From contig NC_049986.1 of the NCBI RefSeq assembly GCF_000003815.2, positions 25,221,440 to 25,285,439 on the forward strand: 64,000 bases of DNA, read 5' to 3'. Each line of letters begins with the position of its first letter. The stretch's first letter is position 1. Shown one piece after another: positions 1 to 64,000 of the stretch. The notes beneath the pieces are model-generated. The model had not been told where the DNA came from. It searched no databases and saw nothing but the letters and a program-made list of their open reading frames with translations. The translations under genes and the position numbers were made by a program. The DNA comes from Branchiostoma floridae (Eukaryota; Chordata; Leptocardii; Amphioxiformes; Branchiostomatidae).

Positions 1-1113
1 TGCAGTCTTGCCATCACCGTCTGTGTCAAAGTGACTCAGAGTGGTCTTTGTCTCCCCAGAAAGGAGATCTTCAGCAATGTTCATCCCACCAGCTTCCTCA
101 TCCCCAATGACAGCATCTTGACTGATGTTTGCTGTACAGTCATGGGGGGGAACATCCTTGCTGCGACTTTTGTGCCACAAGCAGTAGGCGCACAGCTTGT
201 TTCGTAGGTCAGCAGCAAGGATTTTCCCCTGGGTGGTCACCCCCTCTGCAAACAGGGTAGCCGCAGAACTGCTGGGCTGTCCCGGCTTCTTCCCCCATCC
301 ACTGCCCAGCCTGCTCTGGTACCTTGTGTCTGCTTGCCCTGTTATCGGACTGTCAGCCTCGTTCCCCTTTAGCACATTTATGCGCTTCACCACCTTTGCC
401 CAGCGTTTCATGTCGTTGGCGTTCACGGCTGTCATAAGATCGCTGTACCGGTTAGCCCCCTCCTGCAAGCTTGCCTCGGAGGGGACGGGCAGGTCCATAG
501 CTGCTGCCATCTCCCTGAATGCAGTCACGCCCATGGGGTTGTCAGCTAGCGCAATTTGAAGGGCTGCGTTAGGAACGGCTGCTCTGCCCCCTGGCCCATC
601 TCTGGCAACTTCCTCGTAGAAGTTCTCCTTGGCTGATTTGTACCCGCATCCATCACACACTAGAGTCTGTGATGTAGCGAGCCCTTTCTTACCCTCACCA
701 GTGGAAGACGCCCTGACCAGCTCCTTGCAGAGTACCCCCTCTTGGCTGTCATGCTCTCTCTGTGCCTTCGCACATGCCTGTACAGCTAGCCCTGCATGCC
801 AGATCCTATATCCCAGTACCTGATCTCCATCTTCTCCTGGACCATCCTCCAAGTAGGGGCTCATCTGACCGCAAGTTGCCTGGCTAGGAGTAGGACGGAG
901 CAGCATGGGCCTTCTCTCCTCTCGGATGACATCTCTCTTGCAAATGTTGGCATTACCCTGCCTGTCTCTCTCCTCAAGCAGTGCGAAATCATCCTCGGTA
1001 GGTCGTGGGTAGGTGGGACGCGTACCCTTGTGTTCTCTAAACTTCAATCCCTTGTTCCATGGCCTGTTTTTGGCCTTGAACTGGCCGTCATGTCTTAGCT
1101 TTCTACGTGGCAT
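1..1113 (-). CDS. Mutator-like transposase-domain protein, N-terminal part (open at left edge)
   Basis: The minus strand from the ATG at 1113 is open for 371 codons to the window edge with no stop, so the C terminus is missing. The N terminus is basic (MPRRKLRHDGQFKAKNRPWN). Around residues 175-225 there is a CDGCGY zinc-binding-like motif followed by a segment ending in VPNAALQIALADNPMG. Further on come QADTRYQSRLGSGWGKKPGQ, a Cys/His cluster (CAYC, then HDCTANI) and HFDTDGDGKTA at the edge. From memory this order matches eukaryotic proteins annotated with a Mutator-like transposase domain, in which CxxCG, DCTAN and TDGD motifs recur. It is probably a domesticated or mobile DNA-transposon protein; catalytic residues beyond the edge cannot be judged. 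No intron is needed over these 1.1 kb. The alternative is an unrelated zinc-binding nuclear protein. Confidence 0.62.
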   Translation of the reverse strand, partial: MPRRKLRHDGQFKAKNRPWNKGLKFREHKGTRPTYPRPTEDDFALLEERDRQGNANICKRDVIREERRPMLLRPTPSQATCGQMSPYLEDGPGEDGDQVLGYRIWHAGLAVQACAKAQREHDSQEGVLCKELVRASSTGEGKKGLATSQTLVCDGCGYKSAKENFYEEVARDGPGGRAAVPNAALQIALADNPMGVTAFREMAAAMDLPVPSEASLQEGANRYSDLMTAVNANDMKRWAKVVKRINVLKGNEADSPITGQADTRYQSRLGSGWGKKPGQPSSSAATLFAEGVTTQGKILAADLRNKLCAYCLWHKSRSKDVPPHDCTANISQDAVIGDEEAGGMNIAEDLLSGETKTTLSHFDTDGDGKTA

Positions 1114-4100
1114 GGTGATGGCTTGTCCTGACAGTGCTATGTGACCCTCCTCTCTGAAAGCTATCTTTTCTGACTGATTGTCGCCAGCAATGTGTGATTT
1201 CAGGTATTTGATTTGCATGTCAATTTTTGCATGTGAATGTCTGCCCTTTCACTCTCAGTTTATTGTTATATCAGTTTATTGTTATGCATTGTTATATGAA
1301 ACATAGCCAGGTACTGGTGGGGGGTGTGTCCATGTGTCACCAGGTGTACTTCCCAGCAGGGGAGGGGAGGGGCTGGGAAAGGAAGGCTTAGACTGTTTAT
1401 TTTACTTCAAACATGCTATTTCTTGGGATCTGAGCAAGACAGAAGTGTCGTGGCATCATACTAGTGCCTGTCAGGGCCACATTTCAGCAAAAAATGAAAG
1501 AAAATGGTGTGTGTATGAAGTGAAATGAGCTTTGATCTACTTTTAGCATGTTGCGCTGCACACACCTTCTTTAAAAGTGCCTAAAAACAAAAAAGGGATC
1601 ATTTCAAGAACAAATTTCTGGGCTCTATCACTGCAGAAACAGTTACCGTGTGTCAGGATGGACAGCTTTTGGCAATTCTAGCCCTATTTCTACCACAATG
1701 CTTGATAACAGCAGGCCAGCTTCTGCTAGTATATTCACTGTTTCCTAGCCCTCCTGGCCTGTGGTAGATGCCACTACACCTGTCATATAAGTGTGTGCCA
1801 CGGGGTCGTAAATCATTCAAATTCCTTCATATCTGGGATACTATATCACAACTCTTGTCCCCATTGTATGATGGTAGTTTTATTGTTTAATTCTCAACGT
1901 TCGCTCTGTGAAGGGGATCCGCCAGCGATTCGGCATGCAAATTGATGGTGGTCGAATGTAGTTCAGGGCCTAAAACTTTAAGATTTTTTTTCTTGGAAAA
2001 ATGGGTAGAAATTCTGGCAGTTTTGAGGTCAATGTGACTGGGGAGGGTTTCTACCTTCTGATTATGGCCCAAAAGCTGAGTTTTTGTGGTTATCAGGGGA
2101 TATGAAGTTGGGACTATTTCCTGGTTGTGTAAGGGTCTGTTTCCTTGGTTGTTATGAGTTTGAGGGGGTGGTAGGGTTTGGGCGTATTTTTCTGCAAATT
2201 ATGCCGTATGATTTCTAATGACAGTGGGATTTTATCACAGCTGAGATGATGGGCTTTCATATGAGGGTAAGTTTGTATGCCAGTAATGTCAGAAAGTTGA
2301 GTTATTGGCACTGTCTTTCTGTGCCTTTATGTACACATTTCAATGTGCCAAGGCTTGGCCTGCGTCTCCCCTACAAGAAATGGCAGTACACGCGATCGCG
2401 AGCTGTTCCCTGGCCGGCTATATTCCTCTCTATTTGTTGCATTTCTACGATTTTCCAGCGATCCGGAGGCTGGTAGAGACTACCTATATAGCCCTATATC
2501 ACTGTACAAAGCTTATACGACAACAACAACAATGCGACATCATAGCCTGATAACTTAACACTAGTACTAACAGCTTCTGTTATTTCAATGTTGTACTAAT
2601 AATCATAATCAGCAGAAATCGCGCGTTCATATTCCAAACTTTGGGTGCACCGGCGCTGCTGTGTCGTGGCGTTTGAGGACCTTTGGGTTACTGTTTATAC
2701 ACATAGGGGTCACTCCACTCACCTATCCATGCTGAAATCGCAGCTGTACTTTGTCTCCGCAGCACCAAACTTCTCTCTGTAAAACTCTGATACGGCTAAT
2801 GTCTGCCTATCATGAAGAAGTGCGATGATTGACAGGCGAAAAGGACGAGAACTTGCCACAGTTTCCCGCGCTGCGCCACAAGGATGACGAGATGTCGTCT
2901 GCACTGTGTGTTGGGTAACTCTAGATGGGGGAGGGGGGCGGAATGCGCACCTTATCGGTCCCGCTACGGCATGTGCCAAAACCCACCGCGTGGCGGTCTC
3001 GGGTGCCTGAGCATGTACAGGTGAGAAAGAAAGGTAACAGGTACGTTCCGCACAGGTGCTGACGCACAGGTGAGCTGACGTACGCGCCACACCTGCGGGA
3101 CACGAGACCATGCCTCACCTGGTCGCCAGGTAGACGACCGTGCGGCTGATTTTTTTTTTCCATTTTTTTTCTTCATATTTTCGTTCAACGACATGCATAT
3201 TTTCTTCAAACTCTTCCACACAATGATATCTAAAATATAAATGACATTCCAATCAATATAATGATATCAAGCTGTTAAAATTTTTGTTGAAAAAAAATAG
3301 GACTTTCGTATTATTGATCCAACTCTTTGTTCTTAAAACTCCCATGTCCTTATCTGCCGTACGGCCGCGGACTCACATGTCATAACAACTGTGGTTTTGA
3401 TAGTTAAGTTTAATACTTCTTGTGCCAAAATATCAGGTCAAACCTTTTCTCTAACATGGGTTGAACAAAATAATTTGTTTCGGCCTTGGCTCCCGTACAA
3501 CAAAAATAATAATCAATGATAAAAGACAAGCTATCTTTTAAAAAAGAACTTCTAAAACTAGCAAATAAGGACGACTTTTTGTTTCCTCTAAAATGGGATG
3601 AACGAAATACTTTTTTCAGGTCTTGGCTCCTGTGCTAAAAGAAAATAATCAATGATAAAAGACAAGAACGTCTGAAACTAGCAAATAAGGATGACTCTTC
3701 GTTTTCTTGAGAAAAGAGACACCTTTGTTCGCACACTTGCCATGACCGCGTCTCGCGACGGTTCGCCGACTCAACTTTTGCTCGCCGTGGTGACAAAAAA
3801 AAAGACAGATACACGAACACTGAAAAGTACAGAAGGAAGGGAATCTGTTCTTGAAAATGAAAGGATGTCATAAATCTCCCATCGTATGATAACCTCCCGC
3901 TTGTTACCTCCAAGTATGGAGGCAGACGTCTCCATTTGACATCGGCACTTTTCATTTTGTCGGTTCGACTTGACAAATGTAAGGCTTTTCTTTCTATCTT
4001 ATGTCGCCTTTGTCGTCTTTGTAACCGGAAAGTACCAATAAAGAACTAAAGAATATGGCCAGTTGTTAAAGAATAGAGTAACCTTGGCCTAGTGGACATT

Positions 4101-4140
4101 GAACTTGGGCCCGATGGTCTCACCACTCGCCTCTGACTCA
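1114..4140. other. Intergenic DNA, no supported gene
   Basis: No frame here shows a recognisable domain or a convincing exon with splice sites. There are several homopolymer runs and an AT-rich stretch at about 3140-3700 with two similar segments (near 3520-3560 and 3640-3680), both reading aatcaatgataaaagacaag. Short open frames on both strands look like chance. Confidence 0.5.
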
Positions 4141-4144
4141 GTAA

Positions 4145-4163
4145 TGACGTCATCATGACGTCA
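4145..4163. promoter_or_regulatory. Two palindromic CRE sites, 11 bp apart
   Basis: TGACGTCA occurs at 4145-4152 and again at 4156-4163, so the two perfect 8-bp palindromes are offset by one helical turn. This is the consensus for CREB/ATF bZIP dimers. No gene start is visible beside them, so use as an enhancer is only a possibility. Confidence 0.3.
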
Positions 4164-4369
4164 TAACGCGTGACATGCTCATTTATAGCGTTTCATTGTT
4201 TCTGTGCCGAAAAGTTAAGGTCATGTATTCTGTAATACCTGTTCAGGAGTTGAGCAAGTATCCGGTGTGCAGCCTCTTTCATTTTTCCTCTGATTATTGC
4301 TGAAACTCTCAGAAAAAACAGGACATTGTCCAGTGAAGGTGTTCTTTCTTTTTACCTGTTGCAATACCA

Positions 4370-4745
4370 GTGTCACCTGTGTACCTGCCCCACCTGCGTC
4401 ACCTGTGTACCTGCCCCACTTGTGTACCTGCCCCACCTATGTCACCTGTATACTGCCCCCCCCCCCCCCTCACCTGTACCTGTACCTGACCTGTACGCTA
4501 CCCGTTCCGCCGTTGTTCCCGCCCATCTGTATCGCTGCTTAATGGCGGATTGTTGTACTTCAGCTCAGCCGGAGCTGCTCTACCTGTGTTACCTGTGAAC
4601 CTGCCGTACCTGTATCACCTGTGTACCTGTCCTACCCACCTGTACCTGTACCTGACCTGTTACATACCCGTTCCGCCGTTGTTCCCACCCATCTGTATCG
4701 CTGCTTAATGGCGGATTGTTGTACTTCCCCTCAGCCGGAGCAGGC
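4370..4745. repeat. CCTGTACCTG-type minisatellite with a 166-bp direct duplication
   Basis: Short degenerate units of the type CACCTGTGTACCTGCCC run through the region. A longer segment starting with CCCGTTCCGCCGTTGTTCCC at 4501 recurs at 4667 (166 bp apart) with few changes, including a copy of ATCGCTGCTTAATGGCGG. A poly-C run lies at about 4456-4469. Nothing suggests coding. Confidence 0.7.
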
Positions 4746-5057
4746 CCACAAAAGCCGCGCCACTCGGCGTGAAACGGTCCGGAACGGCAAGTGCCGCTGA
4801 AGTGGGGGGGGGGGGGTTCATCGTCGGTTAAAGAAACAATCATGATGAATTATCATGAAAACCGAGTCTGTTCCTCAGTTCACACAGTTTCAGGGGCGAA
4901 TATTAGTTAGAGATTCAAGTCTACCCCCCTACCCCTCCCCCCAAACCCTAGATTTCATAACGTGAAAGTTCATCTGTGTTAGTACTAGTAGAAGTTATTA
5001 TTGAGCTAGTTTAACAGTAATATTCAACATAAGAATTGGAATTACCCGAATTTCGTA

Positions 5058-5108
5058 CTGAACAGCACCAGTCGTTGTCATTCCTTGACAAAGACTGGTG
5101 CTGTTCAG
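5058..5108. repeat. Strong inverted repeat (hairpin)
   Basis: Arms CTGAACAGCACCAGTC (5058-5073) and GACTGGTGCTGTTCAG (5093-5108) are perfect complements of 16 nt, and TTGTCA/TTGACAA extends the stem inward around a short loop. It is followed by TCGAAACGTTGG, a sequence that often accompanies hairpins in invertebrate interspersed repeats. It is probably part of a dispersed element rather than a gene. Confidence 0.6.
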
Positions 5109-5367
5109 TCGAAACGTTGGGTGAGTCCAAATTTTGTGTTGGATATAACAGTTAAATACCTTAGATTTCATGTTGTTCTCTTACTAAAAGTTTACAGCGA
5201 ACTATCCGTGAACAAAGGTGATAAATAGGCGTGGCCCGGGGTAAGTGTGAGGTGTTTGTAAGTGTTTAAGATGGTCTAAAGGATGTTCGTCTTCTTTTGT
5301 TAGTTTTTGTACATATTTGAGGAAGAAACTTCAATTTCAAACCAAACAAAGCCTCTCCTGTCTCACT

Positions 5368-5440
5368 TAGAAACACACCTGTTTGTCTCACCTGGAAGCA
5401 CACCTGTTTGTCTCACCTGGAAACACACCTGTTTGTCTAA
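5368..5440. repeat. Short tandem repeat, about 25 bp, three units
   Basis: ACACACCTGTTTGTCTCACC recurs three times with small changes (for example GGAAGC versus GGAAAC between units). It gives a chance open frame on the plus strand. No function is seen. Confidence 0.55.
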
Positions 5441-5799
5441 AGAAATATCTGGTGAAAGTTCTTCCGGAATGACGACATTTCATGATCACCGCTTCTGAGC
5501 TCAGTTATCAAAATGAGAATTATCTATCATGAAAAAAACTTTTAGATCAAACTTAAACATCCTGCAATTTGGAAATAACCAGTAGATAGATCTTACCGAA
5601 ATCATCTGACATATTTGTTTCAGTTTTGTCGCCGTAAAAACAGACTATCCATCTGGAACAGCTGGTATCTTCTTGGTGAAAGACAGAGGAAGATCTTATC
5701 AGGATTATCTGGGAAACAAACTGTTCCCATCCCGGCACAGGGCCGGACAGTCGGGCGGACAGGTCAGCTGGATGGACGTTACGTAATCACCACACAAGC

Positions 5800-6025
5800 A
5801 CGTCGCGACGTCAGGACGTAACGTCAACACCCAACGTCAGGTGACGTCAGGTAGGCGCGTCGTCAGGAAGCAATACGTAATGTCCTGCGTCAGACATGCA
5901 CGGCGTCAGGATGTAACGTCACCACGTAACGTCAGGTGTTGTCAGGTAGGCGTCTGGTAGGAAGGAACATTAACTTGCAACGTCGTGAGTCACGCTGTCA
6001 TACAGACATGCGCTTACGTCAGCGA
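5800..6025. repeat. ACGTCA-rich degenerate direct repeat
   Basis: About seven ACGTCA motifs (CRE half-sites) lie within about 220 bp. Two longer related blocks carry the order ACGTAACGTCA, ACGTCAGG, GTCAGGTAGGCG near 5815-5865 and 5908-5958. It is best read as an old tandem duplication. Clustered bZIP half-sites could be regulatory, but there is no neighbouring start site. Confidence 0.45.
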
Positions 6026-6029
6026 CGTC

Positions 6030-8600
6030 GTTTTCGTCAATTTATATTACGCAAAAGGTCCCGTTCTTGGAAATTGGCCTTGTTAAGACTAACTTGACTT
6101 ATAAAACTAAAGTTTGCACCAGAAACAATTAAAGGTTTGTTAAGTCATTATTGCTTTTGCAAAAAGAGCCGGGGGGGGGGGGGATGGTGAGGCGAACTGA
6201 AAACATTGACAAGAACCCTTGGCACTGCACATGGCGTGAGTATTTCAAGTCGGCAAAAGAACACAAACACAGGAGACGGGATTTCAGTGACTGTCCGCTG
6301 TTGTCGGACGCAAAACCACCCAGCGCTCTCAAGAGAAATAAATTCAAAAACCGGAAAAGGAAACAGGTTGGACACAGTGTATCCCTTCAGAGGAAAAATC
6401 AATCATAGGAAACTGTACTTCAGTTGTTCACGTGCTGACCTACAGCAAGACCTGCCTTTTACTTTTTATCTTATACTTTATTTGTTCTCTCAACTTGTCA
6501 TCTGCAGAGGTCGTTTGAAGGTCAAAACGTCAAATCATCTTTATCACGGCATTGATTATATTTTCATGTAATTTTAGATGAGCCTTATACAGAAAGATCC
6601 AGAAACTATTCTCAAGAAATGTCTCAAGACGCCACGACGCCGTTTACGCCAGGTAAGGAGGTTAAATGTAAATGGAAGAGAAAACCGATAAAAGGCCAGA
6701 ATTGATCGCGATCTCTGCCACTGTATCGGGGAGAATAACCGATCTGTCGTGAGGAGTGTTTCTTCAGCTGCGACTCTTACAGAACTGACGACCTTCAGGC
6801 AGGGGACGGGGCAAGGTCAAATTCACTTACTCTACTTTGTTTTACAGGTCTGAGTTCTAAAGATCTTAATAACTCGAAATTCCTTGCCGTTACGTTTCAA
6901 ATGGATCGACCTGGTGCTAGAAGGTTATGTTTTCGTGAACGCGTGACGTGTGATGTGTTACGTGTGATGAGTGATGTGTGTGTTTCAACACGATAACCAG
7001 ACAGGTTGCCTTGATATTTGGTAGGTGGGCAGGTCTGGATATTATTATCACTTAAAACTCAATATACCCCGCACAAGACTTGAAGTAAGATGGAGGTCCT
7101 TTACAGTAGGGGTTTTGAAAGCCTGGAATGTGGATGTTGTAAACCAGAGTTCTGTGAACTGCCTCAAAGATAAGACACATCGAAGCCGTGCTTGACGGAG
7201 GAGCGACAGTGGGCTCCCCGCCTTCCAGCTCCTGACCGCGGGGGTAACACTGTCTCTGCGGTTCAGGTAAATTCAGGTAAATTTATTAGATTTAGAGCTC
7301 CGAAGTGGATTTTTAGCCATCTCCTCACTGCCGACCGGTCGACTGTTTACTTAAGACTCATGAAAGTTTGAGGAAATCAGAAATCTTGTAAGACGTATGT
7401 CTTCCAGATAGACGACCGACCACTTGCACTTGTAGTATCTTTATATGTATCTCCTGAAGTCTTAAAGACAAATGCCTTGATCTTATGTCGTAAGAGGCCC
7501 AGTCCACGGACCAGCCGTCACGTAGCCCCGTGACGTCACGAGCAGGTCGTGTCAGACACGGTGTGACCCGGAGGTAATAAATCACCTGGTGTCACCTCGT
7601 GTCCATTGATGCAGGCATGAAAAGTGCCTGAAATAAAGAAAGACCGCAAATACCCTCTCCAGACGGCGCTCCCAACTCCCAACCCTGTGAGAAAGGGCCT
7701 AAAATAACCCCCAGGTACCATGACTCTCCTGGTGATACCCATTGTTACGGACTGCTGAAGTGCCTGGAATAAAGAACGCAGGAAATATCTGCTGTCTGAT
7801 GGCATGACAACAAGCACGTTTCACGTTTCTACTGACAGGTGAGAGGTTCCATAAAGGGTGATAAGAACGTAAAGAAGTGCCATAACTCAGCTGAAGTGTC
7901 GGCTGGTATCCGGCCCCGACTGGCTCGCCCGGTCCTGCCGCGGAAACAGCGCAGAGTCTGTTGAGCACGGACTAGAACACTAAGGGTAACGACAGGATGA
8001 ACCAGAGTACATGTAATCATCTCACGGTGTTTGTAACTCACAATGTATACATGTTGTTGTATGATAAAGCAAATAAAGAAATAGAAGCGGTACCCGATTC
8101 TGTAGGGCACGGAGGAGAACACGTCATGACGGTCATCGCCCGGTCAGCGGACCTCATCAAGTATTGCCCGATCCTCCTGTCAATCATTCTGGTTTTGCTG
8201 ACGTCACAGATCTCCGAGCGGTCATGTTCAGCAGCCTGTACTACTATTGTTCTATAACCGTGCTATATAGAGGCACAGCTTTTGGATACGTGTTTATGTC
8301 GTTTGATAATGACGACATTGGTCTGGGTCCGACCTTTCGAATCAAGTCGTGATTCTGACCAAAATGACGAAGTAGTTTTATCCTTTTTTTTTTCTGAAAA
8401 GACCTACACTGTAGTTTTATCAGAGTTAGGTAAAACGTGGCTGTTGCCAAGATAAGAAATTTTAGAATTGCATATTAAAAGCTATCGCATTGGAACTATC
8501 GCCAGGATCGGCAAAAAGACTCTACATAATTTCCAAACTATCTCCAAGCAGGTCTTTTGGGGCAAAATAGTGACGGTTTCGGAGGACGCTCATCCGTCGG
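6030..8600. other. Intergenic DNA, no supported gene
   Basis: No coding exon is recognised. Two related segments with AGTGCCTG(A/G)AATAAAGAA lie near 7628 and 7758, about 130 bp apart, so an old duplication is likely. A run of G residues occurs near 6170-6183. Confidence 0.45.
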
Positions 8601-8612
8601 AGTGACGGTACA

Positions 8613-9020
8613 ACCGAGAGATGTGTGCGGCTCGGGCGGCTCCAGCCCGCTGGTAGAACCGAGAGATATGCGCGGCTCGTACCGGCTCCAGCCCGCTGGT
8701 AGAACCGAGAGATATGCGCGGCTCGTACCGGCTCCAGCCCGCTGGTAGAACCGAGAGATATGCGCGGCTCGTACCGGCTCCAGCCCGCTGGTAGAACCGA
8801 GAGATATGCGCGGCTCGTACCGGCTCCAGCCCGCTGGTAGAACCGAGAGATATGCGCGGCTCGTACCGGCTCCAGCCCGCTGGTAGAACCGAGAGATATG
8901 CGCGGCTCGTACCGGCTCCAGCCCGCTGGTAGAACCGAGAGATATGCGCGGCTCGTACCGGCTCCAGCCCGCTGGTAGAACCGAGAGATGTGTGCGGCTC
9001 GTACCGGCTCCAGGCCGCCT
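8613..9020. repeat. 46-bp minisatellite, nine units
   Basis: ACCGAGAGATATGCGCGGCT recurs at 8613, 8658, 8704, 8750, 8796, 8842, 8888, 8934 and 8980, a period of 46 bp (45 once). Internal units are almost identical and the two outer units carry GTGTGCGG variants. Because 46 is not a multiple of three and the unit lacks stops in minus-strand frames, open frames of up to 177 codons appear on the minus strand. These are artefacts of the repeat. Confidence 0.92.
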
Positions 9021-9874
9021 CTTGCACCTATTGTCCCCCGGCCGACCCCGGCCACACCACCATGTGTCTTACATGTCTCCTGTCAGGAGAACAAAACCCT
9101 CGCGCGGAGCTCGTGAAAGGATGACCTGATTTCCCATTATCCGATACAACTCAGAGCCGGGAGGTTTAAACATAGTTTCTCTAAGTTCAGAAGAATGGTC
9201 CTCAACGTGTCAATGGTAACAAAGTGGCGAGGCCAAATGGGAAAGGTGGAGAGCAACTCCGGAACGCTGTCTACTGTCTGGTACATGGTTGGGTGTTCTC
9301 TTGTGGCCAAGGCCCTATTTCCACTAGACGGTGATCGCACTACGCTCTCACTGCGACCTGAAACGGATGTGTGTAACCTTCGATTTCAGACTGGGTATAC
9401 AGTATCAGACAAAATGTACAAGTGTGACTAAAATAAAACATACCGCAAAAAAAAAAAAGTTTTTTTTTCTCTCTACACAATTCGTTGAGCGATCTATCAA
9501 AGGGGGGGGGGGGGGTAATAGAATAGAATCGGGGCCTCAGGGGCTAGTGACGACCTGACCCAATTTCCAACTTGTGTAACAAATGAAGAGCCGTTCCGGA
9601 GCTGATAGTGACGACAGAAACGAACAGATTACGTTTACCAGGATATGACACCCCCCCCCTTTAACCGGGCGTCGTATATATTCTAATGACGTAGAACAAG
9701 AAGACTTTTACTATCATGCAGGAAGGAAAACGACGTCGTAACCTAAGACAACGACGCTAAGACAGTGACGATATTCCGGAGACGTGAAGACGAGTTAAGA
9801 CAGAGATGGGGGTCTTAGAGACAGAATGAGGTGAAGGAATGCTTATTCCTTAAGAGCGGGCCTACTTGTCGCTC

Positions 9875-10021
9875 NNNNNNNNNNNNNNNNNNNNNNNNNN
9901 NNNNNNNNNNNNNNNNNNNNNNNNNNNNNNNNNNNNNNNNNNNNNNNNNNNNNNNNNNNNNNNNNNNNNNNNNNNNNNNNNNNNNNNNNNNNNNNNNNNN
10001 NNNNNNNNNNNNNNNNNNNNN
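9875..10021. other. Assembly gap (147 N)
   Basis: This is a run of undetermined bases. Open frames across it have no meaning. Confidence 1.
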
Positions 10022-12155
10022 GTGTGTAGTGGTGTTGACCCAAGACTCTCAACTGTATGTAGTGATGTACTGTATTCTATAGAATTGTGTCACTGTGTTG
10101 TAATGTTTGTTTTACTTTTACTATATGTTGCAAGTTGATGACTAGAGTTAGGCAGAAATCAAAGAAAAAGAAATTAGCTTCCTAATAAGAATACAATGCA
10201 AAATGGTACAACGAAAAAAAGGATCACAAAACACGCAGCGCAAAACGATTGGTTTTCCTTGTATGAACTTGCTGAGCGACACGTCAAATCTTAGGTCGCA
10301 ACGAGGTTTCAGCCCTAGTGAGATGGAGTATCACCTACCCTACATCCACGCTTTGTACGCAACAGTCGGTACTACAAGATAAAGTCCGCATTACGAGAAC
10401 AAAAGGCAGACATACCTCAGTACAGACCCGTCCCCTCGGACACACCGGACGGATGGGAGGATCATGAGTATCAACCTGCTCGCATGGACATTTAGCAGCC
10501 GAATTATGCCCTATTTAGCTCTTATGTAGAAGCTAGAAGGCACGCCTTGTAGGAAATATAGAAACAGAGGCAACAAATATCAGCGATTTTTGTAAGGTCA
10601 GCCAAAAGTTGTATACAGAATGGAAATAGAAAATAGATCTTAAAATTCTACTTTCCTATAAATATGCTGTATTTTGTGTTTTACACCATTCGTCCGTTCC
10701 ATTAATGTAACCCACAATCATTATCCCTAGGCAAGGATTTGCAATAAACTTGTTATGGCATCTTGTGATCTCTGTGATATCGTTAATTTTCGATCTACTT
10801 GTACAAATTACTATTTGTGAATGACTATGGATATTGACATTTGACTATGTTTATTTGTGAGCGAGATTTCGAACTATGGTTTCTTTTTAAATTGCTACAC
10901 TTTTAGTGCAATTCTCCCTGGAAGAGTTTGCCAACGCAATTCAGACTTGACAAAAAGTCTGCATAAATAGTGTGTTACGATTTCAAAGATTTTACATCCC
11001 AGCTGGTGAAACACAGATATAAGTTCCACATTAACGGAAATCTAACGACATGTGATGTTTACACGTGTCCTTACGCCATCCAGCACATTCCTGGCGGTTT
11101 TCCCCATGCAGAATTCCTGATGAATATTTCATACGGCGGTTCTGTGCGTCAGTGCGAGAGAAAATAGCGGGATGAAAATAGTTCACAAACAGCGCAGGAC
11201 AAAAAAAACACACTTCAGGGTACACAATAGGGGAACAATGGGCGACAGGGACGGGCGGTGGTGCTCCGGTGGGATCCTGTGTAGTAGCTAGCCTCCACAA
11301 GGCCTTCCTAGGGGGGTATAGATTGTAGAATTCGGCAAAAGGGAGGCATAGCTATAGTGACCAGGAAAGTCAGTGCGCCGGTAGATCTAAGTTGGGAGAG
11401 AGAAGAATTTTTTAGGGAAGGTTGGCCACCGAAGCTAAACTCTTCCAACGAGAAATCTCACCCCATACGATAGATATTCTTGAGATCGGGCTGGGGTCTG
11501 GTATCCAGGCTACCCTTTTCCTTCTTGCCGACTTCTACTCTCCGCACGCCCTTAGGAAAGCCCGCGGAGGCTACTCCATGTGATGAATATGGGGAAATAT
11601 TTCTGTGTTCTAATTTCCCAACTGTGTCGTTATAAATACGCTTGATATGTGTCAGACTTCTGAACTAAAACCACTGCACCTTGTCGGCACCGAATATGGA
11701 AATGCAAAATGTAGCAGAAAAACGCCAGAAGAAACGACCAGCTGCACGCATCTGTGGAGTGAGGGTTTCTTGTGATTAACTCATGTTCTTGTATGGTGAT
11801 TCATGTGGATTTGTAAAGTCATTTTCCTATTCCTAAAAGTTAATCCTGATGAAATTGTAACATCTCAGCTTGTTACTGAATGTAGCAAAGTGTTACAGCT
11901 CAGAGTGTCGGCGCCAACAATATGCTATGTAATCCTGTATTTCTCCATTTAGTGATGTAAAAATGAGAGCGACATTCGTCGTAAGAAACACTCAAGACTT
12001 CATAGCTGCGAATAAAGACTTTAAGTGTCCTCGAAAACTTGACCGTGTGTTTCGCCAGGACCAGGAACAGACCTGTACCCGATGTGATGAAACAGACGAC
12101 CGGCGACCAACAGTTCCCAACACCCGACGCACCGGCTCACACTAGGTTTTCCTTA
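10022..12155. other. Intergenic DNA, no supported gene
   Basis: The region is AT-rich with scattered stops in all frames. No domain, splice-consistent exon or RNA gene is seen. Confidence 0.45.
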
Positions 12156-12159
12156 AACT

Positions 12160-12330
12160 CACATCGCAACACTGTTCAATTACGCATCTCAAAGTCCTTC
12201 TACAGCAACAGTTTCTTTCTCGGAGTACCAAACTATGGAACTCTCTCAGCTACAACTGTTTCCCTCCTGTCTAAAACCTACCAGCCTTCAACACAAATGC
12301 CCACCGCTATCTCCTTGTATAATCATTTCC
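12160..12330 (+). pseudogene. Possible remnant of a LINE ORF2 C terminus
   Basis: Two overlapping plus frames give NSFF, then after a frame change RSTKLWNSLS and LPAFNTNAHRYLL. This is the pattern of the C-terminal tail of many non-LTR retrotransposon proteins (NSFFPRT..LWNSLP..). Frameshifts and stops show it is dead. The match rests on a short motif, so confidence is low. Confidence 0.3.
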
Positions 12331-12539
12331 AACTTCTTAGTTCATTGCCTTGAAGCCCTTTGAACAATCCCGTTAAAAAGGATACCCACCCAAAACGGAA
12401 AAAAAAGATAAAACTGTGTTTTCACCTACGCAATTTGTAGAAAGTTCTAGCATGAAAATGTGACGTAGGCCTTAGATAGCACCTGACGCAGTTCCTACAA
12501 ATTCTGATCCTGGAGTCATGCGGGCTACAGGTCGATGAC

Positions 12540-13440
12540 CTCTAAGGGTTAGGGGGACAAAGGGTCACTAATCTCTCATGACGGGCGGGGTCGGTTGGGG
12601 GGGGGGGTGTTAGGGGAGAGAGTGGTGCGGGCGTGCGCGTTATCACTGATCTAAACATATATCATGACATCAAACAGACGTAAGCATTACCTTTCATATA
12701 GAGGAAAACGAAAAAAAAATGTTATTCAGTTATGACAAAAGGCAGGGTTATAATTATGTGATCGTTATCATGGATCGAAACCCTAGTTACATCAAACAGG
12801 TGTAAACATAACCTGATATACAAAGGACAACGGAAAAAAGTTATTTCATAACGATAGGCAGGAGGGGAGGGGTTGAGTGAGTGTATGGCACATACGTTTG
12901 CGTCATCACTGATCTAAACCCTAGATACATCATGCCGTAAAGACAACCTTTATATGTGAAAGATGGGAAAACAGTTATGTTATAACAATTGGCACGTGGG
13001 TGGGTTAAGGTGAGAGTATGGTACCGACGTGCTCGTTGACACTTATCGAAAAACCTAGTTTCATTCTACAATACTGAATATACCTACTAAATACTATGTA
13101 TAAAGCTACCTACCTACAGGTAGGTACATATACATGTAGAACATATGTACAAAACATGGAATAAATAGTTGCTATGGTACAAGAGGCGCGTTGGGTGGGG
13201 TTAGGTAGGTGTTTGGTACAGTCATGTGCGTTATTATCATCAGTCGGATTTAAGCTTAGAAATATATCCGACGGTAATTCTGGTAGACTAAAGAAAACTT
13301 TACGTCAACATTTCTGTGTAACAATAGGACATGTGACGCAGGTGTATATTACAGGGCGGCGGGTTTGGCTGTGGGTGACTACATATACGTGCGCGCTTTC
13401 ACTGAAATATCCGTGCCACTACATCATACAACCAAAATAA
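12540..13440. repeat. Degenerate tandem repeat, about 130 bp per unit
   Basis: Blocks containing ATCACTGATCTAAACCCTA-like sequence, a purine-rich GGAAAACGGAAAAA segment, TTATGTTATAACAATTGGCA-like sequence and GGTTAGGTGAGTGTATGGTA-like sequence recur near 12640, 12768, 12904 and 13036, with weaker copies to 13440. The units have diverged strongly, so this is an old array. Confidence 0.55.
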
Positions 13441-13917
13441 AAACTGAAGTAGCAGAAATGTACCTTAAAACTTACAAGTTGATATGAAAATGGGGAACAC
13501 ACGGGTCCTTCCTATTGCTTAAAGTGAGTTCAATAATCAAAGACATAGAAATATGTTAATTTTTGATACGGATTTTGAGTAAATATGAGAACATTTGCAT
13601 GATTGAAATGTCAAACCTACTTTTACTCAACAAATGTGCGTTTAAGGTGTGGTTTGATTGCGTAATGTTTATATTTAAGCTCATTCATAATACATATTGC
13701 CATGTCATGACTACGTTGCAGAGTTTTCACTCGACAGTCGAAACATAAAAAGCACATTTCCAACACACAGGAATATTTCCAAGTCCGTTTGTTGACATGT
13801 CTGTGTTAGTAAACCCAGCTATAGGCGTGATCTCGTTTCGTGGCGAACTCCTTTCCGACACCTCCGCTCCGACCGAGCGGGCAGTCATCAATCCCCGACC
13901 GCTTCCGACGCCTCCCG

Positions 13918-14095
13918 ATTGGTGCCGAGCACTTCCGACGCGGGCTGCCGGAACCAGCCGACATTCTTCTGTGGCTGCGGGCCGTGACGTCAGCGGCGTG
14001 GCGCGAGCGTCCTTAGCCAAACAACGCCTACGTCACGCCCTGACAACGCTTGGCCTTAAAAACCCGCGCCGCGGCCCGAGTCCCTCAGAACACAG
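13918..14095 (+). promoter_or_regulatory. Core promoter of the cyclooxygenase gene
   Basis: Upstream of the first coding exon, in GC-rich sequence, lie an inverted CCAAT box (ATTGG, 13918-13922), a full CRE palindrome TGACGTCA (13985-13992), a CRE half-site TACGTCAC (14029-14036), and a TATA-like TTAAAAA near 14055. An initiator-like CTCAGAAC lies about 30 bp downstream, giving a likely start near 14087. Vertebrate COX-2 promoters also combine CRE and TATA elements close to the start site, so stimulus-dependent transcription is a reasonable inference. Confidence 0.55.
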
Positions 14096-14251
14096 ACGCA
14101 GACGACAGAAGACGCTACCTCAGACCGGTTCCCGCCACTCGCAGACGACATTCTGACCAGGAACCTTCTCGCCACTCCTTGTTGTGACAGTAACGACATT
14201 TCTGACCAGTGTTTTCTGTGAAAACGTCCCGTCGGAACTTTCGTCTCCAAA

Positions 14252-17200
14252 ATGAACGGTGAGTTCTCAGATTGTTTCCTTCATTCCGAACGTTCCCGAC
14301 TCTAGAGGGGCGGGGAAGCACAACCTTGTTTTCAGAGGCTAATCTGCGGGGTGTAGTCTGCTGTAATTACGCGGTAATTTCCCGTAGCCCTAACCCCCGG
14401 CTGCAGGCGATACTTGCGGCTGTACCTTCTCCATGGCGCCGCGACTCCCGCCCCAAACCTGCGGCCCGTCACAAAGCGCCTAGCCTCAGGGTCCGGCAGT
14501 TATCCATTATCTGCCGTCCCGCCGGACACTTCACACGGGCTATGTTTAGACAACCCTCCTGTTAAGTATAAGTTTAAACAATGACAACTTTTGAAAACCG
14601 TTTGTCCGTCCAGTGTACCCAAAAATAGCAGCGTTGTGAAATTTTGTACGGTAAACCCGTGAAGCCATTCACCTTTTAACACGTGCGTGTTTTTCTCCAC
14701 AGGTGCAATAATCGCCATCTGCTTGACGCTGCTACCCGTGCTTATTGCTGCAGGTAAGACACTCCTCTTTTGTCTTGATTTAAGAAAACTTTCTTGACGT
14801 TTCGTCCCCGTGCTATTTAAGGAAAGGTTTGGTAATAGAACGTCAGGCGTTGCCAGGGTAACCGTGGTGTAGCGGATGGTATGTCAGATGGCGCGGTGGG
14901 TAGAGATGAGGTTTAGGGCAGACAAAGTAAAACAGTTATCTAATCTAAATCTCACCGTCCAACAAGCGCGGATACAATCTTACGGGGGGGGGGAGAAGGT
15001 GTCTCTTTTGGTGAGAAAATTAGCGGGGAGTGTTGTTATGAAACCTGCGTACAGCTGTGAAGAGGGCTGCTACAAGAATACTACATGAATGTCAAGTGGT
15101 GTTTGTGTCGGTTCTGGCGCGGGGAAAGTTTGCAGATGCGAGAGCGTGTTTGCGCGCCTCAAACAGCGACACGGAAAACTACAGGGCAGTGAAAGGAAGG
15201 TTCGAGACTCATGAAAATTCAGCAGGGTTGGGCAAATGTTGGAAATGTCAGCCCTGTTTGCTCTTCACTTCTATTTTCGTCACGGCAGGAGACAAACTTT
15301 ACGAAATCCTCTTGACTGGAGAGAACAGATTGCGTAAAGGTCGCCTCAGGGCCACGGGTGGTTCTCATTATTAGCATCTAAACAAGGCCGAACACACGTC
15401 ACTTTACATTTTACATCTATTTCCAACTTTTCAACTGTTGTTCTTCAACAGTTTCACATATTTGTGATATGACCAACTAAAGTTGCTTTTCGTCGATGAT
15501 TTGTTGTTTTGAGAAGTTTTTTTTGGGGGGGGGGGGGTATATTTGGATGTGTTGGATTTTTGCCAGGATATATACTTTACATTGGAAACTCCATCTATTC
15601 ACATTCCTGTGATGAGTTTTGATAAGAGTTTAACTACATACAGCTGTGCGATGCCCTGTTTCTGTGCTATCGGGCCAGAACCGGTTGTGCCTGAGGGCAG
15701 GGACTGCAGTATGTCCTCCCAGTGTATGGATGGAGACTAGGGGATGGGGCGACTTTATAAGAGGGCTATGGTTAGGTCAGGGATAGGGGCCGGGGATTAG
15801 AGTTTAGGATCGGGAAATTATTGTAATATTGAAACTGTATCGCCACACGACGTGAAAATATGGGCAAGTATGTGAGAGAAGGACAGGAGTATTAAAAGGC
15901 TTCGAATCAGGGCTAACGGCTAAGGTTTATAAGAGAGTTAGGGTTAGAAGATTATTGTGTATATGACTTATGAGAGAAGGGTAGGAGTAAGGGCTAGCGT
16001 CAGGGATATAGGGATGCGGGCTGGGGCTTAGAGTTTAGGATCAGGGCATTGTTGTATGTAGTATTGAAACTGTCTTCTTTCCTGACAGAAAACCCGTGCT
16101 GCTCTATGCCGTGCCAGAACATGGGCGTGTGTATGAGAGAAGGCGACAGCTACAGTTGCGACTGTACCCGGACCGGCTACTACGGACAGAACTGCGACAT
16201 ACGTGAGTAACAACTCAACTCTTTATACTGCAGAGACTTTGGTGTGATTAGAAACAGGGTCACCAATAGCAATAGAAAATCCACAAATATTTCTGTTTTC
16301 TTCGAACCGGTGAAATTCATATCTTAGGCGCCATCCAAATTAGGACTCACATACTCTGGTTCTTGTTTTGCATGGGAGGCCTGGCAAACTAACTACAATG
16401 CACTCTAATCCCGGTATTAAAACTAACTAGGATGGCACCCAGGCTAGAGTATGGGAGCCCAGTAAACTAGGATGGCACCCGGGATATGAAATTCAAGAAG
16501 CCAGCAGAGTTTAGTAGGGAGATTTACAGTTTACTTTGCCCGTGCGGGGGGTTTCCGGTCCACTTGTCGTGTTTAAGGTATCTCCAGAATCCCAATCCGA
16601 CCCTCAGGAATTTTCATGAGGCGGATTTAGCGGGTATCGGAGCCGCTACCGTAACCGTTACCTGCACCACCTGACCGCAAAGGTAAACACCTCACTCCAG
16701 GTGTAAATAAAGGTAGTGGACAGTACTTCCGGTCCGCTGGTTATTTGTAGCATCAGGAACCGCGGCAGGTGAACAGACAGGTAAACTCACCTGGTGGTTG
16801 TTGACGTTTGGAATTCCCGCATTTTGGGGGTAATCAATTTGTGACCAAAATCTCACAAAACAACAAAGGTATTCACGAACGGGACGGGCTATCATGGATC
16901 AACCGCGACATCTAGCGGCAGTAATACTTAGTGCAACACTAAACTTTCTGGTTCATCTTGCTCGCGGAATTCTGGACGTCCATCAAAGTCGCCCTGCAGC
17001 CCATGCGGCTCAGTAGCGACCCCTAGTGGCCTAAATAATTAGTACAATACTAACGTTTCTATTTCCTTCTACAGCGGAGTTCTGGACCTCCATCAAAGTC
17101 GCCCTGAAGCCCAGTAAGAAGACGACTCACCATCTGCTGACCAACTACAAGTGGCTGTGGAACATCGTCAACAGGATCCCCTTCCTCAGCAAATTCATCA

Positions 17201-20200
17201 TGAGAGCCGTCTACAAAAGTAAGGCGACCTCTAGCGGCTAAACTGTTACTCTCATAAAACTTCGTGACTTGGTTTAGACAAACATTCTCTTAAAAACTAC
17301 TGTTAAGTACAGTGTCTTAATTTACCAAGATCTTAAGGAATTCAGGCATCTTATGCAATCAGTCTACATTTGTGTTGATGTTTATCTGTTTGCAGACATG
17401 TTTATTATTACTGACTTTAATATATCTGCTGTTCTTTGGCCTGTTTGCTGATTTACCAATTTGTTAGTTCACATGCTTATTGAGTTTACTGATTTGTTTG
17501 ATTGTTGACATATCAACTGACTTGGTTTACATGTTTACTGACCTTGTTGACATGTTTACTGACGTCGTTTGTTTGTTTGTTTCCCCCCCAGTCCGGTCCG
17601 CCACCGTAGACAGCCCTCCCATGTACCACACCGGACACGACTACACGAGCTGGGACACGTACGCGGACCGGTCCTACTACACCCGCGCGCTGCCCCCCGT
17701 CCCCCCGGGCTGCCCCACCCCCATGGGGACGGCGGGACGGAAGGAGCTCCCCTCCCCCCAGTACATCGCCGAGACTTTCCTGGCGCGGAGGAGGTTTATT
17801 CCCGACAAGCGGCGCACCAACGTGCTCTTCAACTTCATGGCTCAACACTTCACCCACCAGTTCTTCAAAACAGACTTCAAGAAGGGCGCTGGACGCACCT
17901 GGGGAGACCATGGGGTAGGTTCTTCTTAGGGTACAATATCTCTTATTTATATGTCTCTCTCTATCTCTCTATCTCTCCTTCTCCCTCCTTCTCTGCTTCT
18001 CTCTAACACACCCACACTCGCTCTCTATCGCTCTGTCTCCGGCTGTTTCTTTCTTCCTTTCCCCAATTTCTTTCTTTCTACTTCATTCAAGCATTGCACC
18101 ATCTAGACGGAAATCAAAGTTTTCAACTTTCTTCACATTTTCCGAACAGGTCTTTCTTGATTTGATGAGTCACAGCCGACAGTTCTGTGATATTGAGACG
18201 CTAACCCTACCTGCCCCCCTCCCATCCTAGGTTGACCTGAGCCATATCTACGGGGAGACCGTGGAGCGGCAGCACCAGCTCCGCTCCTTCACCGACGGCA
18301 AGCTGAAGTTCCAGCGGGTGGAGGGCGAAGTGTACCCGCCCAGCCTGGCGGACGCCCCGGTGCACATGATCTACCCGCCGTACGTGCCCGAGGGGAAGCG
18401 GTTCGCCATCGGGCACGAGTTCTTCGGGCTGCTGCCGGGCCTGTTCGTCTACTCCACCGTGTGGCTGCGCGAGCACAACCGCGTCTGTGACGTCATGAAG
18501 GAGCTGCACCCCGACTGGGACGACGAGAGGCTCTTCCAGACAGCCAGGCTTATTCTTACCGGTAAGGCTACGGGATCATCTTAACATCTTACCTCTACAC
18601 TAGCTTAACTCTTCCAGACAGCCAGACTCATTCTTACCGGTAAGGCTACGGGATCATCTTAACATCTTACATCTAAACTAGCTTAACTCTTCTAGACAGC
18701 CAGGCTCATTCTTACCGGTAAGGCTAGGGGATCATCTTAATATCTTACCTCTACACTAGCTTAACTCTTCCAGACAGCCAGACTCATTCTTACCGGTAAG
18801 GCTGCAGGATTATCTTAACATCTTACATCTACACTAGCTTAACTCTTCCAGACCGCCAGGCTCATTCTTACCGGTAAGGCTACGGGATCATCTTAACATC
18901 TTACCTCTTAAATAGCTTAACTCTTCCAGACCGCCAAGCTCATTCTTACCGGTAAGGCTACGGCATGATCTGAACACTCACCTCTAAACTAGCCCGATGA
19001 ATTCAAGGCTCTTTCAGACAGCCAGGCTCAGAAACATTGATTGATTTATTGATTTGATAGTGCTGGTTTTGGGTTATTTTGACTCTTTATTTTCATTTAT
19101 TATTTATTTTAATCAGGGGGCACTGGTGTTATCAGTTTGCCGATTTGGACCAGATTCCTGTTGATTCTTGACCCTAACCTCTCACCCCTCACCTCCCCCA
19201 GGTGAGACCATCAACATCATCATTAACGAGTACGTGCAGCACCTGAGCGGCTACAACTTTGACCTGTTCTGGGACCCTGAGCTGCTCTTCTCGGACCAGT
19301 TCCAGTACCAGAACCGCATCTTCGTGGAGTTCAACCATCTGTACCACTGGCATCCGCTGATGCCGGACCAGTTCCACATCAACGGCAGCACCTACGGCAT
19401 GAAGGACTACCTCTTCAACACGGACCTGGTCTTCAAGCACGGCTTCGGGACTACCGTGGACGCCATGTCCAGGCAGATAGCAGGACAGGTGCGTTTGTTT
19501 GTTTGTTTGTTTGAGTACCTCTTCAACACGGACCAAATAGCAGGACTGGTACGGGCAATCATACAATAAGCAAGGCCATAGTTTGGCTTGCGCATGTGGT
19601 CTGTGATCTATCAATGGTGATATGTCAAAGTGGAAAGACTTAACGTATAACCGAGGGCTTCAACTTTGAAATATCACCCACAATGTATCACATTGCGCAT
19701 GAGCAGCACAAACCGTGAACTATCCTATAGCAATCCTTTCAGTTGAAAAGAATTTCCCTGAAATATCTTCGTTGTGCTTCGAACTGTTCACCCACAAAAT
19801 GTCTTGAAGTGTCGGTACTTTTGGCATAAAATTGACTTAGCATGTTTGCAGTGGGCCTACCAGAACACTGTGATTCATGGTTCTCTTCTATCCACACAGA
19901 TCGGACCAAAGAACATCGGACCTGTCAATCTGAAGGTTGCCGTGGAAACCATCAAGCACGAGCGGAACTTACGTATGCAGGGGCTGAACCAATACCGGAA
20001 ACGGTTCGGCATCCCGCCCTACAAAACCTTCCTGGAACTTACAGGTTAGTAGCGCTCTCTAGCGGGTCTTATCGGAACTTCTTACATTGGCCTTAATCAA
20101 GCAAATCTTCCATTAGGTTCATCATCATCGTTATATGATGATGTCTATATTTCTAGTTATTTCTAGTTCCAAACAGTTCAAGCTATCGGAAAGAGTTAGG

Positions 20201-21084
20201 AGTCGGAAATGACTCCATTTGATTCTCTCTCTTGTGTGATGTTTTCCAAAATCATATCCAGTACGTTGCTTGAGTAACTTTTTTGGCGAATACCTCAATA
20301 TGTTAGCCTTACCTAGTGTTACCTGTACTTACCTGTACGTTACCTGTCCACAGGTGGTGACGCAGAGATGGCAGATCAGCTGGAGGAAGCGTACGGCGAC
20401 GTTGACGCAGTGGAGCTGTACGTGGGGCTGATGGTGGAGCAGCCGGCTCCCGGCAGCGTCACCAGCGAGACCATCATCGAGATGGGCGGCCCGTTCTCCG
20501 TGAAGGGCCTGCTGTCCAACCCGCTGTGCAGCCCGCAGTGGTGGAAGCCGAGCACGTTCGGCGGGGAGGCCGGCTTCCGCATGGTGAAGACGGCCACGCT
20601 GAAGGACCTGTTCTGCCGGAACACGGCCGGGCCGTGCGGACTCGTCTCCTTCGCCGTGCCGGAAGACGTGCAGCCGACGGGACTGCCCGAGGAGCAGGAC
20701 GCCTCGTCTCAAGGCAAGGGGGCGTCTCAGAACGACGCCGACTTGGTACCTGTGAACGGCGTCCTGTCAAGCCAAGACAAACACCTGCACAAGGAGGAAA
20801 AAACGTCTCAAGACGGTTCCCAAGACCCGGAGACATCCAGCAAAGTGACCGCCAACGAGAAACCGGTAGCAAAAAACGAGAAGCTACCAAAAAACGGTGT
20901 TGCGCAGAAGAAAGAATTCCAGAATGGCTCTCCAAAAAACGGACGGGCGTCAAAAAACGACGTTCCAAAAAACGAGCCTGCGCCAAAAAACGGTTTACCG
21001 ACGGCGTTTCCAAAAAACGGGGCGGCGCCCAGGACTTACGTCAACAGGACGAGTTGTAAACAATGCGACAGAATAGAGTTATGA
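14252..21084 (+). CDS. PTGS: Cyclooxygenase (prostaglandin G/H synthase), 9 coding exons, 710 aa
   Basis: The enzyme converts arachidonate to prostaglandin H2 (oxygenase plus haem peroxidase) on the lumenal side of ER and nuclear membranes. Exons: 14252-14258, 14703-14753, 16089-16202, 17075-17218, 17592-17914, 18231-18561, 19202-19488, 19900-20044, 20354-21084; all introns are GT-AG and the 2133 nt stay in frame. Residues 1-20 form a signal peptide, then an EGF domain ([15 protein letters not shown]) and the membrane-binding helices. Conserved residues, in ovine COX-1 numbering: Arg120 is R107, Gln203 Q190, His207 H194 (AQHFTHQFF), Tyr355 Y341, Tyr385 Y371 and haem ligand His388 H374 (LYHWHPL), Ser530 S516. 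Pocket residue 523 is Ile as in COX-1, 513 is Ala and 527 is Gly. The C-terminal tail is about 100 residues longer than in vertebrates, rich in PKNG-like motifs, and ends RIEL, like the PTEL/STEL ER signals. Amphioxus COX genes are thought to be duplicated independently of vertebrate COX-1/2, so I do not assign it to either. Confidence 0.95.
16900..17011 (+). repeat. Partial duplication of the exon 4 acceptor and exon start
   Basis: 16969-17004 repeats the start of COX exon 4 (GGAATTCTGGACGTCCATCA versus GGAGTTCTGGACCTCCATCA at 17076). Upstream sequence GCGACATCTAGCGGC..TTAGTGCAACACTAA matches GCGACCCCTAGTGGC..TTAGTACAATACTAA before the true exon. The copy has lost the CAG acceptor (CTCGCGG instead of ACAGCGG) and does not continue the exon, so it is non-functional. 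Confidence 0.75.
18531..19030 (+). repeat. 78-bp minisatellite built on the exon 6 splice donor
   Basis: CTCTTCCAGACAGCCAGGCT, the end of COX exon 6, recurs at 18531 (the true exon), 18609, 18687, 18765, 18843 and 18921, exactly 78 bp apart, with a truncated copy near 19009. Each unit keeps the exon end, the donor ACCG|GTAAGG, about 40 bp of intron, then CTTAAC and TCTTCCAG, which could act as branch and acceptor. Use of a downstream donor would add an in-frame stop (TAA about 20 nt past the normal junction). Confidence 0.93.
19505..19556 (+). repeat. Truncated copy of the exon 7 end and donor
   Basis: Just inside intron 7, after a TTTG tetramer run, GAGTACCTCTTCAACACGGA (19513) repeats GACTACCTCTTCAACACGGA from exon 7 (19408). 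It is followed by CAAATAGCAGGACTGGTACG, which mirrors the exon end CAGATAGCAGGACAGGTGCG. The middle of the exon segment is deleted. This is another duplication across a 5' splice site. Confidence 0.8.
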
Positions 21085-21930
21085 CCACGACTTTCGCTTA
21101 GGCAGAAATCATCTTAATTATTCCCGCACCAATGAATTTTCTATCTGGATTCTCAGGCTTTAGAGACCATCGGAAATGTGCAGTTTTTGTGGTCATTGTT
21201 AAGAGATGAAAAGTACGATATTTATTGTTCCTAAATTATTGAATAGCCATAATCATGTGTGTTACAATTGTGCATAAAATCTATTTATTTCTTGAGGGCT
21301 TGATGTCCTAATATTGACCAGTTATACAAACGATGTGTAGTCAGACGGAACTGTGCAGAAATTAGGATAGACAGAAACGGAAGATTCTGGTCTCAGGCCG
21401 GAGTTTTAGAACAGATAGTAAGAGACCTTATGAGTAGGTGACCGCACAAGCTGGGTTGTAGGGACAACATCAGCACATGTTTTGTGTTTTTACTTTCCCA
21501 CAAACTCAAGACCTTTGAAGACGGTTAGCTTTAAATCAAGAAGTACTGTGATTGTGTTCTAGCACTTTCTAAAAACACAACAAAGTGATAAACCGTTACT
21601 AAGAATGTATATTTTAGTGGGAAGGTTTTGCACGAAATTCAGACCCTACAGTTGATGTTATCCCTATAATTTACCTTGCCTGGCCTGCTGTTTAACAGCG
21701 CGACTGTTCTGTCTTCAAGGCGGAGAAAAAAGACACTAATTCTTACAAGACGTTTCCAGTGTTGTACATACTTTATATTCAAAGGAGTGTACATATTGTT
21801 ATGAAAGCTTTAAGAGATGAGATATTAATATGAAATATGCCATATTTATTTAACGAGTCTACAGAGTTACCAGATGATAGATGAAATGTAATATGAGTGA
21901 AAAGGAAAATAAAGTTCTTTGCTCAACTTT
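21085..21930 (+). terminator. Cyclooxygenase 3' UTR and poly(A) signal
   Basis: AATAAA lies at 21908-21913, about 820 bases after the stop, followed by a T-rich stretch. AUUUA motifs occur near 21219, 21282 and 21845. Mammalian COX-2 mRNA is destabilised by such AU-rich elements; the same role here is inferred. Cleavage would fall near 21925-21940. Confidence 0.7.
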
Positions 21931-23530
21931 TCAGTGTTCTCTTCGTTTTTCGTACGAAATCTTTATGTTGCTTTACCTTCATAGCTCCAGCTACAGGTGA
22001 CGTCATAATGTTTATCCCATGACGTAATAACTATGGCCAATACTATGTTTGGTGGCAAATAAGGGTAAATTCATAGTTTGACATTTGGATCTATGAAAAA
22101 AATTAAATCATAAAGCAAACATTAGAAAAGTCACCGTTTTGTCCATATATGGTCACGGGGAATCCCTTTCCCCCAGAAAACCACACGGTAAAAAAGTGCT
22201 TCCACACCTGCGGACTTCCTGTTTGATCAGTAAAGACACAAGAAACAAACTTCATTGAAAACAAGTCTGTATTCTCTATACCGTCTAAATCACATGTATA
22301 GATATTCTGCTAGCCGCCAGCATAGATATCTAAAGATACAAAAGTTACATTATCGTTTCTGCTTAACATATTCCACAAACTCTTAGATTAGAAAGGCACA
22401 CAAAAGATTGAAACATTTTCGAACTTAAGCCCAGTAAAACTAGTTTAAGTATATATATATTTATATATTTAGTTTGTATCAAAGCCTTAGCAGGGATGGT
22501 ACAGTTGTTTTAACCTTACAGTCACGATCTAGTCACGTTAGTCTGTTGACGTTCTTGGAGTTCGTGTTTGTCCACAGGTATCGGAAAGGAGCCTCCGACA
22601 CGTTGAAATATAACATGCTGTGAGCAAATCTTACACTGACTAAGGCTGGTATTTTAAGTATGTTACTTCCGCATTCTTAAAGCGCCGACTTGCAGTACGT
22701 CTACGACAACATTACAAACACACACACACACACACACCAGATGTGTATGTAGTCCGTGTAATACATCATAATAAAAAGACACACACTAGATAAGTATGTA
22801 ACATCTACTACCATAATACCGCCACGTTTACTGCCATTTCACAAGCGATACTAATTTGACAAATGATCAACGCATCATTTTCTCCAGTTACATGTTGCTA
22901 GTACAGCTGACCTTTGCCACTTCTTTTGTGTATCTTTTTCGTCTCTCTTGTCCTGCCAAAAACGCAATATCGTAATTGTAACACACCGCGGAATTGCACG
23001 GAGTACGGACGTGTGGTTGGGAGGGGGTTCCATAATACCACCAAGAAGAAATACAGACTCTCGAAATTCTCTGTTGTTATAATTGCACAAAACAAGACAA
23101 AAACTGCATGAGCATAGTACAAAAAAGTCATGAGAAAACGGACGTATACTGTCAAACAAGTGCTTTTAAAAAAGCTGGCATTTTGCCAATGTTTGCGTGT
23201 GTGAACGTTTTTTTCTAGTTATTAGAATGTCATATAAATAGAACAGAGTAACTAAACCTGATATTGGCGCATGGAGAGATTCACATATGCATATGTGCCT
23301 GAATCTAGATCTAGACGCCACCTGTTAAAATTTGCGTGAACTGCAGCAAATTTCACTACACTGCCTGTTTTTGAGTGAGCTCTGTTGCGGGGCATTTTTA
23401 AGTTGTTTTTTTTTTTTTATTTCTATTCGGCAAAAAAACGAAGCGGCGAATCCGTTAACCAAAGAAATAAATTGGTGTGGCCAAATGGATGTAAAAATTA
23501 GTATTTTAATGGTGTAAAAAAGAAAAAAAA
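21931..23530. other. Convergent intergenic interval
   Basis: This lies between the 3' ends of the cyclooxygenase and kinase genes. It has a short CA repeat (about 22717-22738) and a segment GTGTAATACATCATAATAAA (about 22766) that recurs near 23902, so the 1.1 kb between the two may be inserted. No gene is recognised. Confidence 0.45.
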
Positions 23531-23534
23531 AAAT

Positions 23535-23605
23535 CTACCTACCCGGATTCGAACCGGGTGCATTGGTTTAGAATGCGTAAACTTTAACCACTGCGCCAGT
23601 GCGAA
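23535..23605 (-). repeat. Degenerate tRNA-derived SINE head or tRNA pseudogene
   Basis: Minus strand: box A-like TGGCGCAGTGG, a stem GCATT/AATGC with a 7-nt loop, and a T arm CCCGG-TTCGAAT-CCGGG containing box B. The acceptor arms (TTCGCAC and TAGGTAG) do not pair and the D stem is poor, so this is not a working tRNA. A poly-T run follows the 3' side. A tRNA-derived SINE is the likely origin. Confidence 0.55.
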
Positions 23606-23708
23606 CTTGTTGAAAAAATGCCTGTTTTAACAGGTATAGAAATGTTTGGCATGAATTGAACAGGTCCGTTCATCTCAACATCACAACGGCCACTATTCTG
23701 GCCTCAGA

Positions 23709-23736
23709 GCATTTTGCCGCTAAGGCGGCAAAATGC
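23709..23736. repeat. Perfect 12-bp hairpin
   Basis: GCATTTTGCCGC and GCGGCAAAATGC flank a TAAG loop. It lies in the same inserted-looking block as the SINE head, and a half copy (GGCATTTTGCC) is at about 23178. It is probably part of a non-autonomous element. Confidence 0.5.
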
Positions 23737-24685
23737 AAAAAATGTTCATTCAACTTTGGTCCGTCACAACTGACGTGTGCATATCTCGGTAATGACGTAA
23801 CTGTTGCTGCACTATTAGATCTCCTTAAATTCATCGCTAATTCGTTTGGCGGTATTATGATCAGTGGCGGTATTATGTTAAGTGATGTTACATGTAGTCA
23901 GTGTAATACATCATAAAAACACACTAGATAAGTACGTAGTCCCTGTGATATAACATAACGAGAAAAGCACACTCTGCGTATTAGGTAAAGTATAATGCTA
24001 TATAAGAAAATCGTGGTGACTTGTAACGCGTATACGTGTATCTTCGTCCCAGAGTATACAATATAAAAATCAGTAGTTCCAAGATCCCATATCTCCGTAA
24101 TTATCCAAAGCTTTTGTAATGTTAATTATCCTAATAAGTGCTAATTCGCATATTCTATGTATATTGATACTGTTCACCTTGATTACTAATGTCACAAATG
24201 TGAAATTTCCTTATTCGAAAGTGATATCTACATTTATATAATCTTTGCATAGATTTGCATTCACCTTCATTAATACCAATGTCACTAGTATGACATTTCC
24301 ATGATTTTCCACTAAGTTCTTGCATAAATTTCCCTTTCTGATATTGGAAATATCGCACCATAGAAAACAACGGAATAATAAACTTCTTTCATTAGTTATA
24401 CAACTTAAGGTTTAACTTGCAAATAATGTGTGTATCTCTACCTAAGCTATATACATACCCCAAATCATGCATTGGTCTTTTCTTGAGTTTTCCTCTTTCA
24501 TAAATTTTAAGCAAAAAAACTGCTACAGTACAAAAACATACTGATAGATGGCGAAAACGTGGACATAGCATGTACAGAACAGACAGATATAAAATAAAAC
24601 GGGCTTTCAGTACGACCTATTCGATACTTCTAGTCGGTATCGCTACATCATGGTGCTACCTAGGTGTCATATCAAGTACTTCGGG

Positions 24686-25060
24686 CTGTTGTAGCGTGCT
24701 CGGGTCAGTAGAAAGCGGGATGCCTGTCCAGTGTTAGTCTGTTGTACTCGGGTCCGTAGAAGGCGGGATGCCTGTCCAGTGTTAGGCTGTTGTACTCGGG
24801 TCCGTAGAAGGCGGGATGCCTGTACAGTGTTAGGCTGTTGTACTCGGGTCCGTAGAGGGCGGGATGCCTGTACAGTGTTAGGCTGTTGTACTCGGGTCTG
24901 TAGAAAGTGGGATGCCTGTCCAGTGTTAGGCTGTTGTACTCTGGTCAGTAGAAGGCGGGATGCCTGTACAGTGTTTGTCGTTCTCGGGTCCGTAGAAGGA
25001 GGGATGCTGTTAGACTGTTGTAGCATACTCGGGTGCGTAGAAGGCCAGATTCTTGTCTAT
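24686..25060. repeat. 48-bp minisatellite overlapping the kinase stop codon
   Basis: GTTGTACTCGGGTCCGTAGA-type units recur every 48 bp (24741, 24789, 24837, 24885, 24933 and flanking variants), about seven in all. On the minus strand the first unit is the end of the kinase frame (AFYAPEYATTV then TAA); later units repeat the same coding segment as 3' UTR. Since 48 is a multiple of three, long false frames appear on both strands. Confidence 0.9.
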
Positions 25061-25133
25061 ATTGTATTCCAGCAACTGGAATGACGGCCGCTCGGTGGGT
25101 TTCCATTGCCAACAATGTAGCATCAGGTCGTAC
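25010..25133 (-). CDS. RTK terminal exon: end of kinase domain and stop
   Basis: It encodes (M)YDLMLHCWQWKPTERPSF, then QLLEYNIDKNLAFYAPEY and a TAA at 25012-25010. The kinase ends with almost no C-terminal tail. The last coding bases seed the 48-bp repeat that follows as 3' UTR. No clear poly(A) signal was found on this strand. Confidence 0.92.
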
Positions 25134-28100
25134 CTGTGGAATAGTGACATCTAACGGTCGTTAAATGAACTGCATCATCGCGTCTTACATGCGGAGAAAG
25201 TGACATCTGTCGACCGTTAGAAGAACTGAAGTTCTATTTATTCGTAGCTGCCTCGTGCCTTATGGAAAAGTAACTTTAAAGTTACACGACTATTACCCTA
25301 GGTATACATGTTTGCTGGGGAGCAGGATAACCTGAACAGTTACTATATTTATTAGTGTTTTCATCAACATTGGTGTTTGTGTTTTTGATACGTGGTTCTA
25401 TAATACAATCCAACTTGTCCTATTGCTTGCGATCAGTGTGCAGAAACCAGTATGTACGTAGACTTACATGGCATCCGGACAGTCTTCAGGTTGGCGCATC
25501 CTGTATCCAGCCTGGAGTTGTTCTTTCAGATCTTTACCCGCCACGCCAGGGTAAGGATCGCCCCCTAGCGTACATATCTCGTACAGCAGTATCCCGAAGG
25601 ACCACCTGTTAAGGAAAGGTGACATGAGGCCACAGAAAGTTTAGAGCATTGGTCAGTGTTGGTAACACAAGATGGATATTGTGATATAACTACTTAATGT
25701 TATATAACTAAATATCGCTTAATGTGGTGTACGGTTAGAGTTGGAGATTAGGCATGATAGTTACACTGCAGATATTATCATAAAACTAGAGTTCGGCGAC
25801 CTCATACCTCCGTGAAATATTTAGAGCTTTTGTAAATGTCATGCAATTGACTAACATATCAACATAATTTATGCATGGTGTTGTTCATCATTTACTAACG
25901 TACATATGTCACAATTATTAAATTCCCATCATTCATCATAAAGCGCCTTTGCAATTCTTACATAAGATATGCAAATAAGTTCCTCATTACCATATTTGGT
26001 ATCTGCTTATATTCCACCTATCATAATTAAAATGTGTTACATTTATTGAAGTCCAGTTATTGAAAACAATAGAGTTATACAATTTCCTCATAAATTATGC
26101 AAATTAAGTCCTCATAATTAACATGTGTTACATTTATTGAAGTCCAGTTATTGAAAACAATTAACATGTGTTACATTTATTGAAGTCCTGTTATTGAAAA
26201 GATTGGAATTATACAATTTCCTCATTAATTGTGCAAATTAAGTCCTCATTTGCATAAAATGCATATCATTATGAACATCTCTGCCTAAGCTACCTGCATG
26301 CCTAAAATGATGCCAGTCCGTTAATCCTGTCTGCAGTTATCCTCTTTGGAATGTCTTAACAAAAATGACCCTATAGTTTAAAAATTAAATGTTAGGGGGC
26401 TGAACTTTCCCCACTTTGTCATGACACTAAAAGCTATCTACCACCCAAATGTCAAGACCATATCACGTCCGGGACAAGAGATACATAGCAAAAACTGTTA
26501 TGATAGAAAAGTCTCATTAATTTTGCAAATGTGTTTCTATTTTGCATAATTAGTATTACATTTTGTACAACATTGTCTAAGGTACCCACTTACCAAAAAT
26601 CATAAAAATTCGTTGTTCCCTTCATGAGTTATCGTCTTCAGAAGTTTTTGAAATAATTCCCCTGCTATCGCTAAACGAGCCACTAGGGGGCCCAAACTTA
26701 TGTCACTTATTCCTGAGCACAAGAGCTATCTAACACCTCAAAATCGTGACCATAACTTGTTCAGAACATGAGATACCGAACCCGGAAGTTGCACTAAAGT
26801 ACCAAGGGAAGACGCTAGGGGGGTCCCAAAATCTAATCATATCCAGCTTTTATCACACAGTACCAACACACCAAGCATGAAACCAATTCACCCAGCCGTT
26901 CTTGGGTTATCTTGTTTACACACACACAGACAAACTGCAGGGTTAAATATAACCTCCATGAAATGTCGTCACACGTCGCACGTTTAGAGTTGGAGCTAAG
27001 TCATTATAGTTACACTGCAGATATTATCATAAAACTATTCAAACATCGCCCTGTGCGGTGTAAGGTTGGAGTTTTGCTATCATAGTTAGATATTATCCTA
27101 ACACTACTCACACGTCGCTCTGTGCGGTGTAAGGTTAGAGTTTTGGTATCATAGTTAGATATTATCCTAACACCACTCACACGTCGCTCTGTGCGGTGTG
27201 AGGATAGAGTTTTCCTATCATAGTTAGATATTATCCTAACACTACTCACACGTCGCTCTGTGCGGTGTACGGTTAGAGTTTTGCTATCATAGTTAGATAT
27301 TATCCTAACACTACTCACACGTCGCTCTGTGCGGTGTAAGGTTAGAGTTTTGCTATCATAGTTAGATATTATCCTAACACTACTCACACGTCGCTCTGTA
27401 CGGTGTACGGTTAGAGTTTTCTATCATAGTTCGATATTATCCTAACACTACTCACACGTCGCTCTGTGCGGTGTACGGTTAGAGTTTTGCTATCATAGTT
27501 AGATATTATCCTAACACTACTCACACGTCGCTCTGTACGGTGTAAGGTTAGAGTTTTCTATCATAGTTAGATATTATCCTAACACTACTCACACGTCGCT
27601 CTGTGCGGTGTAAGATTAGAGTTTTGCTATCATAGTTAGATATTATCCTAACACTACTCACACGTCGCTCTCTACTGTGTAAGGTTAGAGTTGTTTTTTT
27701 ATCATAGTTAGATATTATCCTAACACTTCTCACACGTCGCTCTGTGCGGTGTAAGGTTAGAGTTTTCCTATCATAGTTAGATATTATCGTAACACTACTC
27801 ACACGTCGCTCTGTACGGTGTAAGGTTAGAGTTTGTCTATCATAGTTAGATATTATCCTAACACTACTCAAACGTCGCTCTGTGCGGTGTAAGGTTAGAG
27901 TTTTGCTATCATAGTTAGAAATTATCCTAACACTACTCACACGTCGCTCTGTGCGGTGTAAGGTTAGAGTTTTGGTATCATAGTTAGATATAATCCTAAC
28001 ACTACTCACACGTCGCTCTGTGCGGTGTAAGGTTAGCTATAGAGTTTTGCTATCATAGTTAGATATTATCCTAACACTACTCACACGTCGCTCTGTGCGG

Positions 28101-31100
28101 TGTAAGGTTAGCTATAGAGTTTTGCTATCATAGTTAGATATTATCCTAACACTACTCACACGTCGCTCTGTGCGGTGTAAGGTTAGCTATAGAGTTTTGC
28201 TATCATAGTTAGATATTATCCTAACACTACTCACACGTCGCTCTGTGCGGTGTAAGGTTAGAGTTTTGGTATCATAGTTAGATATTATCCTAACACTACT
28301 CACACGTCGCTCTGTGCGGTGTAAGTATAGAGTTTTGCTATCATAGTTAGATATTATCCTAACACTACTCATACGTTGCTCTGTGCGGTGTAAGTATAGA
28401 GTTTTGGTATCATAGTTAGATATTATCCTAACACTACTCACACGTCGCTCTGTGCGGTGTAAGGTTAGAGTTTTTCTATCATAGTTAGATATTTTCCTAA
28501 CACTGCTCACACGTCGCTCTGTGCGGTGTAAGTATAGAGTTTTGCTATCATAGTTAGATATTATCCTAACACTACTCACACGTCGCTCTGTGCGGTGTAC
28601 GGTTAGAGTTTTGCTATCATAGTTAGATATTATCCTAACACTACTCACACGTCGCTCTGTACGGTGTAAGGTTAGAGTTTTCTATCATAGTTAGATATCA
28701 TCCTAACACTACTCACACGTCGCTCTGTGCGGTGTAAGATTAGAGTTTTGCTATCATAGTTAGCTATTATCCTAACACTACTCACACGTCGCTCTGTGCG
28801 GTGTAAGGTTAGAGTTTTCTATCATAGTTAGATATTATCCTAACACTACTCACACGTCGCTCTGTGCGGTGTAAGGTTAGAGTTTTGCTATCACAATTAG
28901 ATATTATCCTAACACTACTCACACGTCGCCCTGTGCGGTGTACGGTTAGAGTTTTTTTATCATAGTTAGATATTATCCTAACACTACTCACACGTCGCTC
29001 TGTGCGGTGTAAGGTTAGAGTTTTGCTATCATAGTTAGATATTATCCTAACACTACTCACACGTCGCTCTGTGCGGTGTAAGGTTAGAGTTTTGCTATCA
29101 CCATTAGATATTATCCTAACACTACTCACACGTCGCTCTGTGCGGTGTAAGGTTAGAGTTTTCTATCATAGTTAGATATTATCCTAACACTACTCACACG
29201 TCGCTCTGTGCGGTGTAAGGTTAGAGTTTTGCTATCACCATTAGATATTATCCTAACACTACTCACACGTCGCCCTGTGCGGTGTACGGTTAGAGTTTTC
29301 TATCATAGTTAGATATTATCCTAACACTACTCACACGTCGCTCTGTACGGTGTAAGGTTAGAGTTTTGGTATCATAGTTAGATATTATCCTAACACTACT
29401 CACTCGTCGCTCTGTGCGGTGTAAGGTTAGAGTTTTTTTATCATAGTTAGATATTATCCTAACACTACTCACACGTCGCTCTGTGCGGTGTAAGGTTAGA
29501 GTTTTGCTATCACCATTAGATATTATCCTAACACTACTCACACGTCGCCCTGTGCGGTGTAAGGTTAGAGTTTTGGTATCATAGTTAGATATTATCCTAA
29601 CACTACTCACACGTCGCTCTGTGCGGAGTAAGGTTAGCTATAGAGTTTTGCTATCATAGTTAGATATTATCCTAACACTACTCACATGTCGCTCTGTGCG
29701 GTGTAAGGTTAGCTATAGAGTTTTGCTATCATAGTTAGATATTATGGCTAACACTACTCACACGTCGCTCTGTGCGGTGTAAGGTTAGCTATAGAGTTTT
29801 GCTATCATAGTTAGATATTATCCTAACACTACTCACACGTCGCTCTGTGCGGTGTAAGGTTAGCTATAGAGTTTTGCTATCATAGTTAGATATTATCCTA
29901 ACACTACTCACACGTCGCTCTGTGCGGTGTAAGGTTAGCTATAGAGTTTTGCTATCATAGTTAGATATTATCCTAACACTTCTCACACGTCCTTCGCTAG
30001 CTAAGGGTTAGCCCTTCTGTGTCGGATATAGAAGACCGTAGTGCGTAGTCGAGACAAATGAGAAAGAGGAACGGGGCCAAATGGTCACCCTGAAGGACTC
30101 CGGTATTAATGCTGAAAGCATCCGTTTCACCTTCAGGAGTGATTAGCACAGCAGTGGTGTGCTCGTACATGACTCGAATAGCACTTACAACATCCAGCGG
30201 AATTCCATAAGCTTCCAAGATTAGAAATATTTTGTGACGGTCTATCGAATCGAATGCCTTGCGAAAGTCCAGGAACACAAGAACTGCTTCTTTGTCCTGG
30301 TTTTTCAACTCTTCCACGATACGCCTAAGCGCTAAGATGTGAGAAGTGGTTGATCTACCTTGACGAAATCCATTTTGGTTGGTACGTAACACTTGATTAT
30401 TGACTGAACGAATCCGGTTAAGCATACAACGGTTAAAAATTTTGGATGCAACTTGTGATAGAGAAATACCTCTGTAATTGTCTGGTTGTCGCAAATCCCC
30501 TTTCTTGGGGATGGGGACAATTCCAGACGAACCCCATTCCCTAGGGCGGCTACCATTACATGTTAAGTTACAGAACTGCAAAAGGAACTTGGACATGTTG
30601 GGCATCTGCCAAAACTCTGATGGGAGGCCATCAATGCCGGGAGCTTTACCATTTTTAGTGGCATGGTTGCCATGGCAACCTCCTCCTGGGAAAATTCACC
30701 ACTCTTGATTTCAGTGAAAACATCAAAAACTTTGTGGATTGGCTCACTTTCTACTACAGGGTCAATATTCGCATTAAGAAGGTTCTTAAAATGGTTCTCC
30801 CATGTTTTAAGGCGGTCCTTACCTGGCGAAGGAGTCGACGACACCCAGCTGAAACCCCTGCTGATCTAAATTTTGCTGATGATATTGCTTTATTAGAAAA
30901 CACGATAGTACTTGCACAAAATCTTCTTACCAAAGTGGAAACTTCATGTCAAAAAATTGGCTTATACCTAAATACCTCCAAGACAAAGTTCATGCATTTA
31001 AATCCAACAACTGACAGTTTACTTTGGGCCTCTGAATGCTCAGAAATCGAATGCGTTTCTGATTTTAAATATCTAGGCGGTTATTGTGATAGTGTACATG

Positions 31101-34100
31101 ACATGGATGTAAGGATCGCTCAGGCATGGAGTGCCCTTCACTCTCTACGTAAAATTTGGAAAGCTCCCATTAGAAAACAAACCAAGACAAATGTTTAAAG
31201 CATGTATTGAAGCTATTCTGTTGTATGGTTCAGAATCATGGGTATTGAACACGTCACGTTCCAAAAAACTTGATGGTACTTATACAAGAATGTTAAGGGT
31301 AGTGTATGATACACCATGGTGGAAACACATTACAAATAGGCAGCTATATGGACATTACCAAATGTTACTTCTGTTGTTAAACAACGCCGACTACACCTTG
31401 CCGCCCACGTGGCTCGTAGTATAGAGTCTGCAGGAAAACTCTTGTTCTGGTCACTTGATTTATATAAGAAACATGTTGGTCATCCAAGGCTAACTTTTAA
31501 AAAACTTTGAGTCAGAAACTGGCCTAGATGGCCCGGGACTTCTCAATGCGATGAAAGACAGACTGTTCCGGAAATCAGCCTTTTCTTGCTGCACCTCAAA
31601 ATAGAGGATGAATGATGATGATGACTCACACGTCGTTCTGTGCGGTGTAAGGTAAGAGTTTTGGTATCATAGTTAGATATTATCCTAACACTACTCACAC
31701 GTCGTTCTGTGCGGTGTAAGGTTAGAGTTTTGGTATCATAGTTAGATATTATCCTAACATAACTCACACGTGTAAGGTTACAGTTTTGGTATCATAGTTA
31801 GATATTATCCTAACACTACTCACACGTGTAAGGTTAGAGTTTTGGTATCATAGTTAGATATTATCCTAACATAACTCACACGTGTAAGGTTACAGTTTTG
31901 GTATCATAGTTAGATATTATCCTAACACTACTCACACGTCGTTCTGTGCGGTGTAAGGTTAGAGTTTTGGTATCATAGTTAGATATTATCCTAACATAAC
32001 TCACACGTGTAAGGTTAGAGTTTTGGTATCATAGTTAGATATTATCCTAACACTACTCACACGTCGCTCTGTGCGGTGTAAGTATAGAGTTTTGCTATCA
32101 TAGTTAGATATTATCCTAACACTACTCACACGTTGCTCTGTGCGGTGTAAGTATAGAGTTTTGGTATCATAGTTAGATATTATCCTAACACTACTCACAC
32201 CTCGCTCTGTGCGGTGTAAGGTTAGAGTTTTTCTATCATAGTTAGATATTTTCCTAACACTACTCACACGTCGCTCTGTGCGGTGTAAGTATAGAGTTTT
32301 GCGATCATAGTTAGATATTATCCTAACACTACTCACACGTCGCTCTGTACGGTGTAAGGTTAGAGTTTTCTATCATAGTTAGATATTATCCTAACACTAC
32401 TCACACGTCGCTCTGTGCGGTGTAAGATTAGAGTTTTGCTATCATAGTTAGATATTATCCTAACACTACTCACACGTCGCTCTCTACTGTGTAAGGTTAG
32501 AGTTGTTTTTTTATCATAGTTAGATATTATCCTAACACTTCTCACACGTCGCTCTGTGCGGTGTAAGGTTAGAGTTTTCCTATCATAGTTAGATATTATC
32601 GTAACACTACTCACACGTCGCTCTGTACGGTGTAAGGTTAGAGTTTGTCTATCATAGTTAGATATTATCCTAACACTACTCAAACGTCGCTCTGTGCGGT
32701 GTAAGGTTAGAGTTTTGCTATCATAGTTAGAAATTATCCTAACACTACTCACACGTCGCTCTGTGCGGTGTAAGGTTAGAGTTTTGGTATCATAGTTAGA
32801 TATTATCCTAACACTACTCACACGTCGCTCTGTGCGGAGTAAGGTTAGCTATAGAGTTTTGCTATCATAGTTAGATATTATCCTAACACTACTCACATGT
32901 CGCTCTGTGCGGTGTAAGGTTAGCTATAGAGTTTTGCTATCATAGTTAGATATTATGGCTAACACTACTCACACGTCGCTCTGTGCGGTGTAAGGTTAGC
33001 TATAGAGTTTTGCTATCATAGTTAGATATTATCCTAACACTACTCACACGTCGCTCTGTGCGGTGTAAGGTTAGCTATAGAGTTTTGCTATCATAGTTAG
33101 ATATTATCCTAACACTACTCACACGTCGCTCTGTGCGGTGTAAGGTTAGCTATAGAGTTTTGCTATCATAGTTAGATATTATCCTAACACTACTCACACG
33201 TCGCTCTGTGCGGTGTAAGGTTAGCTATAGAGTTTTGCTATCATAGTTAGACATTATCCTAACACTACTCACACGTCGCTCTGTGCGGTGTACGGTTAGC
33301 TATAGAGTTTTGCTATCATAGTTAGATATTATCCTAACACTACTCACACGTCGCTCTGTGCGGTGTAAGGTTAGCTATAGAGTTTTGCTATCATAGTTAG
33401 ATATTATCCTAACACTACTCACACGTCGCTCTGTGCGGTGTAAGGTTAGCTATAGAGTTTTGCTATCATAGTTAGATATTATGGCTAACACTACTCACAC
33501 GTCGCTCTGTGCGGTGTAAGGTTAGCTATAGAGTTTTGCTATCATAGTTAGATATTATCCTAACACTACTCACACGTCGCTCTGTGCGGTGTAAGGTTAG
33601 CTATAGAGTTTTGCTATCATAGTTAGATATTATCCTAACACTACTCACACGTCGCTCTGTGCGGTGTAAGGTTAGCTATAGAGTTTTGCTATCATAGTTA
33701 GATATTATCCTAACACTACTCACACGTCGCTCTGTGCGGTGTAAGGTTAGCTATAGAGTTTTGCTATCATAGTTAGACATTATCCTAACACTACTCACAC
33801 GTCGCTCTGTGCGGTGTACGGTTAGCTATAGAGTTTTGCTATCATAGTTAGATATTATCCTAACACTACTCACACGTCGCTCTGTGCGGTGTAAGGTTAG
33901 CTATAGAGTTTTGCTATCATAGTTAGATATTATCCTAACACTACTCACACGTCGCTCTGTGCGGTGTAAGGTTAGCTATAGAGTTTTGCTATCATAGTTA
34001 GATATTATCCTAACACTACTCACACGTCGCTCTGTGCGGTGTAAGGTTAGCTATAGAGTTTTGCTATCATAGTTAGATATTATCCTAACACTTCTCACAC

Positions 34101-37100
34101 GTCCTTCGCCAGCTAAGGGTTAGCCCTTCTGTGTCGGATATAGAAGACCGTAGTGCGTAGTCGAGACAAATGAGAAAGAGGAACGGGGCCAAATGGTCAC
34201 CCTGAAGGACTCCGGTATTAATGCTGAAAGCATCCGTTTCACCTTCAGGAGTGATTAGCACAGCAGTGGTGTGCTCGTACATGACTCGAATAGCACTTAC
34301 AACATCCAGCGGAATTCCATAAGCTTCCAAGATTAGAAATATTTTGTGACGGTCTATCGAATCGAATGCCTTGCGAAAGTCCAGGAACACAAGAACTGCT
34401 TCTTTGTCCTGGTTTCTCAACTCTTCCACGATACGCCTAAGCGCTAAGATGTGAGAAGTGGTTGATCTACCTTGACGAAATCCATTTTGGTTGGTACGTA
34501 ACACTTGATTATTGACTGAACGAATCCGGTTAAGCATACAACGGTTAAAAATTTTGGATGCAACTTGTGATAGAGAAATACCTCTGTAATTGTCTGGTTG
34601 TCGCAAATCCCCTTTCTTGGGGATGGGGACAATTCCAGACGAACCCCATTCCCTAGGGCGGCTACCATTACATGTTAAGTTACAGAACTGCAAAAGGAAC
34701 TTGGACATGTTGGGCATCTGCCAAAACTCTGATGGGAGGCCATCAATGCCGGGAGCTTTACCATTTTTAGTGGCATGGTTGCCATGGCAACCTCCTCCTG
34801 GGAAAATTCACCACTCTTGATTTCAGTGAAAACATCAAAAACTTTGTGGATTGGCTCACTTTCTACTACAGGGTCAATATTCGCATTAAGAAGGTTCTTA
34901 AAATGGTTCTCCCATGTTTTAAGGCGGTCCTTACCTGGCGAAGGAGTCGACGACACCCAGCTGAAACCCCTGCTGATCTAAATTTTGCTGATGATATTGC
35001 TTTATTAGAAAACACGATAGTACTTGCACAAAATCTTCTTACCAAAGTGGAAACTTCATGTCAAAAAATTGGCTTATACCTAAATACCTCCAAGACAAAG
35101 TTCATGCATTTAAATCCAACAACTGACAGTTTACTTTGGGCCTCTGAATGCTCAGAAATCGAATGCGTTTCTGATTTTAAATATCTAGGCGGTTATTGTG
35201 ATAGTGTACATGACATGGATGTAAGGATCGCTCAGGCATGGAGTGCCCTTCACTCTCTACGTAAAATTTGGAAAGCTCCCATTAGAAAACAAACCAAGAC
35301 AAATGTTTAAAGCATGTATTGAAGCTATTCTGTTGTATGGTTCAGAATCATGGGTATTGAACACGTCACGTTCCAAAAAACTTGATGGTACTTATACAAG
35401 AATGTTAAGGGTAGTGTATGATACACCATGGTGGAAACACATTACAAATAGGCAGCTATATGGACATTACCAAATGTTACTTCTGTTGTTAAACAACGCC
35501 GACTACACCTTGCCGCCCACGTGGCTCGTAGTATAGAGTCTGCAGGAAAACTCTTGTTCTGGTCACTTGATTTATATAAGAAACATGTTGGTCATCCAAG
35601 GCTAACTTTTAAAAAACTTTGAGTCAGAAACTGGCCTAGATGGCCCGGGACTTCTCAATGCGATGAAAGACAGACTGTTCCGGAAATCAGCCTTTTCTTG
35701 CTGCACCTCAAAATAGAGGATGAATGATGATGATGACTCACACGTCGTTCTGTGCGGTGTAAGGTAAGAGTTTTGGTATCATAGTTAGATATTATCCTAA
35801 CACTACTCACACGTCGTTCTGTGCGGTGTAAGGTTAGAGTTTTGGTATCATAGTTAGATATTATCCTAACATAACTCACACGTGTAAGGTTACAGTTTTG
35901 GTATCATAGTTAGATATTATCCTAACACTACTCACACGTGTAAGGTTAGAGTTTTGGTATCATAGTTAGATATTATCCTAACATAACTCACACGTGTAAG
36001 GTTACAGTTTTGGTATCATAGTTAGATATTATCCTAACACTACTCACACGTCGTTCTGTGCGAGTTTTGGTATCATAGTTAGATATTATCCTAACATAAC
36101 TCACACGTGTAAGGTTACAGTTTTGGTATCATAGTTAGATATTATCCTAACACTACTCACACGTCGCTCTGTGCGGTGTAAGTATAGAGTTTTGCTATCA
36201 TAGTTAGATATTATCCTAACACTACTCACACGTTGCTCTGTGCGGTGTAAGCATAGAGTTTTGGTATCATAGTTAGATATTATCCTAACACTACTCACAC
36301 CTCGCTCTGTGCGGTGTAAGGTTAGAGTTTTTCTATCATAGTTAGATATTTTCCTAACACTACTCACACGTCGCTCTGTGCGGTGTAAGTATAGAGTTTT
36401 GCTATCATAGTTAGATATTATCCTAACACTACTCACACGTCGCTCTGTGCGGTGTACGGTTAGAGTTTTGCGATCATAGTTAGATATTATCCTAACACTA
36501 CTCACACGTCGCTCTGTACGGTGTAAGGTTAGAGTTTTCTATCATAGTTAGATATTATCCTAACACTACTCACACGTCGCTCTGTGCGGTGTAAGATTAG
36601 AGTTTTGGTATCATAGTTAGATATTATCCTAACACTACTCACACGTCGCTCTCTACTGTGTAAGGTTAGAGTTGTTTTTTTATCATAGTTAGATATTATC
36701 CTAACACTTCTCACACGTCGCTCTGTGCGGTGTAAGGTTAGAGTTTTCCTATCATAGTTAGATATTATCGTAACACTACTCACACGTCGCTCTGTGCGGT
36801 GTAAGGTTAGAGTTTGTCTATCATAGTTAGATATTATCCTAACACTACTCAAACGTCGCTCTGTGCGGTGTAAGGCTAGAGTTTTGCTATCATAGTTAGA
36901 AATTATCTTAACACTACTCACACGTCGCTCTGTGCGGTGTAAGGTTAGAGTTTTGGTATCATAGTTAGATATTATCCTAACACTACTCACACGTCGCTCT
37001 GTGCGGAGTAAGGTTAGCTATAGAGTTTTGCTATCATAGTTAGATATTATCCTAACACTACTCACATGTCGCTCTGTGCGGTGTAAGGTTAGCTATAGAG

Positions 37101-40100
37101 TTTTGCTATCATAGTTAGATATTATGGCTAACACTACTCACACGTCGCTCTGTGCGGTGTAAGGTTAGCTATAGAGTTTTGCTATCATAGTTAGATATTA
37201 TCCTAACACTACTCACACGTCGCTCTGTGCGGTGTAAGGTTAGCTATAGAGTTTTGCTATCATAGTTAGATATTATCCTAACACTACTCACACGTCGCTC
37301 TGTGCGGTGTAAGGTTAGCTATAGAGTTTTGCTATCATAGTTAGATATTATCCTAACACTACTCACACGTCGCTCTGTGCGGTGTAAGGTTAGCTATAGA
37401 GTTTTGCTATCATAGTTAGATATTATCCTAACACTACTCACACGTCGCTCTGTGCGGTGTAAGGTTAGCTATAGAGTTTTGCTATCATAGTTAGATATTA
37501 TCCTAACACTACTCACACGTCGCTCTGTGCGGTGTAAGGTTAGAGTTTTGGTATCATAGTTAGATATTATCCTAACACTACTCACACGTCGCTCTGTGCG
37601 GTGTAAGTATAGAGTTTTGCTATCATAGTTAGATATTATCCTAACACTACTCATACCGTGCTCTGTGCGGGGTAGTATAGAGTTTTGCTATCATAGTTAG
37701 ATATTATCCTAACACTACTCATACGTTGCTCTGTGCGGTGTAAGTATAGAGTTTTGGTATCATAGTTAGATATTATCCTAACACTACTCACACGTCGCTC
37801 TGTGCGGTGTAAGGTTAGAGTTTTTCTATCATAGTTAGATATTTTCCTAACACTGCTCACACGTCGCTCTGTGCGGTGTAAGTATAGAGTTTTGCTATCA
37901 TAGTTAGATATTATCCTAACACTACTCACACGTCGCTCTGTACGGTGTAAGGTTAGAGTTTTCTATCATAGTTAGATATTATCCTAACACTACTCACACG
38001 TCGCTCTGTGCGGTGTAAGATTAGAGTTTTGGTATCATAGTTAGATATTATCCTAACACTACTCACACGTCGCTCTCTACTGTGTAAGGTTAGAGTTGTT
38101 TTTTTATCATAGTTAGATATTATCCTAACACTTCTCACACGTCGCTCTGTGCGGTGTAAGGTTAGAGTTTTCCTATCATAGTTAGATATTATCGTAACAC
38201 TACTCACACGTCGCTCTGTGCGGTGTAAGGTTAGAGTTTGTCTATCATAGTTAGATATTATCCTAACACTACTCAAACGTCGCTCTGTGCGGTGTAAGGC
38301 TAGAGTTTTGCTATCATAGTTAGAAATTATCTTAACACTACTCACACGTCGCTCTGTGCGGTGTAAGGTTAGAGTTTTGGTATCATAGTTAGATATTATC
38401 CTAACACTACTCACACGTCGCTCTGTGCGGAGTAAGGTTAGCTATAGAGTTTTGCTATCATAGTTAGATATTATCCTAACACTACTCACATGTCGCTCTG
38501 TGCGGTGTAAGGTTAGCTATAGAGTTTTGCTATCATAGTTAGATATTATGGCTAACACTACTCACACGTCGCTCTGTGCGGTGTAAGGTTAGCTATAGAG
38601 TTTTGCTATCATAGTTAGATATTATCCTAACACTACTCACACGTCGCTCTGTGCGGTGTAAGGTTAGCTATAGAGTTTTGCTATCATAGTTAGATATTAT
38701 CCTAACACTACTCACACGTCGCTCTGTGCGGTGTAAGGTTAGCTATAGAGTTTTGCTATCATAGTTAGATATTATCCTAACACTACTCACACGTCGCTCT
38801 GTGCGGTGTAAGGTTAGCTATAGAGTTTTGCTATCATAGTTAGATATTATCCTAACACTTCTCACACGTCCTTCGCTAGCTAAGGGTTAGCCCTTCTGTG
38901 TCGGATATAGAAGACCGTAGTGCGTAGTCGAGACAAATGAGAAAGAGGAACGGGGCCAAATGGTCACCCTGAAGGACTCCGGTATTAATTCTGAAAGCAT
39001 CCGTTTCACCTTCAGGAGTGATTACCACAGCAGTGGTGTGCTCGTACATGACTCGAATAGCACTTACAACATCCAGCGGAATTCCATAAGCTTCCAAGAT
39101 TAGAAATATTTTGTGACGGTCTATCGAATCGAATGCCTTGCGAAAGTCTAGGAACACAAGAACTGCTTCTTTGTCCTGGTTTCTCAACTCTTCCACGATA
39201 CGCCTAAGCGCTAAGATGTGAGAAGTGGTTGATCTACCTTGACGAAATCCATTTTGGTTGGTACGTAACACTTGATTATTGACTGAACGAATCCGGTTAA
39301 GCATACAACGGTTAAAAATTTTGGATGCAACTTGTGATAGAGAAATACCTCTGTAATTGTCTGGTTGTCGCAAATCCCCTTTCTTGGGGATGGGGACAAT
39401 TCCAGACGAACCCCATTCCCTAGGGCGGCTACCATTACATGTTAAGTTACAGAACTGCAAAAGGAACTTGGACATGTTGGGCATCTGCCAAAACTCTGAT
39501 GGGAGGCCATCAATGCCGGGAGCTTTACCATTTTTAGTGGCATGGTTGCCATGGCAACCTCCTCCTGGGAAAATTCACCACTCTTGATTTCAGTGAAAAC
39601 ATCAAAAACTTTGTGGATTGGCTCACTTTCTACTACAGGGTCAATATTCGCATTAAGAAGGTTCTTAAAATGGTTCTCCCATGTTTTAAGGCGGTCCTTA
39701 CCTGGCGAAGGAGTCGACGACACCCAGCTGAAACCCCTGCTGATCTAAATTTTGCTGATGATATTGCTTTATTAGAAAACACGATAGTACTTGCACAAAA
39801 TCTTCTTACCAAAGTGGAAACTTCATGTCAAAAAATTGGCTTATACCTAAATACCTCCAAGACAAAGTTCATGCATTTAAATCCAACAACTGACAGTTTA
39901 CTTTGGGCCTCTAAATGCTCAGAAATCGAATGCGTTTCTGATTTTAAATATCTAGGCGGTTATTGTGATAGTGTACATGACATGGATGTAAGGATCGCTC
40001 AGGCATGGAGTGCCCTTCACTCTCTACGTAAAATTTGGAAAGCTCCCATTAGAAAACAAACCAAGACAAATGTTTAAAGCATGTATTGAAGCTATTCTAT

Positions 40101-43100
40101 TGTATGGTTCAGAATCATGGGTATTGAACACGTCACGTTCCAAAAAACTTGATGGTACTTATACAAGAATGTTAAGGGTAGTGTATGATACACCATGGTG
40201 GAAACTCATTACAAATAGGCAGCTATATGGACATTACCAAATGTTACTTCTGTTGTTAAACAACGCCGACTACACCTTGCCGCCCACGTGGCTCGTAGTA
40301 TAGAGTCTGCAGGAAAACTCTTGTTCTGGTCACCTGATTTATGTAAGAAACATGTTGGTCGCCCAAGGCTAACTTTGAAAAAAACTTTGAGTCAGAAACA
40401 GGCCTAGATGGCCCAGGACTTCTCAATGCGATGAAAGACAGACTGTTCCGGAAATCAGCCTTTTCTTGCTGCACCTCAAAATAGAGGATGAATGATGATG
40501 ATGATGATGACTCACACGTCGTTCTGTGCGGTGTAAGGTAAGAGTTTTGGTATCATAGTTAGATATTATCCTAACACTACTCACACGTCGTTCTGTGCGG
40601 TGTAAGGTAAGAGTTTTGGTATCATAGTTAGATATTATCCTAACACTACTCACACGTGTAAGGTTAGAGTTTTGGTATCATAGTTAGATATAATCCTAAC
40701 ACTACTCACACGTCGCTCTGTGCGGTGTACGGTTAGAGTTTTGGTATCATAGTTAGATATTATCCTAACACTACTCACACGTCGCCCTGTGCGGTGTAAG
40801 GTTAGAGTTTTGCTATCATAGTTAGATATTATCCTAACACTACTCACACGTCGCTCTGTGCGGTGTAAGTATAGAGCTTTTCTATCATAGTTAGATATAA
40901 TCCTAACACTACTCACACGTCGCTCTGTGCGGTGTAAGGTAAGAGTTTTGCTATCATAGTTAGATATAATCCTAACACTACTCACACGTCGCTCTGTGCG
41001 GTGTAAGGTTAGAGTTTTTCTATCATAGTTAGATATAATCCTAACACTACTCACACGTCGTTCTGTGTGGTGTAAGGTTAGAGTTTTTCTATCATAGTTA
41101 GATATTATCCTAACACTACTCACACGTCGCTCTGTGCGGTGTAAGGTTAGAGTTTTGGTATCATAGTTAGATATAATCCTAACACTACTCACACGTCGCT
41201 CTGTGCGGTGTATGGTTAGAGTTTTTCTATCATAGTTAGATATTATCCTAACACTACTCACACGTCGCTCTGTGCGGTGTATGGTTAGAGTTTTTCTATC
41301 ATAGTTAGATATAATCCTAACACTACTCACACGTCGCTCTGTGCGGTGTAAGGTTAGAGTTTTTCTATCATAGTTAGATATAATCCTAACACTACTCACA
41401 CGTCGCTCTGTGCGGTGTAAGGTTAGAGTGTTTCTATCATAGTTAGATATTATCCTAACACTACTCACACGTCGCTCTGTGCGGTGTAAGGTTAGAGTTT
41501 TGCTATCATAGTTACATATTATCCTAAAACTACTCACACGTCGCTCTGTGCGGTGTAAGGTTAGAGTTTTGCTATCATATATATAATCCTAACCCTACTC
41601 ACACGTCGCTCTGTGTGTCGTAGGCTTCCCCACCCTCCAGCCGCTCCGGCGCCATCCATTTCCACGGTCTCTTCTGGTCCTGATCCTGCCGACGGTAACC
41701 TCGGCTGTAGATGTCTTCTGCCAGACCGAAGTCGGAAATCTTCACCTTCAGGCGTTCCCCGACCAGGACGTTCCGAGCGGCCAGGTCTCCGTGGACGTAA
41801 CGAGATTGGGCGATGTGATCCTGAAATAGGAACGTCCACAGAAAGGTCGTGACTAGTCTGTTATATTACATCATATAGTCTGAGATAGGAACGTCCACAG
41901 AAAGGCCGTGACTAGTCTGTTATATTACATCATATAGTCTGAGATAGGAACGTCCACAGAAATGTCGTTACTAGTTATAGTCTGTTATATTACATCATAT
42001 AGTCTGAGATAGGAACGTCCACAGAAAGGCCGTGACTAGTCTGTTATATTACATCATATTGTCTGAGATAGGAACGTCCACAGAAAGGTCGTGACTAGTG
42101 TGTTATATTACACCATATAGTCTGAGATAGGAACGTCCACAGAAAGGTCGTGACTAGTCTGTTATATTACATCATATTGTCTGAGATAGGAAAGTCCACA
42201 GAAAGGTCGTGACTAGATTTCGAACGGAATTCAGGCGAAACTCGTCTGACTAACGGACGTAAGTCATCCTATTTGCGACCGATGATCAACACGTCGGTCT
42301 CTACTCGCCCGACACCTCAAAGCTCTGCGACCTCAAAAATCACCGGCGACTAGTCGCTGACGTTAAGAACAAGTTTTTTATGCACAGCGAACATTTGGTG
42401 ACTCCTAAAAATCGCTGGCGATCACTAAAATCGCTTGCTGATCGAGAAAACTCCGGACGTATTACTACCGAAAATGTCCCATCGATGATCACTGTGACAG
42501 CGGTATAATAAGACCACGACACTTCTAAATGCAGTTACCGAGACCTTCTCAAGACAGTATTTAACAACTGGGTATCTGATCATGAAGAGTGCTTGAGACG
42601 GGATCACTGATCCTGCATTGCGAGATTTCCTGAAATTAATGGTAGAATTATAAGAGCTGATGTCATCTGGGTGGATTCCTGAAATCTTGCCATGACGATC
42701 TGCAGCAATGGGTACATCTGCACCTCCTGGTACTCACCATGCCTCTAGCGATCTGCCTGGCCACCTGCAGCAGCGGGTACTCACCATGCCTCTAGCGATC
42801 TGCCGGGCCACCTGCAGCACCTGGTACTCACCATGCCTCTAGCGATCTGCCGGGACACCTGCATCACCTGGTACTCACCATGCCTCTAGCGATCTGCCGG
42901 GCCACCTGCAGCACCTGGTACTCACCATGCCTCTAGCGATCTGCCTGGCCACCTGCAGCAGCGGGTACTCACCATGCCTCTAGCGATCTGCCGGGCCACC
43001 TGCAGCACCTGGTACTCACCATGCCTTTAGCGATCTGCCGGGCCACCAACAGCACCTGGTACTCACCATGCCTCTAGCGATTTGCCGGGACACCTGCAGC

Positions 43101-46100
43101 ACCTGGTACTCACCATGCCTCTAGCGATCTGCCGGGCCACCTGGTACATCTGCATCACCTCGAAGTTGTAGATCTCGTCTCGAGGCTGCAAATATCCGTC
43201 AGAGTTCTCTTCCTGTAGAATCGCAACATATAACACTCTATTTTAGCATGAAAGTTCATCTGTGTTGGTAAATGACATTATGGATAAAAACTAAATTTTA
43301 ACTAACCAACACTACAAGTAAGTTGGGACTTGCCCCAAATGTTCGGCTGACGGAGTGGGCCCGATTACTGTAGCTTCTGGAACGTGACGTCGGAGACACG
43401 TGACTGCAGCAGAGGGTCGTAAATGCCAGATAACCTGTGAACTCAGAGCTCCGGCTCAGCATATACACATACATGCAGAGTCGCCTGGACAATCCGTTTC
43501 GTATGACAAAGTTAAGATCCTCAATTCAGAGCCGGAATTCTTTGCAAGAGGGGCAAAGGAGGCTGTGTACATCCGCGCCCACCGTCCATCGCTGAACAGA
43601 GACGGGGGGCGACGCAGGTTATCTGACATTTACGACCCTCTGCTGAAGTCACGTGTCTCCGACGTCACGTTCCGGTAAGTTAAAGTTTAATTCATTCATA
43701 ATATATATAACACTTTATATTTGGAAGTATTTAGAAATAACTGATTTTTTACAGACTGACGCTACAATTTCACATCCTAAGTGTGTTTAAATGGCCTGCA
43801 AACTTTAGGAAAATCTTTTAAAGTTCCTGATTATTAACATAGTTTACTCTTTCTTTCAGAGGAAAACAACAATTTGGCTCACCTGACGGCACTTCCTCAA
43901 GAAACTTTTCAGGTCTCCGTACGGCATGAACTCCGTGATGAGATACAGATGGTCTCGCACCACCGTGCAGCAGTTGATCAGACCCAGCAGGTTGTCATGA
44001 GCCCCCAGGTCCACAACTGCGCGGATTTCTTCCAGGAAACCCAGCTTGTCGTCCTCACTGGCGTTCTCTGTAGAACAGAAAACGTGAAATGGAGTGAGAG
44101 CTTTTAAAGTAGAAATGGTCTGGGACCGCATCTGTAAGCAGCGACACTTATATATTGCAGTGCAATGTGAACCAGGCAGATATGCCATTGGCTGCGTGAA
44201 AGGAACCTTGTTATTTCGAGACATGATTGTATATGCGAAAAGATCTATACAATTTGGTTACAAATCGTTACAAAAACACGGAAAATCACCACCTAGTAAC
44301 CAGGTACATACGGCTATACGCGGGGTTTTTGGAAGACTGAATAGCTCCGAATGTAAATGTTTGTGAAAATTAATTTCTCTCAAAAACAACTCTCTATGTG
44401 CCTAAATAAATCGCCCACTTCACTGCCTGTAAATAAGGGCAGATTACGAAAATTGATCTCCAATATATCTGGGCTTAGAACTCGCTTAGACAGATGTCGA
44501 ACGAAATCTCGTTGAAATATGGTGCAAGACGCGCACTTGTCCCATATAAAACACCACCATAAACAAAGTATCTACAAGACCTTTAACAGTTTTCACGACG
44601 ACGTCCTCCGTCCTGTCGTCCCGCGTCAGGGTTGCCCGGTAGACGAAGCCGAACGCCCCGCTGCCGATCCTCTGGCCAAGCGTCACCCGGCTGGGGTCGA
44701 CCTCGAGCTTCGGGAACTGTGTCCTGGGGGGAACCAGTGGGATCATCTCCTCCATCATTCCCCTGTGCACTGCACAGCAACATGGGGCAAGAACATTGCA
44801 CAAGATTTATCTGAAGGAAAACAATACTTTTGCTGTTTCCCTTGGTAATTTAACTTACCTTGGAAATCTTTCAATCTCAAAATTGAGAGATTTCGTACGA
44901 CATACTGTAAAATATACCTTGGGACTTTTGGGTATCTGTACTAAAAACAGACCATTTCAGTGCGCATGAACACACATCGGGATGGATGTAATATTAATCG
45001 AGGAGGATGTTGGTCTCCAAGACAGGGACCTCATGTCTGTCATGCGCGACATCTGGAAGGACTTCATAGTGTCACCAGATGGATGACTCAACTGAACTGA
45101 ACAGAATTGGTTTGTGGAACTATCTTCCCAATCATTATCTTTTTGGTGAATTGTCCTTAAAATGCTTACATCACATTTGTCAGCCTTTAACGTTTGGCGC
45201 AACGTGAACTGCGACATAAACATCTTTGTTCTATTCATGAGAAGATCGCTTTCAACGTTGACTTGGATTAGACTGACAGTACACGTTGGTTGAAGGAAAT
45301 GCAGATTTAGAAACCTTTTAAAGCAAATACAGATTTATAATCTACTGTCCTTAAGGGGGAAACAACTCTAACTCACTTGCTACGTGATCTGACAGAAAGT
45401 CGACCTCAATCGTTTGTGGATCTTCTTCTCTTCTTTTTCTCCTCCTCCGTCTCAGGAAAACCATGAAGCAGACAGCTGCCACAATCAGCGCCGCGGCGAT
45501 ACCGGCACTGGTGCCGCCGATGATGGCTTGGGTGGACGTGGGGCTCTCCTCTATAGGCTCTGTATTTGCTATAATTGTAACAACTTGTCAGTTCGTTTCC
45601 TGGCATCAGAACAGCAATAAAGACACTGGTGCCGCCGATGATGGCTGCAGATACTGTAAGTCATGTAATAACTTTTCAGTTAGAATTCTTTTCACCAGAA
45701 AGGAGATACGGTAAATAGCAGTGAAACTATATGTAACACTAATGGATATTCAAATAAACCAAACTGCAGCTGGTGCCGCCGATGATGGCTTGGTCGGACG
45801 TGGGGCTCTCTTCTGTAGGCTCTGTATTTGCTATAATTGTAACAAATTGTCAGTTCGTTTCCTGGCATCAGAACAGCAATAAAGACACTGGTGCCGCCTA
45901 TGATGGCTGCAGATACTGTAAGTCTTGTAATAACTTTTCAGTTAGAATTCTTTTCACCAGAAAGGAGATACGGTAAATAGCAGTGACACGATATGTAACA
46001 CTAATGGATATTCAAATAAAACAAACAAACTGGTGCCGCCGATAATGGCTTGGGTGGACGTTGGGCTCTCTTCTGTAGGCTCTGTATGTGCTATAATTGC

Positions 46101-49100
46101 TATGATTATTACAACTTGTCAGTTCGTTTTCTGTCAACAGAACGGCAATACTAACATTGGTGCCGCCGCTGATACTGTGTTTGGTATTATGATAACTTTT
46201 CAGCTATTTTTCTGGCACCAGAACGGCCGTACCGACACCGGTGCCATTGACGAGGTCTGCAGACAATGCGGAATTACAACTTTTCTATTTGTTTCTGGCA
46301 ATCTAGAGGACGATGCAAGAGTTGCCATCTGTTATTGCCACGTTTCAGTAGTGGTGTAAACGCTGTGTGATTAACCATACCATGAGATCCCCGATGTGGC
46401 GTACAGCAGTTTGTAATTAGACGCAGTCTCTTACGGTGCTCTCTAACAAAAGTCTTCCATGTCTTATAGACCTAACTTTTTTCCACTGTCAAGACTCTAA
46501 GAGACCCTAACATATAGCCTTGATGTAACCCCTTCTCCATTTGCAGCCTAGGAGGTTATGTTTTGACACTAAATCAGCCGAATCAGAATACTCTATTCTT
46601 TCATTAACCAGCCCGTTCATGATTTCGGTGGTAATGTCACAGCAGATACCTGAAAATTTGTCAAACTGACGTGAAGAGGGGTATAGAATGGAAATGGAAA
46701 TAGACAAAAAGAGTAAGTGAAGGTGGTAAATAAACTAAAAACTAAAAGCTAAACTTTAGATAACCAACAACGAAAATAATTTGTCTTTTTTTTCGGCTGT
46801 CCATTCTCTCGTCAGCAGAAAATTTGGGCGCGTCTCAACTATTTTCAGTGTTGGTTAGGCAAAGTGTTTCAGAAATAGTATCATGGCTTTATTTAGTGTG
46901 TCATGGTTGGTACACTCCTTCATTGCAGATAACAGAAAGGGGCAGAGAAAAGAAATCCAAAAGAAGAAACAGTTTCGTCCACTCACGTCGGCATGTCGGA
47001 ATCTCTCGGTCCCAATGTTTGTCCAGCTGGCAGTCAGCAGAAGGGCTGCCGACAAGCTCATACCCGGTGTCACAGGAGAACTGGATACGGCTTTCAGAGC
47101 AGAAGCCGTTACTAGCAGTGACCTGGCCGTTCGTTATGCTGGTTGTTTTGTTACAGCAGATCCCTGGAATACAAATTACCACAAATTTTCATGTATTTGT
47201 AAGGCATGTAACCTGATTAGGTGCGCATAATAACAGACAAGCCATATATATTTCTGTAATCAATAGTACAATAACTGCAGATACATTTTGTAGCGCGTCT
47301 ACAAACCTTTTTCAAATATAGAAATAAGGCTATGGGTGTGAGATGACCAAACCTTCGAGCAGTATTCAAATTTAGATCTGACGAAAGTAATATATCAAGT
47401 TCTTTTTCTTGGAGCTTGATATCCTACTGATCTTTGAATAACACCTTAGGTTGGATTGGCCCTACCACGATGATAGTTGTGATATCTGATATTGTATATT
47501 ATAAGGTCACACTAATTATAATCTACCTGACGTTATATCATCAATCCAACGAAATGGATCATGACTATAACATCATCATAGCGTTCACAACGTGAATATA
47601 TAAGAGATCTATGACATGATATTTTCGTCAAATGACGTTTCAAAAACATCATACATTTGTGATATTTTCCTTCCGGACTGACGCATCATTTTCCATTGAA
47701 AGTAGTACCATATCCTGCCTGACCTCCGGGCGTGCTCCGAAGAGAGGGTAAGGTATGGACATAAAGGTCCGGAGCAAACGCCCGGAAGGGTCGTAAACAG
47801 CGGGATATAACGAGACGTACAAAAACCAGGGCGGGAGGGTGGGCGTTCTGGAACAGCAACTTTCCTTGCCTGATTCTGGCCGAGCTCATCCGCTTGATTC
47901 CCCTTTGCTGTGGTGAGGCTCGTCCGCTCCAAATGACAATAAGTGTGGCAATAAAAACTATTGCCATGGCGGACGGTTTTATTGTTTATAAGTATTAATG
48001 ATTTTTGTTGTAGGTCTGTTGTATTTCCTTTCGCCTGGCTGTATGTATGAAGATTGTATTACGCGATGGATCGGATATATCCTTAGCTTAACAGTAAGCC
48101 TGATATTTCTCTCTTTATTATGGCTTATAGAGTTACATATGGTATATTTTTAAGCATTCTAACATGAAAATGCAGCGTATTTATAAACTGCCCTCATCAA
48201 TGAGGCAAATAAGCCCCTGATTTTCGTGATTAGCATTTAATTATATAAGCAAAGGCATGTCTGAAGCTATCTACATTCCAAATATCATGAAGATCCGTCA
48301 ACCGATTCTCGAATTATTCCCCTCAAAAGGGATGATGCAACTACACATGCCTTTAGAGCAAAAACCCTCGTGACGCCGTGCTGGGTGGGCAAGGGAGTTG
48401 GTCTATTCTAAAGACCTCTAAACGCTCTAGCATTTATAATTATCACCAAACCCTATGAAATCCACACACAATCTACAAGAACATGTAAGAATCACTACTA
48501 TTGAGTTGTCTTGTGCAAGTTATAGATAAATCGACAAAAAATGGCATTGAAATTAACTTCCGGTATAAAAGGCCACTACTTGGCATTAATTTAGTGCCTG
48601 AAACATACAAAACGTGCCAAATGTTTGGTCACAAACAAAAATCTACGCACCAACACATGTTATTTTATGATTATTTTTGTTACATTTTGTCAAATATATG
48701 AGAAAACCACAGGAAAATGGCTTATTTATGTCCAAATTTTGGCGCATGGTGGCTCAATGCAAACGAGATGCCAATCACTGGGGAAAGGTAGCCAGCGTTG
48801 ATACCCGGGAGACCGTACACTGCGGCAGGCACTGGGCACATGCTGACCAGATGTGCCACAAAAACTGAAGGAAACACAGTGAAAAGAGGGTCATACTTTA
48901 CATTTTACAAGAGAAACATTCTTTGGAAGCATTTTAGAGTACATAAAATGTGACGTCATTTTTTGTACTTGAACGAGGCTAAACAGAAGCTCAATGACAG
49001 TGTTGATTTATTGAAAAAATTCTCCTATGTCAGCTGGACTTTTTCTGCTGCACGGGCCTCACGTTTCTTGTTTTACATGGTTCTTTTGAAAAGAAAACTG

Positions 49101-51031
49101 AACATCTAAGTTTTCAACGTTCAGCACAAACATTGTATATTTTGAATATTAGAAGTAACTTCTCTTCCTGATGGCAAAAAATCACCAGCTAACAAATGTA
49201 CGAGGGGCGTGCAATTAGTAATGGTCCTGACCCATTTCCCATAGCAGGAGATTAATGAAACTTGGCACAGTTATTAGTCTTTCTCTTCATAGGAATCACC
49301 CAGAGTTATGCATTTCTCCCATCGTTTGATGCAGCTCTGGACACCGATTTTGTAGGACACCCCAGGTTGGTCCTCCAACTGATGCCTCATCAATGGCACA
49401 AGAGGGACGACCAGGTCTGGGAGCTGTTTCCACAGACTTCCAGCCACGTTTGAATTCAGGATGCCAGCGTTTTACAAGGTCATATGATGGGGCATCATCA
49501 CCATAAGTTTCATTTATTTTATCAAAAGTCTTCTTTGGTGTGCGTCCTTTCAAATACAAAAACCGGATCACTGCGCGACACTCAACTGGTTCCATTTCAC
49601 ACCTGGTCCATTTCGCACCTGACTAAGTTCAAACACCAGTAAATCAGAAACCACAATTAGTTCAGAGCTGTCTTTTGCAACATAACCCATAGAGATATGA
49701 ATTATTACACATACAAAATTTCATTTAGATCAGACAACTGGAAGTGGGTCAGGACCATTACTTATTGCACGCCCCTCGTAGTCAATTTTGGCATTCATTT
49801 TTGACATCTATTCCAGATTTAATCTTTACCCTGGCCGGAGTATCAGTTACACCCGGCTACTTGGGAATCCCCTTCGGGAAACGGAAGAATGCAGATTGCG
49901 GATAAGCAGGATGCAACTACGCATGCATGTAAAAATTCCTCAGATGCCTGCGGAATTCTGGGAATTCTTGTCAAACGGACGCACACTATAATGTTAGGCG
50001 GAGCCGCTGAGGCGTCCGCCAAAAATGCAAGTTTCCCAGTGTAATAATTACTCCTGTGTCAAGTGAGTATGTCCAGGTGTAATTGAGGTCACGTAGAGCG
50101 CCCCCAACCTGATTGCGCTTAGTAAGGAATGCGCAAACAGGCCGGGAGCGCTAACTTGACTCAATTAGAATAGTACCATATCCTGTGGATCTGTGCAGTC
50201 ATCGGAGGGCTCGGAATACTTTTTTCTGCATACCTGCACTGGTGCAGCTAACATTGGAAATTACCTGCACCAGTAATTTTACCTGCACCACTCAGAATTT
50301 AGGAAGCATGGATCATACTAAAACTGTTCAGAAACCATTGCTACTGTTTATTTTATACTTCATTAGTTAATTGTCAATGAAGCTAGTATTTCCATGTACT
50401 GGGTATAATAAAAACCCAGTACATGGACCAGTGCAGGTTAGGTGCAGGTAGACATCACAAATACCTGCACAGCTCCAATTTTACCTGCACTAACCTGTAT
50501 ATGCAGGTGGTATTTCGAGCCCTGCATCGGCTTCACTTTTTACATTTTCTGCTGGGACACAAACAGATGTAGGTGGGGAACATTGTGACCAGACTAGCTC
50601 TGCAGCTCCAGGGCGTGCTGCAAGGGGGCTTGACTCAATTACAAAAGGATCCTCACTAGCATAGATTATATCAGCTGCTCATCTTCTCTACCAAAATATA
50701 TCATGGAATTTCGCCCTTCCTTCCCAGACACAAGCACACAGAGACATACACACTGAGACACACACAGACACCTCACATGCGTTAACGTGCGTACACAGAC
50801 ACACGCACTCACACGCTCACGCACAAATCACACACATACAGGCACCACACATACGCGCACGTACGCACACAGAAACAGGCACACAGACACACACAAACAC
50901 ACACACACAAACACCCCACAAGCGCGCATGTGCGCACAAAGACACACATAGGCACCACACATGCGCACATGTGCTCACACAGGCACGACAAACACACATA
51001 CACACGGACACACACACGGACACACACACGG

Positions 51032-51095
<64 letters not shown>

Positions 51096-54000
51096 GAACA
51101 GACACCGCGCACGCACGCACCCTAAAATATCAGCATCTTGGCAAAGGTATTAAAGGTTGCTATCTCACGTTGGCAAGTCGGAATCTCCCCGTCCCAACTC
51201 CCGTTGTTTTGGCACGTGGCACTGGGCCTGCCCGCGAGCTCGTATCCAGGGTCGCAAGAGAATTGGATGTCGTTCCCAGAGCAGTAGCCGTCTGTAGCAG
51301 TGACCGTGCCGTTCAGGACTACTATGGTGTGGTCACAGCAGATATCTTCAGATAAAAAAGGAACAGAAACAAACAGGCATTGGAAACTAGACATTGTACC
51401 AGCAGGAAAATGAGTCCACTTATTTAGTACTGATTTTTTTTAACGTATAAAAACGGGACCGGTAAGCGGTAAGCGGTAAAAACGGGTTAGTCAATGAACT
51501 GGTGCTTATTTTATTTATGAGGAGTTAATATTCCTTTTTTTTACCATATAGTCAATGAGCCATGGCCAGGACCCCAGATTTCACATATCGGTACCCTCTT
51601 GGGTGACAAATTCTCCTTGTTATTTTTTAATAGTAGAAGGCCTGTGGTATATATTTTGATGTCATAGCCATTCTGGTATGGTAGCTTTATCATGCATGTC
51701 CAGAAAAGGGTGAAATGTACGAAGTTAGGATCAGTCTAAATCATACGTAATTTCCGACAACTTCAAGCTTCCGACAAGTGTCGGCAAAGTTCGGGGAACG
51801 TCGGCTGAGGTTCAGCGACAGATGGTCGTCGAAACGTTTACTGAAGATTTAAAGAAGGTAACAAAGAAGACTTTTTTTAAAAGAGCTGTGTCTTACCTGT
51901 AATATAGACCTCGACCTCACACAGTACCAAACCGGTTGTGTTCACGTCCAATGGTGGCATTGCCTGTACCGACACATAACGGCCGTACATCGGCGGGGCG
52001 CAGTCCGCCTCTATATTCAGGAACTCTAACGCTGACCCAACGTCGTAAGTCTGTCCGCATTGGTCATTCTGGATGAAGTCCTCGTTCGGCCCAACCCGCA
52101 CCTTTAATGTGTCTCCTGTAAAACAAGTCATGAAGCGCACGGTGACAAGTAGAAATGTTCCTGGCTGTCATCCGTACATCTTCAAAAGTAACACATTTCC
52201 ATAAGTATGGAAATACGTGTGGACATGGGCCCGCATATGCTTTCCCATACGGCAGCCATACTAGCTACGGGGAGTCAAACAGATGACGTCACGGTCGTTG
52301 TTGATTTATGGCACGAAGGAGCACGTAGTACACATTCTTACGTCACCTATGGCGGAAAATGTATCTAAATCATACATAGATATTTTCAGAAAAAAAAAAT
52401 ATCTATGAGAAAGAGGAAATGTAATTTCAGGTAAGCTTTTAAAAAAACATGGAAAATGAAACCCTCACGTTTTGATAAAGACTGGGTGAGATGTTTTCAG
52501 TAGGAAGATAATGTATGTAGATTTCCTAGCCTAGAAAAGCTTGTAAAGTTTACAGATATTATGATAGGTTGAGACCTAACTACATAATAGATTTCTGTAA
52601 CATCTAATCATACTTCATATAGTAAGATTGCTATACCACAATTACCGTTATTAGAAACATTTCATATTGGATTAATAAAGAAAAATCCCTGAAGAAATCT
52701 TTATCTAAAGGGCTATGAAAGCATGGAATAAGTTACCACTAGCACTACAGACCGCACCATCCTGGAAATCCTTTAAACGAGTTGTCCTCCCAATGGAAGT
52801 GAAAAAGGTCTACACTGCGCCAGTAATATTTCAACAACCGCGTAATAGAATTGTTACAGTAATAGTGGGTAAATATGTGATGATTGTACTGTATGTATGT
52901 TATTGTTGCTTGCAAGAACTGTATGTCAAGAAGTCCAGTCAGGACGATTTCGGGTGTAACATCAAGCAAACCGCTATTGGATTTTCTTAATCAAGTCTCA
53001 AAGTCCCAGACAAATGCTACGTTAACTATTGGCGAAGGTTACAAAGCAAGCAAGCTCCCTTTAATTAAACATCTTACCTGTGGCTGTGTAGGAGAACTGG
53101 AACCCCGGAGCCGTGTCACTCTCGTCAGATGTAAACCTCACGAACATCTGGTTAGATGTACTGATGACGGGGTCTGGTATCGCGTTACCTGTTAACCTGG
53201 AAATCAAAATAAGTCATTCTTGCTTCTGTTTATGTTACCCAGAAAACATGAAAACTTTGAACTCTGAAGCTAGTAATTTACACCAGAACTCACTCTCTGC
53301 ATTATCCAGACTTCTCTACTCTGTGAGAAAACTGTCTGGCCGGCCAGGTCATTACCTTGGCAGTTGTGTAGCACTATCACTGCCTCCATCAAATATAGTC
53401 AAAAGGTCATAACGGTCCTCAAGGCGGAAGCTGCCGAACTTGAGAAGAACCCTGCTTCCTTCTGGCACGGTGATCGTCCACTCACAGGTCTCATCGTTGC
53501 CATAGTTTTTGGGGTAGTTGGGTGACGTCATATTACCTCCAGGGGGAGCCGTCAGGATACCTCCACATCCAGGAGCACTGGTCGGTGCTGCTGTGTCTGA
53601 GGAGGATAAATTACATCCATCATATTTAATTATTATGCAAGAACTGTATGTCAAGAAGTCCAGTCAGGACGATTTCGGGTGTAACATCCAGCAAGCCGCT
53701 ATTGGATTTTCTTAATCAAGTCTCAAAGTCCCAGACAAATGCTACGTCAACTATTGGCGAAGGTTACAAAGCAAGCATGCTCCCTGTAATTAAACATCTT
53801 ACCTGTGGCTGTGTAGGAGAACTGGAACCCCAGAGCCGTGTTACTTCTGTCAGATGTAAACCTCACGAACATCTGGTTAGATGTACTGGTGATGGTGTCT
53901 GGTATCGCGTTACCTGTTAACCTGGAATTCAAAATAAGTCATTCTTGCTTCTGTTCATGTTACCCAGAAAATATCGCAACTTTGAACTCGGAAGCTAGTA

Positions 54001-57000
54001 ATTTACACCAGAACTCACTCCCTGCATTATCCAGACTTCTCTACTCTGTGAGAAAACTGTCTGGCCGGCCAGGTCATTACCTTTGCAGTCGTGGAGCACT
54101 GCTACTGCCTCCATCGTATATAGTCAAATAGTCATAACCGTCTTCAAGCTGGAATCTGTCAATCTGGAACGTGAGAAGAACCATGTATCCTTCTGGCACG
54201 GTGATCGTCCACTCACAGGTCGCACGGTTGGGGTAGTTACTGGGGTAGTTCGGTGACGTCACAGTACCTTCAGGTGGAGCCGTCAGGACACCTCCACATC
54301 CAGGAGCACTGGTCGGTGCTGCTGTGTCTGAGGTGGATAAATGACATCCATCATATTTAATTATGGGTTAATGACCCGCCCCGAGGTGTATATAGTGTCA
54401 TAACGCTTCGCTCACTCGGTAGTTTTATTCGGTGGTTATAGCAAAGGACCAGGCGTTATGTACACCGAGGAACAGATGGGTCATAAACGTTATTATCATA
54501 TAGCCCACCCAAACGTCCAAACTCCTGTAAGACGCATAAATACGTGTGATAATTTCTTTGTCGAATTTCTGAAAATTAACATTTGTTCTTTGGTACATAC
54601 ATTTGCAATGAGATTACAGATTGTATTTTGAAAACAAAATTTCCATACAAAATATCCGAAACATTGCAGTCTTTGGCTTTTTAGAACAACAAAACTCATT
54701 ATCAATCTCTGGAGCCATTCCCCCCTTGCAGTCTGTACTTATTCCCTCTGCTCTGGCGTATGTTTCGCTCTTTTTGATTGGCCAATGCCTGCATATCCCT
54801 TACTGTCTTGTGTGTATCGCCCCTTCTGATTGGTCAGAATGAATCGACACCGGCACCGGCAAACGTTTCTAATACATTATACAAAGTAGTTCGTGATAGT
54901 ATATAGATAGATTATAGATAATAGATAGATAATAGATTCAAAATTCCATATCAATATTTTTGAAAAAATTATAATTGTTGGGGCTTAGATATTCTTTTAT
55001 TCAAAATAATTCCAACTTATTACAATTATTGTCTAAAACCCCCATGGTGTCTCGGAATGGACTCTACTCCTGATTCGCAAGATTTGTATCTAGATAATGA
55101 TTGCTGTTTCCATTAATGTCCACTTTTTATGTCCAGTAGTAGACACCAGATCACAAATTACAACAAGTGACCGTAGGTCACATACTCTGTGACCTAATCA
55201 TGGTTTATTTTGGTTGTGATGTTTTCTGTGGTGTATGACACGGTGTTCATATCGCATACAGAACGCATCACATCAGCTTATACCAAAAGCTTACTTAAAA
55301 GCTAACATACCTATCACTGCCAAATTCAAAACACAGTCATGTACGCATTAACAGCGAAATCAGCGTCTCAATCGAACGACACCAAATTAAAACAACAACA
55401 CAGCTTTACAATGGATACATGTGAGACGCACACCATTGTAAAAAGTGGGTCTGTGACAGCTGTGGGCATAACATAACCCCATATCTGCTTGGAGATAAGT
55501 AATTGCCAAACCCCATCGTCTTTAGGCCAGCTGTTCCACAATACCAAGGAAATAGGGGTGATTTCTCAAATTATTACATGGATAATGAAAACAGCTACCG
55601 CGAAAAAAAAGATCCCAAGGATCAAACACGTTCTAACCATAAAATGCATATGACTATCAACCGTGCAAAATGTTAACAGTATGCTATGTCAAAACAACCC
55701 CAATACTGGAAATGCAAAGCCCGAACGAGATGGCATATTCCGACGAGGACAACATCTGCTAGACGGTATACAATTACCACAACGCTTAAGGCGCGATCAT
55801 AAGGAAGACCTGAACCACTATACCGGACGGCGTAGGGGTGAAAACTGAAATTATTACATCCATGATAAAAACTGAGCTATGGCGAAAAAAAGAACGTGCA
55901 TCATTTCGCAACGGAGTACAGACGACAAGCCAATCCACATGCGATTGCGGCATACGGAACATAGAGATATAGGTGCGAACACTCAACGCACAAAGTGATC
56001 ACAAGGCTCTGTTGCTGGAGGTTACCCTCCAGTCACAGAGTAACTACAATCTCCGTCAGGAGGGGACCTTCCCTCTCGGTGCTCTCTGAGGTAATTACAC
56101 CAGTTCGGGTTCGCGAACCCGAGTCCAAAAGTCCTAAACCCCTCCTAACTACGCCACGATCGTCACCTGGCTGGATGATGTGTACTGTACTTGCGTAAAG
56201 GCAACCTAAGCAATGTTAGCCCAAGTCATTGTTGTAGAACTTCAATTATGAAAGCCGATTTTGGGGGCACTTTTCTACGTAATAAGATGATGATGTTTAT
56301 TTGCAAAATCGTGCCCGAGGGCTAATTACATATACAGTCTGAAGGACTGAGAGAAGTAAATAGTGTGATACATAAAAACTAGTGTCTAATGAACTATATG
56401 ATATAATGAATACTATTGTCGGGTTTGACTTCTTCTTTGAAGGCAGTGGTTAATAAACTGTCCCACGTTCTGTATGATGGTGGGATTTTGTGCTTTTAAT
56501 AGAAATACAGCCTTTTGGTGATCTCTAAGGTGGTAAAAGCTTGGTGAAATTGTGGCAACTGTTTGAAATAATCTGTTTCTTTCGATTCCGTAGTGTGTAC
56601 ACTGACTGATAAAATGTGTTTCATTTTCCATTGCATTCATTGAGCAATACGTACACATTCTGTCGTTGTGAAAGGTCAACTTTATGGTGCCTATTTTTGA
56701 AAATGTAGCCATCTTTTTTTTCACTAATCTTTTTTTTTCGCCCTATCGCACTATTTTTGCAGTCTGCAGAGGATGTCATCCATAAAATTTACTTGCTGTG
56801 GCCTTATACACAGCGCCACGAGTGTCCGTCTTATAAACGGATGTCATTTGAAACGTCCACGGCCGTCGCCATATCACTGACTGGTCGACACCATATGCAT
56901 AGCCCAGCGTTTCATAATTTTTTGTTGGGATACCCAAAAAACAAAACTGTATCTAAAGCGACGTTTGAACTACAAATGCTCGACAGCATTGTGATAAATG

Positions 57001-60000
57001 GTAAAACAGATCATCAAAAAAAAAACGAAGCAAGAGTCCGTAGAACACAATCCCGCTAAGGTGTTTGATACCTCTATAACTACCGATAAACAGAATGTCA
57101 GACTCACCCATCAAAATTATCTTGATTTGTAGGTGCGAAGACAAAAAAAGGTGTTCAATGTATGAAAGACTCAAATACATACAAAACATGACGAAAAGGG
57201 CTGTAAAGTCACCTAATTGAAGTTTAGTCAGTGGAAAACTCATTGACAGCGTAGTCTGACTTCTAAAGTGACCATATAGTGACTTTGAAGATATTTGGTT
57301 CGGCGCAAACTGCCTCCTCAACAGAATAACAAACTCTGGGGACTTTTGACCTCCTTGAAGAAGAGATGATCACACCCAAACTACACTTACTCTAGACTGT
57401 CTAGAACACCCCACGCATGTCAGAAAGACCCTTTTCTTACAAAATAAAATACCTGTAATTTCCAGCTCCAAAATGCCAACATTTCCCACGAAAAAGGCTT
57501 ATTACACTTACTTTTGTAAACCAACTTGATTGGCATAGAAGCCCATGTTCTGCGCAGGCCTTTTAATTGTGAACTTTTAACCTGAAATCAGGGCGCTTCG
57601 CTTTTTTTGGGTCAGCTATGTTTAAACACTCTCCGACTTCTCCCGACCCGATCCGACAAGTAGTCACGCTTTCTGTGTGCGGCCGGAAATTACCGAATAT
57701 TATCGACGGAAAACTGTTTATGGCTGGATTAAGGCCTAATGTTCTGGGTTACAATATTTAGGTAATCCTAGTATGGCTTGTTACTTCGCCGTTTTTAACC
57801 GCTCAAAGTATGAAATAATGATGTAAATGTGGGAATATAGTGCAATAGATATTAATTTCATACAGATTGCCTCATGCAGATTACTTCCACTTAACGCTAT
57901 AATATTGCTTAGGTTGCTTTTAAGGATATTAAGCAAAGGTGAACATTAAGTTACCCAGTGGCACATAGTAGAGGCTTGTAACTCTGACCCGGCTGACCCT
58001 GTAGTAACCTGCCAGGTCCACCTGCCACCATGGTTGTTGTTCCAGGTTTGTTGCAGCGCACTCAGCATTGCCAGGCCCTTTAGGTCTGGAACCATCCACA
58101 GCCTTTTCGGCTCCAGCTGATACATTGAAGGCTCGGGTCGAACTCTGCGATGCTTTCTTTCCGAGGGCCAAGTTATTTTCTGCAAGTGAAAACGACCGAA
58201 TGTCATGATTTTCGTCATAGAAGTAAGCAGGAGTCACGTCGACGAAGGTTAACGTTAGACATCCGGGTAACATCAACGGTCGACGTGCTTACACACGACG
58301 GGGTTATACCGCCCCTTACTGGGTGATATACCCTTTCGCTGGCTGATTACAAGACGGGGATGCGCCAGGTCTGCCGTCCGGGTGAATGATGTGAATGGCG
58401 CGTGTGGCTGATACGAGATGGAGGGTCGCCAGTCCTCCATCCGGGGGATTTGTAGTAAATCACCAACTCCCGACAGAAGGGTTTGCACCACCGCACGTGT
58501 GGTGGGTTCTTTAACATCTGCACTAGTATTTTCTTCTTGGAATATCCAGGGAAGCTGTTGCAAGAAATTCAAAGATGACGAATTTCTTTCATATGTAGAA
58601 AATAGCGACATCATTTGTGTTCAAGAGACCTGGCTAGACAGTTATGTAGATTTAGACATACCAGGTTATAGTTTTTTCACTAGCAGTAGAATTAGAAGTA
58701 AAGGGGCTAAACGGAATTCAGGTGGGGTAGCAGTTATTTTTAAAAGTTTGTACAGGAGAGGGATTTCCAAATTAGTTAGTAGTACGGTAGATACTGTTTG
58801 GTGCAAGTTTGACAAGCAATTTTTTGGCTTAGAAAATGACTTATATTTATGTAATGCCTATATCCCCCCCGAATCATCTTCTAAATCGTCTAATGAATCT
58901 CCCTTTGAAATACTCTCTAATGACATATGTAAATACTCTAATTTAGGAGATATCGTCGTGTTAGGCGATTTAAATGCAAGAACTGGCCAGTTGATAGAAA
59001 ATCATTTTGACACTTTCACCTTTGACAATCCTATAACAGACGGTCTCTGTTTCACCAAAAACAGACAGAACAGAGATATCAAAGTTAACAACTACGGTAA
59101 AACATTGATAGATTTGTGTTCAGCAGCCGATTTAACTATTCTAAATGGTAGATTCGCGGGGGACCTAAAAGGCGATTTTACCTGTTATCATTACAACGGT
59201 TCTAGTGTTGTCGATTATTGTATTGTGCGTAATTCTCTATTATCCGATGTACAATATGTAAATGTTAGCCCAATCTCCGAATTTTCTGATCATTGTCATG
59301 TTTCCTTCTCATTGTCAACAAATTACTCCGCTCATTTTCAAAAAGCAACTAACCAGATAAAACCCAAACCAACCGCATTCATTTGGACAGATGAATCAAA
59401 ATCAATATATCAAAGTATTTTAGATAGTAGAGATACAATTTCAAAATTTCAAAACTTCTGCCAAACATCATTCTGTTCGACTGAAAAATCTGTTACAAAC
59501 TTTACAGAGTTATTGCTAGATGTAGCAAAGAAGTCACTGAAAACAAAGCCAAATAAACAAACAAAGAAACCCGCACAAAGCGGTAAGAAAAACAAAATTT
59601 GGTTTGATCAATGCTGCTGGTCTTCACGCCAACGTTTAAAAAGACTGTCACTGGCATTGAAAAAAGAACCCTGGCTAAAAGAAATTAGAAGCAAATATTT
59701 CACAGCTTTGCGTGATTACAAGAAACTCATCAAACAGCGTAAACAGAAGTACAATTCCGACCTTCTAGCAAAATTGGAAGAATTCAACAAAAACAATCCA
59801 AAGGAATTTTGGTCACTTTTAAAATATTTGGACAAAGAAATCAGTGGAAAACACAACAAAAATACTTGCGATAACAATATAACATCTGAAGAATGGATAC
59901 ACCACTTTACAAGTTTAAATAATTTGATAAATGACAGCAGCTTTGATACTGTCTTCGAAAAAACGGTCACTGAATACCTTAATCAGTTAGATGATCATAC

Positions 60001-63000
60001 CCCAAATCCCTTAGATTTCCCATTCACTCCAGTGGAAGTCTTAAATGGTTTAAAATTATTAAAAACGGGAAAAGCTTCCGGTATCGACTCAATCTCAAAT
60101 GAAATGTTAAAGTATGGTGCAAAACATCTATGTCAACCTTTAGTGAGTCTTTTCAATACTATACTTGATAAAGGCACCTTTCCTTCCAACTGGAATACAA
60201 GTATTCTTACGCCAATACATAAATCAGGTGATAAAAGTAATGCAGACAACTATCGAGGAATAGCGATTTCTAGTTGTCTATCCAAATTATTCACACTCAT
60301 TCTAAACAACAGGTTACAAAACTTTGCAGAAAGAAACAAACTTCTAGATGACACACAGTTTGGGTTCCGGAAAAGATGTAGAACCTCCGACAATGTTTTT
60401 ATCTTAAAATCTCTAATAGACAAATACACCAAGAAAAAAGGCGGAAAACTATTCGTATGCTTTGTTGACATGAGGAAGGCATTTGACAGTGTTTGGCGAG
60501 ATGGGCTATTCTATAAGTTGCATAAATGTGGTATCGGAGGTAATTTCTTTAATATTATAAAATCCATGTACAATGATGTGAATTATGCAGTTAGATTAGA
60601 TAATGGATTATCAAACTCCTTTCCTTCCGTATGCGGAGTACGGCAGGGATGTAATCTTAGTCCTTTATTATTTAATTTATTCATCAATGATATATCTGAG
60701 TGCTTTGACCCCACAAAATGTGACCCTGCAGTCCTAACCTCAAAATCTCTAAACTGTTTATCCTGGGCAGACGATCTCGCTCTGATTTCATCGTCAAAAC
60801 AAGGGCTACAGCATTGTATTGACTGCCTAGAAAACTATTGTAAGAAATGGAAGCTATCTGTCAATGTTTCAAAAACCAAGGTAGTTGTTTTTGGCAAAGG
60901 TTCTAGCAAGAATAACAAAGACCAATTCCATATTTATGGCAAAAATATAGAAATCACTGACAGCTATACATACCTCGGCATTCCTTTCACATTCTCCGGA
61001 AAATTCAAAACCGCCAGGAAATATTTGAAAACCAAAGCAATGAGAGCACTTTTCAAACTCAAGGCTCTTTTACTCTCTAACAAGGACATTTCAATCAATC
61101 TCGGAAAAAATCTATTTGACAAATTTGTAAAACCCATCTTTATGTACTGTTCAGAAATCACTTGCTTTGACCGTTTTTCTAAAAGTATAAGAATCATTGT
61201 ATCACATACCAATAACATCTGCGAACCTTCCTCAAAGGTTTTTTCTACTTTACTTAAAAAACTTAATATTCAAAATAACTTTCCAGCTACCATTCGAAAA
61301 ACCACCTCTTCTGCTTTGAATACTACTTATGTTGTATGTTTGGAAAGAAATACAGATAAAGAAATACTATTGCGTCATGCCAATAGCCATATTTTACGAG
61401 ATAACGGTTTCCAAATTATAAACCTAGACTCAAATCAACAAATTCCAGAATTTGACATCATTGACATGCGCTTCCAAAAATTTCTGTTAGGCATTCATGC
61501 CAAAGCCTCAAACGATGGTGTCAGGGGAGAATTGGGAACTTTCCCAGCTAGGATTGATGCAGAAATGCAACTTGTGAAATATTGGCATCGTTTAGTTAAT
61601 AAAATTACATTTCAACCATAAAGAGCCTTGACGTTCGTAGGGCAATCACACAACTCAGAATTGGCTGTCACAAATTAAATATAGAAACCGGAAGATTCCA
61701 AAAAATCCCTATTGACCAGAGGGTTTGTCCATTCTGTCCAGAGCTAATCGAAGACGAATATCACTTTATGGTTGTATGTCCCAAATATTCCGATATACGC
61801 AATTCTCTATACAGAAGGCTGTCATTTTGTACACAAGGATTTATCCAAATGGACCTGAAGTGCAAATTCAGATACATAATGGCATGTGACAATCCCTGCA
61901 TGGCAGATATAGGAAAATATATCAAAGAAGGTTTTGACATTAGAAATTCCCCAAATGATTGTAAAAGCCTCCAATGATTGTAAGAAACTTATCCCATACT
62001 ACAACTCCTGTATTAGTTAGATAAGCCCTAAGTTAAGTTATAGCACTGTAGTTATGTAGATGCCATACTTTGTACCTCGTACAATTGTTGTGCAATAAAG
62101 TTATATGTTTAACGTGCCTGGGGTATGGCTCTCTCCAGACACGGGACCTTCATTTAACGTCCTATCCGAGAGACGGCCCAAGCCGAAGCTAGGTACTCAT
62201 TTTCACCTGATTAAAGCGAGGAAAGCCGTGAAAAGTGCCTTTCCCAAGAGCACAAGATCGGTGACACGGTAGAATTCGAACTCGAGACCTCTCGGTCCAA
62301 GTTCGAATACGCTGCCGCTGCGCCACGTGATCTCATCCGGGTAACAAGATATGCCAAAAGGCAGTTACTCAAGCAACTGGATATGATTTGGGAAACGGTT
62401 AGATGTTTCAGACAACGATCAGGTGTTTTTCGTCAGTAACACTAACTTTATAGAGTCGTCTGGAGGAACTTTATAGTGTCACCTGATGTGGATGAACTGA
62501 ACTGAACTGAACACTGGCGAAATCATGTTGGAGAGATCTAGTTCGAGAGCAGGCTTACCCTAACCCAGATTTTGGGGTAACCTTGCAATGCGGTCCATAC
62601 AATGTTTTTTGCTGTTTCTATACCTCTGAGGTGTTCTCTATCAGAATCTGGAGTATGCCACTCTGTCACCCTTGGGGAATCCGCACAATATGCAAATTAA
62701 GGCGGCCATAAAGGAAATTCTTGTTTTCGTCAATATCTCGGCAACCACACATGGTATCAAATTGATTTTGGTGTCTATCCCCATGTTTTGAGGGATAAAG
62801 AATCAGATTAAGCCATTTCAGTAATGGTCACACCAATATTTTGTGCTTAATAGGCATATAGTATGCAAATTAAGGCTGGTATTACGGAAAATCTTGCTTT
62901 CGTCAATATCTCAGTAACCACACATGGTATCAAATTGATTTTGGTGGCTATCTCTGTGTTTTGAGGGGTAGAGCATCAGATTAAGCCATTTCAGTAATGA

Positions 63001-64000
63001 TCACACCAATATTTTGTGCTGAATAGGCATATACTATGAAAATTAAGGCTGGTATTACGGGAAATCTTGCTTTTGTCAATGTCTCAGTAACCACACATGG
63101 TATCAAATTCACATTGGTGTCTAGTCCATGTTTTCTAGGGGCTAAGAATTGATCAGTATTGACCACACAAAAATCAACTTCAGTGCATATCCAAGTCGTT
63201 AAGTATCCATACCCCCGTAGTGTCAATAACCCCCCCCCCCTCCCCAGTAGTGTCCGTACCCCCAGTAGTGTCCGTACCACCTGTAGTGTCCGTAACCCCA
63301 TTTGTGTCCAATACCTCCAGTAGTGTCCGTACCCCCTGAGTAGTGTCCACAGAGCTTCCTCCTTACTGTATCCTAGGCAGCTTTAAGTTGATGAAATGGA
63401 AGTGAAGGTTGACCTTTCTTTCCGTAGCTTTTTGTAGGACTTTTCTTACAACAACATTTTAGGTACTTTCCTCCAAAATAACCTTATGCCATCAACATAA
63501 AGTAGTTTGTGTTTTTACGAGTTTGTCGATGCTTTGTTAAAGCCCCTCCAAGTATATTTCTTAAAAGAATCTTACCTTTGCCACAGAATGGGCCAGTCCA
63601 GCGCACGTTGCAAGCACAGGTGCCGTCAGCACTTCCCGTGGTGCAGTCCCCGCGGCTCTGACAAACTGTGTCTACTGTAACAAATGACAGCGCGTCGCCT
63701 TTCATGTGGGGAGGGGAGCTGCAGGTAGGGCCATCGGTAATTAAAGTACGAAGACGTGCCGAAGTCAGTAGACCATACAAATTACAGTCACACTTCCATG
63801 GGTTTCCTGCTATGTAAAGGAACAGCAGACTGGTGAGATGTGAGAACACTCCAGTGGGCAGAATCGAGATGTTATTGTTGTTCAGGTAAAGCCGTTCCAA
63901 ACTGGTCTGGTTTGAGAAAACTCCATCCGGGAGGTCAGCTATATGATTACCAGATAGATGCAGCCTCCACAGACGGGTGAGATGTGAGAACACTCCAGTG
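25010..64000 (-). CDS. Mosaic receptor tyrosine kinase (LRR-EGF-FTP/CUB-sushi-TM-kinase), 3' 16 exons
   Basis: A single-pass receptor kinase, read 5' to 3' from the right edge. Exons: 64000(open)-63576, 58179-57955, 54327-54081, 53921-53803, 53596-53356, 53196-53078, 52115-51897, 51345-51169, 47163-46987, 45559-45377, 44769-44581, 44067-43883, 43212-43114, 41820-41603, 25605-25468, 25133-25010. Every junction is GT-AG and phases match throughout, giving 1027 aa in the window. Domains in order: LRRs, LRRCT, EGF-like, F-type-lectin/discoidin-like domain (halves separated by two CUB modules), two sushi domains, TM helix, basic stop-transfer, kinase. Kinase motifs: GSGAFG, VVVK, HGDLAARN, SDFG, WMAPE, SDVWSFG. 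The extracellular introns are phase 1, as in shuffled modules. The start and any signal peptide lie outside. The ligand is unknown. I know no vertebrate receptor with this order; amphioxus is reported to have many unusual receptor kinases. Exon skipping could remove both CUB modules without a frame change (785 aa left). Confidence 0.88.
25468..25605 (-). CDS. RTK exon: kinase C-lobe
   Basis: The first G completes the Val of SDV; the exon then reads [20 protein letters not shown] and GYRMRQPEDCPDA. Donor AT|GTAAGT, phase 2. It lies 16 kb from the preceding exon, across the repeat array. Confidence 0.93.
25840..26960. repeat. AT-rich interspersed repeat sequence
   Basis: Segments such as AACATGTGTTACATTTATTG occur three times (about 26030-26190). 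TATGCAAATTAAGTCCTCAT-like pieces recur, and the block ends with ACACACACAGACAAAC after a conserved-looking CACCAAGCATGAAACC segment, as do 3' ends of dispersed repeats. Similar wording appears near 48185-48330. No coding potential is seen. Confidence 0.45.
27005..29985 (-). repeat. 69/75-bp minisatellite derived from the kinase splice donor, block 1
   Basis: On the minus strand the unit contains CACAGAGCGACGT|GTGAGT, which is the end of the exon at 41603-41820 plus its donor, then TAGTGTTAGGATAATATC and CTCTAACCTTACACCGCACAG-like sequence. The basic unit is 69 bp (23 codons); a variant with an inserted GCTATA is 75 bp. Frames of up to 153 codons on the minus strand are repeat artefacts and differ from the exon frame, which hits TGA at once. 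Confidence 0.95.
29986..31623. mobile_element. 5'-inverted, truncated LINE insertion, copy A
   Basis: The 5' part of the RT frame lies on the minus strand (about 30830 down to 29997): KKGDLRQPDNYRGISLSQ, FLDFRKAFDSID (motif A), GVLQGDHLAPFLF (motif B). The rest lies on the plus strand from about 30822: RRSRRHPAETPADLNFADDI (motif C, FADD), then the thumb region YLGG and LLYGSESW. The order is continuous if the first part is flipped, as in twin-primed insertions. It ends in ATGATGATG repeats. CTCACACGTC flanks both ends, which fits a target duplication of about 10 bp within a repeat unit. Frameshifts near 30660 and 31198 and a stop at the inversion point make it dead. Confidence 0.88.
31624..34095 (-). 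repeat. 69/75-bp donor-derived minisatellite, block 2
   Basis: Same unit as block 1. It starts with shortened units lacking the GTCGCTCTGTGCGG part (about 31770-32010) and ends in a long run of 75-bp GCTATA-containing units (32840-34095). A rare variant with a T-run (GTTGTTTTTTT near 32505) also occurs once in block 1 and twice in block 3, showing block-level duplication. Confidence 0.95.
34096..35736. mobile_element. 5'-inverted LINE insertion, copy B
   Basis: Nearly identical to copy A, with the same inversion point, frameshifts and 3' ATG repeats, 4112 bp away. At the inner end of the inverted part it reads LTLSWRR without the TAG seen in copies A and C, so it keeps the ancestral sequence there. 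TGGCGAAGGA is present at both the end of the inverted part and the start of the direct part. It was copied as part of the array, not inserted separately. Confidence 0.88.
35737..38862 (-). repeat. 69/75-bp donor-derived minisatellite, block 3
   Basis: Same unit. The T-run marker unit occurs at about 36670 and 38095, 1.42 kb apart, with the same variant order around both. This block therefore holds an internal duplication of a higher-order unit. No coding. Confidence 0.95.
38863..40509. mobile_element. 5'-inverted LINE insertion, copy C
   Basis: Same structure again, 4767 bp from copy B. It shares the inner TAG with copy A, has a few private changes (VVITPEG, FRINTG, ASKCSE) and a longer ATG tail. 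Three copies with one inversion junction imply one insertion followed by segmental duplication. Confidence 0.88.
40510..41602 (-). repeat. 69-bp donor-derived minisatellite, exon-proximal block
   Basis: About fifteen units leading up to the true exon end at 41603. Units here are less uniform near the exon. They remain open in one minus frame for 295 codons because the period is 23 codons. Confidence 0.95.
41603..41820 (-). CDS. RTK exon: catalytic and activation loops
   Basis: RYVHGDLAARNVLVG is the catalytic loop with Gly in place of the HRD Arg; Asp and Asn are kept. KISDFGLAEDIYSRGYRR has DFG and two loop tyrosines, and WKWMAPERL the APE motif. It ends SDV with the codon split GT|GTGAGT. 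Both edges of this exon are amplified: the acceptor in a 59-bp array and the donor in the 69-bp array. Confidence 0.95.
41821..42214 (-). repeat. 59-bp minisatellite built on a splice acceptor
   Basis: CTGAGATAGGAACGTCCACA-type units start at 41821 (true acceptor, CTGAAATAGG), 41880, 41939, 42004, 42063, 42122 and 42181. The period is 59 bp (65 once). On the minus strand each unit contains GGACGTTCCTATCTCAG, a copy of the pyrimidine tract and AG in front of the catalytic-loop exon. Confidence 0.92.
42725..43113 (-). repeat. 47-bp minisatellite built on a splice donor
   Basis: TACTCACCATGCCTCTAGCG occurs at 42731, 42778, 42825, 42872, 42919, 42966, 43013, 43060 and 43107 (the true donor), exactly 47 bp apart. 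Each unit on the minus strand is the exon end GCTAGAGGCATG, GTGAGTACC and a CAGGTG that mimics an acceptor. Confidence 0.95.
43114..43212 (-). CDS. RTK exon: short kinase insert and alpha-E helix
   Basis: 33 codons: EENSDGYLQPRDEIYNFEVM, then YQVARQIARGM. Phase 0 at both ends. The donor ATG|GTGAGT and the last 30 or so coding bases are repeated eight more times downstream in the intron with a 47-bp period. Confidence 0.92.
43883..44067 (-). CDS. RTK exon: kinase alpha-C helix to hinge
   Basis: ENASEDDKLGFLEEIRAVVD carries the alpha-C Glu. LGAHDNLLGLINCC and the hinge LITEFMPYGDLKSFLRKC follow. This layout resembles FGFR/RET-like kinases. Phase 1 in, phase 0 out (CGT CAG|GTGAGC). Confidence 0.92.
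44581..44769 (-). CDS. RTK exon: juxtamembrane and kinase P-loop
   Basis: It encodes MHRGMMEEMIPLVPP, then VTLGQRIGSGAFGFVYRA with the glycine-rich loop and VVVKTVK with the ATP-binding Lys. The acceptor is taken as GCTGTGCAG because the alternative three bases nearer breaks the frame. The donor AAAG|GTCTTG is weak, but the phase is confirmed by the next exon. Confidence 0.85.
45030..45115. repeat. Dispersed repeat end with ACTGAACTGAAC tail
   Basis: GGACTTCATAGTGTCACCAG followed by GATG and ACTCAACTGAACTGAAC resembles 62470-62515 (AACTTTATAGTGTCACCTGA, then GAACTGAACTGAAC). Two copies sharing a pentamer-repeat tail suggest the 3' end of one non-LTR or SINE family. Confidence 0.4.
45377..45559 (-). 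CDS. RTK exon: transmembrane helix and juxtamembrane segment
   Basis: A short stalk PIEESPTSTQ is followed by a hydrophobic run AIIGGTSAGIAAALIVAAVC with FMVFL, then the basic stop-transfer LRRRRRKRREE, then IEVDFLSDHVA. Donor GCA A|GTGAGT; acceptor AAATACAG. Phase 1 at both ends. Its acceptor side is repeated upstream in the intron at 45770 and 46030. Confidence 0.88.
45500..46260 (-). repeat. Repeats containing the transmembrane-exon acceptor
   Basis: CTGGTGCCGCCGATGATGGC, the 5' half of the transmembrane exon, occurs with its acceptor and upstream intron at 45508 (true), 45770 and 46030, about 260 bp apart. Shorter internal copies of the GGTGCCGCC segment are near 45626, 45888, 46156 and 46236. 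The upstream copies keep an AG acceptor but not the rest of the exon. Confidence 0.88.
46507..46649 (-). pseudogene. Decayed third sushi exon
   Basis: After TTTTCAG the sequence reads ICCDITTEIMNGLVNERIEY, matching the start of the two good sushi exons. The CCP core (FSCDPGYEL) and the final TC are missing and a stop follows at 46507. Splicing from sushi 2 to the transmembrane exon is in frame without it. It may be a relic or a premature-stop cassette. Confidence 0.5.
46987..47163 (-). CDS. RTK exon: sushi/CCP module 2
   Basis: Same length and phase as module 1 and clearly its paralogue: ICCNKTTSITNGQV, IQFSCDTGYELVG, HWDREIPTCR. Donor C|GTGAGT. Joining to the transmembrane exon gives PTCRQPIEESPT. 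Confidence 0.9.
47230..49190. other. Kinase intron, no exon recognised
   Basis: This is intron sequence between the two sushi exons. Two overlapping minus frames at 47609-47967 are open for about 100 codons and GC-rich, but match no domain I know. AT-rich interspersed repeat wording occurs near 48185-48330. Confidence 0.4.
49199..49780 (-). mobile_element. Internally deleted mariner-type transposon
   Basis: Terminal inverted repeats of about 41 bp start TACGAGGGGCGTGCAAT at the left and are mirrored at the right (GCACGCCCCTCGTA) with about two mismatches. TA is present at each end, as expected for Tc1/mariner targets. At 582 bp the element is under half the usual length. The minus frame 49595-49296 encodes an N-terminal helix-turn-helix region (MEPVECRAVIRFLYLKGRTP, then VKRWHPEFKRGWKSVETAPR and PGRPS) and then breaks up. 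The DDE/D catalytic part is gone. Confidence 0.88.
50185..50530. repeat. ACCTGCACC-rich repeat with a 14-bp hairpin
   Basis: ACCTGCACC/GGTGCAGGT motifs occur in both orientations. At 50391-50427 TCCATGTACTGGGT and ACCCAGTACATGGA flank a 9-nt loop. The layout suggests a foldback or non-autonomous element. No coding. Confidence 0.5.
50735..51115. repeat. CA-type microsatellite
   Basis: Impure CA/GACACA repeats, with a pure run of about 50 bp near 51040-51092. Open frames of alternating Cys/Val or Thr/His here are artefacts. Confidence 0.95.
51169..51345 (-). CDS. RTK exon: sushi/CCP module 1
   Basis: A 177-nt phase 1-1 exon. DICCDHTIVVLNGTV starts the module, IQFSCDPGYELAG is the CCP core, and SWDGEIPTCQ ends it. 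Six cysteines include an extra pair (second C of ICC and DGYC). Donor C|GTGAGA. Confidence 0.9.
51897..52115 (-). CDS. RTK exon: C-terminal half of F-type-lectin/discoidin-like domain
   Basis: It encodes GDTLKVRVGPNEDFIQNDQC, then GRYVSVQA and LVLCEVEVYIT; the LCEVEVY end is typical of F-type lectin domains. Phase 1 at both ends (219 nt). Skipping the four CUB exons would restore an uninterrupted domain with the exon at 57955-58179. Confidence 0.87.
52690..52815 (+). pseudogene. LINE ORF2 C-terminal remnant
   Basis: AMKAWNKLPLALQTAPSWKS followed by FKRVVL is the C-terminal signature of many non-LTR retrotransposon proteins (LWNSLP..L..A.S...FK..L). Only the last 40 codons are present. It sits in a kinase intron on the opposite strand. 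Confidence 0.55.
53078..53196 (-). CDS. RTK exon: CUB module 2, second half
   Basis: It encodes RLTGNAIPDPVISTSNQMFV and RFTSDESDTAPGFQFSYTAT and is the same length (119 nt) as the module 1 exon. Phase 2 to 1. Joining to the next exon gives YTATGDTLKVRV. Confidence 0.87.
53356..53596 (-). CDS. RTK exon: CUB module 2, first half
   Basis: A paralogue of the exon at 54081-54327, starting with the same DTAAPTSAPGCGG linker, then TSPNYPKNYGNDETCEWTIT and LEDRYDLLTIFDGG. Two codons shorter. Phase 1 to 2. It arose with its flanking introns by tandem duplication of about 725 bp. Confidence 0.87.
53803..53921 (-). CDS. RTK exon: CUB module 1, second half
   Basis: It encodes RLTGNAIPDTITSTSNQMFV and RFTSDRSNTALGFQFSYTAT, the SN.M.V.F.SD..GF...Y pattern of the CUB C terminus. 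The usual LCG is LTG, so the second CUB disulfide is absent. Phase 2 in, phase 1 out, so the pair forms a shuffled 1-1 module. Confidence 0.87.
54081..54327 (-). CDS. RTK exon: CUB module 1, first half
   Basis: After a Thr/Ala/Pro-rich linker (DTAAPTSAPGCGG) comes a CUB start: TSPNYPSNYPNRATCEWTIT, VPEGYMVLLTF, then LEDGYDYLTIYDGG. Phase 1 in, phase 2 out. The third CUB cysteine normally before DYL is missing. Confidence 0.87.
54371..54484. mobile_element. Short foldback/MITE-like element
   Basis: The left arm (54371-54406) begins ATGACCC and includes GGTGTATA and ATAACGC. The right arm (54453-54484) is its imperfect reverse complement, ending GGGTCAT. The loop is about 46 bp. At 114 bp it is a non-coding palindromic element; TTA/TAA flanks are possible target repeats. 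Confidence 0.6.
54860..56090. other. Kinase intron, no exon recognised
   Basis: AT-rich intron sequence. I searched here for a second C-terminal F-type-lectin exon (an LCEVEVY-like end on the minus strand) and saw none. A 7-bp hairpin CTGGAGG/CCTCCAG lies at about 56017-56034. Confidence 0.4.
56098..56172 (-). repeat. tRNA-derived SINE head
   Basis: Minus strand: TGGCGTAGTTAGGAGG resembles box A, and GGGTTCGCGAACCCGA about 35 nt on resembles box B. The latter is an 18-bp perfect palindrome (56105-56122). There is no full cloverleaf, so it is a SINE or relic and not a tRNA gene. Confidence 0.45.
56413..56724 (-). pseudogene. LINE ORF2 C-terminal zinc-knuckle fragment
   Basis: A minus frame of 103 codons contains MCTYCSMNAMENETHFISQC, the CxxC...HFxxxC knuckle found at the end of many APE-type LINE proteins and also at 61735-61785 in the large LINE. 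Upstream RT sequence is absent. It is a 5'-truncated insertion. Confidence 0.7.
57955..58179 (-). CDS. RTK exon: N-terminal half of F-type-lectin/discoidin-like domain
   Basis: The acceptor TTCACTTGCAG precedes ENNLALGKKASQSS, the classic start of fucolectin/F-type-lectin and F5/8C domains. AEKAVDG and PWWQVDLAGYYRVSRVRV follow. The donor is CTG G|GTAACTT. It is phase 1 at both ends (225 nt). It would join directly and in frame to the exon at 52115-51897 to complete the domain. Confidence 0.85.
58418..61621 (+). CDS. LINE ORF2-like protein: APE endonuclease plus reverse transcriptase, 1067 aa
   Basis: An almost intact frame in a kinase intron, opposite strand. The endonuclease spans residues 38-300: FSSWNIQG, IICVQETW, VVLGDLNARTG (near 182) and EFSDHCHV (near 290). 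The reverse transcriptase spans about 540-860: TPIHKSGDKSNADNYRGIAI, CFVDMRKAFDSVW (near 682), GVRQGCNLSPLLFNLF, and the catalytic SWADDLAL (near 782, WADD instead of the common YADD). It is an APE-type non-LTR retrotransposon of the jockey/CR1/L2 assemblage; I do not assign a clade. No upstream ORF1 is recognised. The frame stops early at 61621 and the C-terminal knuckle continues in another frame. Confidence 0.93.
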   Translation: MEGRQSSIRGICSKSPTPDRRVCTTARVVGSLTSALVFSSWNIQGSCCKKFKDDEFLSYVENSDIICVQETWLDSYVDLDIPGYSFFTSSRIRSKGAKRNSGGVAVIFKSLYRRGISKLVSSTVDTVWCKFDKQFFGLENDLYLCNAYIPPESSSKSSNESPFEILSNDICKYSNLGDIVVLGDLNARTGQLIENHFDTFTFDNPITDGLCFTKNRQNRDIKVNNYGKTLIDLCSAADLTILNGRFAGDLKGDFTCYHYNGSSVVDYCIVRNSLLSDVQYVNVSPISEFSDHCHVSFSLSTNYSAHFQKATNQIKPKPTAFIWTDESKSIYQSILDSRDTISKFQNFCQTSFCSTEKSVTNFTELLLDVAKKSLKTKPNKQTKKPAQSGKKNKIWFDQCCWSSRQRLKRLSLALKKEPWLKEIRSKYFTALRDYKKLIKQRKQKYNSDLLAKLEEFNKNNPKEFWSLLKYLDKEISGKHNKNTCDNNITSEEWIHHFTSLNNLINDSSFDTVFEKTVTEYLNQLDDHTPNPLDFPFTPVEVLNGLKLLKTGKASGIDSISNEMLKYGAKHLCQPLVSLFNTILDKGTFPSNWNTSILTPIHKSGDKSNADNYRGIAISSCLSKLFTLILNNRLQNFAERNKLLDDTQFGFRKRCRTSDNVFILKSLIDKYTKKKGGKLFVCFVDMRKAFDSVWRDGLFYKLHKCGIGGNFFNIIKSMYNDVNYAVRLDNGLSNSFPSVCGVRQGCNLSPLLFNLFINDISECFDPTKCDPAVLTSKSLNCLSWADDLALISSSKQGLQHCIDCLENYCKKWKLSVNVSKTKVVVFGKGSSKNNKDQFHIYGKNIEITDSYTYLGIPFTFSGKFKTARKYLKTKAMRALFKLKALLLSNKDISINLGKNLFDKFVKPIFMYCSEITCFDRFSKSIRIIVSHTNNICEPSSKVFSTLLKKLNIQNNFPATIRKTTSSALNTTYVVCLERNTDKEILLRHANSHILRDNGFQIINLDSNQQIPEFDIIDMRFQKFLLGIHAKASNDGVRGELGTFPARIDAEMQLVKYWHRLVNKITFQP
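61622..62110 (+). pseudogene. LINE C-terminal domain, out of frame, and 3' end
   Basis: Immediately after the stop, another frame reads KSLDVRRAITQLRIGCHKLN, then RVCPFCPELIEDEYHFMVVC (zinc knuckle) and ends at 61977. In related LINEs a longer segment separates the RT thumb from ALTKLRI-like sequence, so an internal deletion that changed the frame is likely. AATAAA is at 62094-62099. The element may end near 62110. Confidence 0.8.
62111..62340 (-). mobile_element. tRNA-derived SINE
   Basis: Minus strand from about 62336: TGGCGCAGCGGCAGCGT (box A), then GGTCTCGAGTTCGAATTC (box B), then a body with TTGGGAAAGGCACTTTTCAC, GTGAAAATGAGTACCTAGC and GGATAGGACGTTAAATG. The head-plus-body order is that of tRNA-SINEs; an amphioxus SINE family of this kind (BfSINE1) is known to me by name but was not compared. 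It abuts the LINE 3' end. Confidence 0.65.
62690..63160. repeat. 173-bp tandem repeat, about 2.6 units
   Basis: ATGGTATCAAATTGATTTTG-type sequence occurs at 62751, 62924 and 63097, exactly 173 bp apart. Each unit also contains ATTAAGCCATTTCAGTAATG, CACACCAATATTTTGTGCT and GCAAATTAAGGCTGGTATTA. Non-coding. Confidence 0.88.
63195..63350. repeat. GTAGTGTCCGTACCCCC minisatellite
   Basis: About seven degenerate units of 17-21 bp (AGTAGTGTCCGTACCCCC and variants), with a poly-C run near 63228-63240. Non-coding; it lies within the kinase intron close to the LRR exon. Confidence 0.8.
63576..64000 (-). CDS. RTK exon: leucine-rich repeats, LRRCT and EGF-like module
   Basis: Open at the window edge. 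It shows at least two and a half LRRs of the LxxLxLxxNxI type (RLWRLHLSGNHIADLPDGVF, then SLERLYLNNNNISILPTGVF). An LRRCT cap follows with four cysteines (NPWKCDC, GPTC, DTVC), then a short EGF-like segment (SRGDC, GTCAC, GPFCG). It ends TTC TGT GGC AAA G|GTAAGA, phase 1, which joins in frame to the next exon to give CGKENNLALG. Confidence 0.85.

Follow-up and report, generated by a model that had tools for sequence, protein, structure and literature searches.

The window analysed here, a 64-kb stretch of amphioxus DNA, carries tandem arrays at exon edges in two genes, and these arrays are further members of the mirage minisatellites, which have already been published and are little studied. 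At COX exons 4 (E4) and 6 (E6), the transmembrane (TM) exon and the K3 and K4 donors of a kinase gene, the repeat units span the exon-intron boundary together with its splice site, as the original prediction had noted for mirages. The arrays probably started as tandem duplications blind to splicing, which were filtered by selection and then expanded, while the splice site on the exon side stayed in use.

Arrays at exon edges in the COX and kinase genes

Both gene models were rebuilt. The COX gene (+ strand) begins with an ATG at 14252 (exon 1, donor after 14258), followed by exon 2 (14703-14753) and exons 3-9 (16089-16202, 17075-17218, 17592-17914, 18231-18561, 19202-19488, 19900-20044 and 20354-21084), and its product resembles COX-2 structures (E value 8e-229). 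The kinase gene (- strand), whose product is of the receptor-type tyrosine kinase class and includes a Sushi domain, has its first four exons at 47163-46987, 45559-45377, 44769-44581 and 44067-43883, and its last four at 43212-43114, 41820-41603 (K4), 25605-25468 and 25133-25010. Over COX exons 3-9 and the kinase exons, the internal donors are GT in 13/13 cases and the acceptors AG in 15/15, and the joined exons of each gene form a single open frame. On read-through into the intron, the first in-frame stop lies 20, 78, 48 and 1 nt beyond the donors of COX exons 6 and 7 (E7), K3 and K4, respectively.

In the COX gene, the donor of exon 6 lies in an array of 5.9 copies of a 78-bp unit (18531..18993, +; TRF and shuffle scoring), composed of 31 nt of exon and 47 nt of intron, with the donor CCG|GTAAGG in 6/6 array sites, the real donor counted. 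At exon 7, the exon end is followed by one downstream copy (19404..19553, +), weak and truncated by an internal deletion of 48 bases, which is missed by blind scoring (14/200 shuffles score as high) and detected by direct alignment. The acceptor of exon 4 has a single decayed extra copy at a period of ~111 bp (16896..17113, +; blind scoring and alignment), 76% identical and carrying the intron end plus ~39 nt of exon. A ninth boundary, beyond the eight previously named, is the acceptor of exon 3, duplicated at a period of ~228 bp (15763..16191, +; blind repeat scoring, a more sensitive repeat list and alignment); the old, decayed copy (15763-15949) comprises the intron end and much of exon 3, with its acceptor stretch deleted. 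The donor of exon 2 reaches a z of 6.3 in the local-repeat test, which sets window edges against control positions.

In the kinase gene (all arrays on the - strand), the K3 donor array has 9.1 copies of a 47-bp unit (42718..43143; TRF, shuffle scoring), with the donor ATG|GTGAGT in 9/9 sites including the real one. Exon K4 (41603..41820 in the gene model) has arrays at both its donor and its acceptor. The donor array (27019..41615; TRF and core-motif search) extends over 14.6 kb in units of 69, 75 and 56 bp with the donor CGT|GTGAGT, and is broken by three copies of a 1.65-kb insert that are 98.7-99.9% identical. Its core motif matched 146 times at up to 4 mismatches (a few of them by chance within the inserts); the GT is kept in 135/146 cores and the identical 9-mer in 118/146, again counting the real donor. 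The acceptor array (41821..42216; TRF, shuffle scoring), 6.6 copies of a 59-bp unit, stops precisely at the exon (41821), and its unit has the AG, with exon letters not evident; its score is reached by 0/200 shuffles, owing to intron letters. The TM exon has an acceptor array of 2.3-2.7 copies of a 262-bp unit (45507..46268; TRF, shuffle scoring). Finally, the last kinase exon (K6) carries 6.5 copies of a 48-bp unit (24699..25057; TRF, shuffle scoring) that cover the coding end and the stop codon and extend into the 3' flank.

Exon letters are present in the units at the E6, K3 and K4 donors, the E4 and TM acceptors and the K6 stop, where 0/200 shuffles score equally. All eight boundaries named beforehand thus have tandem copies (8/8), with E7 represented by one weak truncated copy and the K4 acceptor by a unit in which exon letters are not evident, and donors, acceptors and a coding end are all affected, as had been claimed. 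The decoy donors equal the real ones in U1 energy (6/6 at E6, 9/9 at K3 and the 118/146 identical 9-mers at K4), as scored by complementarity to the U1 sequence.

Other junction signals were set aside. A weak copy at the K6 acceptor (score 20, 1/200 shuffles) has a z of 0.5 in the wider test and is not claimed; the acceptor scores of COX exons 5 and 6 (1/200 shuffles each) were attributed to sequence composition or to similarity with exon 4, and the TM and SCR donor scores (5/200 and 9/200 shuffles) were too weak to be claimed. The signal at the SCR acceptor (z 5.3) was read by eye as a decayed copy of a Sushi exon rather than a mirage.

A second copy of the locus and paralogous kinase exons

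Contig C183 carries a second copy of the locus, possibly an allele but possibly also a segmental duplicate, with a divergence from the window of roughly 6-12% across most aligned pieces. The five kinase-gene arrays are found there at identical junctions with different copy numbers (motif matches on C183 versus the window: 11 vs 135, 9 vs 7, 19 vs 9, 4 vs 8 and 4 vs 6), the 69-bp K4 donor unit being present in about 10 copies compared with 135 in the window. Among the matches listed, the K4 donor unit also occurs at most ~35 bp after K4 at C8:25.06 and C8:24.97 Mb. The K4 acceptor unit is repeated ahead of K4 at C8:25.06, C8:1.52, C15:1.49 and C6:22.2 Mb, and the paralog at C8:1.52 Mb has both donor and acceptor arrays. 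Given this recurrence at paralogs, both arrays look old and seem to have been inherited. The K4 array units close to the exon terminate in TACACCGCACAGAGCGACGT, as does the exon of one paralog, while the exon in the window deviates from this at 3 bases; judged from these letters, the arrays seem to preserve an older form of the exon end. The E6 array is absent from the one COX paralog compared.

Are exon edges favoured?

The original prediction held that chance cannot place so many arrays on junctions and proposed a process that duplicates DNA at splice sites. The strict counts support neither statement. We surveyed 28 gene loci picked without regard to repeats (252,308 bp, 241 junctions predicted from a small splice-site matrix trained on the window genes): 20 chosen 10-kb myosin loci, covering 74 of 142 listed matches with many C9/C5 tandem copies left out, and 8 chaperonin loci, covering 47 of 60; the Aldedh family, with only 14 matches, was left out. 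Junctions within a duplicated unit numbered 13/241, compared with 9.6 expected at shifted positions (P 0.20), and 4 of these 13 (two each in L021 and L028) fall in events containing a whole exon. Edges at most 15 bp from an event were 15/241 against 13.2 (P 0.36). Duplicated units covered 0.03 of the positions inside exons, 0.055 of those at exon edges, 0.045 of those in the near intron and 0.051 overall, the profile across survey junctions having no peak at the junction. Exon bases were in duplicated units in 3.4% of cases versus a background of 5.1%, which is a weak form of the depletion predicted if selection removes duplications within exons. The predicted occurrence elsewhere in the genome did hold: mirages were found among the survey genes at a myosin donor, a myosin acceptor (50-bp unit) and a chaperonin donor, in addition to the K4 paralogs.

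Counted by event, the picture leans the other way. The survey contained 33 tandem-duplication events, 12/33 of them at junctions versus 8.2 expected (P 0.064). The window, which was picked for its arrays, contained 18. Six of its 12 TRF arrays touch an exon edge, compared with a mean of 1.9 after shifting (P 0.0008; P 0.003 when placed at random), while a more sensitive list gives 6/21 events unmerged (P 0.09). Merged events at edges were 6-8/18 with means of 3.3-3.7 (P 0.003-0.10, depending on the pad), the 15-bp pad giving 8/18 against 3.5 (P 0.003), and 8/9 genic events have an end at most 60 bp from an edge (P 0.0005). Strong local repeats were found at 10/33 window edges and 86/560 control positions, the latter excluding TRF arrays and edges. 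The strict junction count shows no excess, with 6/33 versus a mean of 8.8 (P 0.76; P 0.22 without the interior of the long array), and position-wise edge counts are hard to read here because the 14.6-kb array alone makes up 23% of the window. The expected overlap of repeats with exon edges, in comparison with displaced positions, is seen in the window event tests as a leaning (P 0.0003-0.10 over pads and rules, none of them fixed beforehand) and is not seen in the strict counts.

A transcription- or splicing-coupled process that duplicates DNA preferentially at exon edges would account for the window event tests (P 0.0003-0.05 by several rules) and the survey events, and both lean towards an edge bias and against a blind origin. 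The strict counts without significant excess, the coverage without a junction peak and the choice of a window known for its arrays weigh on the other side. The array on the stop codon speaks against a splice-coupled cause, and the recurrence of the K4 arrays at paralogous loci, by which not every array need be a new event, is easier to reconcile with old duplications handed down by descent than with repeated targeting. We therefore regard such targeting as rather unlikely. Also doubtful is a reading in which duplication would be modestly edge-biased (~1.4-fold, from 13 vs 9.6 junctions and 12 vs 8.2 events) and the arrays would be lasting records of older exon ends, providing a single intron with more than 100 equal donors, all but the outermost unused. 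If true, a modest bias of this kind would mean that duplication is coupled to transcription or splicing.

Origin of the arrays and their significance

In the explanation that we favour, local tandem duplication would be ignorant of splicing; it is frequent in this genome, as the events in survey and window and the repeats at control positions indicate. A duplication across exactly one exon edge would leave an intact exon with its splice site at the exon-side end, and the additional copies would all fall in the intron or the 3' flank; such an edge-straddling duplication would survive because the exon is intact and the extra copies lie outside the coding part, whereas duplications within exons would mostly be lost. 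From two copies on, unequal exchange or slippage would alter the number and homogenise the units, up to the 14.6-kb array with its later, larger units dragging a transposon fragment, and splicing would continue at the exon-side site. Blind duplication does not explain why the 59-bp array stops exactly at K4 with no exon letters evident in its unit.

The repeats could also be retained for a function, as spare splice sites, for splicing control or as material for new introns. The conserved GT in 135/146 K4 cores, a possible acceptor-like CAG upstream of the donor in the units (read by eye) and the renewed presence of K4 arrays at paralogous loci would agree with this, but homogenisation by itself keeps copies alike, the two locus copies differ as widely as ~10 vs 135, and the one COX paralog compared has no E6 array, so that we give a function only a slim chance. 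Assembly artefacts or misjoined repeats are very unlikely: the 14.6-kb array with its near-identical inserts is error-prone and its copy numbers may be wrong, but the corresponding arrays occupy identical junctions on the ~6-12% divergent C183, paralogous loci carry the K4 arrays as well, and mirages at Adh3, globin and PGBD5 genes come from other authors (PMC3087553, PMC3902484). Mobile, introner-like elements inserting at splice sites would agree with the finding of unit plus splice site at several loci, but are highly improbable: among the K4-unit matches listed (C8:25.05 Mb left out), the loci hold the same kinase exon, and the units of donor arrays have exon sequence in common with the very exon that hosts them.

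In the portions of the literature drawn on here, amphioxus mirages are reported at Adh3, at the globins BflGb6 and BflGb9, at PGBD5 and at further genes cited there, as tandem copies that, like the window arrays, straddle donor or acceptor boundaries and include the splice site, and with copy numbers that vary between haplotypes or assemblies (PMC3087553, PMC3902484). Reported unit lengths are 10-72 bp for Adh3 and 150-160 bp for the globins (PMC3087553); the window units of 47, 48, 59, 69, 78 and 111 bp are within this range, and those of 228 and 262 bp above it. The K6 unit differs from exon-intron mirages in spanning a stop codon. An array of more than 100 units over 14 kb, an array on a stop codon, an exon with arrays on both sides and recurrence at paralogs are not described in those portions. 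Intron gain by tandem duplication likewise involves duplication over an intron-exon boundary carrying splice signals, but here the extra copies sit within existing introns and no new intron is seen. Ordinary minisatellites share the unequal copy number, homogenisation and higher-order units, but in the window arrays the end unit is at once a functional edge of an exon and subject to coding constraint.

The survey provides a first rate (13/241 predicted junctions in a duplicated unit) and a background for testing targeting. The arrays constitute the raw material required by intron-gain models and seem to hold older exon sequence, and the K4 intron, with 118 equal 9-nt donors compared with ~10 in the other locus copy, offers a natural test of spliceosome choice.

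Tandem copies at exon edges of two genes

Two genes could be rebuilt in the window (C8:25221440-25285439, in a genome of 513,431,437 bases and 431 contigs): on the plus strand a prostaglandin G/H synthase (COX), and on the minus strand a receptor-type tyrosine kinase that carries a Sushi domain, the exons of either being joined by GT-AG junctions into one open frame. Tandem copies, originally predicted at eight named exon boundaries, were found at all eight. At six of them, exon letters lie inside the unit and the score was reached by none of 200 shuffles: the acceptor of COX exon E4, the donor of E6 (78-bp unit) and, in the kinase gene, the acceptor of the transmembrane exon (TM, 262 bp), the donors of K3 (47 bp) and K4 (69 bp, 27019-41615) and the stop end of K6 (48 bp). 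The K4 acceptor array (59 bp), whose score was reached by 0/200 shuffles, ends exactly at the exon start, exon letters not being evident in its unit. The E7 donor has one copy with a 48-base deletion, missed by blind scoring (14/200 shuffles) and found by direct alignment. A ninth boundary, the E3 acceptor, has an old copy (0/200 shuffles). Each of these window arrays has the functional exon edge at one end, with its additional copies on the intronic or 3' side.

Such minisatellites, or mirages, have already been described (PMC3087553, PMC3902484); PMC10339998 had no bearing on them. A genome-wide mirage count was not found among the papers listed, a weak negative, with most subscription papers outside the search.

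The array donors match the real donors in U1 duplex energy (E6 6/6 and K3 9/9; K4 118/146 identical; real sites counted, with an assumed U1 sequence). Read-through meets a stop 20, 78, 48 and 1 nt past the E6, E7, K3 and K4 donors, respectively, and the open frame arises from the exon-side site. Given equal U1 energies and these stops, position rather than strength should decide donor choice.

Inside the 69-bp array, a 1.65-kb stretch occurs three times (38868-40526, 34100-35752 and 29990-31640; 98.7-99.9% identity). It contains reverse transcriptase pieces on seemingly opposite strands and ends in a CAT repeat, resembling a 5'-inverted non-LTR insertion. The array appears to have been enlarged by kilobase-scale duplication later than this insertion. 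Elsewhere in the window, a tandem duplication of ~727 bp (52896-54364, 91% identity) overlaps CUB-domain frames adjoining the kinase gene and is a probable exon duplication. By eye, an apparent decayed copy of the Sushi exon (46500-46660) sits between the intact copy and the transmembrane exon. An open non-LTR retrotransposon frame (58412-61621, 1069 aa) encodes endonuclease and reverse transcriptase domains, and a GC-rich 46-bp array (8607-9018, nine near-identical copies) is open in all three minus-strand frames.

Tests for a possible preference for splice junctions

Among TRF arrays in the window (unit of at least 40, score of at least 100), 6/12 touch an edge (mean under shifting 1.9, P 0.0008; random placement, P 0.003). 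A more sensitive event list gave 6/21 unmerged (P 0.09) and, merged, 6, 7 or 8/18 depending on the pad (means 3.3 to 3.7, P 0.003 to 0.10). Event ends lie within 60 bp of an edge in 8/18 cases (P 0.0003), or 8/9 over the genic span (P 0.0005). The low P values flatter the window, because it was chosen for its arrays. Strong local repeats were seen at 10/33 edges versus 86/560 controls, the latter excluding TRF arrays. Strictly counted, junctions within a unit number 6/33 against a mean of 8.8 (P 0.76), or 6 against 3.75 (P 0.22) once the interior of the 69-bp array is left out.

An independent survey covered 28 loci picked by myosin and chaperonin exon matches, ignoring repeats (252,308 bases, 241 predicted edges). 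Of 33 tandem duplication events, 12 touch an edge at a 15-bp pad (null 8.2, sd 2.1, P 0.064), and 15/241 edges lie at events (null 13.2, P 0.36). Junctions within a duplicated unit, from 7/28 loci, amount to 13/241 (null 9.6, sd 3.4, P 0.20), four of the 13 sitting in events that contain a whole exon. Duplication coverage in the survey was ~0.03 inside exons, 0.055 at edges, 0.045 in near intron and 0.051 overall; in the window it was ~0.03-0.09, 0.2, 0.24 and 0.27, respectively. Alignment identified survey mirages at the donors of a chaperonin exon (L033) and a myosin exon (L015) and, as a 50-bp array, at a myosin acceptor (L021), whose exon begins, in our reading, with P-loop codons. Therefore, mirages are real and widespread, and the splice-site preference claimed with them is unsupported; a ~1.4-fold bias toward junctions may exist.

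Second copy and paralogous loci

Contig C183 contains COX exons 8-9 and the examined kinase exons, most aligned pieces being 88-94% identical to the window (extremes 79 and 96). Since a search for the other COX exons found none there, C183 may represent either an allele or a duplicate of part of the locus. The comparison concerned kinase-gene arrays, and all five compared occupy the same junctions as in the window. Motif matches on C183 versus the window numbered 11 versus 135 for the 69-bp motif (the 11 include one or more doubtful hits, and TRF counts 8.5 copies on C183), 9 versus 7 for the 59-bp, 19 versus 9 for the 47-bp, 4 versus 8 for the stop array and 4 versus 6 for the TM array. In the stretch C183:65800-69400, homology to the window is lost upstream of COX exon 8, where 401-bp and 124-bp tandem repeats occur.

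Both K4 arrays recur at a K4 paralog (C8:1.52 Mb), where the donor unit is 82 bp long and present in 2.5 copies. Among the matches listed, the donor unit lies 3' of K4 at C8:25.06 and C8:24.97 Mb, and a further unit match lies at C8:25.05 Mb; absence among these matches is uninformative, since they omit the C8:1.52 Mb array. The acceptor unit is repeated ahead of K4 at C8:25.06, C8:1.52, C15:1.49 and C6:22.2 Mb; at C8:24.97, C4:31.5, C8:24.43 and C18:1.54 Mb the matches listed show one copy or none. The exon end of one K4 paralog fits the array units better than their own exon does (3 bases). The analysis covered one COX paralog, on C1, which lacks the E6 array. This distribution suggests that the K4 arrays are old and were inherited, and the E6 array may be younger.
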